Part shown: one piece after another, positions 1 through 64,000 of the stretch | Position numbering within the stretch: the first letter of the stretch is position 1 | How the letters are laid out: each line of letters opens with the position of its first letter | Source: Centroberyx gerrardi | Lineage: Eukaryota; Chordata; Actinopteri; Beryciformes; Berycidae | Reading direction: 5' to 3' | Length of the DNA: 64,000 bases | Assembly: GCF_048128805.1 (NCBI RefSeq) | Contig: NC_136001.1 | Span: 7,364,501-7,428,500, forward strand | The notes under the pieces: generated by a model | What the model saw: only the letters and a program-made list of their open reading frames with translations | The model's database searches: none | Told to the model about the DNA's origin: nothing | Made by a program: the position numbers and the translations under genes

Positions 1-752
1 CTCACCTTTGGTAAGAATATTGTATACAGCACCTGCTAATCGTCTCTTTTTATCCTTTTTATTTAGAATTTCCCCTATCTCAATTGAAACTCTATTTCCG
101 AGGTCAAAGTTATCTGTTATCCAGTTTTTCAATTGCAAATACTTAAAAAATTCTATGTCTTTTAGTTTATATTTATTTTTTAGTTCCTGAAATGAAAGTA
201 CTGAGTTATGGTTTATAATATCCGATAATTTCTGAATTCCACAGTTTATCCACGTCTCCCAGTGTAGTTGGGCGTTTTGAATAGTTATTGATGGGTTATT
301 CCAAATTTGCATATGTTTGGGGATTTCTATTGCTTGACCTAGTATTTTTTTTTTTCTTTCCCAAGCATTTAATGTACTATTAATTACAAAATTTACTGTT
401 TTGATTTTTTGCTTGGCGAAAAGAGCTAGAAGAAAACTATTAGGCTGTAGCTGATGATTTTCAATATCTATCCACGGTTCCTCATTTGTATTGTTAATTA
501 TATGGTCGATATAAAACATTTGAGCTGCGTTGTGATAAAGCTCCAAATTAGGAAGGTTTAGGCCTCCCTCCTCTCGAGGATAATGCAATAATTTTCTCCT
601 TAATCTGTGAGCTTTATTAGACCAAATAAACGAAGAAATAAGTGAGTTCACTTCTTTAAAGAAAGATTTAGGTGGGGTAATAGAAATAGTCTGAAATATG
701 TATAGAAATTTTGGCAGCCACATCATCTTGAACAGGTTTATTCTACCTATTA
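1..752 (-). mobile_element. L1-type LINE ORF2, C-terminal part (left copy)
   Basis: On the minus strand this encodes the region downstream of reverse transcriptase in vertebrate L1-like ORF2 (for example WLPKFLYIFQ and the stretch around GGLNLPNL). It is cut by the window edge on its 3' side. A Tc1/mariner-like element at 753-2043 splits it from the reverse transcriptase part at 2044-2925. The whole is copied at 14833-18716. Confidence 0.9.
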
Positions 753-2043
753 CAGTTTTTTACGATTGCTAGCAACCTTTTATCAGTTCTGTAGTCACAT
801 TTTCATAACTCTTAACACAGTTAGCACAACATCGGTCTGTTGCGGGCCATACCATTAACACATTTCTTGTTCCTTTGACACAAAATGCATTCAGTGAACA
901 CATTTTAAAAACTCTGGAATTTCTTTTACACACAAGCTCAACCAAGACCAAAACTATGGATTTTTACTGCCAAATTTACAAATGCTTGCACACTGTATGT
1001 CAGAACAGATAACCTCATGTTCTAAACCTAACTTATAGGCTACAGTTGAAGTGAACAGCAGTTCACATTGTATATTGAAACACAAATATATGTCCTATAT
1101 TTTTTTTATTGCTATTGAGAAACAACTGATTGAAGTTATGCAAATAGACCAATCACAGCTGATTCCCATCTAAGTTGAAGACATACGGTGTTGAGGTTAT
1201 TTCAATTGCATGACCATATACGTAAAAAGGGGAGCTCTTTGGACTGATCTTGTTCAATGTGGACACAGAACAATATAGAGCAGCAGAAAGAGAGGGAAAG
1301 ACGCCAAATGCAGAAGACCGGGTAGATTAGAAAAGGACTGTGTATTTTTCTTTTTTTTTCTTCTGTGCCTTTTTCTGTTTGTATATTTTATTTTTACACA
1401 ACTGTAACCAGCAGCTATATTACAGATTTTTGTTGATCTCTTGCAGTAATTTCCTATTGCAAATAAAGCCTTTACTGCAGCAATTCTGTCACTTATTCCT
1501 TTTTCATATAGTGTACATTCTATAAAGTAAAGATGAGTCATTCACTTTTGATATAGAATGTTTTCAAAAAAGAAGACAAAAAATACGTACATTTACTACA
1601 CTCAAAAGAAAAATGTAGAGTGACTTCAAAAGAAACTGCAGTGCGAAAAACAATTGACTATCAATATACTGTCTATTGTATAAGGGTAGAACTGACACAT
1701 GTAAAGTAATACATTTTCTGTAATACCATCTGCTGTTAGTATTTTGTATGTCATTGTGCTGTGATTGACTAAATGTTCCTGTTGGAAGAAAACATGTGTT
1801 AGAGTTTTGAAAGAATTATTTGATTTTGAGACATGTTTGCAGTGTTTTGGTAGAGTTAGTGTATTTTGACAAAGTATTCTTGCATTTTGAAAATTAGTGT
1901 TGGTGTTTAGTTTACAATATGTGATTTTGAGCATAAAATTAACTGTTTTGCCAGCTGTGTGTTGTAGGTGAGTTGGTGTGTGAAGAGTTTAGAAAAAGTA
2001 TTATAAGTATTGAAAAACGCTTGCTAGCGATCGTAAAAAACTG
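753..2043. mobile_element. Tc1/mariner-superfamily element nested in L1 (left copy)
   Basis: The 1291-bp element has terminal inverted repeats starting CAGTTTTTTACGATTGCTAG on the left; the right end, read on the other strand, is CAGTTTTTTACGATCGCTAG. It is flanked by TA dinucleotides (751-752 and 2044-2045), the Tc1/mariner target duplication. Excising it with one TA restores an uninterrupted L1 frame across the site. No transposase reading frame is evident, so it is probably non-autonomous. The short open frames inside look like chance. An exact copy lies at 16544-17834. Confidence 0.88.
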
Positions 2044-2925
2044 TAAAATAATCTTCAAATCAGACCACCTTTCAATGTCTTGCTTAAGGTCTTTAATTAA
2101 TGGGAGAAAATTGTCTTTATACAGCTGTAACTTATCTGCACTAATATAGCAACCAAGGTATTTAATATTCCTTGTTTGCACTTTAAATTGTTTTAGGTTT
2201 TCCAAGTTATTTATACTTTTGTCAATTACCATTAATTCTGTTTTTCCTTCATTCATTTTATAACCTGATAGCTTCGAAAATTCTGTCATAATTTCAATTA
2301 CATATGGAATGGAAGTGTTTACATTACTTAAATAGAGTAATAAGTCATCAGCAAATAAACTAAGTTTGTATTCCTTCTTACCAATTGTAATGCCACTTAT
2401 TTTTTCTGTCTGTCTAATTTTTTGAGCCAATGGTTCGATTGCTAATGCAAACAGGGAGGGCGATGAAGGTCATCCTTGAGCTGTGCCTCTACTTAAGGGA
2501 TAGGGCTCAGAAAGAATTCCATTTGTATATACTTGTGCCTTTGGTGATTTGTAGATTGTTTTTACCATATTAATAAATTTCACTGGAAAGTCATAAACCT
2601 CTAGCACTTTATACAGATAAGACCATTCAACTCGGTCGAAAGCTTTTTCTGCATCAACCGCCATTAGTGTTAAATCCTTCTTATACTTCTTTGCATACTG
2701 TATTAAAGATAGACATGTTCTAGTATTGGTTTTTAAATCTCTGTTTTGTATAAATCCGGTTTGATTATGATAAATAATATTTGGTAAGATTTGTGCTAGT
2801 CTGTTATTTATGACTTTAGTAATTTTTTTTATCACAGTTGATTAAACTAATAGGTCTGAAATCAGAGGGCCTATCACAATCTCTGCCTGGCTTCGGTTGC
2901 AGTGTAATTCTAAATGATGTTTCAG
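2044..2925 (-). mobile_element. L1-type LINE reverse transcriptase part (left copy), 5'-truncated
   Basis: Minus-strand reading gives classic L1 reverse transcriptase blocks in order: FRPISL, the block NQTGFIQNRD, AEKAFDRVEW, RGTAQG and the catalytic FADD motif. A TGA directly follows RGTAQG, where active L1s normally read Cys. The frame also shifts at an A-run near 2830. Homology fades at about 2925, so the insertion is 5'-truncated and dead. The same lesions are present in the copy at 17835-18716. Confidence 0.9.
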
Positions 2926-2986
2926 CACCTCGGACAGCGCTCTAAGGAAGTGCGCTATGCTTCATTAGTAGTAACTCTGCACACCT

Positions 2987-2987
<1 letters not shown>

Positions 2988-3020
<33 letters not shown>
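2988..3020. repeat. (GA)n microsatellite
   Basis: A GA dinucleotide run just beyond the 5'-truncated end of the L1. It is copied at 18779-18811. Confidence 0.9.
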
Positions 3021-3024
<4 letters not shown>

Positions 3025-3194
3025 GGCTGGACGGTGGACAGGCCTATATTTAGTGTTGTCCTGGTTGGGGAGCACTGAATCAAAGATAACATTTATGTTA
3101 CAGTAGGATACTGGAGACATGATTAGGACAGTTTTATTACATTTTGTATGTAACTATCGAATTTTGTATTTGCTTGTATATTGCTTGTCATCAG

Positions 3195-3655
3195 ACAAGC
3201 AATGAAAATACTGTCTGATCCTTCCCATGTTCTCCACCAGCTCCTGCCCTCTGGCAGATGTTATAGAGTCCCTCACTGTAAACTCAATTGTTTTAAAAAT
3301 TCATTTGCACCTACCTCAGTTAGGTTTTTGAATAAGTAGTGTAGTATAAGGCTATAATGGCTGTGCAACATTACATCAAATGTGGCCAAAAAGGCTGTGC
3401 AATAATAGCAATAGGCTACAGGGGTTGTGTGTTTAGTGCATTAGTTACACAATATGATGCGATGGGGCTGTGCAATGGTTGCTTTGCATTCTTTGTATTG
3501 GTAGGTAGGAATATGTATGTTAAATTGTATGTATGTGTGCGTTTTTAATTATGCATGTAGAACTGATATGCATAAAGCAACACAGAGTCCAAGACAAATT
3601 TCCCCCATGGGTACAATAAAGTATATCTTATCTTATTATCTTATTATCCAACTTC
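3195..3655 (+). mobile_element. 3' end of a CR1/Rex-like LINE (fragment)
   Basis: A plus-strand frame at about 3200-3335 reads DPSHVLHQLLPSGRCYRVP and ends shortly after VRFLNK. This resembles the extreme C-terminus of fish non-LTR reverse transcriptases of the CR1/Rex group. The 3' tail follows, with a 'tttcccccatgggtacaataaagta' type sequence and short TTATC repeats near 3600-3655. No other part of the LINE is present. It is copied at 18986-19446. Confidence 0.6.
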
Positions 3656-3832
3656 TGTAGTTTGATTATCTAGCTATTTATAGCTAAGGCAAAGCTAAAT
3701 GGCTCATGTTTGCTATCTAAGCCTGTAAACTCTTGTTGACATCTTTAAAACATATCTTTAACCTTAGCCTTGTTATTGTTAACACAATAACATTTATTAA
3801 CTCTTGTATATGAATTCACATACAGTGGTTCT

Positions 3833-3965
3833 GGAAAGTATTCAGACCTCTTCACTTTTTCTGCACTTTGTTGTGTTATACATTTGATTTAAAATGAAGT
3901 TATATAGTTTTTTTTGCCATCAATCTATTTGAAATAGATTATTAAAAAATAAACTAAGTCATGTG
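3833..3965. mobile_element. Tc1-like transposon end, degenerate
   Basis: The stretch begins with 'cagtggttctggaaagtatt', the familiar end of a family of fish Tc1-like transposons, and continues into AT-rich decayed sequence. A further piece of what appears to be the same family is at 8388-8470, at the matching place beside gene B. It therefore predates the A/B duplication. It is copied at 19624-19756. Confidence 0.6.
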
Positions 3966-4418
3966 TTGTTAGTCTTCTCTGTTATTGTTAATTATAATGT
4001 ATGAGTGCCACACATTGGACAATTTTGAGTTGCATACTATATTTCTATGGGCCCACACACTATTATTTTCATTTATCAATATTTGAATGTATAAATATGC
4101 AAATTTAATGCAATTGAATCATTATTATTTATAATGTAATTGTGGAAAGCCTTAATAATAATAGGCAAAAAAATGCAATGCGCTCTGCAACAATTTCGTC
4201 AGACAACAGTCACAGTCGTTTTTTAGATGTGACATCCAAATAGATTTCTTGCAATTTTTTCCTTTCTGTTTGCTCGCCATGATTTCTTTCCTAAATTTGC
4301 AAAGGGTCTAAAAGACCATTTTGTCTAAAACATGCTGTTCCACTTTATCTAGCTGGGTCTGATAAAGTGGCATAACTCAAAAGTAGATTACCTCAACAAA
4401 AACATCAATACTGTCAAT

Positions 4419-4785
4419 TAGAGGTGCACAGTGATACCAGTCTAAAATGTAAATATTTGGCATTGGTGAAGTGAGCCGATGCCAAGAGATCCGTTACCGT
4501 ATAGGCAGTGCGCACTCCTGCTTAGGCTGCAGCCTGGGGCTTATGTGTTTCAACTGTTTTAAATACCAAAATGTCAGCGATTTGGAAGCATTTTACTGTG
4601 AATGATGACAATACATCTTCAGACTGCTAGGTGTGTGGTGCTACTCTGAAGAGAGGAGGGGAGAATCTAAAATCGTTTGACACCTACAGTATGTACTTGG
4701 ATTGGAACTCCTTATCGGGGAGTAGGCTACTCAAAATAAATTACTTGTACTTCTCGTCTGAAAAAGTGGTATCGGTGCACCCCTA
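4419..4785 (+). mobile_element. hAT element remnant with BED zinc-finger fragment (beside gene A)
   Basis: A 367-bp element is bounded by imperfect inverted ends (TAGAGGTGCAC at the left, GTGCACCCCTA at the right). It is flanked by a perfect 8-bp target duplication, CTGTCAAT (4411-4418 and 4786-4793), as expected for hAT. From the ATG at 4571 a plus-strand frame reads SAIWKHFTVN, then a cysteine, an in-frame TAG and VCGATLKRGG. This resembles the start of a BED finger of hAT transposases. The TAG falls between the two cysteines of the CxxC. The rest of the transposase is deleted. It sits 37 bp from the poly(A) signal of gene A. Confidence 0.88.
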
Positions 4786-4821
4786 CTGTCAATGGTTTAT
4801 TCACTTTTTTGTCTTTAGAAC

Positions 4822-4827
4822 TTTATT
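4822..4827 (-). terminator. Poly(A) signal of receptor gene A
   Basis: AATAAA on the minus strand, about 70 bp downstream of the stop codon of gene A at 4897. The same hexamer is at 20613-20618 for A' and 9317-9322 for B. Confidence 0.6.
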
Positions 4828-4896
4828 TATCCTTATCTAGTACACCAACATAGTCACATATATCAAACGGATCAAAGTCACAAACAAGATACAGTC

Positions 4897-5982
4897 TCAA
4901 GTGTGCCCTTTCAGTGCAATCTGGGGATTGGTGCGTGCGCTCACTGTACACAGCAGGTACCTTTTCAAGTACCTCCTGAACGCCTGGTCTCGCAGCCCGT
5001 ACACAATGGGACTGAGAAACCTGGGGAGGATCTGGATGATGATATAGCAACCAAAGAGTGTGTTTAAATAACTTTTAGGGAACCAGTACAGAAGAGCTTT
5101 AACTAACACAGGGCCTATATAGGTGAGCATACACAACAGTAGCTGAAAGCCATGAAGCAGGATAGTATTCCTGGCCTTCTTAGCATCTCCTTCAGCTGCT
5201 TTAGCAGCAAACAGGATCTTGAAGTATATGTAGAGGAGAGTGAGCCAAATAACAAGTAGGAAAATGATGTAGGACACTTCTCTCTTGTGTATGATTAAGG
5301 GGTGTCTGAATATGTTATCCTTCTCACAGAAGATTCTGGAATAGAAGAATCCTAGAGATTCTGTAGCTATCATAATGAACAAATCTGGAAGGATGGACAC
5401 TGCACTCGTGACCCAGATCAAACCAATCAGAATGTATGTTCTCTTGACTGTACAGAATTCAGCATGGCGGAGTGGTAAACAAATAGCAATGTAGCACTCT
5501 AGTGCCATGCCAGCTAAATTTAATGGGGTGTTGAGGGTGGTGAAGATAGCAAGCATGATGAGGAGGAAACAGAGGGAGACATTAATTTTGTAGAAAGTGT
5601 AGGTAAGGATGAACAGGGTGATCGTTGTAGTAAGCTGGATGATATCATTCACAACCAGGTGGATGAACAGGATGTAACGAGGATTCACATAAAATATCTG
5701 GAGGAGAGGAGAGGAAAGGAAAAGAGAGGAGAAGAGATTGTCACAGTCAAACCAGCTTATACATTTTCATACTTCCTTTCATGTATCATTATCTCTTTCT
5801 TCTGTATATAAAAAAAGGCGTCTGACCTGGTGTTTGTTGAAGGTGTGGATCAGGGTGCCATTGATGTAGCTGATGGTGAGGCCTAGAGCCAAAACAATCA
5901 CATTCTTGGTCACAGCTGTGCTGGAAGTTTCCCGATAGCTCAGAACAATCGACACATTATTGCCTTCTGATGAAAAATTCAT
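4897..5982 (-). CDS. Odorant receptor 131-2-like, gene A
   Basis: A seven-transmembrane G-protein-coupled odorant receptor of the fish OR131-like type, expected in the cilia membrane of olfactory neurons. Coding exons are 5827-5982 (ATG at 5982; 52 codons) and 4897-5697, joined in phase 0, giving 318 residues. The donor is CAG|GTCAGA. The acceptor is a polypyrimidine tract plus CAG before IFYVNPRYIL. Residues 2-4 (NFS) and 9-11 (NVS) are N-glycosylation sequons. The TM3 cysteine (about 95) can pair with Cys176 of extracellular loop 2. MALECYIAIC (116-125) replaces the usual DRY region. DAKKARNTILLHG (about 223-235) leads into TM6, and SPIVYGLRD (281-289) ends TM7. A GTG lies at 5688 in exon 2, but it is an internal Val codon and not a start. 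The protein is identical to A' and differs from B at about nine positions. Its ligand cannot be inferred. Confidence 0.96.
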
Positions 5983-6729
5983 CGGGCCGTTTTGAGGATG
6001 CGGCAAGTAACTCTGTTACAAAAGACATGAATATATTGACATGTTATGTGAAGGTTAGTTCTACATGTACGGGATACATTTTGGAAACTTTTTTAACTTC
6101 ATTATGAACATTTCAAAACCACAGATGATCCTATTCTGATTCTAACTGTTTTGTAAGCAGAGGTCTTAAGATGACTCACAGCATAATATGATTTACCTTC
6201 ATGCCAGCAATTATTTGCTTCTGTAGGCATCAGGGTTTTTTTCCAATGATGTGTATCTTATTTTAGAATGAAACCATCTCAATGCCCTGTCAAAGTTTCC
6301 CAGCAAATATTGAATTACATTTCTACCCGATCCACATACTACAGAAAATGTGACAGATTCAAATAGACCAACAGCAACAGATAATTAATTCATGTGAGAG
6401 AGTAAAGGGGAACAACTAAGTAGCTTCTATGAGCACACAAATAATTTGAATAGATATGAAGTAAATATTAAAATGATATGGAATTAACATTTACATAACA
6501 TAAGTTGATATAGACTGTCATTTTTGTATTAAGTTGAGATCAATCATTTTCCACTGTATGGTTTGATCCCCAATTTAAAAGAATCAGAAAAAAAAAATTG
6601 ATTCTCACAGTGGCAGTGCTTAGACATTTTATACACATACAGTTTAAAAGCAGTACAATATATGCTACATATAATACAATAATAAAATACTGCAGTAATA
6701 CAGTGTGATAGCACATATGATGTCCTTAC

Positions 6730-6799
6730 CTCAGATATGCCACTTAGCTCTGGAGTCTAACCAGACATGAGTCTAAAATCACTTTTATGACTTTATATA
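6730..6799 (-). promoter_or_regulatory. TATA box and non-coding exon 1 of gene A
   Basis: TATATAAA lies at 6792-6799. About 60 bp downstream is a strong donor, CTGAG|GTAAG, with the exon ending at 6730. The likely transcription start is near 6765. The intron runs to an acceptor (TTTTGTAACAG) at about 6013, 30 nt before the ATG. The same TATA-exon-donor layout occurs at genes A', B and C, so I treat it as real. AGTCCTGGGAATT at 6817-6829 just upstream is a weak Olf/EBF-like candidate. Confidence 0.75.
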
Positions 6800-6919
6800 C
6801 AGTAGGTTGGTTCTTGAGTCCTGGGAATTAGAATCTCAGGGACTCCAGAACAGACATCGGATGCTGCGCATACTGCTACCAGTCACTGGAGATGATGTCA
6901 TCCAGATATTCAGCAGCAT

Positions 6920-7110
6920 ATGAGTTATGAGGTCGCAGTCAGTCGATTCAAATAGAGTGGAGAATGACATTTTCTCCATAGAGTCTGGCGACAAGTGAAT
7001 CTGACAGTGGTGAAATCTTTGTCAAATAAAATTGACCAGTACCCAACCAAACTTTATCAACCCTGGACATTGGAGTGCCATCAAACTTGGACACTGCATT
7101 CACCTTGCAG
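6920..7110 (-). mobile_element. Old Ty3/Gypsy pol fossil scrap (gene A side)
   Basis: A broken fragment of a gypsy reverse transcriptase is recognisable by comparison with the better preserved relative at 12450-12690. It begins about 120 bp upstream of the TATA box of gene A. It is older than the neighbouring LTR, which abuts it, and is copied at 22711-22901. Confidence 0.6.
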
Positions 7111-7116
7111 TGTACG

Positions 7117-7568
7117 TGTTGTACCCCTCAAAAGGGGGAGAAAATGACACAGTGACTCGATGCGGTGTTTCTTCACTAAAGCCTTTATCACGAGTTTTAT
7201 GAAGTATTAAACAATACATTTTTCCATACTTTCAATATCCTAGAAACACATTCCATTCCTAATCCAAATAAACATACGTTTACATTTTGTTTCAGTTTGG
7301 ATGAAATAATTGTCTAACCAAAGCTTTTACTCTTTTTTCACATGTTACTCTTTTACACTTACAAAATATATTTTCTTTTTATAAATGCTAGAAACAACAC
7401 AAAAACAAACATTGTGAACTAGCAACATGTGCGCCTCTCATGTGCCTACCGTGTACCAAGACACAGAAACCGTAGCATTCTCCCTTCATCTACAAAAGGC
7501 AAAACTCGACGGAAACACCACAAAAACACTCAACAGTTACTCTCCTGTGATGACAACATATACACAAT
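7117..7568 (-). mobile_element. Gypsy LTR head, duplicated fragment
   Basis: This begins TGTTGTACCCC and matches the first 231 bp of the right LTR of the gypsy element (31901-32131) with about three or four substitutions. It then continues into more LTR-like DNA until a Harbinger element starts at 7569. It looks like a solo LTR. It is better explained as the left edge of the retroelement carried along by the 15.8-kb duplication, because the same sequence at 22908 is attached to the rest of the element. Confidence 0.8.
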
Positions 7569-8287
7569 GGGCCTCATTCACGAAACGTGCGTACGATCAG
7601 ATTTGATCTTAAAGTGTACTTACGAACGTTTCCACGAACATTTCGGCATTCATCATTTTTTTTCTTACCTGAATTTGTTCTTTGGTACAATCAAAATCTA
7701 CGTGTGTTTGGAAACATGCGTGGGGCATTACGCATGAAGTGGTTTCTGCTTAAAATGCCTTATTCTTTAAGGGAAATCTATTAAAGCAGTCCCAGACCTC
7801 ATATCAACAACAAAATGTGTTTCAGGCCATTTGTAAGCCTGGTGATAATAATCATATTAACAAAGCTAGGGATATGAACAAATTCATAGGCAATTCTATT
7901 CAATTGGAAACATGAGTGATTAAAGTGATTAATTAGTATCGTATATATATTATCATATTATATTATTATATTATTTATTGATCAATAAAGTTCTATCTTA
8001 TCTTACCACAGGAGCAATAGACTGTGCACATCAAAGCACCATATCCAAACGCATTTCCCTATTTAAATCGCAAACAATAACACACCATAAACATTCAATT
8101 AGTTTGTGACGCCAACCTAAACCTCCTACATGTGGTTTCCAGCTGTCCAGCAGGGAGCCACGACTTGTTGGTGCTGCAGAACAGTAGGGTGTCGTGCGTC
8201 TTGAGCAGGTGCTGCTGGAGACGCACGGCGCATATTGGACTGAATGGAAGTTAAATTAACCAGAGTCTCAAGACTAACTAGTTTGTC
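7569..8287. mobile_element. Left part of Harbinger-like element, cut by the duplication
   Basis: It starts with the inverted-repeat end GGGCCTCATTCACGAAAC and is identical to 23360-24078. The right part, including the Myb/SANT remnant and the opposite end, is missing because the duplication breakpoint falls at 8287. Confidence 0.85.
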
Positions 8288-8346
8288 ATGATTATGAGAT
8301 ACTAAGTCATAATTATGAGATACGGAAGTCATAATTATGAGAAACC
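8284..8346. repeat. Short minisatellite, about 21-bp period
   Basis: About three tandem copies of a unit resembling 'aagtcataattatgagata'. It lies at the very start of the right duplication unit. Such AT-rich arrays are plausible breakage sites, but nothing here proves that. Confidence 0.75.
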
Positions 8347-8387
8347 ATCTCTGATTTTTTTTTTTCTTTGGTGAATGCAATACGCTT

Positions 8388-8470
8388 CCCTACAATACCT
8401 CATAATGACAAAGCGAAAACATGTTTTTTTAGGAATTTTAGCAAGTTTATTAAAAATAAAAAAACTGAGT
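8388..8470. mobile_element. Tc1-like transposon inner fragment
   Basis: 'cctcataatgacaaagcgaa' followed by an A/T-rich tail matches the subterminal region of the same fish Tc1-like family seen at 3833-3965. It marks the 5' edge of the older A/B duplicated block on the B side. Confidence 0.55.
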
Positions 8471-8911
8471 TATCTGTTGTTGTTCTACTCTGTTATTGTT
8501 AATTATAATTATAATTTATGTGTGCCCCATATTGGACGATTTTCAGTTTGATTTTGTATGGTTCCACACACTATTATTTTCATTTATCAATATCTGAATG
8601 TATAAATATGCAACTTCAATGCAATTGAATCATTATTATGATAATGTAATTGCGAAAAACCTTAACAAAAAGAGAAAAATCTCTGACAATTTCATCAGAC
8701 AGTCTAGAGGGAACATTGGTTCTGAACACTCTCCTGATATTCCTGGCAATTTTTCCTTTCTGTTTGCTCGCCATGATTTCTTTCCTAAATTTGCAAAAGT
8801 CTAAAAGACCATTTTGTCTAAAACATGCTGTTCCACTTTATCTAGCTGGGTCTGATAAAGTGGCATAACTCAAAAGTAGATTACCTCAACAAAAACATCA
8901 ATACTGTCAAT

Positions 8912-9280
8912 TAGAGGTGCACAGTGATACCAGTCTAAAATGTAAATATTTGGCATTGGTGAAGTGAGCCGATGCCAAGAGATCCGTTACCGTATAGGCA
9001 GTGCGCACTCCTGCTTAGGCTGCAGCCTGGGGCTTATGTGTTTCAACTGTTTTAAATACCAAAATGTCAGCGATTTGGAAGCATTTTACTGTGAATGATG
9101 ACAATACATCTTCAGACTGCTAGGTGTGTGGTGCTACTCTGAAGAGAGGAGGGGAGAATCTAAAATCGTTTGACACCTACAGTATGTACTTGGATTGGAA
9201 CTCCTTATCGGGGAGTAGGCTACTCAAAATAAATTACTTGTACTTCTACTGTCTGAAAAAATGGTATCGGTGCACCCCTA
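8912..9280 (+). mobile_element. hAT remnant with BED-finger fragment (beside gene B)
   Basis: The counterpart of 4419-4785, here 369 bp. It has the same inverted ends and the same 8-bp target duplication CTGTCAAT (8904-8911 and 9281-9288). The premature TAG in the BED-like frame is shared, so the element was already dead when A and B duplicated. Confidence 0.88.
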
Positions 9281-9316
9281 CTGTCAATGGTTTATTCACT
9301 TTTTTGTCTTTAGAAC

Positions 9317-9322
9317 TTTATT
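9317..9322 (-). terminator. Poly(A) signal of receptor gene B
   Basis: AATAAA on the minus strand, about 70 bp after the stop codon of gene B. Confidence 0.6.
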
Positions 9323-9391
9323 TATCCTTATCTAGTACACCAACATAGTCACATATATCAAACGGATCAAAGTCACAAACAAGATACAGTC

Positions 9392-10457
9392 TCAAGTGTG
9401 CCCTTTCAGTGCAATCTGGGGATTGGTGCGTGCGCTCACTGTACACAGCAGGTACCTTTTCAAGTACCTCCTGAACGTCTGGTCTCGCAGCCCGTACACA
9501 ATGGGACTGAGAAACCTGGGGAGGATCTGGATGATGATATAGCAACCAAAGAGTGTGTTTAAATAACTTTTAGGGAACCGGTACAGAAGAGCTTTAACTA
9601 ACACAGGGCCTATATAGGTGAGCATACACAACAGTAGCTGAAAGCCATGAAGCAGGATAGTATTCCTGGCCTTCTTAGCATCTCCTTCAGCTGCTTTAGC
9701 AGCAAACAGGATCTTGAAGTATATATAGAGGAGAGTGAGCCAAATAACAAGTAGGAAAATGATGTAGGACACTTCCCTCTTGTGTATGATTAAGGGGTGT
9801 GTGAATATGTTATCCCTCTCACAGACGATTCTGGAATAGAAGAATCCTAGAGATTCTGTAGCTATCATAATGAACAAATCTGGAAGGATGGACACTGCAC
9901 TCGTGACCCAGATCAAACCAATCAGAATGTATGTTCTCTTGACTGTACAGAATTCAGCATGGCGGAGTGGTAAACAAATAGCGATGTAGCACTCTACTGC
10001 CATGCCAGCTAAATTTAATGGGGTGTTGAAGGTGGTGAAGATAGCAAGCATGATGAGGAGGAAACAGAGGGAGACATTAATTTTGTAGAAAGTGTAGGTA
10101 AGGATGAACAGGGTGATCGTTGTAGTAAGCTGGATGATATCGTTCACCACCAGGTGGATGAACAGGATGTAACGAGGATTCACATAAAATATCTGAGAGG
10201 AAGAGGAAAGGAAGGGAGAGGAGAAGAGAAGAATTTGTCACAGTCATCCTCCCTTTATATATCTTTATCTCTTTCTTCTGCACATAAAAAAGGCGTCTGA
10301 CCTGGTGTTTGTTGAAGGTGTGGATCAGGGTGCCATTGATGTAGCTGATGGTGAGGCCTAGAGCCACAACAATCACATTCTTGGTCACAACTGTGCTGGA
10401 AGTTTCCCGATAGCTCAGAACAATCGACACATTATTGCCTTCTGATGAAAAATTCAT
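9392..10457 (-). CDS. Odorant receptor 131-2-like, gene B
   Basis: A paralogue of gene A with the same plan. Exons are 10302-10457 (ATG at 10457; 52 codons) and 9392-10192, giving 318 residues, with the intron in phase 0 after HNKHQ-type residues at the end of TM1. It differs from A by two residues in exon 1 (for example A23V) and about seven in exon 2, including MAVECY for MALECY, VCERDN for FCEKDN in extracellular loop 2, and R for W in YWFPKS. All hallmark cysteines, the TM6 lead-in and SPIVYGLRD are intact. Nothing disrupts the frame. The 5'-UTR acceptor used by A is mutated here, and a nearby TTGCAG can replace it (exon start about 10475). The upstream intron holds an 837-bp hAT element. 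Confidence 0.95.
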
Positions 10458-10813
10458 CAGGCTTACTTGAGGAAGCTGCAAGTAACCCAGTTACAAAAGA
10501 CATGAATATATTGACATGTTATGTGAATGTTAGTTTTACATGCCAAATTTAAGCTTTTACAAAATAGATCTCATCTATTTTGTACCAAAAATAATCTTGA
10601 AATGTGAACAAAGTTGCACAATACTGTATGTCAGACATTCAAATTATACTAGAAAAGGTACATTTACAATTTAAAACCTACTTGGTACATATGAAGGGTT
10701 TCATTTCCAAACTGTCCATTTTGGAAACTTTTTTTAACTTCATCATGAACATTTCAAAACCACAGATGATTTTATGCTGATTCTAACTGTTTTGAACGCA
10801 GAGGTCTTAAGAT

Positions 10814-11650
10814 TAGGGGTGTGCATCTCATCATCCGAGCACGATTTGATTTGCATCTCGATACGCGATCCACGATCCGATGCACCTACATACATTCTAA
10901 GCAGCCAACAGATTGATACAATTCAATTCAGCCCTGTCTCAATGCGATATGATACGATGCTGTGCAATACGATGCGGTATAATATGTGTAACATATAAGC
11001 AACTGTGACTGGTTGCAAGAGGAAATCCTAATAGGTATACATCTTCTCAATCCAGTAACGGATGAGTGAGTGAAGGATTGTTTTCACACCCTATTTTGAA
11101 TCCCGTTTGTATTAAAACATGAAAATCAGTCAAACAGGCAATTGTTTATTAACAAATCATTTCTGCAATGCGATAATTGCTAATAACAATGTGGAAACAA
11201 GACTAATAGTGTAACAGCCCCGCAACGTTGAATTTTGTGGAAGCGTCTCTGCCGGGAATCAAACTCGGGTCTCCTGATTGAGAGTCTGCAGTCCAATTCC
11301 CTGCGGGCCACGTGACCCATAAAGTGGTGAACAATGTTTTTATTTAAAAAAAGGCTGACTGCCAACCTACTGTATGTAGGCCCTAGACTATGTAGTGGAC
11401 TTTAAGTTTTCAATAGTCCGTGTACAGATTAGTTGTGCTACCATCCTTGCAAAGGATGGGGGGGGCTTGACCCATTTGTGAGCCTTCACTCGCAGGAGGA
11501 CCCACAGGCAGAGAGAGAGAGAGTGAGAGAGAGAGAAGCGGGTAGCTTTGGAGAAAACATGCCTGATACAAGCTGTCTGAATCGATGTAGCCGTATCTTA
11601 AACATTAAGCGTGATGCATCGCTTTAAATCATCAAATCGTCACACCCCTA
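10814..11650. mobile_element. Non-autonomous hAT element in the 5' intron of gene B
   Basis: This 837-bp element has perfect 10-bp ends TAGGGGTGTG and CACACCCCTA and a perfect 8-bp target duplication CTTAAGAT (10806-10813 and 11651-11658). Gene A retains the empty site (CTTAAGAT then GACTCAC), which dates the insertion after the A/B split. No transposase frame is present. A tRNA-like segment and a (GA)n run (about 11512-11536) lie inside. Confidence 0.95.
11230..11315 (-). repeat. tRNA-like segment inside the hAT element
   Basis: Read on the minus strand it has an A-box-like TGGCCCGCAGG (11300-11310), a tRNA-Cys-like GGACTGCAGA around a GCA anticodon, and a B-box-like GTTTGATTCC (11255-11264). 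Spacing fits an RNA polymerase III type-2 promoter. Arms do not pair well enough for a functional tRNA, so it is a tRNA-derived SINE head or a tRNA pseudogene. Confidence 0.5.
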
Positions 11651-12246
11651 CTTAAGATGACTCACAACTTTAATACAACATAATAGGCTTTACCTTTATG
11701 CCAGCAATCATTTTCTTAAGTAGGCATCAGTTTTTTTCAATGATGGGTATCTTATTTTAGAATGAAACTCTCTCAATGCCCCGTCAATGTTTCCCAGAAA
11801 ATATTGAATTACATTTCTTCCTGATCCACATACTACAGAAAATGTGATAGATTCAAATAGACCAACAGCAACAGATAATTAATTCATGTGAGAGAGTAAA
11901 GGGGAACAACTAATTAGCTTCTCTGAGCACACAAATAATTTGCATCTTTTTTTAAAGTTTATAATAGGATCATCAAATGTTTGAATGACTGAATAGATAT
12001 GAAATAAATATTAAAACGATATGGAATTACAATTTTTAACAATACAGAGAATTCCAGTAAGTATCATTTGTGTATTTTGTAGTAGAGATCAACACTGTTT
12101 TCCACTGTATGGTTTAATACCCAATTTAAAAGAATTAGAAAAAGCGGTGCTCAGACATTTTATACACATACAGTGTAAATGCTACATATAATACAATAAT
12201 AAAATACTGCAGTAATACAGTGTGATAGCACATATGATGTCCTTAC

Positions 12247-12316
12247 CTCAGATATGCCACTTAGTTCTGGAGTCTAACCAGACATGAGTCTAAAATCACT
12301 TTTATGACTTTATATA
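12247..12316 (-). promoter_or_regulatory. TATA box and non-coding exon 1 of gene B
   Basis: TATATAAA at 12309-12316 is followed by a short exon ending CTGAG at 12247, with donor GTAAG. It matches gene A nearly base for base. The intron to the ATG exon is longer than in A because of the hAT insertion. Confidence 0.75.
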
Positions 12317-12449
12317 CAGTAGGTTGGTTCTTGAGTCCTGGGAATTAGAATCTCAGGGACTCCAGAACAGACATCGGATGCTGCGCATACTGCTACCAGT
12401 CACTGGAGATGATGTCATCCAGATATTCAGCAGCGTTGAATATCTGGAT

Positions 12450-12690
12450 GACATATTGGGTGCCAGTCAATCAGTTTGAATGCAGTGGAGAATGACATTT
12501 TCTCCTCAGAGTCTGGTGACAAAGGAATCTGACAGTGGCCCTTGGTCAAATCCAGTGTCAAATAAAATTGAACAGTACCCAACCAAACTTTATCAACCCT
12601 GGACAATGGAGTGCAACCAAACTTGCCATCGAGTACACAGAACCGTATAGTGCAAGCACTGCTTCGAGCGTAATACCCGGAGTTTGCCAG
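12450..12690 (-). mobile_element. Old Ty3/Gypsy reverse transcriptase fossil fragment
   Basis: Minus-strand reading shows gypsy reverse transcriptase signatures such as LDLTKG, typical of Ty3/Gypsy pol. It is a broken, isolated piece without LTRs. It belongs to an older insertion than the element at 22908-32331 and lies just upstream of the gene B promoter. Confidence 0.8.
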
Positions 12691-12859
12691 CACAAACTGA
12701 ATTTGAATTGCACATATTTGACTTTTTGATGCTTAAATGTAATCATTGTATGCAAAAAATGAAACTGAATGTAATGGTTTGAATTTGAATTTGGTCGTTG
12801 TTGCTTTCAACTTTTGTTTAGGTTAGGTTTACTCTTTTGTGGCGACATTCACCCCTGCT

Positions 12860-14660
12860 CAGGTCCCAGCAACACCTCAAAATTAAACATTTGTCCGACA
12901 TGCGAAAAGGCCGTAAGAAAAAACAGCAAATCGGGTGCATGCGACAAATTCTGACTTTTTTGTTCACATTAAATGTGGAAACATCAATGTCTCAACATAC
13001 AACAGGGCAATAAAGGAAGGAGGATACATGCCATTTGTTTGCAACGGATGCAGTCTGAAAGCAGTGGCCAACGTGGAGTGCCTGGATTCCAGCATGTACA
13101 AGTGTCATGTCGAGGATGCGGAGAGTGCGCCACCTGTTACGCCGGTGGCTGACCAGTTTGCTGTTTTTCGCGGGAGGGGGCTTAATTTCATTCATGTGAA
13201 TGCTCGGAGCCTGATCCCCAAAATGGACAAGATACACTAAATTGCAACTCGTTCCAAGGCTGCGGTGATAGCTGCGTCAGAGACTTGGCTAGATGAATGT
13301 GTGCTGGAGAGTGAGATTGATCTTCCGGATTACGTCATCCTATACAATCCGATCGCAATTGAAATGGAGTTGGAGTCTGTCTGTTTATTAGATGTGATGT
13401 TATGTTTAAGCATCGTCCTGATATCTATACAACAGGACTGGAAACTATCTGGGTTGAGATTCTGCTCCCTAAAACACGACCGCTCCTTGTTGGTGTCTGC
13501 TACAGACCTCCCAAACATAGCGATTTTTATGAACTATTAGAATTGGCTTGCAACAAATGTAAAGATTTTATGAAATTTCAATCTATTATTCTTGGTAATT
13601 TTAATACAAATGTACAGTCATCTTCAAAGAAAAATGGCCTGGTGGACTCTTTGTGCAATTTTAATAGATTGTTTGGCCTCCAACAGCTTATAACAGAACC
13701 AACTAAGGTGTGTGCTAACAGTGAGTCAGCTTTAGATTTGATATTGGTTTCAGACATCGTTAAAATCCGTCAGTCAGTTTTAGATATTGTGATCAGTGAC
13801 CACAAAATTAGCTTTTGTACTCATAAGGTAACCAAATCAAAAGTCAACCCAGGACAGCAAAATTCAGTCAGGATTAGATCAATGAGAAAATGCTCAAAGG
13901 AGTTATTTGTACAACAGTTAAATGAGATAGATTGGTCTGCTCTTTTGGAACATGATGATGCTGGAGGTCAGAATAACACCTAGGAGTGGTAAATGGATCA
14001 CTACTGAGATTCTAGATTTGATTAGGCAGAGGGATAGGCATCTGGTGAACTTCAAAAAATCTAAACTTCAGGCAGACCATGAGGCATATGTAAGGTGTAG
14101 AAACCATGCTAGATACAGGATTCAGAGTCGCAATTCTATATTGATGCAGTGAATGAAAATGTACAAAAAATCTTTGGAAAGTCCTAAAAGACCTTGGTTG
14201 TTCAAACAAAAGTAAAACCAAATCTTGTAACATTAGCCTGAACATTGACAATGTTAATAAAATGAAGATTGCTGGGTATTTTAATTCATTCTTTACAACC
14301 ATCGCTGCTTCTCTTGTTGTAAAGCTTCCAGCTGGTACAGGACAATATGGATTGCTTTTCCGTAAATGTTTTTATCATAGGTTTATAAAGCGCTACGTTT
14401 ATAAAGCGCTAAATGGCATTGCACCAATTTATATCAGAGACATGCTTGCCACTTACGAACCACAACAAGCCCTCAGGTCATCAGGCAGGGGCCTTTTATC
14501 CATTCCCTGGGTAAGCTCTAAAGCAGGGGAAGCTGCTTTCAGTTGCGGTGCACCCAGAAAGTGGAATGCTCTGCCAGAGGACCTGGGATGTGCCCCAACG
14601 CTAACTTCTTTCAAAAGCAAACTGAAAGCAAAGGAGCTAGCCTTGAGAGAGTTTTAAAAG
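12860..14660 (+). mobile_element. CR1/L2-like LINE, internally deleted
   Basis: In order on the plus strand: a PHD-like cysteine/histidine region (about 12885-13070; HIKCGNINVS, then PFVCNGCSL) and an endonuclease domain (FIHVNARSL near 13190, SETWLDE near 13280, VGVCYRPP near 13490, ISDHK near 13795). After a deletion there is the reverse transcriptase C-terminus (LNGIAPIYIRDML, SCGAPRKWNALPE; 14400-14655). A stop after MDKIH (13238) and frame changes show it is dead. The reverse transcriptase core is absent. The downstream end is about 14660-14700. I assign only the CR1/L2 group. Confidence 0.82.
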
Positions 14661-14759
14661 TGATTAATAAAATGTTTAAATCAATCCTGAATTTTAAACA
14701 GGCTATAATAGGGGTAATGTGATCCCTTTTCCTGGTGTTGGTCCAAAGTCTGGCTGCGA

Positions 14760-14832
14760 CATTTTAAACTAGAAAATATGCTCAGTAGAGCACATACCTC
14801 TGCCATGTCTGGCAACACCCCATGTTACAGTT
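14760..14832. repeat. Fragment of a dispersed fish repeat
   Basis: 'ctagaaaatatgctcagtag' at about 14770 is the reverse complement of the end of the repeat at 33143-33392. It is probably a truncated member of that family wedged between two LINEs. Confidence 0.5.
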
Positions 14833-16543
14833 TAATTCTTTTCTTTTTTTTTTTCTTTTTTTTTTTATTTATTGAGTGAGTAAGGGTCTGAATACAATAC
14901 ATTCAATATTTCAACATGTTACATAATCATCATTTCTTCAAGAAATCAAATTTCATGATTTGACCCTGTTTGAGTTGCTCATCCACAAGTATCATACAGT
15001 CACATACGGTTGTCATCACAGGTAATATAGCATCCCCACCCACACGAACATATACACACTTATCACACATACACACACACACACATACATACATACACGC
15101 AAACACACACACACACACACACCAAAACAGAACAAAATAAAAACGAAAACAGGGTTCCTTAAATTTTATGGATGTTGGCTGATTGTGATTTTGCGGCTCC
15201 ACTATCTACAGAGCTTCGTAAATTGAGCTCCATATCTTGTGAAATTGTTTCTCTTTGTTGCTGTCCTCCGACATTGTCCTTTCAATACTCAAGTAATATT
15301 TCATTAATGTTTTCCATTTTTGAAGTGTAGGTGCTTCTTTATTTTTCCAGTTTTGCAATATTAGCTTCTTATAAACTAATGACGAAAAAAGAATTTGCCA
15401 TCCAGTTGGGTATCTTATTTTCCCAACATTTTGAAAGAGACAAATCATTGGTGAAAATGCTACTTTACAATTACAAGTTCTTCAAAATCCATCTTTCAAT
15501 GTTCTCCCAAGTCTTTCTAATTTTCTCACAATACCAAAAGGCATGTATGAGGGAGTCACTCTGTGTGGCACATTTTAAACATCTATCAGCGGAGCTGGTG
15601 TCAAACTTATGAATTTTGTCTCTACTATAGTATATTCTTGTCATGAATTTATACTGTATTAGACGTACATTTTCATTAGTGGTAATTTTATATGTGAGTT
15701 GTAAACATTCCTTCCATTTTTTTTTTGCATCTACCATACAAAGATCTTTATTCCATTTGTTATATATATTTTGTAGCAGTTTTTCATTGCCCTCACCTTT
15801 GGTAAGAATATTGTATACAGCACCTGCTAATCGTCTCTTTTTATCCTTTTTATTTAGAATTTCCCCTATCTCAATTGAAACTCTATTTCCGAGGTCAAAG
15901 TTATCTGTTATCCAGTTTTTCAATTGCAAATACTTAAAAAATTCTATGTCTTTTAGTTTATATTTATTTTTTAGTTCCTGAAATGAAAGTACTGAGTTAT
16001 GGTTTATAATATCCGATAATTTCTGAATTCCACAGTTTATCCACGTCTCCCAGTGTAGTTGGGCGTTTTGAATAGTTATTGATGGGTTATTCCAAATTTG
16101 CATATGTTTGGGGATTTCTATTGCTTGACCTAGTATTTTTTTTTTTCTTTCCCAAGCATTTAATGTACTATTAATTACAAAATTTACTGTTTTGATTTTT
16201 TGCTTGGCGAAAAGAGCTAGAAGAAAACTATTAGGCTGTAGCTGATGATTTTCAATATCTATCCACGGTTCCTCATTTGTATTGTTAATTATATGGTCGA
16301 TATAAAACATTTGAGCTGCGTTGTGATAAAGCTCCAAATTAGGAAGGTTTAGGCCTCCCTCCTCTCGAGGATAATGCAATAATTTTCTCCTTAATCTGTG
16401 AGCTTTATTAGACCAAATAAACGAAGAAATAAGTGAGTTCACTTCTTTAAAGAAAGATTTAGGTGGGGTAATAGAAATAGTCTGAAATATGTATAGAAAT
16501 TTTGGCAGCCACATCATCTTGAACAGGTTTATTCTACCTATTA
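14833..16543 (-). mobile_element. L1-type LINE 3' end and ORF2 C-terminus (right copy)
   Basis: On the minus strand the L1 ORF2 C-terminal region (16517 down to about 15206) is followed by a 3' region with a (CA)n run (about 15066-15123). A long T-rich tract on the plus strand at 14833-14875 fits the poly(A) tail. Positions from 15792 match 1-752. The part at 14833-15791 shows what lies left of the window. Confidence 0.88.
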
Positions 16544-17834
16544 CAGTTTTTTACGATTGCTAGCAACCTTTTATCAGTTCTGTAGTCACATTTTCATAAC
16601 TCTTAACACAGTTAGCACAACATCGGTCTGTTGCGGGCCATACCATTAACACATTTCTTGTTCCTTTGACACAAAATGCATTCAGTGAACACATTTTAAA
16701 AACTCTGGAATTTCTTTTACACACAAGCTCAACCAAGACCAAAACTATGGATTTTTACTGCCAAATTTACAAATGCTTGCACACTGTATGTCAGAACAGA
16801 TAACCTCATGTTCTAAACCTAACTTATAGGCTACAGTTGAAGTGAACAGCAGTTCACATTGTATATTGAAACACAAATATATGTCCTATATTTTTTTTAT
16901 TGCTATTGAGAAACAACTGATTGAAGTTATGCAAATAGACCAATCACAGCTGATTCCCATCTAAGTTGAAGACATACGGTGTTGAGGTTATTTCAATTGC
17001 ATGACCATATACGTAAAAAGGGGAGCTCTTTGGACTGATCTTGTTCAATGTGGACACAGAACAATATAGAGCAGCAGAAAGAGAGGGAAAGACGCCAAAT
17101 GCAGAAGACCGGGTAGATTAGAAAAGGACTGTGTATTTTTCTTTTTTTTTCTTCTGTGCCTTTTTCTGTTTGTATATTTTATTTTTACACAACTGTAACC
17201 AGCAGCTATATTACAGATTTTTGTTGATCTCTTGCAGTAATTTCCTATTGCAAATAAAGCCTTTACTGCAGCAATTCTGTCACTTATTCCTTTTTCATAT
17301 AGTGTACATTCTATAAAGTAAAGATGAGTCATTCACTTTTGATATAGAATGTTTTCAAAAAAGAAGACAAAAAATACGTACATTTACTACACTCAAAAGA
17401 AAAATGTAGAGTGACTTCAAAAGAAACTGCAGTGCGAAAAACAATTGACTATCAATATACTGTCTATTGTATAAGGGTAGAACTGACACATGTAAAGTAA
17501 TACATTTTCTGTAATACCATCTGCTGTTAGTATTTTGTATGTCATTGTGCTGTGATTGACTAAATGTTCCTGTTGGAAGAAAACATGTGTTAGAGTTTTG
17601 AAAGAATTATTTGATTTTGAGACATGTTTGCAGTGTTTTGGTAGAGTTAGTGTATTTTGACAAAGTATTCTTGCATTTTGAAAATTAGTGTTGGTGTTTA
17701 GTTTACAATATGTGATTTTGAGCATAAAATTAACTGTTTTGCCAGCTGTGTGTTGTAGGTGAGTTGGTGTGTGAAGAGTTTAGAAAAAGTATTATAAGTA
17801 TTGAAAAACGCTTGCTAGCGATCGTAAAAAACTG
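16544..17834. mobile_element. Tc1/mariner-superfamily element nested in L1 (right copy)
   Basis: The copy of 753-2043 at offset 15,791. It has the same inverted ends and flanking TA. The insertion therefore predates the 15.8-kb duplication. Confidence 0.88.
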
Positions 17835-18716
17835 TAAAATAATCTTCAAATCAGACCACCTTTCAATGTCTTGCTTAAGGTCTTTAATTAATGGGAGAAA
17901 ATTGTCTTTATACAGCTGTAACTTATCTGCACTAATATAGCAACCAAGGTATTTAATATTCCTTGTTTGCACTTTAAATTGTTTTAGGTTTTCCAAGTTA
18001 TTTATACTTTTGTCAATTACCATTAATTCTGTTTTTCCTTCATTCATTTTATAACCTGATAGCTTCGAAAATTCTGTCATAATTTCAATTACATATGGAA
18101 TGGAAGTGTTTACATTACTTAAATAGAGTAATAAGTCATCAGCAAATAAACTAAGTTTGTATTCCTTCTTACCAATTGTAATGCCACTTATTTTTTCTGT
18201 CTGTCTAATTTTTTGAGCCAATGGTTCGATTGCTAATGCAAACAGGGAGGGCGATGAAGGTCATCCTTGAGCTGTGCCTCTACTTAAGGGATAGGGCTCA
18301 GAAAGAATTCCATTTGTATATACTTGTGCCTTTGGTGATTTGTAGATTGTTTTTACCATATTAATAAATTTCACTGGAAAGTCATAAACCTCTAGCACTT
18401 TATACAGATAAGACCATTCAACTCGGTCGAAAGCTTTTTCTGCATCAACCGCCATTAGTGTTAAATCCTTCTTATACTTCTTTGCATACTGTATTAAAGA
18501 TAGACATGTTCTAGTATTGGTTTTTAAATCTCTGTTTTGTATAAATCCGGTTTGATTATGATAAATAATATTTGGTAAGATTTGTGCTAGTCTGTTATTT
18601 ATGACTTTAGTAATTTTTTTTATCACAGTTGATTAAACTAATAGGTCTGAAATCAGAGGGCCTATCACAATCTCTGCCTGGCTTCGGTTGCAGTGTAATT
18701 CTAAATGATGTTTCAG
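17835..18716 (-). mobile_element. L1-type LINE reverse transcriptase part (right copy)
   Basis: The copy of 2044-2925, with the same AEKAFDRVEW and FADD motifs, the same TGA after RGTAQG, and the same 5' truncation point. Confidence 0.9.
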
Positions 18717-18777
18717 CACCTCGGACAGCGCTCTAAGGAAGTGCGCTATGCTTCATTAGTAGTAACTCTGCACACCT

Positions 18778-18815
<38 letters not shown>

Positions 18816-18985
18816 GGCTGGACGGTGGACAGGCCTATATTTAGTGTTGTCCTGGTTGGGGAGCACTGAATCAAAGATAACATTTATGTTACAGTAGGAT
18901 ACTGGAGACATGATTAGGACAGTTTTATTACATTTTGTATGTAACTATCGAATTTTGTATTTGCTTGTATATTGCTTGTCATCAG

Positions 18986-19446
18986 ACAAGCAATGAAAAT
19001 ACTGTCTGATCCTTCCCATGTTCTCCACCAGCTCCTGCCCTCTGGCAGATGTTATAGAGTCCCTCACTGTAAACTCAATTGTTTTAAAAATTCATTTGCA
19101 CCTACCTCAGTTAGGTTTTTGAATAAGTAGTGTAGTATAAGGCTATAATGGCTGTGCAACATTACATCAAATGTGGCCAAAAAGGCTGTGCAATAATAGC
19201 AATAGGCTACAGGGGTTGTGTGTTTAGTGCATTAGTTACACAATATGATGCGATGGGGCTGTGCAATGGTTGCTTTGCATTCTTTGTATTGGTAGGTAGG
19301 AATATGTATGTTAAATTGTATGTATGTGTGCGTTTTTAATTATGCATGTAGAACTGATATGCATAAAGCAACACAGAGTCCAAGACAAATTTCCCCCATG
19401 GGTACAATAAAGTATATCTTATCTTATTATCTTATTATCCAACTTC
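18986..19446 (+). mobile_element. 3' end of a CR1/Rex-like LINE (right copy)
   Basis: The copy of 3195-3655, with the same C-terminal LINE frame and tail. Confidence 0.6.
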
Positions 19447-20209
19447 TGTAGTTTGATTATCTAGCTATTTATAGCTAAGGCAAAGCTAAATGGCTCATGT
19501 TTGCTATCTAAGCCTGTAAACTCTTGTTGACATCTTTAAAACATATCTTTAACCTTAGCCTTGTTATTGTTAACACAATAACATTTATTAACTCTTGTAT
19601 ATGAATTCACATACAGTGGTTCTGGAAAGTATTCAGACCTCTTCACTTTTTCTGCACTTTGTTGTGTTATACATTTGATTTAAAATGAAGTTATATAGTT
19701 TTTTTTGCCATCAATCTATTTGAAATAGATTATTAAAAAATAAACTAAGTCATGTGTTGTTAGTCTTCTCTGTTATTGTTAATTATAATGTATGAGTGCC
19801 ACACATTGGACAATTTTGAGTTGCATACTATATTTCTATGGGCCCACACACTATTATTTTCATTTATCAATATTTGAATGTATAAATATGCAAATTTAAT
19901 GCAATTGAATCATTATTATTTATAATGTAATTGTGGAAAGCCTTAATAATAATAGGCAAAAAAATGCAATGCGCTCTGCAACAATTTCGTCAGACAACAG
20001 TCACAGTCGTTTTTTAGATGTGACATCCAAATAGATTTCTTGCAATTTTTTCCTTTCTGTTTGCTCGCCATGATTTCTTTCCTAAATTTGCAAAGGGTCT
20101 AAAAGACCATTTTGTCTAAAACATGCTGTTCCACTTTATCTAGCTGGGTCTGATAAAGTGGCATAACTCAAAAGTAGATTACCTCAACAAAAACATCAAT
20201 ACTGTCAAT

Positions 20210-20576
20210 TAGAGGTGCACAGTGATACCAGTCTAAAATGTAAATATTTGGCATTGGTGAAGTGAGCCGATGCCAAGAGATCCGTTACCGTATAGGCAGT
20301 GCGCACTCCTGCTTAGGCTGCAGCCTGGGGCTTATGTGTTTCAACTGTTTTAAATACCAAAATGTCAGCGATTTGGAAGCATTTTACTGTGAATGATGAC
20401 AATACATCTTCAGACTGCTAGGTGTGTGGTGCTACTCTGAAGAGAGGAGGGGAGAATCTAAAATCGTTTGACACCTACAGTATGTACTTGGATTGGAACT
20501 CCTTATCGGGGAGTAGGCTACTCAAAATAAATTACTTGTACTTCTCGTCTGAAAAAGTGGTATCGGTGCACCCCTA
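20210..20576 (+). mobile_element. hAT remnant with BED-finger fragment (beside gene A')
   Basis: The copy of 4419-4785, again flanked by CTGTCAAT on both sides. Confidence 0.88.
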
Positions 20577-20612
20577 CTGTCAATGGTTTATTCACTTTTT
20601 TGTCTTTAGAAC

Positions 20613-20618
20613 TTTATT
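20613..20618 (-). terminator. Poly(A) signal of receptor gene A'
   Basis: AATAAA on the minus strand, about 70 bp after the stop codon at 20688. Confidence 0.6.
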
Positions 20619-20687
20619 TATCCTTATCTAGTACACCAACATAGTCACATATATCAAACGGATCAAAGTCACAAACAAGATACAGTC

Positions 20688-21773
20688 TCAAGTGTGCCCT
20701 TTCAGTGCAATCTGGGGATTGGTGCGTGCGCTCACTGTACACAGCAGGTACCTTTTCAAGTACCTCCTGAACGCCTGGTCTCGCAGCCCGTACACAATGG
20801 GACTGAGAAACCTGGGGAGGATCTGGATGATGATATAGCAACCAAAGAGTGTGTTTAAATAACTTTTAGGGAACCAGTACAGAAGAGCTTTAACTAACAC
20901 AGGGCCTATATAGGTGAGCATACACAACAGTAGCTGAAAGCCATGAAGCAGGATAGTATTCCTGGCCTTCTTAGCATCTCCTTCAGCTGCTTTAGCAGCA
21001 AACAGGATCTTGAAGTATATGTAGAGGAGAGTGAGCCAAATAACAAGTAGGAAAATGATGTAGGACACTTCTCTCTTGTGTATGATTAAGGGGTGTCTGA
21101 ATATGTTATCCTTCTCACAGAAGATTCTGGAATAGAAGAATCCTAGAGATTCTGTAGCTATCATAATGAACAAATCTGGAAGGATGGACACTGCACTCGT
21201 GACCCAGATCAAACCAATCAGAATGTATGTTCTCTTGACTGTACAGAATTCAGCATGGCGGAGTGGTAAACAAATAGCAATGTAGCACTCTAGTGCCATG
21301 CCAGCTAAATTTAATGGGGTGTTGAGGGTGGTGAAGATAGCAAGCATGATGAGGAGGAAACAGAGGGAGACATTAATTTTGTAGAAAGTGTAGGTAAGGA
21401 TGAACAGGGTGATCGTTGTAGTAAGCTGGATGATATCATTCACAACCAGGTGGATGAACAGGATGTAACGAGGATTCACATAAAATATCTGGAGGAGAGG
21501 AGAGGAAAGGAAAAGAGAGGAGAAGAGATTGTCACAGTCAAACCAGCTTATACATTTTCATACTTCCTTTCATGTATCATTATCTCTTTCTTCTGTATAT
21601 AAAAAAAGGCGTCTGACCTGGTGTTTGTTGAAGGTGTGGATCAGGGTGCCATTGATGTAGCTGATGGTGAGGCCTAGAGCCAAAACAATCACATTCTTGG
21701 TCACAGCTGTGCTGGAAGTTTCCCGATAGCTCAGAACAATCGACACATTATTGCCTTCTGATGAAAAATTCAT
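20688..21773 (-). CDS. Odorant receptor 131-2-like, gene A' (duplicate of A)
   Basis: The second copy of gene A at offset 15,791. Exons are 21618-21773 (ATG at 21773) and 20688-21488, encoding a 318-residue protein identical to A. Splice sites, TATA box, non-coding exon, BED-hAT neighbour and poly(A) signal are all duplicated intact, so nothing predicts loss of expression. With protein and flanks this similar, short reads would not tell A from A'. It could be a true recent duplicate or a second haplotype placed in tandem by the assembler. Confidence 0.95.
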
Positions 21774-22520
21774 CGGGCCGTTTTGAGGATGCGGCAAGTA
21801 ACTCTGTTACAAAAGACATGAATATATTGACATGTTATGTGAAGGTTAGTTCTACATGTACGGGATACATTTTGGAAACTTTTTTAACTTCATTATGAAC
21901 ATTTCAAAACCACAGATGATCCTATTCTGATTCTAACTGTTTTGTAAGCAGAGGTCTTAAGATGACTCACAGCATAATATGATTTACCTTCATGCCAGCA
22001 ATTATTTGCTTCTGTAGGCATCAGGGTTTTTTTCCAATGATGTGTATCTTATTTTAGAATGAAACCATCTCAATGCCCTGTCAAAGTTTCCCAGCAAATA
22101 TTGAATTACATTTCTACCCGATCCACATACTACAGAAAATGTGACAGATTCAAATAGACCAACAGCAACAGATAATTAATTCATGTGAGAGAGTAAAGGG
22201 GAACAACTAAGTAGCTTCTATGAGCACACAAATAATTTGAATAGATATGAAGTAAATATTAAAATGATATGGAATTAACATTTACATAACATAAGTTGAT
22301 ATAGACTGTCATTTTTGTATTAAGTTGAGATCAATCATTTTCCACTGTATGGTTTGATCCCCAATTTAAAAGAATCAGAAAAAAAAAATTGATTCTCACA
22401 GTGGCAGTGCTTAGACATTTTATACACATACAGTTTAAAAGCAGTACAATATATGCTACATATAATACAATAATAAAATACTGCAGTAATACAGTGTGAT
22501 AGCACATATGATGTCCTTAC

Positions 22521-22590
22521 CTCAGATATGCCACTTAGCTCTGGAGTCTAACCAGACATGAGTCTAAAATCACTTTTATGACTTTATATA
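22521..22590 (-). promoter_or_regulatory. TATA box and non-coding exon 1 of gene A'
   Basis: TATATAAA at 22583-22590 and donor GTAAG after an exon ending at 22521, identical to the gene A promoter. Confidence 0.75.
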
Positions 22591-22710
22591 CAGTAGGTTG
22601 GTTCTTGAGTCCTGGGAATTAGAATCTCAGGGACTCCAGAACAGACATCGGATGCTGCGCATACTGCTACCAGTCACTGGAGATGATGTCATCCAGATAT
22701 TCAGCAGCAT

Positions 22711-22901
22711 ATGAGTTATGAGGTCGCAGTCAGTCGATTCAAATAGAGTGGAGAATGACATTTTCTCCATAGAGTCTGGCGACAAGTGAATCTGACAGTG
22801 GTGAAATCTTTGTCAAATAAAATTGACCAGTACCCAACCAAACTTTATCAACCCTGGACATTGGAGTGCCATCAAACTTGGACACTGCATTCACCTTGCA
22901 G
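22711..22901 (-). mobile_element. Old Ty3/Gypsy pol fossil scrap (gene A' side)
   Basis: The copy of 6920-7110. It directly precedes the composite LTR that starts at 22908. Confidence 0.6.
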
Positions 22902-23359
22902 TGTACGTGTTGTACCCCTCAAAAGGGGGAGAAAATGACACAGTGACTCGATGCGGTGTTTCTTCACTAAAGCCTTTATCACGAGTTTTATGAAGTATTA
23001 AACAATACATTTTTCCATACTTTCAATATCCTAGAAACACATTCCATTCCTAATCCAAATAAACATACGTTTACATTTTGTTTCAGTTTGGATGAAATAA
23101 TTGTCTAACCAAAGCTTTTACTCTTTTTTTACATGTTACTCTTTTACACTTACAAAATATATTTTCTTTTTATAAATGCTAGAAACAACACAAAAACAAA
23201 CATTGTGAACTAGCAACATGTGCGCCTCTCATGTGCCTACCGTGTACCAAGACACAGAAACCGTAGCATTCTCCCTTCATCTACAAAAGGCAAAACTCGA
23301 CGGAAACACCACAAAAACACTCAACAGTTACTCTCCTGTGATGACAACATATACACAAT

Positions 23360-24990
23360 GGGCCTCATTCACGAAACGTGCGTACGATCAGATTTGATCT
23401 TAAAGTGTACTTACGAACGTTTCCACGAACATTTCGGCATTCATCATTTTTTTTCTTACCTGAATTTGTTCTTTGGTACAATCAAAATCTACGTGTGTTT
23501 GGAAACATGCGTGGGGCATTACGCATGAAGTGGTTTCTGCTTAAAATGCCTTATTCTTTAAGGGAAATCTATTAAAGCAGTCCCAGACCTCATATCAACA
23601 ACAAAATGTGTTTCAGGCCATTTGTAAGCCTGGTGATAATAATCATATTAACAAAGCTAGGGATATGAACAAATTCATAGGCAATTCTATTCAATTGGAA
23701 ACATGAGTGATTAAAGTGATTAATTAGTATCGTATATATATTATCATATTATATTATTATATTATTTATTGATCAATAAAGTTCTATCTTATCTTACCAC
23801 AGGAGCAATAGACTGTGCACATCAAAGCACCATATCCAAACGCATTTCCCTATTTAAATCGCAAACAATAACACACCATAAACATTCAATTAGTTTGTGA
23901 CGCCAACCTAAACCTCCTACATGTGGTTTCCAGCTGTCCAGCAGGGAGCCACGACTTGTTGGTGCTGCAGAACAGTAGGGTGTCGTGCGTCTTGAGCAGG
24001 TGCTGCTGGAGACGCACGGCGCATATTGGACTGAATGGAAGTTAAATTAACCAGAGTCTCAAGACTAACTAGTTTGTCTCTAGGTGATAGAGGTTATGCC
24101 TTGACCACATTGCTAATGACACACCTGATAAACCTTCAGACCCCTCAGCAGAGATCATATAATTATCATACGTGCACTCGCTCCGCCACAGAGCGAGCGC
24201 AGCATACTGAGCTGGAAGGCTGTTGGATGTGCTTGGACACCGCAGGAAGAAAGCTCCTGTCAAGAGCTACAGTCAAAACCAGCAATATTATTATAAAGCC
24301 TAAAGTCTGAGCTTACCATCAGATGGAGATGCTGCTTGAATTAAACCAGTGTCCAACTCCGCTGATGACTGGACACCTGACAGCACAGTCTCCATATTAT
24401 TTCCCCACACATTTTGGCAGCGCCCTGCCGTCCACCTGGAGCTAGTAAACTGCATCTATTTGGAGTTAGACTATTGCCCTCGCTTTTTAGATTCTAACTG
24501 AAAGTCAAACTGTTTCTTTTTAATTTAATTCAAGGTGTGTGTTTCTGATGTTGCAGCATTGACAGCATCAGTAATTTCTTGCCATGTTTTCTTTCTCAGT
24601 TGCTGTCACTCCACCGCTTACACTTTTAAAAAGTATATATATTTTTTTCTCTCACTCCCGACAACAACACTTCTATTTCAGAGTTTGAATTTTTCTTCTT
24701 GGGTCTGTTTGCCATTCTCCACCACTCCAGTAATGCTTTCCATTTGCGCACGACCCTTCAGACAGCAGGCCTTTTATGGAGTTGTCAGGGCGTCTACCTA
24801 TGCTAATCAGCATCAACAGGCACGCGCATCCAATTAAGGAACAAGTGGCATTCATCATCAGATACACCTGGAATACGCAAAAATCGAGACTCTGCGCATG
24901 CTTTATGAATCCCACGTTGGTTTTGCGTAGGCATGTTTCTTAAGAACAAAAGTAAGAACAATTTAAGAAAAGTTTCGTGAATGAGGCCCA
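23360..24990. mobile_element. Harbinger-like DNA transposon remnant
   Basis: About 1.63 kb bounded by inverted ends GGGCCTCATTCACGAAAC and GTTTCGTGAATGAGGCCC. The right part encodes a decayed Myb/SANT-like protein on the minus strand, the accessory protein typical of PIF/Harbinger elements. I see no nuclease gene. No clear target duplication can be read. A LINE-like tail ('atcaataaagttctatctta') sits near 23771. The copy at 7569-8287 lacks the right part. Confidence 0.75.
24480..24715 (-). pseudogene. Myb/SANT-like accessory gene of Harbinger, decayed
   Basis: From the ATG at 24715 the frame reads MANRPKKKNSNSEIEVLLSG, then hits a stop. Continuations in the other frames read VSGGVTATEK and WQEITDAVNAATSETHTLN. 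These match the general pattern of Harbinger Myb/SANT-like (MSANTD/NAIF1-type) DNA-binding domains: basic start, 'E-x-EVL', a glycine/threonine loop, then 'W-x-EI-x-x-x-VNA'. At least two frame changes make it a pseudogene. Confidence 0.7.
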
Positions 24991-25447
24991 AAGAGTCTAC
25001 AACTATTTTAACACTATTAAAAGCAACACATACCTGAAAAGGGGGAGAAAATGACACAGTGACTCGACGCGGTGTTTCTTCACTAAAGCCTTTATCACGA
25101 GTGAAGAAAACAGCGCGAGCTCCCCCTACTGCACAAAGGCAGGCATAAGCAACCAATTATAGATTGTCGAAGGCTTTTCAGTAGATTACTGATTTTACGA
25201 TTACTGAACTTACTTAAAAGATACATAACATAACATAACATAACAAAAAAAAAAGTTTCTTTTAACTTGTACTCTCATGAACTAACATCAACCATGTAAT
25301 ATCCCTATATAATAAAAACATGTTCATTATTATAGAAGTTAATACATGCACACATTGTTTTCAACTATCACACATACGCAGAACTGTATAATGCCATCGG
25401 GCTTCAGCACAAACATGATATGGGTACACCAGTTCCTGCATGACTCT

Positions 25448-25860
25448 AACCCACACATTGTTTTCAACTATCACACACACACTACAAAATGAATGTCGTC
25501 CTGACATTATCACAAATGTATATGCCCCACAGTCTCTCAGGAACTAAGTTCTGAAGCCTTCTTTCCTGTATTCTGTGAGCAGGTGCCCACCGAGGTCAAA
25601 AGTCACAGTCCATTCAAATGTCCAACACGTAGTGGGTCAACTGTCCATGATCTATAATCTGGCAACAGTCCATGCAGAATGTCAAAAGGTCATTGCACGA
25701 TCTCATATCAACAGTCCATAAACACAGTTGTTTCCAACATGTTATGCATTGGTTGTAACAGTCAAAGTCAACAGTTCACAAATTGTCAATAGTCAGTGTC
25801 AACAGTATGTCACATGTCCACAGTCTGTAGGCTCACAGTCACTGGAGTCCATACACATAG
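25448..25860 (-). other. Retroelement 3' non-coding region with CAACAGT-type repeats
   Basis: This lies between the end of pol and the left LTR. From about 25600 to 25850 the plus strand repeats short words such as 'caacagtcca', 'gtcaacagt' and 'cacagtc' irregularly. No open frame of note is present. Confidence 0.55.
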
Positions 25861-26559
25861 GGAGGCTGGTAGAAATATGGCTGAGGTGGAGGCAGCCATG
25901 AAACCAGTCTGGGCGTGGTGAAAAGGGGCAATAGTTGTGGGGGCTGGGCACTGTTTGCTTGCCCAGCACTGTAGCAGACAGGAGTCCCTAACTGGTCATA
26001 CGTGAAGACTCGAGGCGGCCGTCTCTCTCTCAGAGGTACTCGCTAGGCTTGTCCTTCAGTATCACTAGCATCACTCGACGAAGGAGATGGAGGCACTGGT
26101 TCGTCAGCAGGTAAGTTGAGCTCCTCCTCCTGATTCTCCTCAGCTGGTGGTGTTGGCGGTGCAGCTTGTTCCAGTACTCCATCATTTTGCTCCTCTGGCA
26201 GGGCCCTATCCTCAGGCTCTGCCTCTCGTTCATCCTGTTTGCCATGTCTGTCGTCAGTGATATTTTGACCTGTGTGACCTTGGGCTGGCATATAATGAAA
26301 GTCATACTCATCATCACTCTCTTCATCAAAGTCCCGAGGAGGAGAAGGGAGCTGCTGCAACATTTTTTGTTTTGGCTGTCTTTTACTGACTGTAGAGTCT
26401 GGTGGCACCTCAAAAGGCAAATGATCACAGGGCATTAGAAGATTTCTGTGCAAAACTCTGGAGCGCCCTTTACCATGTTCTGGTCTCACTTCGTAAATGG
26501 GCAAGTCAGGCCCGACCTGTCGCACAACGGTGTGGATATTATCTTCCCAGTAATTGTGG

Positions 26560-27200
26560 AGTTTACCTGGTCCCCCTCTGGGTGTGATTCTTTATCAGCA
26601 CCCGCTCGCCTGGCTGTAGCACTGAGCTCCTGACCTTGCTGTCGTAGTGTTTTTTACTCCTTTCCGCAGCCTTCTGGGCGCTTTTGCTCGCAATAGCATA
26701 TGCTTCTTCCATACCACGCTTCCATGTCTCTACGTAGTCTCGCTGGTTGCTTGAGTCTGACTCTGAAGTCAGGCCGAACAGCATGTCAACTGGAAGTCTG
26801 GGTGAACGCCCATATAGGAGGTAAAACGGTGAGGAGGTTGGCAGCTGTCTTCCCTGACTTTGATGTGGTGGCGTACGCTTGGCCAAAGCGTGTGAAATGG
26901 TCTACAATGATGAGTATATACTCATATCCGCCTTTACATCTGTCGAGATGAAGAAAATCAAGAGACACAAGCTCAAAGGGCTGTGTTGTCACTATGTTTG
27001 TTAATGGGGCTCTTGTGTCATGACTGGGCTTCTTCTGCTTGAGACAGGTGCATGCTTTAGTTACATAATGCTCTATCTCTGACTGCATGTACGGCCAAAA
27101 GAAACGATCACGTACCAGAGATACTGTGCGGTCGACACCTTGGTGGCCCATATCATTATGGCGTTCCTGCAGTACAGTCATTTTCTATTGCTCTGGTAGG
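26560..27200 (-). pseudogene. Ty3/Gypsy integrase region
   Basis: Contains the HHCC zinc-binding segment ([12 protein letters not shown], then CTCLKQKKP), the start of the catalytic core ([21 protein letters not shown]) and the downstream [16 protein letters not shown] segment typical of Ty3/Gypsy integrases. A proline-rich pol C-terminus continues to about 25860. Part of the broken element at 22908-32331. Confidence 0.88.
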
Positions 27201-27799
27201 ACTAGTTGTTTGTGTGCTGCAGTGGTTCTGTGCAGAATGCCTTCACTGTCTAATTTGAGTTTTTCCCATTCTCTGAGGAGGCATCTTGTTTTTGGACTGA
27301 ATGTTTTCAGTTCTTTCGCTGGTGGCTTAGAACCTGATAGGATTGTAGTCTAGCACTGGGCAGATGGTTGAGTCAGACTTTTGTGCCTCTCTCAATTCCT
27401 TGTTTGACAAGGGGACAATGGATGCAGTGGCTGAATCAGTTTCAACTGATGACGACTTAGCTGCAATTGACAGTGACCAAGAGGCATTAGAGTCTTTCTG
27501 TACCTCAACAGCTTGAATGGTGGCTCCAATGGCATCAGATGACAGCTCTTGACAACACCCCTTCATCAGTGACTCCACATCAAGAGGCATCCTGGACAAA
27601 GCATCTGCGTCAATATTCTCCTTCCCTGGTCTGTATTAGATTGTAAAGTGAAACTCTGCTAACTCTGCTACCCATCTGGAAGTGGTGGCGTTCAACTTCG
27701 CAGTTGACAAGACATAGGTTAGAGGATTGTTATCACTATACACGGTGAAGGTTGGGGCGTAGTATAAATAATCACAAAATTTTTCAGTGATTGACCATT

Positions 27800-29100
27800 T
27801 CAAGGCAGAAACTCTAGCTTTCCAGAGTGGAGGTGGTAGTTCTTCTCAGCTGCAGTTAGGGTACGAGAACCATAAGCAATCACTCTAAGCTTGTCATCTT
27901 GCCTTTGATACAATACTGCCCCCAAGCCTTGGTTAGATGCATCCGTGTGTAAGACAAACGGAAGAGAGAAATCAGGAAAACCTAGCACAGGTGGATGAAG
28001 CAGGCAGTCAATCAGTTGTTCAAGTACACTCTGGTGCATGTCAGTCCAAGTGATGGGCTTACTTGAAGGCACAACGTGGTTGTTTGTCTTTGATTTCGCT
28101 TTTCTGGTATTGTGAGGCACAGCGGCACCATCTTCTGGGCTCCATTTCTGCAAATCATACAGAGGGCTGGCTATTCTAGAGAAATCTTTGACGTACTGTC
28201 GGTAGTAGCTCAGTAGACCAAGTATTTTCCATAGCTGGCCCACAGATTGTGGTCTGACATCTTTCAATGCTCGCACAGCTTCAAAGTCAGCAGGATCAAC
28301 CCTACTGCCCTCAGCTGAAACAATTCGCCCCAAGTAGTGGACCTCATGTTTGAATATATCGCATTTACTTGGCTTGAGCTTGATGCCATACTCTTGGAGG
28401 CACTGCAGCACTTTTCATATGTCACTCACATGTACGTCGGAGGTTTTGCTGAAAACCAGTGTATCGTCCAGGTACGGAATGCAAATTTCATCCCGGAGAC
28501 CCTCCAAGCACTCCTCCATACATCGCTGAAAGGCAGCCGGGGCATTCATTAAGCCAAAAGGAATGCGGACCCACTCATAGAGTCCCCAGGGGGTAACAAA
28601 GGCTGTCAGTGGTCTGCTGTCTTCAGACATGAACCCCTGGTGATATGCTTTTCCTTGGTCAAGCAGGGAAAACCAGGAATTACCACCTAAGCTGTCCATG
28701 ATGTCTTGGACCCTTGGGATGGGCTGGCGATCTGGATGTGTCTTCCTGTTGAGGTCTCTGTAATCGATACACAAGCGGCGAGTGCCATCTTTTTTTCGAA
28801 CACAAACAACAGGGGAGGAGTATGGGGAGTTAGACTTCCTGAACCAGCCTCGTGCGATGAGGTCATGCAGATATCTCTTCATCTCCTGGTACAGAGGCTT
28901 TGGCACTGACATATATGTGCGTCTGACTGGCTCTGGGTCTTTAAGGGAAATACGCATTTGCAACTTCTCAATGCAGCCAATGTCATTGTCTGATCTTGAA
29001 AAGGAGTGGCATTCCTCTCTGAGCATCTGTTGTGCTACCTGTCTCTGATTTTCATTCAAATGGCTTAGATCAACAGGTGGATCCCAAACCTCATCAGTTG
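27800..29100 (-). pseudogene. Ty3/Gypsy reverse transcriptase and RNase H region
   Basis: Reverse transcriptase blocks appear in order: [47 protein letters not shown] and the catalytic IPYLDD. The connection region with LGRIVSAEG and the start of RNase H ([18 protein letters not shown]) follow. Part of the broken element at 22908-32331. Confidence 0.92.
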
Positions 29101-29389
29101 TGCTGGCAGGGTCTGGTTCACAGTGGCGGGTTTTCAGGCTCTCTCGTGGACCTGTGCAGGCAAGACTGTCATGACTGGTTGCACTGTGCCAATTTGGGTC
29201 CGCCCTGCTAAGACAATGTCATGATCAGTTGGATTACAAACATCAATTGTAATGACTGGAAAAGCCCCCTTTCTGATGTTGACAAGGGTGTCATAAAACT
29301 CAAGACCTTCTGTCCACTGAGGGTTCACATCTGGTTCAAAGATCATAGTTATGTCCTCTCTGAATGGTTGTGCGAACACTCTGCACTCA

Positions 29390-30190
29390 ATCATTGTACA
29401 GCCGTGTGCTTTGGGACTTCAACCACCTCTTTCTTTGTTTTCACAGCATACTCACACATCTGCTCTGTGCCAACAAGCTGTATGAATGCCCTGACTTTAT
29501 TCTTCTTGAGACTTGGGAAAGCTTTCCTCACTGTTCTGTACTGTTGGGTCTTCTCCGTATTGGTTATGATATGCTCAATTACATTAAAGCCAATAATAGG
29601 GTGGGAGAGGTGTCGACCCTTCATCACCAGTACTGGGATGATGAGCTCCTTGCTTTGGTCCAGTTCAGATGCGAGTCTGAAAGTGGTTTCAACCCACCCC
29701 AAGTATGGCATGTCCAATCCGTTTGCAGCTGTCAGTGTCAAGTCATCAGGTGAGTCAATAATTTCTGAAACATCTCTCAACTTTGCGGTTGGTAAGTACT
29801 CCTCTCTGTATTGTTCATCAATAACACAGACCTGGGACCCAGTGTCCCACAGTGCTTGAATTTTGCGACCATGGAAATAGCACTCAACAAGGCATTGTCT
29901 GCCAACTAATGAGGTAGCTCGGTGGTGTCTATTAACTTGGGCTGAGGACAGTGCAGTTTGGACACTCACTCCTCTGGATGGATGCTGATCACTGGATTCT
30001 GGCAGATGAGTACATTTTTCCTTATGTTTATGCCAGTGGTCTTTTTGACATGGTTTGGAGCAGTACAGGGTTCTCTTACAGGATGAGCATTGCTTCAGTC
30101 TCTCAATTTTGTCTGCACTCCCACAGGTTGTACAACTTTGGGACTGATCACTGCCTCTGGTTAACACCTGTCCCGTGGTGATAACCATTT
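29390..30190 (-). CDS. Retroelement protease region with MYND-type zinc finger
   Basis: The first part has a cysteine/histidine pattern of the MYND type: CTTC, then CSSC, YCSKPCQ and HWHKHKEKC. A retropepsin-like segment follows with the catalytic ALWDTGSQVCVID. MYND fingers are protein-interaction modules usually found in host proteins, so one fused ahead of a gypsy protease is notable. It lies between gag and reverse transcriptase of the same element. Confidence 0.85.
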
Positions 30191-31663
30191 CCCGTTTAAA
30201 GGACTCTCTCTCGAAGGTTTAACTCCCCTGATCCTGCAACCTGCTTGAAAAAGCTCACCACTACCACACCGATAGCAATGCATGCAGCGTTCATCTATTC
30301 CTCTCTGCTGACAATTGAAACATCGCCTTGGAGCATGGCTAGAGCTGTTGTAGTACTGCCTAGGAACATAGTGAGACTGTATTGGGGTAGGCTCCCAGGC
30401 CTGGCTATGGCTATAGATTGGTTGGTACTGCTGTGGCATCACTAGTGGTTTCTGACACACAGGCTCTCTATCAGGCCTTCTATATGGGGGCAGAGCACAG
30501 GGCTGCAGCACAAACACAGGCTGCTGAATTGTCTCTTTAATCTGGGCTATCTCAGCACTGAGAGTTTTCAGTGAAGCTACATCAGTTCTTAGCTCTTTTA
30601 ATTCTGACAATACATCAGAGGGTACTTTTGGGACAGCTCCTTTGACTGAGCTCTTATCAGCATGTATATCTTCTGACTTAACTACATGAACAGCTGTGGC
30701 TGGCTGTGGAGTATTGAATTTCTTTTTGTTCCTTCTCTCAGCTTCATTTGCACACGCTACATTCAGCCTCTCCAATAACAGTTCATCTGAAGTCTTAGTA
30801 TCTAGGAGGAGCGGCTTCATATCTACCTTGATACTGTCATTCTGGAGATCAGTAAGTACAGTGTGCAAAAACATACTCTGAACTAAAGCTGGATCATACT
30901 TGAGCCCTGATTCTGCTTCTTGGGAGGCAAACAATACTTTCTGCCGCAAGTCCAGAGCACGCATAAGGAAATTCTGAGGGGTCTCCTTGCCGTTCTGAGT
31001 TTCAGAAGTGAGTTGCTTGTACAGCTCTGTAGCACTCTTTTCTTGGAAATGGGAGTGCAGAATTCGTCTGAGTGTGGGAAGAGTTAGGTTAGGTTTCCCC
31101 TCTAAGTAGCTGCGCAATTGTGAGCCTGGAGAGATGGCCCTAATCACGGCATCCACTATCTCTATCTCAGGATAGCCCCTGCTCAGTCCATTCTCAATCT
31201 GGTGAGCTAGGCTGGAAAAGTTAAGCTTATCCTTTTGACCCGGTTCGCTTATCTGACCAGAGATTTTGAAATCCTTGCGCCAAGGTGGACTTGATGACTG
31301 AGGCTGAGCGTTTTGACTAGTGGCTACAGTGCCCAACTGTTGAACTTCAGCTTCTTTTTGTCTAACAGCATTTTGCAGTTCCTCCAATTCCTTCTGCAAT
31401 TTCTGTCTCTCCTGATCTGGGTCAACTGCCACACTTTCAATGACACTAATCAGTTCTGTAATTTTATCCTTCAATTCCAGTAATTCTGACATCCCTCCAT
31501 CCTCTAATGTGATCAGGGACATGCAGGATTTTCCTGTTACATTAGCTCTTTGTACTCCTGATATGTCAAGGAAATCACTGACTTTAATTAAATTGTCTTT
31601 AGTCAAGGTGTACAGCATTTCAATCACCTCATCTTGCAGTTCTTCTAGCACGGTGGTCGACAT
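30161..31663 (-). CDS. Retroelement gag-like ORF (about 500 residues)
   Basis: A long minus-strand frame. An N-terminal helical domain (EVIEMLYTLTKDNLIKVSDF, then GKSCMSLI) resembles the N-terminal domain of several fish gypsy gags. A coiled-coil stretch follows near residues 85-125 (QKLQKELEELQNAV). A capsid-like region lies at about residues 135-320. A cysteine-rich knuckle sits near residue 450 (CFNCQQRG, then CMHCYRC). It is part of the element at 22908-32331 and not a host gene. Confidence 0.85.
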   Translation of the reverse strand: MSTTVLEELQDEVIEMLYTLTKDNLIKVSDFLDISGVQRANVTGKSCMSLITLEDGGMSELLELKDKITELISVIESVAVDPDQERQKLQKELEELQNAVRQKEAEVQQLGTVATSQNAQPQSSSPPWRKDFKISGQISEPGQKDKLNFSSLAHQIENGLSRGYPEIEIVDAVIRAISPGSQLRSYLEGKPNLTLPTLRRILHSHFQEKSATELYKQLTSETQNGKETPQNFLMRALDLRQKVLFASQEAESGLKYDPALVQSMFLHTVLTDLQNDSIKVDMKPLLLDTKTSDELLLERLNVACANEAERRNKKKFNTPQPATAVHVVKSEDIHADKSSVKGAVPKVPSDVLSELKELRTDVASLKTLSAEIAQIKETIQQPVFVLQPCALPPYRRPDREPVCQKPLVMPQQYQPIYSHSQAWEPTPIQSHYVPRQYYNSSSHAPRRCFNCQQRGIDERCMHCYRCGSGELFQAGCRIRGVKPSRESPLNGKWLSPRDRC

Positions 31664-31900
31664 CTTTGCTGTATGGAAACTGACCTTAAACTGAATGGAC
31701 TTGACAGCACTTGATGATCTCTAACTGGCCCTAAGTGGTATGCACTTTGCCATCAGCTTCTCTGTCTTTCCTTGACACAGCAACGTCTTCCTTACTGTGG
31801 ACTGCCTGGGTAGTATTATGGGGTAAGCTGCATCAGAAGTCGTCCGCCTGGTTGTGGACAGCTGGCTTCAGAAGAGCTGATCCCGGCGGTGCCTCCAAAA

Positions 31901-32331
31901 TGTTGTACCCCTGAAAAGGGGGAGAAAATGACACAGTGACTCGATGCGGTGTTTCTTCACTAAAGCCTTTATCACAAGTTTTATGAAGTAATAAACAATA
32001 CATTTTTCCATACTTTCAATATCCTAGAAACACATTCCATTCCTAATCCAAATAAACATACGTTTACATTTTGTTTCAGTTTGGATGAAATAATTGTCTA
32101 ACCAAAGCTTTTACTCTTTTTTTACATGTTAAAAAATAGTTTCTTTTAACTTGTACTCTCATGAACTAACATCAACCATGTAATATCCCTATATAATAAA
32201 AACATGTTCATTATTATAGAAGTTAATACATGCACACATTGTTTTCAACTATCACACATACGCAGAACTGTATAATGCCATCGGGCTTCAGCACAAACAT
32301 GATATGGGTACACCAGTTCCTGCATGACTCT
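31901..32331 (-). repeat. Right (5') LTR of the Ty3/Gypsy element
   Basis: A 431-bp LTR. The inner end is TGTTGTACCCC on the plus strand, directly beside the non-coding leader of gag. It equals the head (231 bp) plus the tail (193 bp) of the composite left LTR, joined by about 7 bp. Its outer part overlaps DNA that resembles a scrap of gypsy pol. Confidence 0.82.
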
Positions 32332-32400
32332 TCTATTACTCCCTTTCAGACCCAGGCCTGGACATTGGAGGGCTCTGATGATGAGTTCACACAGTCAGCT
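32262..32400 (-). mobile_element. Old Ty3/Gypsy pol fossil scrap
   Basis: Minus-strand reading includes a short gypsy reverse transcriptase signature (KPDG region). It overlaps the outer edge of the right LTR and runs into the flank. It is broken, and older than or captured by the neighbouring element. Confidence 0.55.
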
Positions 32401-32434
32401 ATCTATTCTTTCTCTGTGGGTCAGATTTAAGTGC

Positions 32435-33140
32435 TTGTGCTTAGCAATGTACTTGGCTAACCATGTGCTTAGCTAGCCAGCTAGCTTACTGGAATATAAT
32501 ATGACATCAAACAAATGTCAACATGACATGAGTTAATAATACTTGCACCAAACATTTTGCTTCCATTCTGTCGTCCTCTTTCCTTTTTTCGTTTTTGTGC
32601 CCTTGACTAATAGTTCAGTAAAAGATAGGTGGTTACCAGCCAGCCAGTACATGACCACCACCATAAAGGTTCTTACTCCCTGTATCTTGCTGATGTGCAA
32701 GCTTGTGGCCAGGTTAGGTCAATGAATGCATCATAGTGCTAGAGGCTCTTTAGTGGCAAGCGGGGCCCTAAGCAGCTGCTTAAATTGCTTAATTGGTCGT
32801 CATTTAAACATCAGTTTAATTAATAATTTTATCAGTTGTTTTTAACTGTATTCATTAATCAAAGATAATTAATTACTGAAATAGACGATATCATTATAAT
32901 TACAGCAGGTTGGCACAAAAATGCTAAAAAAGTAGGTAGCATAGTCTTTCTTTGAAGCCAGATTAATTGTTTCTGATACTAGGGTGCTTGGTGGTTCTCA
33001 CTCGGCAAACATGATGCTTTAGTGGTTGAAACAGTGGTGCACTTTGTCATTCTTTTTGCTTTGTTATGATAGGGACTTGACTGTTCTCCGTGGTGCATTC
33101 TAATTATTTAATTAGTACATTGTTATACATTGTAGTGTTG
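32435..33140. other. No gene seen
   Basis: AT-rich intergenic DNA. There are short palindromic AGCTAG clusters near 32472-32486 and no reading frame or known repeat that I can support. Confidence 0.6.
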
Positions 33141-33142
33141 TT

Positions 33143-33392
33143 ACCTCCGCCAAGGAGGTAATGTTTTCACCTGCGCCTGTGTGTTTGTCCATTAGTCCGT
33201 CCGTCTGTTAGCAGGATATCTCAAAAAGTTGGGGACGGATTTGCACAAAACTTGGTATGAAGGTTGGTTATGGGCCAAGGAAGAACTGATTAACTTTTCA
33301 AGTCGATTGTCGATTGGGGCATGGTGTTGGGCGTGGCACCAAAAGCATAACTTCCTTGCGGGGTGGTCTGTGCTCTACTGAGCATATTTTCT
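33143..33392 (+). repeat. Dispersed repeat starting with palindrome ACCTCCGCCAAGGAGGT
   Basis: This begins with the palindrome ACCTCCGCCAAGGAGGT. It continues through 'ggatatctcaaaaagttggg' and 'acaaaacttggtatgaaggt', a widespread sequence pattern of fish genomes. It ends near 'gagcatattttctagttat'. A reversed fragment is at 14760-14832. I recognise the repeat type but not its class. Confidence 0.65.
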
Positions 33393-33857
33393 AGTTATAT
33401 CTTGTGATTGTTTATGGTTGTATGTTACATTTTAGAGCAGTTAGTAGGATCTATTGATAGTATTTTAATGCCCCTTGTAAAGCCTTCTAACCATGTTGTG
33501 GGATGTTTCAGTTGGCACATTTTTAATCTGTCCTTGAAATGGGAGGGTCTATTAGTGAAGTATGCAATTTTGAGGAACTTTGACTGAACACCTTTTATAC
33601 AAAGGTCATGAATTTGATATCTGTCTCATATTGGAGTCAAATATTGTAATCTAAATGTTTTGATTGTTTCATTGTTTTTTCAATGGAGGCCAGCTGCTCC
33701 TTAAAAATTAGAATTATGGGGGACCTTAATGCTGAAGCATGTAAGGAGTGGAATGTAAAGATGTCACATATTCCAATGTGCATGTGTAATAATATGCCAG
33801 CAATATTATTACTGTTGCTAATAATGGGTTAGTATGTTAATAATGTTTTTCTCAAAA
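33393..33857. other. No gene seen; 3' flank of gene C
   Basis: AT-rich intergenic DNA without recognisable coding or repeat structure. Confidence 0.6.
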
Positions 33858-33863
33858 TTTATT
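33858..33863 (-). terminator. Poly(A) signal of receptor gene C
   Basis: AATAAA on the minus strand, about 50 bp beyond the stop codon of gene C. Confidence 0.6.
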
Positions 33864-33911
33864 AAGCAAAAGACTAACCCAAACACAATATGAAAAGCAT
33901 CATGTAAAACA

Positions 33912-35845
33912 TTATTTTAACAGTGAAGTCTGTGGATGGGTGCTTATGGTTACTGTACACAGGAGATGCCTTTGGAGGTACTTCCTGAAAGTCATATCTC
34001 GTAGCCCGTAAACGATAGGACTGACAAATCGTGGGAGGATTTGGTTTATAGTAAAGATGGCAAAGTTTGCCGATGCTACCCCTGCAGGGAACAAGTACGT
34101 CAGAACTTGAATTAACATAGGACGCACATAGGTGATCATACACAACAGTACCTGAAAGCCATGTAGGAGGATAGTATTTCTCGCCTTTGTAGCATCTGCA
34201 TTAGCCGCTTTGGCAGCAAACAAAATCTTGAAGTAAGTATAGAACAGAGTGAGCCAAACCAACACCAGGAATATTATGTGGGATGCATCCCTCTTCTCGA
34301 GGCTGTAGGTGCTCCTGAACACGTTATCCCTGGCGCAGTACACTCTGGCATGGAAGAACGTTAGAGGTTCAGTGGCCAAGAGGATGAAGAGATCTGGTAG
34401 GACAGAAAGCACACTCATTGCCCAGATCAAACCAATCATAACATGTGTTCTCTTGACTGTACATATGCGGGCATGGTGGAGGGGAATGCAGACGGCAATG
34501 TAGCATTCCACTGCCATAAAAGTTACATTCAGGGGAGTGTTTTGTGTGGTGAAAATGGCAGGCAGGATAAGGAGGCAACAGAGTGAAACATTGATGGTAT
34601 CGAAGACGTAGGTGAAGATGAAGAGGGAAATGCTGATTGTCAGCTGGATCATGTCGTTGATCACCAGGTGGATGAAAAGGATATAGCGAGGGTTCATTTT
34701 GAAGATCTGAATAGAATAGAATAGAATGAGTTATTTTGCAGTATATTGCTCATCTGAATTTGCATTAATTAAATATGATGTAGTGAGAACTGAACCCAGT
34801 TTCGGCAATTTCCCTAACAGGAATGACCAGTATTTTTCTCACAGCCTTTGCTCTTTATAGCCCATTTGTGTTATCCAAATTTATTTTATTCTAGTTGACA
34901 GTCCCACCTAGTTTGCATGCAGCATTATTTCAGTTGCCCTTCCATGTTGCCCACATATTATCAAAGTGAAGTCAAAGTGAAGCTTATGTGGATGTGTGTC
35001 TTAAACAGCAATTAAAGATGAACACTCTTGTGTAACTCGTGCTTTGGATATGAGCCTCCACCAAAAGTCATATGTTATATTTGTGTTTATGTCAGTTAAT
35101 CATACAGACTCTATGCATGCAGACATTGGAATGGTATGGAATGGAAAATAAAACAATAACAAGCGCGAATTCGCAATAACTGGGGAAATTTTTGTGGGCC
35201 AACCAACCAACCGCCCGACCAACAGAGCGAGCTATAGAGCTGCTGGTTGCAGCTAAAAATATAAACAAGGTGAATTTGAGTAGAAATGGAAAGAATAAAA
35301 TTATACATCAGATGTTGTTCACCATCATCAGATGGAGACAAGTATGGGGGTTCAGGTTAATAATGTTCCTTCAAGTAGTTAGGTTTCACATAAAAAGCAG
35401 TAGGGAGGGGAAATAATGAAATATGCCAATAGAAAGATGTTTGCAGCTATACAACAGTGCTGATAGCAATTATAATTAATTTGAGAATCGTCATGTTCAC
35501 TTGAATTCTAAGTTATGTTTAATCACCTGTCTGGGAGGAGAAGAGAGTAGAGCAGAGGTGAGAGAGGGGTGGAGAAAAAAGGAAGGGAGAGGTGTTTGTC
35601 ACTCTATAAACATTTTTTACATTCTTTTCCCCTCTTTTCTTCCCTAACTTCCCCTTTTGCAGGTAAATCAATAGATTTAGCAGAACACACACTTGCTGTT
35701 TGTTGAACGTGTGGATCATGGTAGCATTGATGTAGTTGATGGAGATGCCAAGGACAACAACAATCACATTCTTGCTGACAGCCATAATGAATGTGTCCCG
35801 GTATACCACCATTGTCACATTACTGACCCCGGATGAGTAGTTCAT
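33912..35845 (-). CDS. Odorant receptor 131-2-like, gene C
   Basis: The only single-copy receptor in the window. Exons are 35693-35845 (ATG at 35845; 51 codons) and 33912-34706, joined in phase 0, giving 315 residues. NYS (2-4) and NVT (9-11) are glycosylation sequons. MAVECYIAVC follows TM3, YCARDN carries the loop-2 cysteine, ADATKARNTILLHG leads into TM6, and SPIVYGLRD ends TM7. The donor is CAA|GTGTGT, weaker than the CAG|GT of the other genes but at the same codon position. The acceptor tract is a TATTC microsatellite (34711-34727) ending in CAG. The 986-bp intron holds no gene. The frame is intact. The sequence lies between A/B and D in character, so it is a separate lineage of the cluster. 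Confidence 0.93.
35111..35280. repeat. Possible dispersed repeat fragment in the gene C intron
   Basis: A run with 'ccaaccaaccaaccgcccgacc' and 'gagcgagctatagagctgct' resembles tails of dispersed fish repeats. The boundaries are uncertain. Confidence 0.35.
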
Positions 35846-36247
35846 TTGTCAGGTGTCAGATGTCAGCATCCTATAAACTTGTTTCAAAAGAGAAAGGAAT
35901 ACATTGTGGTATAATATACATAAATATCCTCTAAATTCTGTTAACAAACATTCATTTAACTTTTTAAGTAAACACACTTTAAGTCTTAACACAGAGTTTA
36001 CCCCTTAATGTATGAAATAAGTCCCTGGGAAAAAGTAGAAGGCAAACAATTAGACAAAAATTATGGAATGACTCAATATGCATTAAAACATCACATTACA
36101 GAAACATCATTTGTTTATCTCAGTATAGACCAGCATTGCTCTCAACTATTCTACTCTACATGGCTACATCTATCATGCCTTCTTGCTTTACTTGAATGTT
36201 TAAATGCACTGCAATCAAGTATTAGAAGCACACAATTCAATACTAAC

Positions 36248-36322
36248 CTCAGGTAATGCAATCAGATCTGGAGCTAGTCTGACTCAGTATGATTCTGCTA
36301 TCGCAAGAGTAGACTTTATATA
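36248..36322 (-). promoter_or_regulatory. TATA box and non-coding exon 1 of gene C
   Basis: TATATAAA at 36315-36322 is followed about 65 bp downstream by CTGAG|GTTAGT, with the exon ending at 36248. The layout is the same as genes A and B. 'aagtcctgg' just upstream of the TATA box is shared with A and B. The next exon starts near 35873, 28 nt before the ATG. Confidence 0.7.
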
Positions 36323-36329
36323 CAACTGG

Positions 36330-38040
36330 TTGATAAATAAGTCCTGGTCAGATGTGTGTGTGTGTTTGTGTGTGTAGGTTTTTTCATTTGAGCACCTGTC
36401 CCTGAAGAACTCTCTGCACGTCCTTGATGCCCATTTTGGATCAGCTCAATTTGTCACCCTTAATGAAGGAGGTTTTAGGTCTATCTCATGCCTCATAATG
36501 TGTCTGCAACAAATGTCCCCAGCGGCTGCTGGCAACATAGCAACAGCTCAAAGCGTTCACATTTATATCCAAATATCGCTTGCTCATCTCTCTGGATGAG
36601 AATACTTCAAGTAAGCGTTACTGTGGGCAGTAAGCTTTCCTTTCACCCTCCCGTGCCAGGACAACACAACCATCCAGGCTCCAGGCCAAACTTCTTCAGA
36701 GTCTCACCCCCATTCCTCCCCTCTTTCCAAAATTGATCAATAAATTTCCTGTCTCAGAAGTCTCTCGCTTAGAGCACTCCCGCATTCAAGTTTTCTGAGG
36801 CTTTTCTGACATCACTCTGCACTGCCTCTGATGTTCCCCCGACAAAATATATGAAGAGATGAGGAATTACCTCTTCTTTTAAACACCACCTGCTATAATA
36901 TGATACTATTGTACCTGATAAGATTGAAAAAAATCTAAACCTTATGCCTCACCTTGGCTAAATGAGCATACTTACCACCATAATCCTTTTCAATGTTATT
37001 AATTCTGTTGTTGGCAAAATTTTCACCAAAAAGGTGGAATATGTAAGGTCACATGGTCCATCTATGGTGGGAATTTTGTTAACTTATTATAACAGAAAAA
37101 AAATTTGATCACAAACCGAAAAACTATTTTTGCAACCTAAAACTATGACCATTGCAAATATGAGCTAAAATGTGCAAGAAAAAGACATCAGATTTACATC
37201 CAATACCATAGTTTTTGTGAACTAAATTGAAAATTTTAATTTGAACCAGTGCAATTAAATTTTATATTTCTATTGCTTCAGCCTCTCTCAGACTGCAATT
37301 TCATTCCTCATGCAACTGCATCATTTTTTGTTTGAACATTAGATGGTGCTGAAGTGCGACTACATTGCTGGGATTTTTTTCCTGGGAACTTTTTGGAACT
37401 CAAGTATTAGGGGCGGGGCTTTGGAATTGTGTGTGTCTTTCTGCTCTTCTACTGGTCAGATCAGGGATTGAGTGGCAGGCTTCTCAATCCCTCCCAGGCA
37501 GTTACCTCTGTCTGTGTAGATGAGAAGTGGAAAGGCCGTAATGAGAGGTGTTGCAGAATAGACTTATCTACCGTCCTCATAGGAATGTAACATTTGTTGT
37601 TTTATATAATTCATAATTCACTGCCAATACCAACTAATTACCACCATATTGTTTTACATCATTATATCCACTTCTCTTATCATCCTGATAGTAAACACCT
37701 TCTTGTCATCACTTGTGTTGCAGATACATACTAATAATACTAATAATACAGATAGCTCGACTTGCAATTAAAAAAATGACTTTAATCAAAACATGATTTC
37801 ATACTTTAATACCAAAGATGCTTTAAAAAGTAAACAATTTAGTCAATAGAAATGATTGGTCTGATATAGAACAAGAACATTTGCAACATCAAACAACATT
37901 AGTAGTGGCAATGGAAAAGCGTGGTAATTCATCCCTCCAGCCACATCTGCATGTATTCTAAACAATTGACAATTGATCAAGTGTGCTTCAGACAGTCTTT
38001 TGTTGAGGATAGGTGCTCACGGACATGGACAATACTTGTA
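36330..38040. other. No gene seen
   Basis: Intergenic DNA between gene C and the D array. A short (TG)n run lies at about 36353-36378. Several AT-rich stretches are present. No coding frame or known element is supported. Confidence 0.6.
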
Positions 38041-38223
38041 GGTCTATTTTACTAGGGCACTTGGCCAGGTAATGACTACCCAAAGCAGCACAGACCCTGT
38101 GTGACTCTGAGGAAGACGCACAGTCGAAACGTCAGTCCAATAAACACGCTAGATGTACTGAGTGCACCAGTGTGTTGCTTTGGGTAGTCGTTTCCTGGCG
38201 AAGTGCCCTAAGTAAAATAGACC
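38041..38223. mobile_element. Foldback (MITE-like) inverted repeat
   Basis: The two arms of about 55 bp begin GGTCTATTTTACT and can pair almost fully ('cactt-gccagg-aa-gactac' is shared). They enclose about 75 bp. No clear target duplication is visible. The central 'gacgcacagtcgaaacgtc' is a pattern seen in dispersed animal repeats. Confidence 0.7.
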
Positions 38224-39225
38224 CACATCTGTATGTATGTCTGGCAGCAAGAGGCCATTTGTTCTAGTCATAGATTAAAACCACAGTATGCCATTATGAT
38301 CCATGGTTTCCTCCTACCCAGGCAGTTTTCCACGGGATTGTACCATGTTTCTGTTTTTGGATAGCTAGCCGGCTGGATGTATGTGAGGTAATGAGGGTGC
38401 AGTGATCCAGGAGGCGGGACACAAAGCCCAGGACATTACCACGGCAAACCGCAGTATTTACAGCTGCAGCTGGAGATTCAAGGCCAGAGCGCAGCAACTA
38501 CTCCTACTGCATTCTGCCTTGGATTTAGCTGGTTTTTTTGTTACTGCAAATTTGACATGCAGTTTTGTCTCAAACTAAACATAAATGAGCCAAAACAGTT
38601 TGTTACAAGATAAAACAGAGGCTGGTGAACAAAGTCTGATTCCAGTCTTAATTCAATTTTGACCAAACTTGTAGTTACTACATTTTGCCTTTGCACGTCA
38701 GTATTGCGTAAACATTTAATGAAACCTGATGCAAAGATTTCATCAGTATTCATGTATGTGACATGTAGCTGCTATGAAGCTCTTATTTACTCCATATGAT
38801 TGTGTTACACGTTTACATTTTAGACATTTAGCTGACACTAATCCAGAGCACCTTACAATGAGTGCAGCAGTAGAATGAGCTTTATTTATAGTTGAAAGCA
38901 TAGAATAACTCAATTTATAGAACCAAAGTCCTGGCTGGAGTGCTTAGATCATAGCACCACTGGGGAACCAAGAGGGATAACAATCATCGGCCCGGACTAT
39001 GGCCTGGAGGCATGGCGATGTAGCTCCCTTAGCAGCCTTGGGTTGTCAATGACATGAGCAGCAGAGCGAGTGGAGAGAGTGCTGGAGAAGGGCGACATGG
39101 GCTAATTTGGGGAAAGTGAATGCAAGGTGGGCTTAGGATGCTCAGGAAAGCCTTCCAGAGTTCATGAAGTGTCACCTTTTTTTTTTTAAATAAAGACCTC
39201 CTAATTGCAGTCTGTGGATGGGTGA

Positions 39226-41809
39226 TTACTGTATTCTCACTTTACACAACAGATACCTTTTCAAGTACCTCCTGAAAGTCTTGTCCCGTAGGCCATAGAT
39301 GATTGGACTAATGGATCGTGGCAGGATGTGTATAATAATATAGCAAGCAAAGAGGGAGTCCGCATAATGTTCAGGGAACCAGTACAGCAGAGCTTTTTTT
39401 AACACGGGGAGGGCATAGGTAGCCATACACAACAGCAGCTGAAATCCATGGAGGAGGATAGTTTTCTGGGCCTTCTTAGCATCGGTGCTTGCCTCCTTGG
39501 CAGTGAACAGGATCCTGAAGTAAGTGTAGAAGATAATGAGCCAAACTATGACTAGGAACACTATATAGGTGATATCCCTCTTCTTGATAATGGTGGGATT
39601 CCTGAAGACGGTTTCCCTGAGACAGAAGACTCGGGTATGAAAAAACTCCAGGGGTTCTGTGGCCAGGGCGACGAAGAGGTCGGGGAGGACAGACAACATG
39701 CTCGTCGCCCAGATCAGACCAATCAGCATGTGTGTTCTTTTGACTGTACAGATCTGCGCATGGCGGAGGGGGACGCAGACGGCAATGTAGCACTCTACCG
39801 CCATGCAGGCCAGGTTCAGAGGGGTGTTTTCGGTGGTGAAAAGAGCAAGCAGGATGGCACAGCAGCAGAGGGAGACATTTATTGTGTAGAGGGTGTAGCT
39901 GAGGAGGAATAGCATGATAGTGAGCATCAGCTGGATCATATCGTTGACCACCAGGTGAATGAAAAGGATGTAGCGAGGATTCATGTAGAAGATCTGGTTG
40001 GCGGGAATGAAGAGGAGAGGGGTATGGGGAGATGGAAGGAGAGGAGGATGGAGGGGAAAATTGAGAGAGGAGAGTGGGGAGGAAAGAAAATAGTTGAGTG
40101 GAGCAGAGTTCAGTAGAAGAGGGGCAAGGGCAAGACTAGAGAAAACAGCACATGGGAAGTGGGGAAAGGTGTAGAGAAAAGGGGAGTTTCTCCAAAGAAT
40201 CATCATTACAGAACATTGATGCTTTTTTTGGAAACCAAAATCTCTATGTTTTTGTACTGGATTTACATATTTCTAAGAGCACACATTGTAGTATCGTAAT
40301 TAAGTTTTCTCATTCTGACATAAATGGCATTTACTTGATCATTGCTGCAGTGTTTACAATGAACACATTAGCAAACATTGTACAGATTCAAAATATAGTG
40401 CATTTAATATTGACTTGACTAGTGCAGTGCCCGTTCAAAATGTGCTTGTCCGGAACGGGCCAATTGCTGCTTGCTGCTTTCTCGAGAACCGTGTGTGCCC
40501 GTACCGCTTGTATTCAAAGTTTAGTAATATTGAACGTGTCGCGTGTCCAAATTGCACCAAATCCGACACTGCACATCCTTGGGTCCCCAGCAATACACTC
40601 GCCAAGTGTGAAGTCGATCGGACGAACAGTTCTCGAGATATGCGAAGGACACACACACACTCACTCACAGACAGAGATTCCTCGAATTAGTAGATAGATG
40701 TTTACAATAACTTTATCCTTGTGCCGCTCCTTTATCAAGAGCTGACAATCACCCGCAGAAGCATTTATAGATGGACAATGCTTTTTCACCACTAGACCTA
40801 GGATTGGACTTGTAATACCTGAAAGGTGTGCTGCTAATTCTGGTGAATCAAACATTAGCTAGACACAGCACTCTTCTTCTTTCTGCCTGTAGTTTTACAG
40901 TGACTGTCCACTGACAACACCCACACTCCTTGCCAACGCTGTGCTCGTAAATTTTGGACGCTTCATGGGTGTGGAAATCGGTGTAGGCAAATTTGATGGT
41001 ATAGGACTTATCCTAGATAAATGCTCAACTGAACACAAACACTATTTTTTTTCAGATTTTTTTTTTTTTTTTATTATTATTTATTTCTAATTCCTAAATT
41101 ATTTTTTTCAAAAAAGTTAATATGGGTCATGGATGTTATTGTAGGCCTAACTCCTTGTTTTTCTATGTTGAGAATTGTCAGGTAATGATCATTTACATCC
41201 TGGTCCTCCTGCTAATAAATAAAATAAAGTGAATTTTAATTTGTGAAAAGATGCATCATACAAAATTGGATGTGTAGGAACAGTAATAATTATTTTTCCG
41301 CCATGCTCTGTCTGGTGGGACAGGTGGAACATCAAGGGGGATACTTCATGAACAGACATGAATCAAACTGACACCTGCTGTTCTACTTATTAATGCTTGC
41401 TTCAGACGCGTAAAATTTGCATGAAATAGACTTTAGTTCATCTTTTGGCACCGCCCTGTCAATGTTGAGCTTGGAATTTTTTGACGCTCACCTTCCCACA
41501 ATTTTCCACATAATCTCTACGCCTGCAAATTTGGCTGTTCAGTGGACACTCACTGTTAATCCAGCAGCAGAGGTGGTGGTGATATAAATATTAATTTCTG
41601 CCATATCTCCTCATTAAATTGATCATAAGGGGTTGGTTGACAGTGAAGGAATGTCAAACCTGATGTTTGCGGAAGGTGTGAATGAGACTGGCATTGATGT
41701 AGTTGATGGAGATGCCGAGAGCCACAACAACCACATTTTTGGTCACAGCTGTGGCGAAGGAGTCTCGATATTGTATAACCACTGTTACATTGGCAGATGA
41801 CACGTTCAT
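39226..41809 (-). CDS. Odorant receptor 131-2-like, gene D1
   Basis: Exons are 41660-41809 (ATG at 41809; 50 codons) and 39226-39993, in phase 0, giving 305 residues. The donor CAG|GTTTGA follows HTFRKHQ, and the acceptor CCAACCAG precedes IFYMNPRYIL. NVS (2-4) and NVT (7-9) are glycosylation sequons. Cys93 and loop-2 Cys174 can pair. MAVECYIAVC starts at 114, DAKKAQKTILLHG precedes TM6, YALPVL (243-248) lies in TM6, and SPIIYGLRD (279-287) ends TM7. The large exon is open 71 codons further upstream, through the pyrimidine tract to an ATG at 40206. That extension is intron, because the other genes all splice here. The intron of 1.67 kb carries a dispersed repeat. D1 differs from D2 mainly by AVC for AIC and KRYLL for KTYLL. 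Confidence 0.95.
39994..40190 (-). other. Long polypurine/polypyrimidine tract at the D acceptor
   Basis: Nearly all purine on the plus strand (for example 'gaagaggagaggggtatggg'), so it is a very long pyrimidine tract on the transcribed strand ending at the exon 2 acceptor. It is repeated in all D genes, and shorter versions occur in A and B. Confidence 0.8.
40417..40700 (+). repeat. Dispersed repeat in the D1 coding intron, short form
   Basis: Starts at about 'actagtgcagtgcccgttc' and ends 'attagtagatagatg', a LINE/SINE-like tail. Contains one copy of the 72-bp segment that is present twice in the long form (M2, M4). The short form looks like a recombination product between those copies. 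Family not identified. Confidence 0.65.
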
Positions 41810-43270
41810 CTCTTGGAAGCTGAAGTTGAAGTCTAACAAAAGAGAGACAACGTAATATTCATCAACTATCATGAGAAACATTAACCCAAATATGCAACTT
41901 GTATGCAACATTATAGAGTTGCTATAAGTAATGTCATCATTTATTTACCATTGATCATATATTTATCATTGACTGGTTGAATACCATATTATATAACAGT
42001 AGTTACAATAATTATACAACAAATGCAATAATTCTATACAAAAATACACAACATAATCACACTTAGTAAACTGAGGAAGAACTCTTGGCTGGGTGGCATT
42101 GCACATTGTGGAAAAATGTGTGGAAAAATCTCATGCAAATTTTAGATAACGTACAATAAACACTTTAGGAATAACTTCAGTTACATTATCAGGTTCATCA
42201 TAGGCCTTTAGAGTGAGTCTTAGACATATACCATTAACAATTTGATCATGATAATTTCCACGCATGGTTATTTTTCAATAGTCTTTGCTATTTGCACCAC
42301 AATCGTTGGCTTCATTACAGCTTTGTTGAAAGTTGCATTTTTAAAACTACTGGGCACTTTTCGACATTGTGGAACCGCTGGATGAATTCAATTTTGTTAG
42401 AGAGCCTTCCGTCCTCCTTACCAGGCCCACTCAATGATAAGAGCACAAGAAAGTAGTACTCACCTCAGGCAGAAGATCAGGGCATCAACTTGAAAGATAA
42501 AAATCAATATAATATTTTGAAAATACAATTAAAATAACCACAGTAGTGGAAAGAACAACATGAACGGCCCTTTTTTAATCATCATTATTTTCAGTGTGGT
42601 TCCAATTTCCACTTCATTCAGTTCATTGTTTTGACACTTTGTCTTGAAACTGTGAAGGTGAGGCTGAGTAAGAATTCCAAAACGATATCCATTTTGGGAA
42701 GGAAGTTCATCATTGATTATAGATGATCAGTCTGTAAAACTAGTATTATTTTCAACCAAGGACTTACAAGAAGTTACCTAAGATCCTTTAAAAAGCATCA
42801 TAATTATTTTCAACTTTTTGCTTTCAATTGTCAAGCTATTGTGATGTTTTTCAAATGGTGGAGATCTCAGTTTCAGAATGCTGTGCTGGGAGTGTGGATG
42901 AGGGAAGTGCCTCAGGACTGATAATAACATGGATTTCAAAATACAAATTATCCTGCAACAGGAGAAAAGACAAATCTCAGAAAAAAAAAAAAAAACACAC
43001 TAGAGTAAGATAGGATCATGTAGCCATAACCAGCATGTTTGCTGCCACACATGGACAATGCACACCTCAGGTAAAGACCAACCTGGTGATATACATCATC
43101 AGTCAAGTCAGACTATACATTATCGGTCAAGTCAGAATATGATAAGGAAATATGAATGAGTTGATGAAAATGTATTTCACTATCATAGCATTGCAGCACT
43201 TCATTCAACTCTATTGTGACATTCCTCTGTGGCTATATGACTGTAGTGAAAGTTCACAGGTGGTACTTAC

Positions 43271-43350
43271 CTTAGTTAATGCAGTCAGACCAGGATGCCA
43301 ACGTGACATAACAGAGAGTGGCTCCAGAAAATCTATCAGATACTTTTATA
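43271..43350 (-). promoter_or_regulatory. TATA box and non-coding exon of gene D1
   Basis: TATAAAAG at 43343-43350 precedes an exon ending CTAAG at 43271 with donor GTAAGT. A second possible non-coding exon of about 25 nt (42464-42488) has acceptor TTTCAAG and donor GTGAGT. The ATG exon begins near 41832. A (TG)n tract and a hAT element lie directly upstream of the TATA box. Confidence 0.7.
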
Positions 43351-43438
43351 TGTGCTGGGGTTGGCAAACATCTAAGGATACAGGGGTGTGTGTATACATG
43401 TGTAGGTGTAGGTGTGAATGCATGCAGGTGGGTAGTAG

Positions 43439-43439
<1 letters not shown>

Positions 43440-43482
<43 letters not shown>
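43440..43482. repeat. (TG)n microsatellite upstream of D1
   Basis: Uninterrupted TG repeat about 90 bp upstream of the TATA box. Counterparts occur at about 49960-49990, 56093-56135 and 62612-62642. The long-type monomers have a shorter run. Confidence 0.9.
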
Positions 43483-43485
<3 letters not shown>

Positions 43486-43522
43486 TGTGCGTGCGTGCAT
43501 GGATGTATGGTTGTGTACACAT

Positions 43523-44242
43523 TAGGGCTGTCAAAATTGGCCAAAAATGACGTTCCATTATTCCTTCTAAAAAAACACATAGGTTCGAACCATTCGAATA
43601 TCTATTTTTGCGCATTATGTCCATAAGAGGGCAAACCAATACAATGAGAGACATAACTACTTGTATAGGTATATACAAGTCTCTCTCTCTCTCTCGCTCT
43701 CTCTCTCTGCGCCGTGGTTGGTGCTAGAGTGAGAACTGAGAACGCGCTGTCTCTCGGAGCAAGATCAAATGAATGATTCGTAATTGATATGTTATTCGAT
43801 AGCCTAATTTTTATACAGGTTAGGTAATATTCATACTGGTTTAAATAAACAATTTGATACAACTTTATCTCGAGGTTCCACAATTTTGCCGTCTGACCAA
43901 AATCCGAAGTATTTCCAAACAGGGCTTTTTAGATTGCTCGGAGGGGGTTGTGAACTCTCTGCCATCATTACCACACGGTTGTTGTTGAATTATTCGCTCG
44001 TTTCAGCTTGACCTATATTTCATTTTCAATCAATGAAAGTGACGTTGTGTGACTTCTGTCCATCATGCAGTGCATTCAGTGCAGCGGCCCAGGCCCACGC
44101 AAGAACTCGCGAGGCGGACAGCTGCGGTAGTGCTGCTTTTTTTTTTTTTTCACAATCGAATATTAATTTTCATAATCGAATGTCTGTTTTTTTTTACAAT
44201 TCGATTATATAATCGAATTTAGAATATTCGTTGACAGCCCTA
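43523..44242. mobile_element. Non-autonomous hAT element upstream of D1 (720 bp)
   Basis: Ends TAGGGCTGTCAA and TTGACAGCCCTA are inverted repeats. The 8-bp flanks GTACACAT (43515-43522) and GTACGCAT (44243-44250) form a target duplication with one mismatch. Internal AATCGAAT-type words recur near the right end. No transposase frame. It starts about 170 bp upstream of the D1 TATA box. Confidence 0.9.
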
Positions 44243-45323
44243 GTACGCATGCACATGGGTCCGTGTGTGTGTGCTCACACTATCTGCCTTATTGACTCTG
44301 ACTCTCCAGCCATAGCATAGAGCTGTAGTTTGAGTTGAAAATGATATTTAACTTTGATACGATGTTCATATCTTTCATCACACTTACATATGTGGACATG
44401 AACAACCATGGAAATCACAGGAGGTAGATGATCTATAGTCATTTTCTGTCTATTGTTTCCAATAATTGCAACCAGGCAAAATTATACAATTTCTTACTGA
44501 GAACATAAACACAAACTTAATTTGTATTTGTATTACCACGGCAGACCGCAGTATTTACAGCTGCAGCTGGAGATTCAAGGCCAGAGCGCAGCAACTACTC
44601 CTACTGCATTCTGCCTTGGATTTAGCTGGGTTTTTTTGTTACTGCAAATTTGACATGCAGTTTTGTCTCAAACTAAACATAAATGAGCCAAAACAGTTTG
44701 TTACAAGATAAAACAGAGGCTGGTGAACAAAGTCGGTTTCCAGTCTTAATTCAATTTTGACCAAACTTGTAGTTACTACATTTTGCCTTTGCACGTCAGT
44801 ATTGCGTAAACATTTAATGAAACCTGATGCAAAGATTTCATCAGTATTCATGTATGTGACATGTAGCTGCTATGAAGCTCTTATTTACTCCATATGATTG
44901 TGTTACACGTTTACATTTTAGACATTTAGCTGACACTAATCCAGAGCACCTTACAATGAGTGCAGCAGTAGAATGAGCTTTATTTATAGTTGAAAGCAAA
45001 GAATAACTCTATTTATAGAACCAAAGTCCTGACTGGAGTGCTTAGATCATAGCACCACTGGGGAGCCAAGAGGGATAACAATCATCGGCCCGGACTATGG
45101 CCTGGAGGCATGGCGATGTAGCTCCCTTAGCAGCCTTGGGTTGTCAATGACATGAGCAGCAGAGCGAGTGGAGAGAGTGCTGGAGAAGGGCGACATGGGC
45201 TAATTTGGGGAAAGTGAATGCAAGGTGGGCTTAGGATGCTCAGGAAAGCCTTCCAGAGTTCATGAAGTGTCACCTTTTTTTTTTTAAATAAAGACCTCCT
45301 AATTGCAGTCTGTGGATGGGTGA

Positions 45324-48300
45324 TTACTGTATTCTCACTTTACACAACAGATACGTTTTCAGGTACCTCCTGAAAGTCTTGTCCCGTAGGCCATAGATGA
45401 TTGGACTAATGGATCGTGGCAGGATGTGTATAATAATATAGCAAGCAAAGAGGGAGTCCGCATAATGTTCAGGGAACCAGTACAGCAGAGCTTTTTTTAA
45501 CACGGGGAGGGCATAGGTAGCCATACACAACAGCAGCTGAAATCCATGAAGGAGGATAGTTTTCTGGGCCTTCTTAGCATCGGTGCTTGCCTCCTTGGCA
45601 GTGAACAGGATCCTGAAGTAAGTGTAGAAGATAATGAGCCAAACTATGACTAGGAACACTATATAGGTGATATCCCTCTTCTTGATAATGGTGGGATTCC
45701 TGAAGACGGTTTCCCTGAGACAGAAGACTCGGGTATGAAAAAACTCCAGGGGTTCTGTGGCCAGGGCGACGAAGAGGTCGGGGAGGACAGACAACATGCT
45801 CGTCGCCCAGATCAGACCAATCAGCATGTGTGTTCTTTTGACTGTACAGATCTGCGCATGGCGGAGGGGGACGCAGATGGCAATGTAGCACTCTACCGCC
45901 ATGCAGGCCAGGTTCAGAGGGGTGTTTTCGGTGGTGAAAAGAGCAAGCAGGATGGCACAGCAGCAGAGGGAGACATTTATTGTGTAGAGGGTGTAGCTGA
46001 GGAGGAATAGCATGATAGTGAGCATCAGCTGGATCATATCGTTGACCACCAGGTGAATGAAAAGGATGTAGCGAGGATTCATGTAGAAGATCTGGTTGGC
46101 GGGAATGAAGAGGAGAGGGGTATGGGGAGATGGAAGGAGAGGAGGATGGAGGGGAAAATTGAGAGAGGAGAGTGGGGAGGAAAGAAAATAGTTGAGTGGA
46201 GCAGAGTTCAGTAGAAGAGGGGCAAGGGCAAGACTAGAGAAAACAGCACATGGGAAGTGGGGAAAGGTGTAGAGAAAAGGGGAGTTTCTCCAAAGAATCA
46301 TCATTACAGAACATTGATGCTTTTTTTGGAAACCAAAATCTCTATGTTTTTGTACTGGATTTACATATTTCTAAGAGCACACATTGTAGTATCGTAATTA
46401 AGTTTTCTCATTCTGACATAAATGGCAATTACTTGAGTCATTGCTGCAGTGTTTACAATGAACACATTAGCAAACATTGTACAGATTCAAAATATAGTGC
46501 ATTTAATATTGACTTGACTAGTGCAGTGCCCGTTCAAAACGTGCCTGTCCGGAACGGGCCGATTGCTGCTTGCTGCTTTCTCGAGAACTGCTCGTGCCCG
46601 TAGTGCTGCTTTCTCGAGAATCGCGTGTGCCCGTACCGCTTGAGCCCCGCTGCCGCACAGAGCGCTGTCCGCTTGTTTATTCAAAGTTTAGTAATATTGA
46701 ACGTGTCGCGTGTCCAAATTGCACCAAATCCGACACTGCACGTCCTTGGGTCCCCAGTCCCCAGACTTCACCAGTGAGACTAAACTGCGCTTGAACCGTA
46801 GAAGCAGTTTACGGCCTTCCATTGGTTGATTCTGCTGCCAATCAAACGTGTCTGCGCTCCTATTGGCTAGTTTTACTGCCTCCGCCTCTGTTATTTTCTC
46901 CTGTGTGTGCTCGTTCTTCTCTCTCGGGCATGAGCGGGGCGCGTGCCTTTGTCCCGCTCAGCCAGTCAGAGCCCTGAAGCCCCCCCCCCCGCTGCACTCA
47001 GACACAGAGCTGAGAGGCTCGCTGTTCGCTTGTTTAGTCGGTTTATTAATATTGAACGTGTCACGTGTCCAAATTGCACCAAATCCGACACTGCACATCC
47101 TTGGGTCCCCAGCAATACACTCGCCAAGTGTGAAGTCGATCGGACGAACGGTTCTCGAGATATGCGAAGGACACACACACATACACACACACTCACTCAC
47201 AGACAGAGATTCCTCGAATTAGATAGATGTTTACCATAACTTTATCCTTGTGCCGCTCCTTTATCAAGAGCTGGCAATCACCCGCAGAAGCATTTATAGA
47301 TGGACAATGCTTTTTCACCACTAGACCTAGGATTGGACTTTTAATACCTGAAAGGTGTGCTGCTAATTCTGGTGAATCAAACATTAGCTAGACACAGCAC
47401 TCTTCTTCTTTCTGCCTGTAGTTTTACAGTGACTGTCCACTGACAACACCCACACTCCTTGCCAACGCTGTGCTCGTAAATTTTGGACGCTTCATGGGTG
47501 TGGAAATAATCGGTGTAGGAAAATTTGATGGTATAGGACTTATCCTAGATAAATGCTCAACTGAACACAAACACTATTTTTTTTTTCAGATTTTTTTATT
47601 TTTTATTATTATTTATTTCCAATTCCTACATTTTTTTTTTCAAAAAAGGTAATATGGGTCATGGATGTTATTGTAGGCCTAACTCCTTGTTTTTCTATGT
47701 TGAGAATTGTCAGGTAATGGTCATTTACATCCTGGTCCTCCTGCTAATAAATAAAATAAAGTGAATTTTAATTTGTGAAAAGATGCATCATACAAAATTG
47801 GATGTGTAGGAACAGTAATAATTATTTTTCCTCCATGCTCTGTCTGGTGGGACAGGTGGAACATCAAGGGGGATACTTCATGAACAGACATGAATCAAAC
47901 TGACACCTGCTGTTCTACTTATTAATGCTTGCTTCAGACGTGTAAAATTTGCATGAAATAGACTTTAGTTCATCTTTTGGCACCGCCCTGTCAATGTTGA
48001 GCTTGGAATTTTTTGACGCTCACCTTCCCACAATTTTCCACATAATCTCTACGCCTGCAAATTTGGCTGTTCAGTGGACACTCACTGTTAATCCAGCAGC
48101 AGAGGTGGTGGTGATATAAATATTAATTTCTGCCATATCTCCTCATTAAATTGATCATAAGTGGTTGGTTGACAGTGAAGGAATGTCAAACCTGATGTTT
48201 GCGGAAGGTGTGAATGAGACTGGCATTGATGTAGTTGATGGAGATGCCGAGAGCCACAACAACCACATTTTTGGTCACAGCTGTGGCGAAGGAGTCTCGA

Positions 48301-48341
48301 TATTGTATAACCACTGTTACATTGGCAGATGACACGTTCAT
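45324..48341 (-). CDS. Odorant receptor 131-2-like, gene D2
   Basis: Exons are 48192-48341 (ATG at 48341) and 45324-46091, giving 305 residues with all receptor hallmarks listed for D1. The C-terminus reads KTYLLCKVRIQ, where D1 and D3 have KRYLL. TM6 carries YALPVL. The coding intron is longer than in D1 because it holds the long form of the dispersed repeat. The predicted protein is identical to D4. Confidence 0.95.
46514..47229 (+). repeat. Dispersed repeat in the D2 coding intron, long form
   Basis: About 716 bp. Two direct copies of a 72-bp segment ('gtttattaatattgaacgtg' type) lie at 46686-46757 and 47041-47112, with GC-rich DNA and a C-run (46980-46990) between. It ends in a TAGA-type tail. 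A copy is at 59171-59881, and short forms lie at 40417-40700 and 53069-53352. Confidence 0.7.
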
Positions 48342-49789
48342 CTCTTGGAAGCTGAAGTTGAAGTCTAACAAAAGAGAGACAACGTAATATTCATCAACTA
48401 TCATAAGAAACATTAACCCAAATATGCAACTTGTATGCAACATTATAGAGTTGCTATAAGTAATGTCATCATTTATTTACCATTGATCATATATTTATCA
48501 TTGACTGGTTGAATACCATATTATATAACAGTAGTTACAATAATTATACAACAAATGCAATAATTCTATACAATAATACACAACATAATCACACTTAGTA
48601 AACTGAGGAAGAACTCTTGGCTGGGTGGCATTGCACATTGTGGAAAAATCTCATGCGAATTTTAGATAACGTACAATAAACACTTTAGGAATAACTTCAG
48701 TTACATTATCAGGTTCATCATAGGCCTTTAGAGTGAGTCTTAGACATATACCATTAACAATTTGATCATGATAATTTCCACGCATGGTTATTTTTCAATA
48801 GTCTTTGCTATTTGCACCACAATCGTTGGCTTCATTACAGCTTTGTTGAAAGTTGCATTTTTAAAACTACTGGGCACTTTTCGACATTGTGGAACCGCTG
48901 GATGAATTCAATTTTGTTAGAGAGCCTTCCGTCCTCCTTACCAGGCCCACTCAATGACAAGAGCACAAGAAAGTAGTACTCACCTCAGGCAGAAGATCAG
49001 GGCATCAACTTGAAAGATAAAAATCAATATAATATTTTGAAAATACAGTTAAAATAACCACAGTAGTGGAAAGAACAACATGAACGGCCCTTTTTTAATC
49101 ATCATTATTTTCAGTGTGGTTCCAATTTCCACTTCATTCAGTTCATTGTTTTGACACTTTGTCTTGAAACTGTGAAGGTGAGGCTGAGTAAGAATTCCAA
49201 AACGATATCCATTTTGGGAAGGAAGTTCATCATTGATTATAGATGATCAGTCTGTAAAACTAGTATTATTTTCAACCAAGGACTTACAAGAAGTTACCTA
49301 AGATCCTTTAAAAAGCATCATAATTATTTTCAACTTTTTGCTTTCAATTGTCAAGCTATTGTGATGTTTTTCAAATGGTGGAGATCTCAGTTTCAGAATG
49401 CTGTGCTGGGAGTGTGGATGAGGGAAGTGCCTCAGGACTGATAATAACATGGATTTCAAAATACAAATTATCCTGCAACAGGAGAAAAGACAAATCTCAG
49501 AAAAAAAAAAAAAACACACTAGAGTAAGATAGGATCATGTAGCCATAACCAGCATGTTTGCTGCCACACATGGACAATGCACACCTCAGGTAAAGACCAA
49601 CCTGGTGATATACATCATCAGTCAAGTCAGAATATACATTATCGGTCAAGTCAGAATATGATAAGGAAATATGAATGAGTTGATGAAAATGTATTTCACT
49701 ATCATAGCATTGCAGCACTTCATTCAACTCTATTGTGACATTCCTCTGTGGCTATATGACTGTAGTGAAAGTTCACAGGTGGTACTTAC

Positions 49790-49869
49790 CTTAGTTAATG
49801 CAGTCAGACCAGGATGCCAACGTGACATAACAGAGAGTGGCTCCAGAAAATCTATCAGATACTTTTATA
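49790..49869 (-). promoter_or_regulatory. TATA box and non-coding exon of gene D2
   Basis: TATAAAAG at 49862-49869, exon end at 49790 with donor GTAAGT. Same arrangement as D1. Confidence 0.7.
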
Positions 49870-49957
49870 TGTGCTGGGGTTGGCAAACATCTAAGGATAC
49901 AGGGGTGTGTGTATACATGTGTAGGTGTAGGTGTGAATGCATACAGGTGGGTAGTAG

Positions 49958-49994
<37 letters not shown>

Positions 49995-50023
49995 CGTGCA
50001 TGGATGTATGGTTGTGTACACAT

Positions 50024-50799
50024 TAGGGCTGTCAAAATTGGCCAAAAATGACGTTCCATTATTCCTTCTAAAAAAACACATAGGTTCGAACCATTCGAAT
50101 ATCTATTTTGGCGCATTATGTCCATAAGAGGGCAAACCAATACAACGAGAGACATAACTACTTGTATAGGTATATTTATTTCAACATAAACATGTCTTTT
50201 AAAAGATCTACATACCTACACATTACAAAATAAACAAATAAAATAATGTCCTATACCGTAAAACTTCATTTAAAGACCTCTCTCTCTCTCACTGAGGACG
50301 CGCTGTCTCTCGGAGCAAGATCAAATGAATGATTCGTAATTGATATGTTATTCGATAGCCTAATTTTTATACAGGTTAGGTAATATTCATACTGGTTTAA
50401 ATAAACAATTTGATACAACTTTATCTCGAGGTTCCACAATTTTGCCGTCTGACCAAAATCCGAAGTATTTCCAAACAGGGCTTTTTAGATTGCTCGGAGG
50501 GGGTTGTGAACTCTCTGCCATCATTACCACACGGTTGTTGTTGAATTATTCGCTCGTTTCAGCTTGACCTATATTTCATTTTCAATCAATGAAAGTGACG
50601 TTGTGTGACTTCTGTCCATCATGCAGTGCATTCAGTGCAGCGGCCCAGGCCCACGCGAGAACTCGCGAGGCGGACAGCCGCGGTAGTGCTGCTTTTTTTT
50701 TTTTTTTCACAATCGAATATTAATTTTCATAATCGAATGTCTGTTTTTTTTTACAATTCGATTATATAATCGAATTTAGAATATTCGTTGACAGCCCTA
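50024..50799. mobile_element. Non-autonomous hAT element upstream of D2 (776 bp)
   Basis: Same ends and the same flanking 8-bp words as at 43523-44242. This longer form has about 110 bp (near 50171-50285) replaced in the short form by a CT-rich stretch. Confidence 0.9.
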
Positions 50800-51877
50800 G
50801 TACGCATGCACATGGGTCCGTGTGTGTGTGCTCACACTATCTGCCTTATTGACTCTGACTCTCCAGCCATAGCATAGAGCTGTAGTTTGAGTTGAAAATG
50901 ATATTTAACTTTGATACGATGTTCATATCTTTCATCACACTTACATATGTGGACATGAACAACCATGGAAATCACAGGAGGTAGATGATATAGTCATTTT
51001 CTGTCTATTGTTTCCAATAATTGCAACCAGGCAAAATTATACAATTTCTCACTGAGAACATAAACACAAACTTCATTTGTATTTGTATAACCACGGCAGA
51101 CAGCAGTATTTACAGCTGCAGCTGGAGATTCAAGGCCAGAGCGCAGCAACTACTCCTACTGCATTCTGCCTTGGATTTAGCTGGTTTTTTTGTTACTGCA
51201 AATTTGACATGCAGTTTTGTCTCAAACTAAACATAAATGAGCCAAAACAGTTTGTTACAAGATAAAACAGAGGCTGGTGAACAAAGTCGGTTTCCAGTCT
51301 TAATTCAATTTTGACCAAACTTGTAGTTTCTACATTTTGCCTTTGCACGTCAGTATTGCGTAAACATTTAATGAAACCTGATGCAAAGATTTCATCAGTA
51401 TTCATGTATGTGACATGTAGCTGCTATGAAGCTCTTATTTACTCCATATGATTGTGTTACACGTTTACATTTTAGACATTTAGCTGACACTAATCCAGAG
51501 CACCTTACAATGAGTGCAGCAGTAGAATGAGCTTTATTTATAGTTGAAAGCAAAGAATAACTCTATTTATAGAACCAAAGTCCTGACTGGAGTGCTTAGA
51601 TCATAGCACCACTGGGGAGCCAAGAGGGATAACAATCATCGGCCTGGACTATGGCCTGGAGGCATGGCGATGTAGCTCCCTTAGCAGCCTTGGGTTGTCA
51701 ATGACATGAGCAGCAGAGCGAGTGGAGAGAGTGCTGGAGAAGGGCGACATGGGCTAATTTGGGGAAAGTGAATGCAAGGTGGGCTTAGGATGCTCAGGAA
51801 AGCCTTCCAGAGTTCATGAAGTGTCACCTTTTTCTTTTTAAATAAAGACCTCCTAATTACAGTCTGTGGATGGGTGA

Positions 51878-54462
51878 TTACTGTATGCTCACTTTACACA
51901 ACAGATACCTTTTCAGGTACCTCCTGAAAGTCTTGTCCCGTAGGCCATAGATGATTGGACTAATGGATCGTGGCAGGATGTGTATAATAATATAGCAAGC
52001 AAAGAGGGAGTCCGCATAATGTTCAGGGAACCAGTACAGCAGAGCTTTTTTTAACAGGGGGCCTGCATAGGTAGCCATACACAACAGCAGCTGAAATCCA
52101 TGGAGGAGGATAGTTTTCTGGGCCTTCTTAGCATCGGTGCTTGCCTCCTTGGCAGTGAACAGGATCCTGAAGTAAGTGTAGAAGATAATGAGCCAAACTA
52201 TGACTAGGAACACTATATAGGTGATATCCCTCTTCTTGATAATGGTGGGATTCCTGAAGACGGTTTCCCTGAGACAGAAGACTCGGGTATGAAAAAACTC
52301 CAGGGGTTCTGTGGCCAGGGCGATGAAGAGGTCGGGGAGGACAGACAACATGCTCGTCGCCCAGATCAGACCAATCAGCATGTGTGTTCTTTTGACTGTA
52401 CAGATCTGCGCATGGCGGAGGGGGACGCAGATGGCAATGTAGCACTCTACCGCCATGCAGGCCAGGTTCAGAGGGGTGTTTTCGGTGGTGAAAAGAGCAA
52501 GCAGGATGGCACAGCAGCAGAGGGAGACATTTATTGTGTAGAGGGTGTAGCTGAGGAGGAATAGCATGATAGTGAGCATCAGCTGGATCATATCGTTGAC
52601 CACCAGGTGAATGAAAAGGATGTAGCGAGGATTCATGTAGAAGATCTGGTTGGCGGGAATGAAGAGGAGAGGGGTATGGGGAGATGGAAGGAGAGGAGGA
52701 TGGAGGGGAAAATTGAGAGAGGAGAGTGGGGAGGAAAGAAAATAGTTGAGTGGAGCAGAGTTCAGTAGAAGAGGGGCAAGGGCAAGACTAGAGAAAACAG
52801 CACATGGGAAGTGGGGAAAGGTGTAGAGAAAAGGGGAGTTTCTCCAAAGAATCATCATTACAGAACATTGATGCTTTTTTTGGAAACCAAAATCTCTATG
52901 TTTTTGTACTGGATTTACATATTTCTAAGAGCACACATTGTAGTATCGTAATTAAGTTTTCTCATTCTGACATAAATGGCATTTACTTGATCATTGCTGC
53001 AGTGTTTACAATGAACACATTAGCAAACATTGTACAGATTCAAAATATAGTGCATTTAATATTGACTTGACTAGTGCAGTGCCCGTTCAAAATGTGCTTG
53101 TCCGGAACGGGCCAATTGCTGCTTGCTGCTTTCTCGAGAACCGTGTGTGCCCGTACCGCTTGTATTCAAAGTTTAGTAATATTGAACGTGTCGCGTGTCC
53201 AAATTGCACCAAATCCGACACTGCACGTCCTTGGGTCCCCAGCAATACACTCGCCAAGTGTGAAGTCGATCGGACGAACAGTTCTCGAGATATGCGAAGG
53301 ACACACACACACTCACTCACAGACAGAGATTCCTCGAATTAGTAGATAGATGTTTACAATAACTTTATCCTTGTGCCGCTCCTTTATCAAGAGCTGACAA
53401 TCACCCGCAGAAGCATTTATAGATGGACAATGCTTTTTCACCACTAGACCTAGGATTGGACTTGTAATACCTGAAAGGTGTGCTGCTAATTCTGGTGAAT
53501 CAAACATTAGCTAGACACAGCACTCTTCTTCTTTCTGCCTGTAGTTTTACAGTGACTGTCCACTGACAACACCCACACTCCTTGCCAACGCTGTGCTCGT
53601 AAATTTTGGACGCTTCATGGGTGTGGAAATCGGTGTAGGCAAATTTGATGGTATAGGACTTATCCTAGATAAATGCTCAACTGAACACAAACACTATTTT
53701 TTTTCAGATTTTTTTTTTTTTTGTATTATTATTTATTTCTAATTCCTAAATTATTTTTTTTCAAAAAAGTTAATATGGGTCATGGATGTTATTGTAGGCC
53801 TAACTCCTTGTTTTTCTATGTTGAGAATTGTCAGGTAATGATCATTTACATCCTGGTCCTCCTGCTAATAAATAAAATAAAGTGAATTTTAATTTGTGAA
53901 AAGATGCATCATACAAAATTGGATGTGTAGGAACAGTAATAATTATTTTTCCGCCATGCTCTGTCTGGTGGGACAGGTGGAACATCAAGGGGGATACTTC
54001 ATGAACAGACATGAATCAAACTGACACCTGCTGTTCTACTTATTAATGCTTGCTTCAGACGCGTAAAATTTGCATGAAATAGACTTTAGTTCATCTTTTG
54101 GCACCGCCCTGTCAATGTTGAGCTTGGAATTTTTTGACGCTCACCTTCCCACAATTTTCCACATAATCTCTACGCCTGCAAATTTGGCTGTTCAGTGGAC
54201 ACTCACTGTTAATCCAGCAGCAGAGGTGGTGGTGATATAAATATTAATTTCTGCCATATCTCCTCATTAAATTGATCATAAGGGGTTGGTTGACAGTGAA
54301 GGAATGTCAAACCTGATGTTTGCGGAAGGTGTGAATGAGACTGGCATTGATGTAGTTGATGGAGATGCCGAGAGCCACAACAACCACATTTTTGGTCACA
54401 GCTGTGGCGAAGGAGTCTCGATATTGTATAACCACTGTTACATTGGCAGATGACACGTTCAT
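51878..54462 (-). CDS. Odorant receptor 131-2-like, gene D3
   Basis: Exons are 54313-54462 (ATG at 54462) and 51878-52645, giving 305 residues. It has the D-type hallmarks. TM6 reads YAGPLL where the other D genes have YALPVL, which agrees with the GP of A and B. It also has LFIAL for LFVAL and ends CKVSIQ. Its exon 2 and 3' flank differ from D1 more than their shared monomer type would suggest. Confidence 0.95.
53069..53352 (+). repeat. Dispersed repeat in the D3 coding intron, short form
   Basis: Same as 40417-40700, with one 72-bp segment. Confidence 0.65.
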
Positions 54463-55923
54463 CTCTTGGAAGCTGAAGTTGAAGTCTAACAAAAGAGAGA
54501 CAACGTAATATTCATCAACTATCATGAGAAACATTAACCCAAATATGCAACTTGTATGCAACATTATAGAGTTGCTATAAGTAATGTCATCATTTATTTA
54601 CCATTGATCATATATTTATCATTGACTGGTTGAATACCATATTATATAACAGTAGTTACAATAATTATACAACAAATGCAATAATTCTATACAAAAATAC
54701 ACAACATAATCACACTTAGTAAACTGAGGAAGAACTCTTGGCTGGGTGGCATTGCACATTGTGGAAAAATGTGTGGAAAAATCTCATGCAAATTTTAGAT
54801 AACGTACAATAAACACTTTAGGAATAACTTCAGTTACATTATCAGGTTCATCATAGGCCTTTAGAGTGAGTCTTAGACATATACCATTAACAATTTGATC
54901 ATGATAATTTCCACGCATGGTTATTTTTCAATAGTCTTTGCTATTTGCACCACAATCGTTGGCTTCATTACAGCTTTGTTGAAAGTTGCATTTTTAAAAC
55001 TACTGGGCACTTTTCGACATTGTGGAACCGCTGGATGAATTCAATTTTGTTAGAGAGCCTTCCGTCCTCCTTACCAGGCCCACTCAATGATAAGAGCACA
55101 AGAAAGTAGTACTCACCTCAGGCAGAAGATCAGGGCATCAACTTGAAAGATAAAAATCAATATAATATTTTGAAAATACAATTAAAATAACCACAGTAGT
55201 GGAAAGAACAACATGAACGGCCCTTTTTTAATCATCATTATTTTCAGTGTGGTTCCAATTTCCACTTCATTCAGTTCATTGTTTTGACACTTTGTCTTGA
55301 AACTGTGAAGGTGAGGCTGAGTAAGAATTCCAAAACGATATCCATTTTGGGAAGGAAGTTCATCATTGATTATAGATGATCAGTCTGTAAAACTAGTATT
55401 ATTTTCAACCAAGGACTTACAAGAAGTTACCTAAGATCCTTTAAAAAGCATCATAATTATTTTCAACTTTTTGCTTTCAATTGTCAAGCTATTGTGATGT
55501 TTTTCAAATGGTGGAGATCTCAGTTTCAGAATGCTGTGCTGGGAGTGTGGATGAGGGAAGTGCCTCAGGACTGATAATAACATGGATTTCAAAATACAAA
55601 TTATCCTGCAACAGGAGAAAAGACAAATCTCAGAAAAAAAAAAAAAAACACACTAGAGTAAGATAGGATCATGTAGCCATAACCAGCATGTTTGCTGCCA
55701 CACATGGACAATGCACACCTCAGGTAAAGACCAACCTGGTGATATACATCATCAGTCAAGTCAGACTATACATTATCGGTCAAGTCAGAATATGATAAGG
55801 AAATATGAATGAGTTGATGAAAATGTATTTCACTATCATAGCATTGCAGCACTTCATTCAACTCTATTGTGACATTCCTCTGTGGCTATATGACTGTAGT
55901 GAAAGTTCACAGGTGGTACTTAC

Positions 55924-56003
55924 CTTAGTTAATGCAGTCAGACCAGGATGCCAACGTGACATAACAGAGAGTGGCTCCAGAAAATCTATCAGATACTTTT
56001 ATA
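55924..56003 (-). promoter_or_regulatory. TATA box and non-coding exon of gene D3
   Basis: TATAAAAG at 55996-56003, exon end at 55924 with donor GTAAGT. Confidence 0.7.
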
Positions 56004-56091
56004 TGTGCTGGGGTTGGCAAACATCTAAGGATACAGGGGTGTGTGTATACATGTGTAGGTGTAGGTGTGAATGCATGCAGGTGGGTAGTAG

Positions 56092-56138
<47 letters not shown>

Positions 56139-56175
56139 TGTGCGTGCGTGCATGGATGTATGGTTGTGTACACAT

Positions 56176-56895
56176 TAGGGCTGTCAAAATTGGCCAAAAA
56201 TGACGTTCCATTATTCCTTCTAAAAAAACACATAGGTTCGAACCATTCGAATATCTATTTTTGCGCATTATGTCCATAAGAGGGCAAACCAATACAATGA
56301 GAGACATAACTACTTGTATAGGTATATACAAGTCTCTCTCTCTCTCTCGCTCTCTCTCTCTGCGCCGTGGTTGGTGCTAGAGTGAGAACTGAGAACGCGC
56401 TGTCTCTCGGAGCAAGATCAAATGAATGATTCGTAATTGATATGTTATTCGATAGCCTAATTTTTATACAGGTTAGGTAATATTCATACTGGTTTAAATA
56501 AACAATTTGATACAACTTTATCTCGAGGTTCCACAATTTTGCCGTCTGACCAAAATCCGAAGTATTTCCAAACAGGGCTTTTTAGATTGCTCGGAGGGGG
56601 TTGTGAACTCTCTGCCATCATTACCACACGGTTGTTGTTGAATTATTCGCTCGTTTCAGCTTGACCTATATTTCATTTTCAATCAATGAAAGTGACGTTG
56701 TGTGACTTCTGTCCATCATGCAGTGCATTCAGTGCAGCGGCCCAGGCCCACGCAAGAACTCGCGAGGCGGACAGCTGCGGTAGTGCTGCTTTTTTTTTTT
56801 TTTCACAATCGAATATTAATTTTCATAATCGAATGTCTGTTTTTTTTTACAATTCGATTATATAATCGAATTTAGAATATTCGTTGACAGCCCTA
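56176..56895. mobile_element. Non-autonomous hAT element upstream of D3 (720 bp)
   Basis: Short form, equal in length to the one at 43523-44242, with the same flanking 8-bp words. Confidence 0.9.
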
Positions 56896-57976
56896 GTACG
56901 CATGCACATGGGTCCGTGTGTGTGTGCTCACACTATCTGCCTTATTGACTCTGACTCTCCAGCCATAGCATAGAGCTGTAGTTTGAGTTGAAAATGATAT
57001 TTAACTTTGATACGATGTTCATATCTTTCATCACACTTACATATGTGGACATGAACAACCATGGAAATCACAGGAGGTAGATGATCTATAGTCATTTTCT
57101 GTCTATTGTTTCCAATAATTGCAACCAGGCAAAATTATACAATTTCTTACTGAGAACATAAACACAAACTTAATTTGTATTTGTATTACCACGGCAGACC
57201 GCAGTATTTACAGCTGCAGCTGGAGATTCAAGGCCAGAGCGCAGCAACTACTCCTACTGCATTCTGCCTTGGATTTAGCTGGGTTTTTTTGTTACTGCAA
57301 ATTTGACATGCAGTTTTGTCTCAAACTAAACATAAATGAGCCAAAACAGTTTGTTACAAGATAAAACAGAGGCTGGTGAACAAAGTCGGTTTCCAGTCTT
57401 AATTCAATTTTGACCAAACTTGTAGTTACTACATTTTGCCTTTGCACGTCAGTATTGCGTAAACATTTAATGAAACCTGATGCAAAGATTTCATCAGTAT
57501 TCATGTATGTGACATGTAGCTGCTATGAAGCTCTTATTTACTCCATATGATTGTGTTACACGTTTACATTTTAGACATTTAGCTGACACTAATCCAGAGC
57601 ACCTTACAATGAGTGCAGCAGTAGAATGAGCTTTATTTATAGTTGAAAGCAAAGAATAACTCTATTTATAGAACCAAAGTCCTGACTGGAGTGCTTAGAT
57701 CATAGCACCACTGGGGAGCCAAGAGGGATAACAATCATCGGCCCGGACTATGGCCTGGAGGCATGGCGATGTAGCTCCCTTAGCAGCCTTGGGTTGTCAA
57801 TGACATGAGCAGCAGAGCGAGTGGAGAGAGTGCTGGAGAAGGGCGACATGGGCTAATTTGGGGAAAGTGAATGCAAGGTGGGCTTAGGATGCTCAGGAAA
57901 GCCTTCCAGAGTTCATGAAGTGTCACCTTTTTTTTTTTAAATAAAGACCTCCTAATTGCAGTCTGTGGATGGGTGA

Positions 57977-60900
57977 TTACTGTATTCTCACTTTACACAA
58001 CAGATACGTTTTCAGGTACCTCCTGAAAGTCTTGTCCCGTAGGCCATAGATGATTGGACTAATGGATCGTGGCAGGATGTGTATAATAATATAGCAAGCA
58101 AAGAGGGAGTCCGCATAATGTTCAGGGAACCAGTACAGCAGAGCTTTTTTTAACACGGGGAGGGCATAGGTAGCCATACACAACAGCAGCTGAAATCCAT
58201 GAAGGAGGATAGTTTTCTGGGCCTTCTTAGCATCGGTGCTTGCCTCCTTGGCAGTGAACAGGATCCTGAAGTAAGTGTAGAAGATAATGAGCCAAACTAT
58301 GACTAGGAACACTATATAGGTGATATCCCTCTTCTTGATAATGGTGGGATTCCTGAAGACGGTTTCCCTGAGACAGAAGACTCGGGTATGAAAAAACTCC
58401 AGGGGTTCTGTGGCCAGGGCGACGAAGAGGTCGGGGAGGACAGACAACATGCTCGTCGCCCAGATCAGACCAATCAGCATGTGTGTTCTTTTGACTGTAC
58501 AGATCTGCGCATGGCGGAGGGGGACGCAGATGGCAATGTAGCACTCTACCGCCATGCAGGCCAGGTTCAGAGGGGTGTTTTCGGTGGTGAAAAGAGCAAG
58601 CAGGATGGCACAGCAGCAGAGGGAGACATTTATTGTGTAGAGGGTGTAGCTGAGGAGGAATAGCATGATAGTGAGCATCAGCTGGATCATATCGTTGACC
58701 ACCAGGTGAATGAAAAGGATGTAGCGAGGATTCATGTAGAAGATCTGGTTGGCGGGAATGAAGAGGAGAGGGGTATGGGGAGATGGAAGGAGAGGAGGAT
58801 GGAGGGGAAAATTGAGAGAGGAGAGTGGGGAGGAAAGAAAATAGTTGAGTGGAGCAGAGTTCAGTAGAAGAGGGGCAAGGGCAAGACTAGAGAAAACAGC
58901 ACATGGGAAGTGGGGAAAGGTGTAGAGAAAAGGGGAGTTTCTCCAAAGAATCATCATTACAGAACATTGATGCTTTTTTTGGAAACCAAAATCTCTATGT
59001 TTTTGTACTGGATTTACATATTTCTAAGAGCACACATTGTAGTATCGTAATTAAGTTTTCTCATTCTGACATAAATGGCAATTACTTGAGTCATTGCTGC
59101 AGTGTTTACAATGAACACATTAGCAAACATTGTACAGATTCAAAATATAGTGCATTTAATATTGACTTGACTAGTGCAGTGCCCGTTCAAAACGTGCCTG
59201 TCCGGAACGGGCCGATTGCTGCTTGCTGCTTTCTCGAGAACTGCTCGTGCCCGTAGTGCTGCTTTCTCGAGAATCGCGTGTGCCCGTACCGCTTGAGCCC
59301 CGCTGCCGCACAGAGCGCTGTCCGCTTGTTTATTCAAAGTTTAGTAATATTGAACGTGTCGCGTGTCCAAATTGCACCAAATCCGACACTGCACGTCCTT
59401 GGGTCCCCAGTCCCCAGACTTCACCAGTGAGACTAAACTGCGCTTGAACCGTAGAAGCAGTTTACGGCCTTCCATTGGTTGATTCTGCTGCCAATCAAAC
59501 GTGTCTGCGCTCCTATTGGCTAGTTTTACTGCCTCCGCCTCTGTTATTTTCTCCTGTGTGTGCTCGTTCTTCTCTCTCGGGCATGAGCGGGGCGCGTGCC
59601 TTTGTCCCGCTCAGCCAGTCAGAGCCCTGAAGCCCCCCCCCCGCTGCACTCAGACACAGAGCTGAGAGGCTCGCTGTTCGCTTGTTTAGTCGGTTTATTA
59701 ATATTGAACGTGTCACGTGTCCAAATTGCACCAAATCCGACACTGCACATCCTTGGGTCCCCAGCAATACACTCGCCAAGTGTGAAGTCGATCGGACGAA
59801 CGGTTCTCGAGATATGCGAAGGACACACACACATACACACACACTCACTCACAGACAGAGATTCCTCGAATTAGATAGATGTTTACCATAACTTTATCCT
59901 TGTGCCGCTCCTTTATCAAGAGCTGGCAATCACCCGCAGAAGCATTTATAGATGGACAATGCTTTTTCACCACTAGACCTAGGATTGGACTTTTAATACC
60001 TGAAAGGTGTGCTGCTAATTCTGGTGAATCAAACATTAGCTAGACACAGCACTCTTCTTCTTTCTGCCTGTAGTTTTACAGTGACTGTCCACTGACAACA
60101 CCCACACTCCTTGCCAACGCTGTGCTCGTAAATTTTGGACGCTTCATGGGTGTGGAAATAATCGGTGTAGGAAAATTTGATGGTATAGGACTTATCCTAG
60201 ATAAATGCTCAACTGAACACAAACACTATTTTTTTTTTCAGATTTTTTTATTTTTTATTATTATTTATTTCCAATTCCTAAATTTTTTTTTTCAAAAAAG
60301 GTAATATGGGTCATGGATGTTATTGTAGGCCTAACTCCTTGTTTTTCTATGTTGAGAATTGTCAGGTAATGGTCATTTACATCCTGGTCCTCCTGCTAAT
60401 AAATAAAATAAAGTGAATTTTAATTTGTGAAAAGATGCATCATACAAAATTGGATGTGTAGGAACAGTAATAATTATTTTTCCTCCATGCTCTGTCTGGT
60501 GGGACAGGTGGAACATCAAGGGGGATACTTCATGAACAGACATGAATCAAACTGACACCTGCTGTTCTACTTATTAATGCTTGCTTCAGACGTGTAAAAT
60601 TTGCATGAAATAGACTTTAGTTCATCTTTTGGCACCGCCCTGTCAATGTTGAGCTTGGAATTTTTTGACGCTCACCTTCCCACAATTTTCCACATAATCT
60701 CTACGCCTGCAAATTTGGCTGTTCAGTGGACACTCACTGTTAATCCAGCAGCAGAGGTGGTGGTGATATAAATATTAATTTCTGCCATATCTCCTCATTA
60801 AATTGATCATAAGTGGTTGGTTGACAGTGAAGGAATGTCAAACCTGATGTTTGCGGAAGGTGTGAATGAGACTGGCATTGATGTAGTTGATGGAGATGCC

Positions 60901-60993
60901 GAGAGCCACAACAACCACATTTTTGGTCACAGCTGTGGCGAAGGAGTCTCGATATTGTATAACCACTGTTACATTGGCAGATGACACGTTCAT
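57977..60993 (-). CDS. Odorant receptor 131-2-like, gene D4
   Basis: Exons are 60844-60993 (ATG at 60993) and 57977-58744, giving 305 residues. The predicted protein is identical to D2, including KTYLLCKVRIQ and YALPVL. Intron, promoter and hAT neighbour also match D2. It is the second long-type member of the higher-order repeat. Confidence 0.95.
59171..59881 (+). repeat. Dispersed repeat in the D4 coding intron, long form
   Basis: Same as 46514-47229, with two 72-bp segments. The C-run is slightly shorter here. Confidence 0.7.
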
Positions 60994-62441
60994 CTCTTGG
61001 AAGCTGAAGTTGAAGTCTAACAAAAGAGAGACAACGTAATATTCATCAACTATCATAAGAAACATTAACCCAAATATGCAACTTGTATGCAACATTATAG
61101 AGTTGCTATAAGTAATGTCATCATTTATTTACCATTGATCATATATTTATCATTGACTGGTTGAATACCATATTATATAACAGTAGTTACAATAATTATA
61201 CAACAAATGCAATAATTCTATACAATAATACACAACATAATCACACTTAGTAAACTGAGGAAGAACTCTTGGCTGGGTGGCATTGCACATTGTGGAAAAA
61301 TCTCATGCGAATTTTAGATAACGTACAATAAACACTTTAGGAATAACTTCAGTTACATTATCAGGTTCATCATAGGCCTTTAGAGTGAGTCTTAGACATA
61401 TACCATTAACAATTTGATCATGATAATTTCCACGCATGGTTATTTTTCAATAGTCTTTGCTATTTGCACCACAATCGTTGGCTTCATTACAGCTTTGTTG
61501 AAAGTTGCATTTTTAAAACTACTGGGCACTTTTCGACATTGTGGAACCGCTGGATGAATTCAATTTTGTTAGAGAGCCTTCCGTCCTCCTTACCAGGCCC
61601 ACTCAATGACAAGAGCACAAGAAAGTAGTACTCACCTCAGGCAGAAGATCAGGGCATCAACTTGAAAGATAAAAATCAATATAATATTTTGAAAATACAG
61701 TTAAAATAACCACAGTAGTGGAAAGAACAACATGAACGGCCCTTTTTTAATCATCATTATTTTCAGTGTGGTTCCAATTTCCACTTCATTCAGTTCATTG
61801 TTTTGACACTTTGTCTTGAAACTGTGAAGGTGAGGCTGAGTAAGAATTCCAAAACGATATCCATTTTGGGAAGGAAGTTCATCATTGATTATAGATGATC
61901 AGTCTGTAAAACTAGTATTATTTTCAACCAAGGACTTACAAGAAGTTACCTAAGATCCTTTAAAAAGCATCATAATTATTTTCAACTTTTTGCTTTCAAT
62001 TGTCAAGCTATTGTGATGTTTTTCAAATGGTGGAGATCTCAGTTTCAGAATGCTGTGCTGGGAGTGTGGATGAGGGAAGTGCCTCAGGACTGATAATAAC
62101 ATGGATTTCAAAATACAAATTATCCTGCAACAGGAGAAAAGACAAATCTCAGAAAAAAAAAAAAAACACACTAGAGTAAGATAGGATCATGTAGCCATAA
62201 CCAGCATGTTTGCTGCCACACATGGACAATGCACACCTCAGGTAAAGACCAACCTGGTGATATACATCATCAGTCAAGTCAGAATATACATTATCGGTCA
62301 AGTCAGAATATGATAAGGAAATATGAATGAGTTGATGAAAATGTATTTCACTATCATAGCATTGCAGCACTTCATTCAACTCTATTGTGACATTCCTCTG
62401 TGGCTATATGACTGTAGTGAAAGTTCACAGGTGGTACTTAC

Positions 62442-62521
62442 CTTAGTTAATGCAGTCAGACCAGGATGCCAACGTGACATAACAGAGAGTGGCTCCAGAA
62501 AATCTATCAGATACTTTTATA
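62442..62521 (-). promoter_or_regulatory. TATA box and non-coding exon of gene D4
   Basis: TATAAAAG at 62514-62521, exon end at 62442 with donor GTAAGT. Confidence 0.7.
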
Positions 62522-62609
62522 TGTGCTGGGGTTGGCAAACATCTAAGGATACAGGGGTGTGTGTATACATGTGTAGGTGTAGGTGTGAATGCATACAGGT
62601 GGGTAGTAG

Positions 62610-62646
<37 letters not shown>

Positions 62647-62675
62647 CGTGCATGGATGTATGGTTGTGTACACAT

Positions 62676-63451
62676 TAGGGCTGTCAAAATTGGCCAAAAA
62701 TGACGTTCCATTATTCCTTCTAAAAAAACACATAGGTTCGAACCATTCGAATATCTATTTTGGCGCATTATGTCCATAAGAGGGCAAACCAATACAACGA
62801 GAGACATAACTACTTGTATAGGTATATTTATTTCAACATAAACATGTCTTTTAAAAGATCTACATACCTACACATTACAAAATAAACAAATAAAATAATG
62901 TCCTATACCGTAAAACTTCATTTAAAGACCTCTCTCTCTCTCACTGAGGACGCGCTGTCTCTCGGAGCAAGATCAAATGAATGATTCGTAATTGATATGT
63001 TATTCGATAGCCTAATTTTTATACAGGTTAGGTAATATTCATACTGGTTTAAATAAACAATTTGATACAACTTTATCTCGAGGTTACACAATTTTGCCGT
63101 CTGACCAAAATCCGAAGTATTTCCAAACAGGGCTTTTTAGATTGCTCGGAGGGGGTTGTGAACTCTCTGCCATCATTACCACACGGTTGTTGTTGAATTA
63201 TTCGCTCGTTTCAGCTTGACCTATATTTCATTTTCAATCAATGAAAGTGACGTTGTGTGACTTCTGTCCATCATGCAGTGCATTCAGTGCAGCGGCCCAG
63301 GCCCACGCGAGAACTCGCGAGGCGGACAGCCGCGGTAGTGCTGCTTTTTTTTTTTTTTTCACAATCGAATATTAATTTTCATAATCGAATGTCTGTTTTT
63401 TTTTACAATTCGATTATATAATCGAATTTAGAATATTCGTTGACAGCCCTA
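62676..63451. mobile_element. Non-autonomous hAT element upstream of D4 (776 bp)
   Basis: Long form, equal in length to the one at 50024-50799, with the same flanking 8-bp words. Confidence 0.9.
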
Positions 63452-63738
63452 GTACGCATGCACATGGGTCCGTGTGTGTGTGCTCACACTATCTGCCTTA
63501 TTGACTCTGACTCTCCAGCCATAGCATAGAGCTGTAGTTTGAGTTGAAAATGATATTTAACTTTGATACGATGTTCATATCTTTCATCACACTTACATAT
63601 GTGGACATGAACAACCATGGAAATCACAGGAGGTAGATGATATAGTCATTTTCTGTCTATTGTTTCCAATAATTGCAACCAGGCAAAATTATACAATTTC
63701 TCACTGAGAACATAAACACAAACTTCATTTGTATTTGT

Positions 63739-64000
63739 ATAACCACGGCAGACAGCAGTATTTACAGCTGCAGCTGGAGATTCAAGGCCAGAGCGCAGCA
63801 ACTACTCCTACTGCATTCTGCCTTGGATTTAGCTGGTTTTTTTGTTACTGCAAATTTGACATGCAGTTTTGTCTCAAACTAAACATAAATGAGCCAAAAC
63901 AGTTTGTTACAAGATAAAACAGAGGCTGGTGAACAAAGTCGGTTTCCAGTCTTAATTCAATTTTGACCAAACTTGTAGTTTCTACATTTTGCCTTTGCAC
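63739..64000. repeat. Start of monomer M5, cut by the window edge
   Basis: This carries M3-type variants ('tataaccacggcagacagcag' and 'gtagtttctac'), so the alternation short-long-short-long continues. The next D gene should lie just beyond the window. Confidence 0.9.

What the first reader, a model, noticed from the sequence alone, without database searches (positions are those of the whole stretch)
38435..64000. Higher-order repeat built from two odorant receptor gene monomers
Monomers of 6097, 6555, 6098 and 6554 bp alternate short-long-short-long, so the 12,652-bp dimer is the recent unit of amplification. A fifth monomer of short type begins at 63739. Dimeric higher-order organisation is known from centromeric satellites. 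Here the repeated unit is a whole receptor gene with its own promoter.
Basis: seen in the sequence. Interest (0 to 1): 0.8.

Follow-up and report, generated by a model that had tools for sequence, protein, structure and literature searches.

The report
Irregular tandem array of fish receptor genes
A fish chromosome carries eleven nearly identical copies of a smell-receptor-like gene in a row; the neat short-long pairing seen at one end most likely comes from one recent unequal exchange and does not continue, so this is an ordinary, fast-changing gene family and not a satellite-like repeat of repeats.

Summary
The lengths are real: 6097, 6555, 6098, 6554 bp, and the first pair matches the next at 99.79%. 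The genome behind the window does not support the higher-order reading. The array has 11 units; the fifth is long (6628 bp), not short, and the sixth is a third size (7733 bp): S L S L L X L L L X X. No fixed period beats shuffling, a weak test with 11 units. The 12,652-bp 'dimer' looks like one out-of-register exchange: differences are dense up to M1+1345, then 5 substitutions and 2 one-base indels occur in 13.2 kb, then dense differences resume at M3+1895. M3 is thus a hybrid of M5's left and M1's right part. Other block copies have lags of about 20.9, 13.1 and 27.5 kb; a further two-gene copy lies left in the window. All 11 genes are open over 305 codons in two exons, with an intron place listed for spliced cichlid odorant receptors. 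The promoter is a sequence candidate only. Verdict: ordinary growth of a tandem receptor cluster by unequal exchange.

The parts
38435..44531 (-). unit M1 (short, 6097 bp), gene type A; left edge of the array
44532..51086 (-). unit M2 (long, 6555 bp), gene type B
51087..57184 (-). unit M3 (short, 6098 bp), gene type C; inferred recombinant of M5 (left) and M1 (right)
57185..63738 (-). unit M4 (long, 6554 bp), gene type B
63739..64000 (-). first 262 bases of unit M5 (long type, 6628 bp, C5:7428239-7434866); six more units follow outside the window, to C5:7477761
39226..39993 (-). M1 coding exon 2 with stop
41660..41809 (-). M1 coding exon 1 (50 codons, phase-0 donor)
45324..46091 (-). M2 coding exon 2
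48192..48341 (-). M2 coding exon 1
51878..52645 (-). M3 coding exon 2
54313..54462 (-). M3 coding exon 1
57977..58744 (-). M4 coding exon 2
60844..60993 (-). M4 coding exon 1
52433..52981 (.). interval in M3 in which the inferred exchange between M1-type and M5-type sequence lies (counterpart in M1: 39781-40329); covers the 5' part of exon 2 and the adjoining intron
   Evidence: last M1/M3 difference before the clean tract at +1345, first dense M3/M5 difference at +1895
43262..43354 (-). candidate TATA box (from 43351) and first-exon donor of M1; this 93-bp stretch is identical in all 11 units
   Evidence: sequence only
38881..38886 (-). candidate poly(A) signal AATAAA of M1

Best explanation
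This is an 11-unit, 74.8-kb tandem array of an odorant-receptor-like class A GPCR gene, all in one orientation, at the right end of a larger cluster of the same family. The first duplication joined unit end to unit start without visible homology. Later growth was by unequal homologous exchange (crossing over or break-induced copying) between misaligned units, in steps of two, three or four units at changing positions. The short-long-short-long run is one such step: M1 exchanged with the original third unit (now M5) inside a 549-bp interval at the 5' end of exon 2 and its intron, duplicating 12,652 bp and leaving M3 as a hybrid. Shown: unit lengths, gene models by sequence, the near-identical tract and its two edges. 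Inferred: the order of events, the exchange mechanism, that the genes are expressed, and that copy number varies between individuals.
For:: 11 array copies, all on C5; matches on other contigs cover only a dispersed repeat near bases 1969-2156 of the query or, once, its first 185 bases at 79% (40 of 1281 candidates scored); unit sizes; no N inside the array; along lag 12,652, 21 substitutions in M1+0..1345, then 5 substitutions and 2 one-base indels to M3+1894, then dense differences; Fisher p = 7e-18 for 21/1346 against 5/13,199; over the left 1800 bp M3 differs from M5 and M8 at 1 site each and from M1 at 21; from exon 1 to the TATA M3 differs from M1 at 0 and from M5 at 3 sites; other block copies at lags 20,908 (99.40%), 13,084 (99.34%) and 27,453 (98.28%); exact runs of 5888, 5023 and 3583 bp at lags 12,653, 13,093 and 20,914; the array's outer flanks share no letters with the unit ends at the joint; 11 of 11 genes open over 305 codons; same intron place in 9 of 9 paralogues to the left with a full-length exon 2.
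Against: One assembly only; copy number within near-identical tracts cannot be checked without reads. Inside the clean tract M3 still differs from M1 at +2140, +2636 and by a one-base indel at +2674, and from M5 at +558; these must be later mutations or errors. The right-half contrast is small (0 against 3 differences from exon 1 to the TATA). An in-register copy followed by conversion of M3's left end gives the same letters. In the 600-column bins, M8, M9 and M10 look mosaic too, so the full order of events is not resolved.
Confidence: 0.8

Rival explanations
1. A true dimeric higher-order repeat: the 12.65-kb short-long pair is the current unit of amplification, as in alpha satellite.
For: Two pairs in tandem; M2/M4 99.97% and M1/M3 99.62% against about 98.5% between neighbours in the global alignment.
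Against: M5 is long and M6 is a third size. Lag-2 matches, 3 of 9 for gene types (p 0.20) and 4 of 9 for sizes (p 0.36), are no better than shuffles (14 tests, 20,000 shuffles each, lowest p 0.065 at lag 5). Other block copies use other lags. Part of the 1.5% between neighbours is misaligned indels.
Confidence: 0.05
2. An exact in-register duplication of M1-M2, followed by gene conversion of the left 1.3-1.9 kb of M3 by a type-C unit.
For: M3's left part equals M5 and M8 almost exactly; its right part equals M1.
Against: Needs two events where one exchange suffices, and the converting unit would have to be of the type (M5 or M8) that a single exchange with M5 predicts.
Confidence: 0.13
3. Assembly error: haplotype copies or a miscounted repeat placed in tandem, so that M3-M4 are not a real extra pair.
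For: The clean tract differs by only 5 substitutions and 2 indels in 13.2 kb, a range in which assemblers can miscount copies; the left 15.8-kb-lag block is just as clean at its right end (1 mismatch in 8287).
Against: M3 is a specific hybrid; the array has no N and lies in a 37-Mb contig; one search found no array unit on another contig.
Confidence: 0.12

Closest known systems
Tandem fish OR gene clusters growing by tandem duplication (zebrafish subfamilies, PMC1325023, passages seen; recent low-Ks zebrafish duplicates enriched for olfactory receptor activity, PMC3464592, passages seen)
   Same: Contiguous subfamily members in the same orientation
   Different: Here the copies are 6-8-kb units 98-100% alike, and one recombinant unit is traced to a 549-bp interval
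Two-coding-exon cichlid OR family W (PMC4122780: abstract, sections 7 and 8, and passages seen)
   Same: Intron in phase 0 after codon 50; last codons code for His-Gln (here CAT.CAG; CAC.CAG at codon 50 in five W genes of Table 7)
   Different: Species unknown here; the TM3 motif reads ECY, and whether family W has that was not seen
Gene-borne higher-order repeats, NBPF/Olduvai triplets (PMC9584774, passages seen)
   Same: Repeated coding units with block copies more alike than neighbours
   Different: There 50 canonical three-unit copies in four genes; here two adjacent two-unit copies and no fixed period
Large human tandem arrays with unequal exchange inside higher-order repeats (PMC2588610, passages seen)
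   Same: Gain and loss of kb-sized units by unequal crossing over
   Different: The case described there is an LTR-derived unit of about 3.5 kb, not a receptor gene

Membership tests
Higher-order repeat (as used in PMC9584774) | Divergence between HOR copies under 5% | tested here: met
   The two pairs match at 99.79%
Higher-order repeat (as used in PMC9584774) | Neighbouring monomers diverge clearly more (20-40% in alpha satellite) | tested here: inconclusive
   Neighbours differ more than copies (about 98.5% against 99.6-99.97%) but by only about 1.5%, part of that misaligned indels
[quoted passage not shown]
   Two short-long pairs, then L and X units
Higher-order repeat (as used in PMC9584774) | Fixed multi-unit period along the array | tested here: not met
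   None of 14 lag tests beats shuffles (low power with 11 units); block copies at several different lags
Tandemly arrayed gene family grown by unequal exchange | Same-strand adjacent paralogues with block copies and a recombinant unit | tested here: met
   the exchange itself is inferred
Vertebrate odorant receptor (OR) | Class A seven-TM receptor | tested here: met
   Pfam 7tm_1 52.4 bits, cut-off 30.5 (M1 protein)
Vertebrate odorant receptor (OR) | Pfam 7tm_4 (olfactory receptor) above its cut-off | tested here: not met
   24.8 bits, cut-off 27 (M1 protein)
Vertebrate odorant receptor (OR) | MA[FY][DE]RYVAIC at TM3 (motif from PMC1325023) | tested here: not met
   MAVECYIA[VI]C in 11 of 11
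Vertebrate odorant receptor (OR) | N-terminal N-glycosylation site | tested here: met
   NVS and NVT within the first 9 residues (by sight)
Vertebrate odorant receptor (OR) | Expression in olfactory neurons | not testable with these tools
   No expression data
Two-coding-exon fish OR like cichlid family W | Intron phase 0 near codon 50 | tested here: met
   Exon 1 of 150 nt in 11 of 11; Table 7 of PMC4122780
Two-coding-exon fish OR like cichlid family W | Grouping with family W in a tree | not tested
   No fish protein collection was at hand; the label OR131-2-like is recalled only

The most novel reading that the evidence does not exclude
The long, variable intron between the first coding exon and the main receptor exon acts as a joint: exchanges between units re-pair promoters and first exons with different receptor exons, so the array makes new promoter-receptor pairings (M3 pairs a type-C receptor exon with M1's upstream half) as well as new copies.
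Probability: 0.12. Interest if true: 0.5.

Novelty: new member of a known kind. Interest (0 to 1): 0.28.

Why it matters
It shows why a repeat seen at a window's edge must be extended before it is called a higher-order repeat, and gives a clear example of one probable unequal exchange in a vertebrate receptor cluster with its breakpoint narrowed to 549 bp. The array is a good place to measure copy-number change between individuals.

Tried and rejected
Rejected: dimeric higher-order repeat. Rejected: high divergence of a 455-bp patch between M1 and M2 (40 mismatches); the letters printed show different indels that the aligner forced together. Rejected: a single-exon gene with an upstream in-frame start (the 326-aa ORFs); the upstream part looks like a pyrimidine-rich intron end, and exon 1 was found. 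Tried without result: conservation of the candidate promoter with the left paralogues; the hits lie at the CA-rich stretch and at another short low-complexity-like stretch of the query, none over the TATA or the donor. A simple EBF and homeodomain pattern scan of about 400 bp upstream of the M1 TATA found nothing. The long 'X' intron block is not explained by one insertion: it starts with a 288-bp dispersed repeat but shows no match to the S or L intron block at E 1e-5 apart from simple repeats (M6 against M1 and M2). No paper was found under 'odorant receptor 131-2' (0 papers); with shorter forms listed 12 of 26, one of them on zebrafish OR131-2. I make no claim that such an array is absent from print.

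Other papers: PMC10463633, abstract and outline seen; PMC2993934, passages seen, nothing used; [quoted passage not shown]

Full report
What is there. Self-comparison of the window confirms units beginning at 38435, 44532, 51087, 57185 and 63739, with lengths 6097, 6555, 6098 and 6554. M2 and M4 differ at 2 of 6554 aligned bases, M1 and M3 at 23 of 6097, while M1 and M2 differ at 86 of 6061 in a global alignment. Forty of those 86 sit in a 455-bp patch; the letters there show different indels that the aligner forced together, and three local alignments of M2 with M1 hold 48 mismatches. So the paired look is real, though neighbours are more alike than the raw count suggests.

Beyond the window. 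The window lies at C5:7364501-7428500 of a 779-Mb genome in 278 contigs. A search with the left 2156 bases of M1 finds 11 array copies, all on C5 (40 of 1281 candidates scored, so counts of weaker matches are lower bounds). Their sizes are 6097, 6555, 6098, 6554, 6628, 7733, 6553, 6540, 6554, 7718 and 7797 bp, ending at 7477761; there is no N inside the array. The fifth unit carries the long-type insertions, and M6, M10 and M11 have a different, longer intron block. In letters the sizes read S L S L L X L L L X X and the gene types A B C B C D B C B D E. Of 14 lag tests (7 lags, two strings, 20,000 shuffles each) none reaches p 0.05; lag 2 gives p 0.20 and 0.36, the lowest is 0.065 at lag 5. 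With 11 units the test is weak, but the order of sizes itself breaks the alternation at M5.

How the pair arose. Listing every difference along lag 12,652 gives 21 substitutions from M1+0 to M1+1345; then 5 substitutions and 2 one-base indels from M1+1346 through M2 to M3+1894; then dense differences, including 33- and 35-bp insertions, from M3+1895 on. The contrast 21/1346 against 5/13,199 has Fisher p = 7e-18. In window terms the exchange lies in 52433-52981 (M3; counterpart 39781-40329 in M1), across the 5' part of exon 2 and the adjoining intron. M3's left 1800 bp differ from M5 and M8 at 1 site each and from M1 at 21; from exon 1 to the TATA box M3 differs from M1 at 0 sites and from M5 at 3. 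An in-register copy plus conversion of M3's left end would give the same letters and needs one more event. Five substitutions in 13.2 kb between two copies is about 2e-4 per lineage; with recalled rates of 1e-8 to 2e-9 per site and generation that is some 20,000 to 100,000 generations.

Other steps. Block copies with other registers lie to the right: lag 20,908 (99.40% over 15.8 kb), 13,084 (99.34% over 11.9 kb) and 27,453 (98.28% over 17.0 kb). Three of the longest exact runs are 5888, 5023 and 3583 bp, at lags 12,653, 13,093 and 20,914. The left part of the window holds another two-gene block copy: C5:7357881-7372787 against 7373676-7388578, 29 differing columns, only one of them in the last 8287 bases. 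Copying two or more genes at once thus happened repeatedly in this cluster. At the outer edges of the array the flanks share no letters with the unit ends at the joint, so the first duplication shows no homology there.

The gene. Each unit has one gene on the minus strand: exon 1 of 50 codons, an intron of 1.7-3.3 kb, and exon 2 with the rest; 11 of 11 are open over 305 codons and make five different proteins. Nine of nine paralogues to the left with a full-length exon 2 have an exon-1 match upstream that ends at the same residue; further copies there are broken. The same intron place and phase, with last codons CAC.CAG, is listed for five two-exon cichlid ORs of family W (PMC4122780). A 93-bp stretch with a candidate TATA box and first-exon donor is identical in 11 of 11 units, and an AATAAA lies downstream of the stop in 11 of 11; it was not found in the left paralogues, and no transcript data were available. 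The M1 protein passes Pfam 7tm_1 but falls short of the olfactory-receptor model 7tm_4 (24.8 against 27 bits), and all 11 have ECY where ORs have [DE]RY. I therefore call it odorant-receptor-like and do not file it as a standard OR. Ten comparisons among the five protein types give dN/dS 0.30 to 1.53 on 4 to 22 nucleotide differences, too few to claim selection.

Judgement. [quoted passage not shown] here there are two adjacent pairs and then a change of register. The best account is an ordinary, young tandem receptor array growing by unequal exchange, with one well-bounded recombinant. Copy number rests on one assembly and needs reads. That the organism is a fish is inferred from the receptor type and the intron place; no call named it.

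Noticed in passing
window 1-8287 and 15792-24078: A second near-identical tandem block (1 mismatch in 8287 bp), part of a 14.9-kb two-gene copy at a lag of about 15.8 kb that starts left of the window.
   Followed up: partly
window 38435-64000 and 4897-34697, genes on the minus strand: All 11 array genes and the four other full-length receptor exons in the window read ECY at the TM3 motif and SPI[IV]Y in TM7, where class A receptors usually have [DE]RY and NPxxY (NPxxY recalled); a more distant copy at C5:7290666 has ERY.
   Followed up: no
   Followed up: no
G000 C101:11725-28928: A contig with four weak receptor matches spaced about 5.5 kb, perhaps a piece of another tandem array.
   Followed up: no
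M6+1815 to M6+4231 (C5:7436682-7439098): The intron of M6, M10 and M11 has a 2.4-kb block without a match in the S/L intron; it begins with a 288-bp dispersed repeat found on many contigs.
   Followed up: partly
window 40417-40590: Part of the intron of the S and L units is a dispersed repeat with copies on several contigs; the long units have a 33-bp repeat and a 355-bp insertion there, which make up most of the short/long difference.
   Followed up: partly
window 27800-31663 (-) and 15471-16517 (-): Retroelement-like reading frames (reverse transcriptase and zinc-finger/gag-like; LINE-like) lie between the receptor blocks (labels from recall).
   Followed up: no
G000 C5:7297501-7302500: Exactly 5000 N left of most of the cluster, a gap or a withheld stretch.
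   Followed up: no
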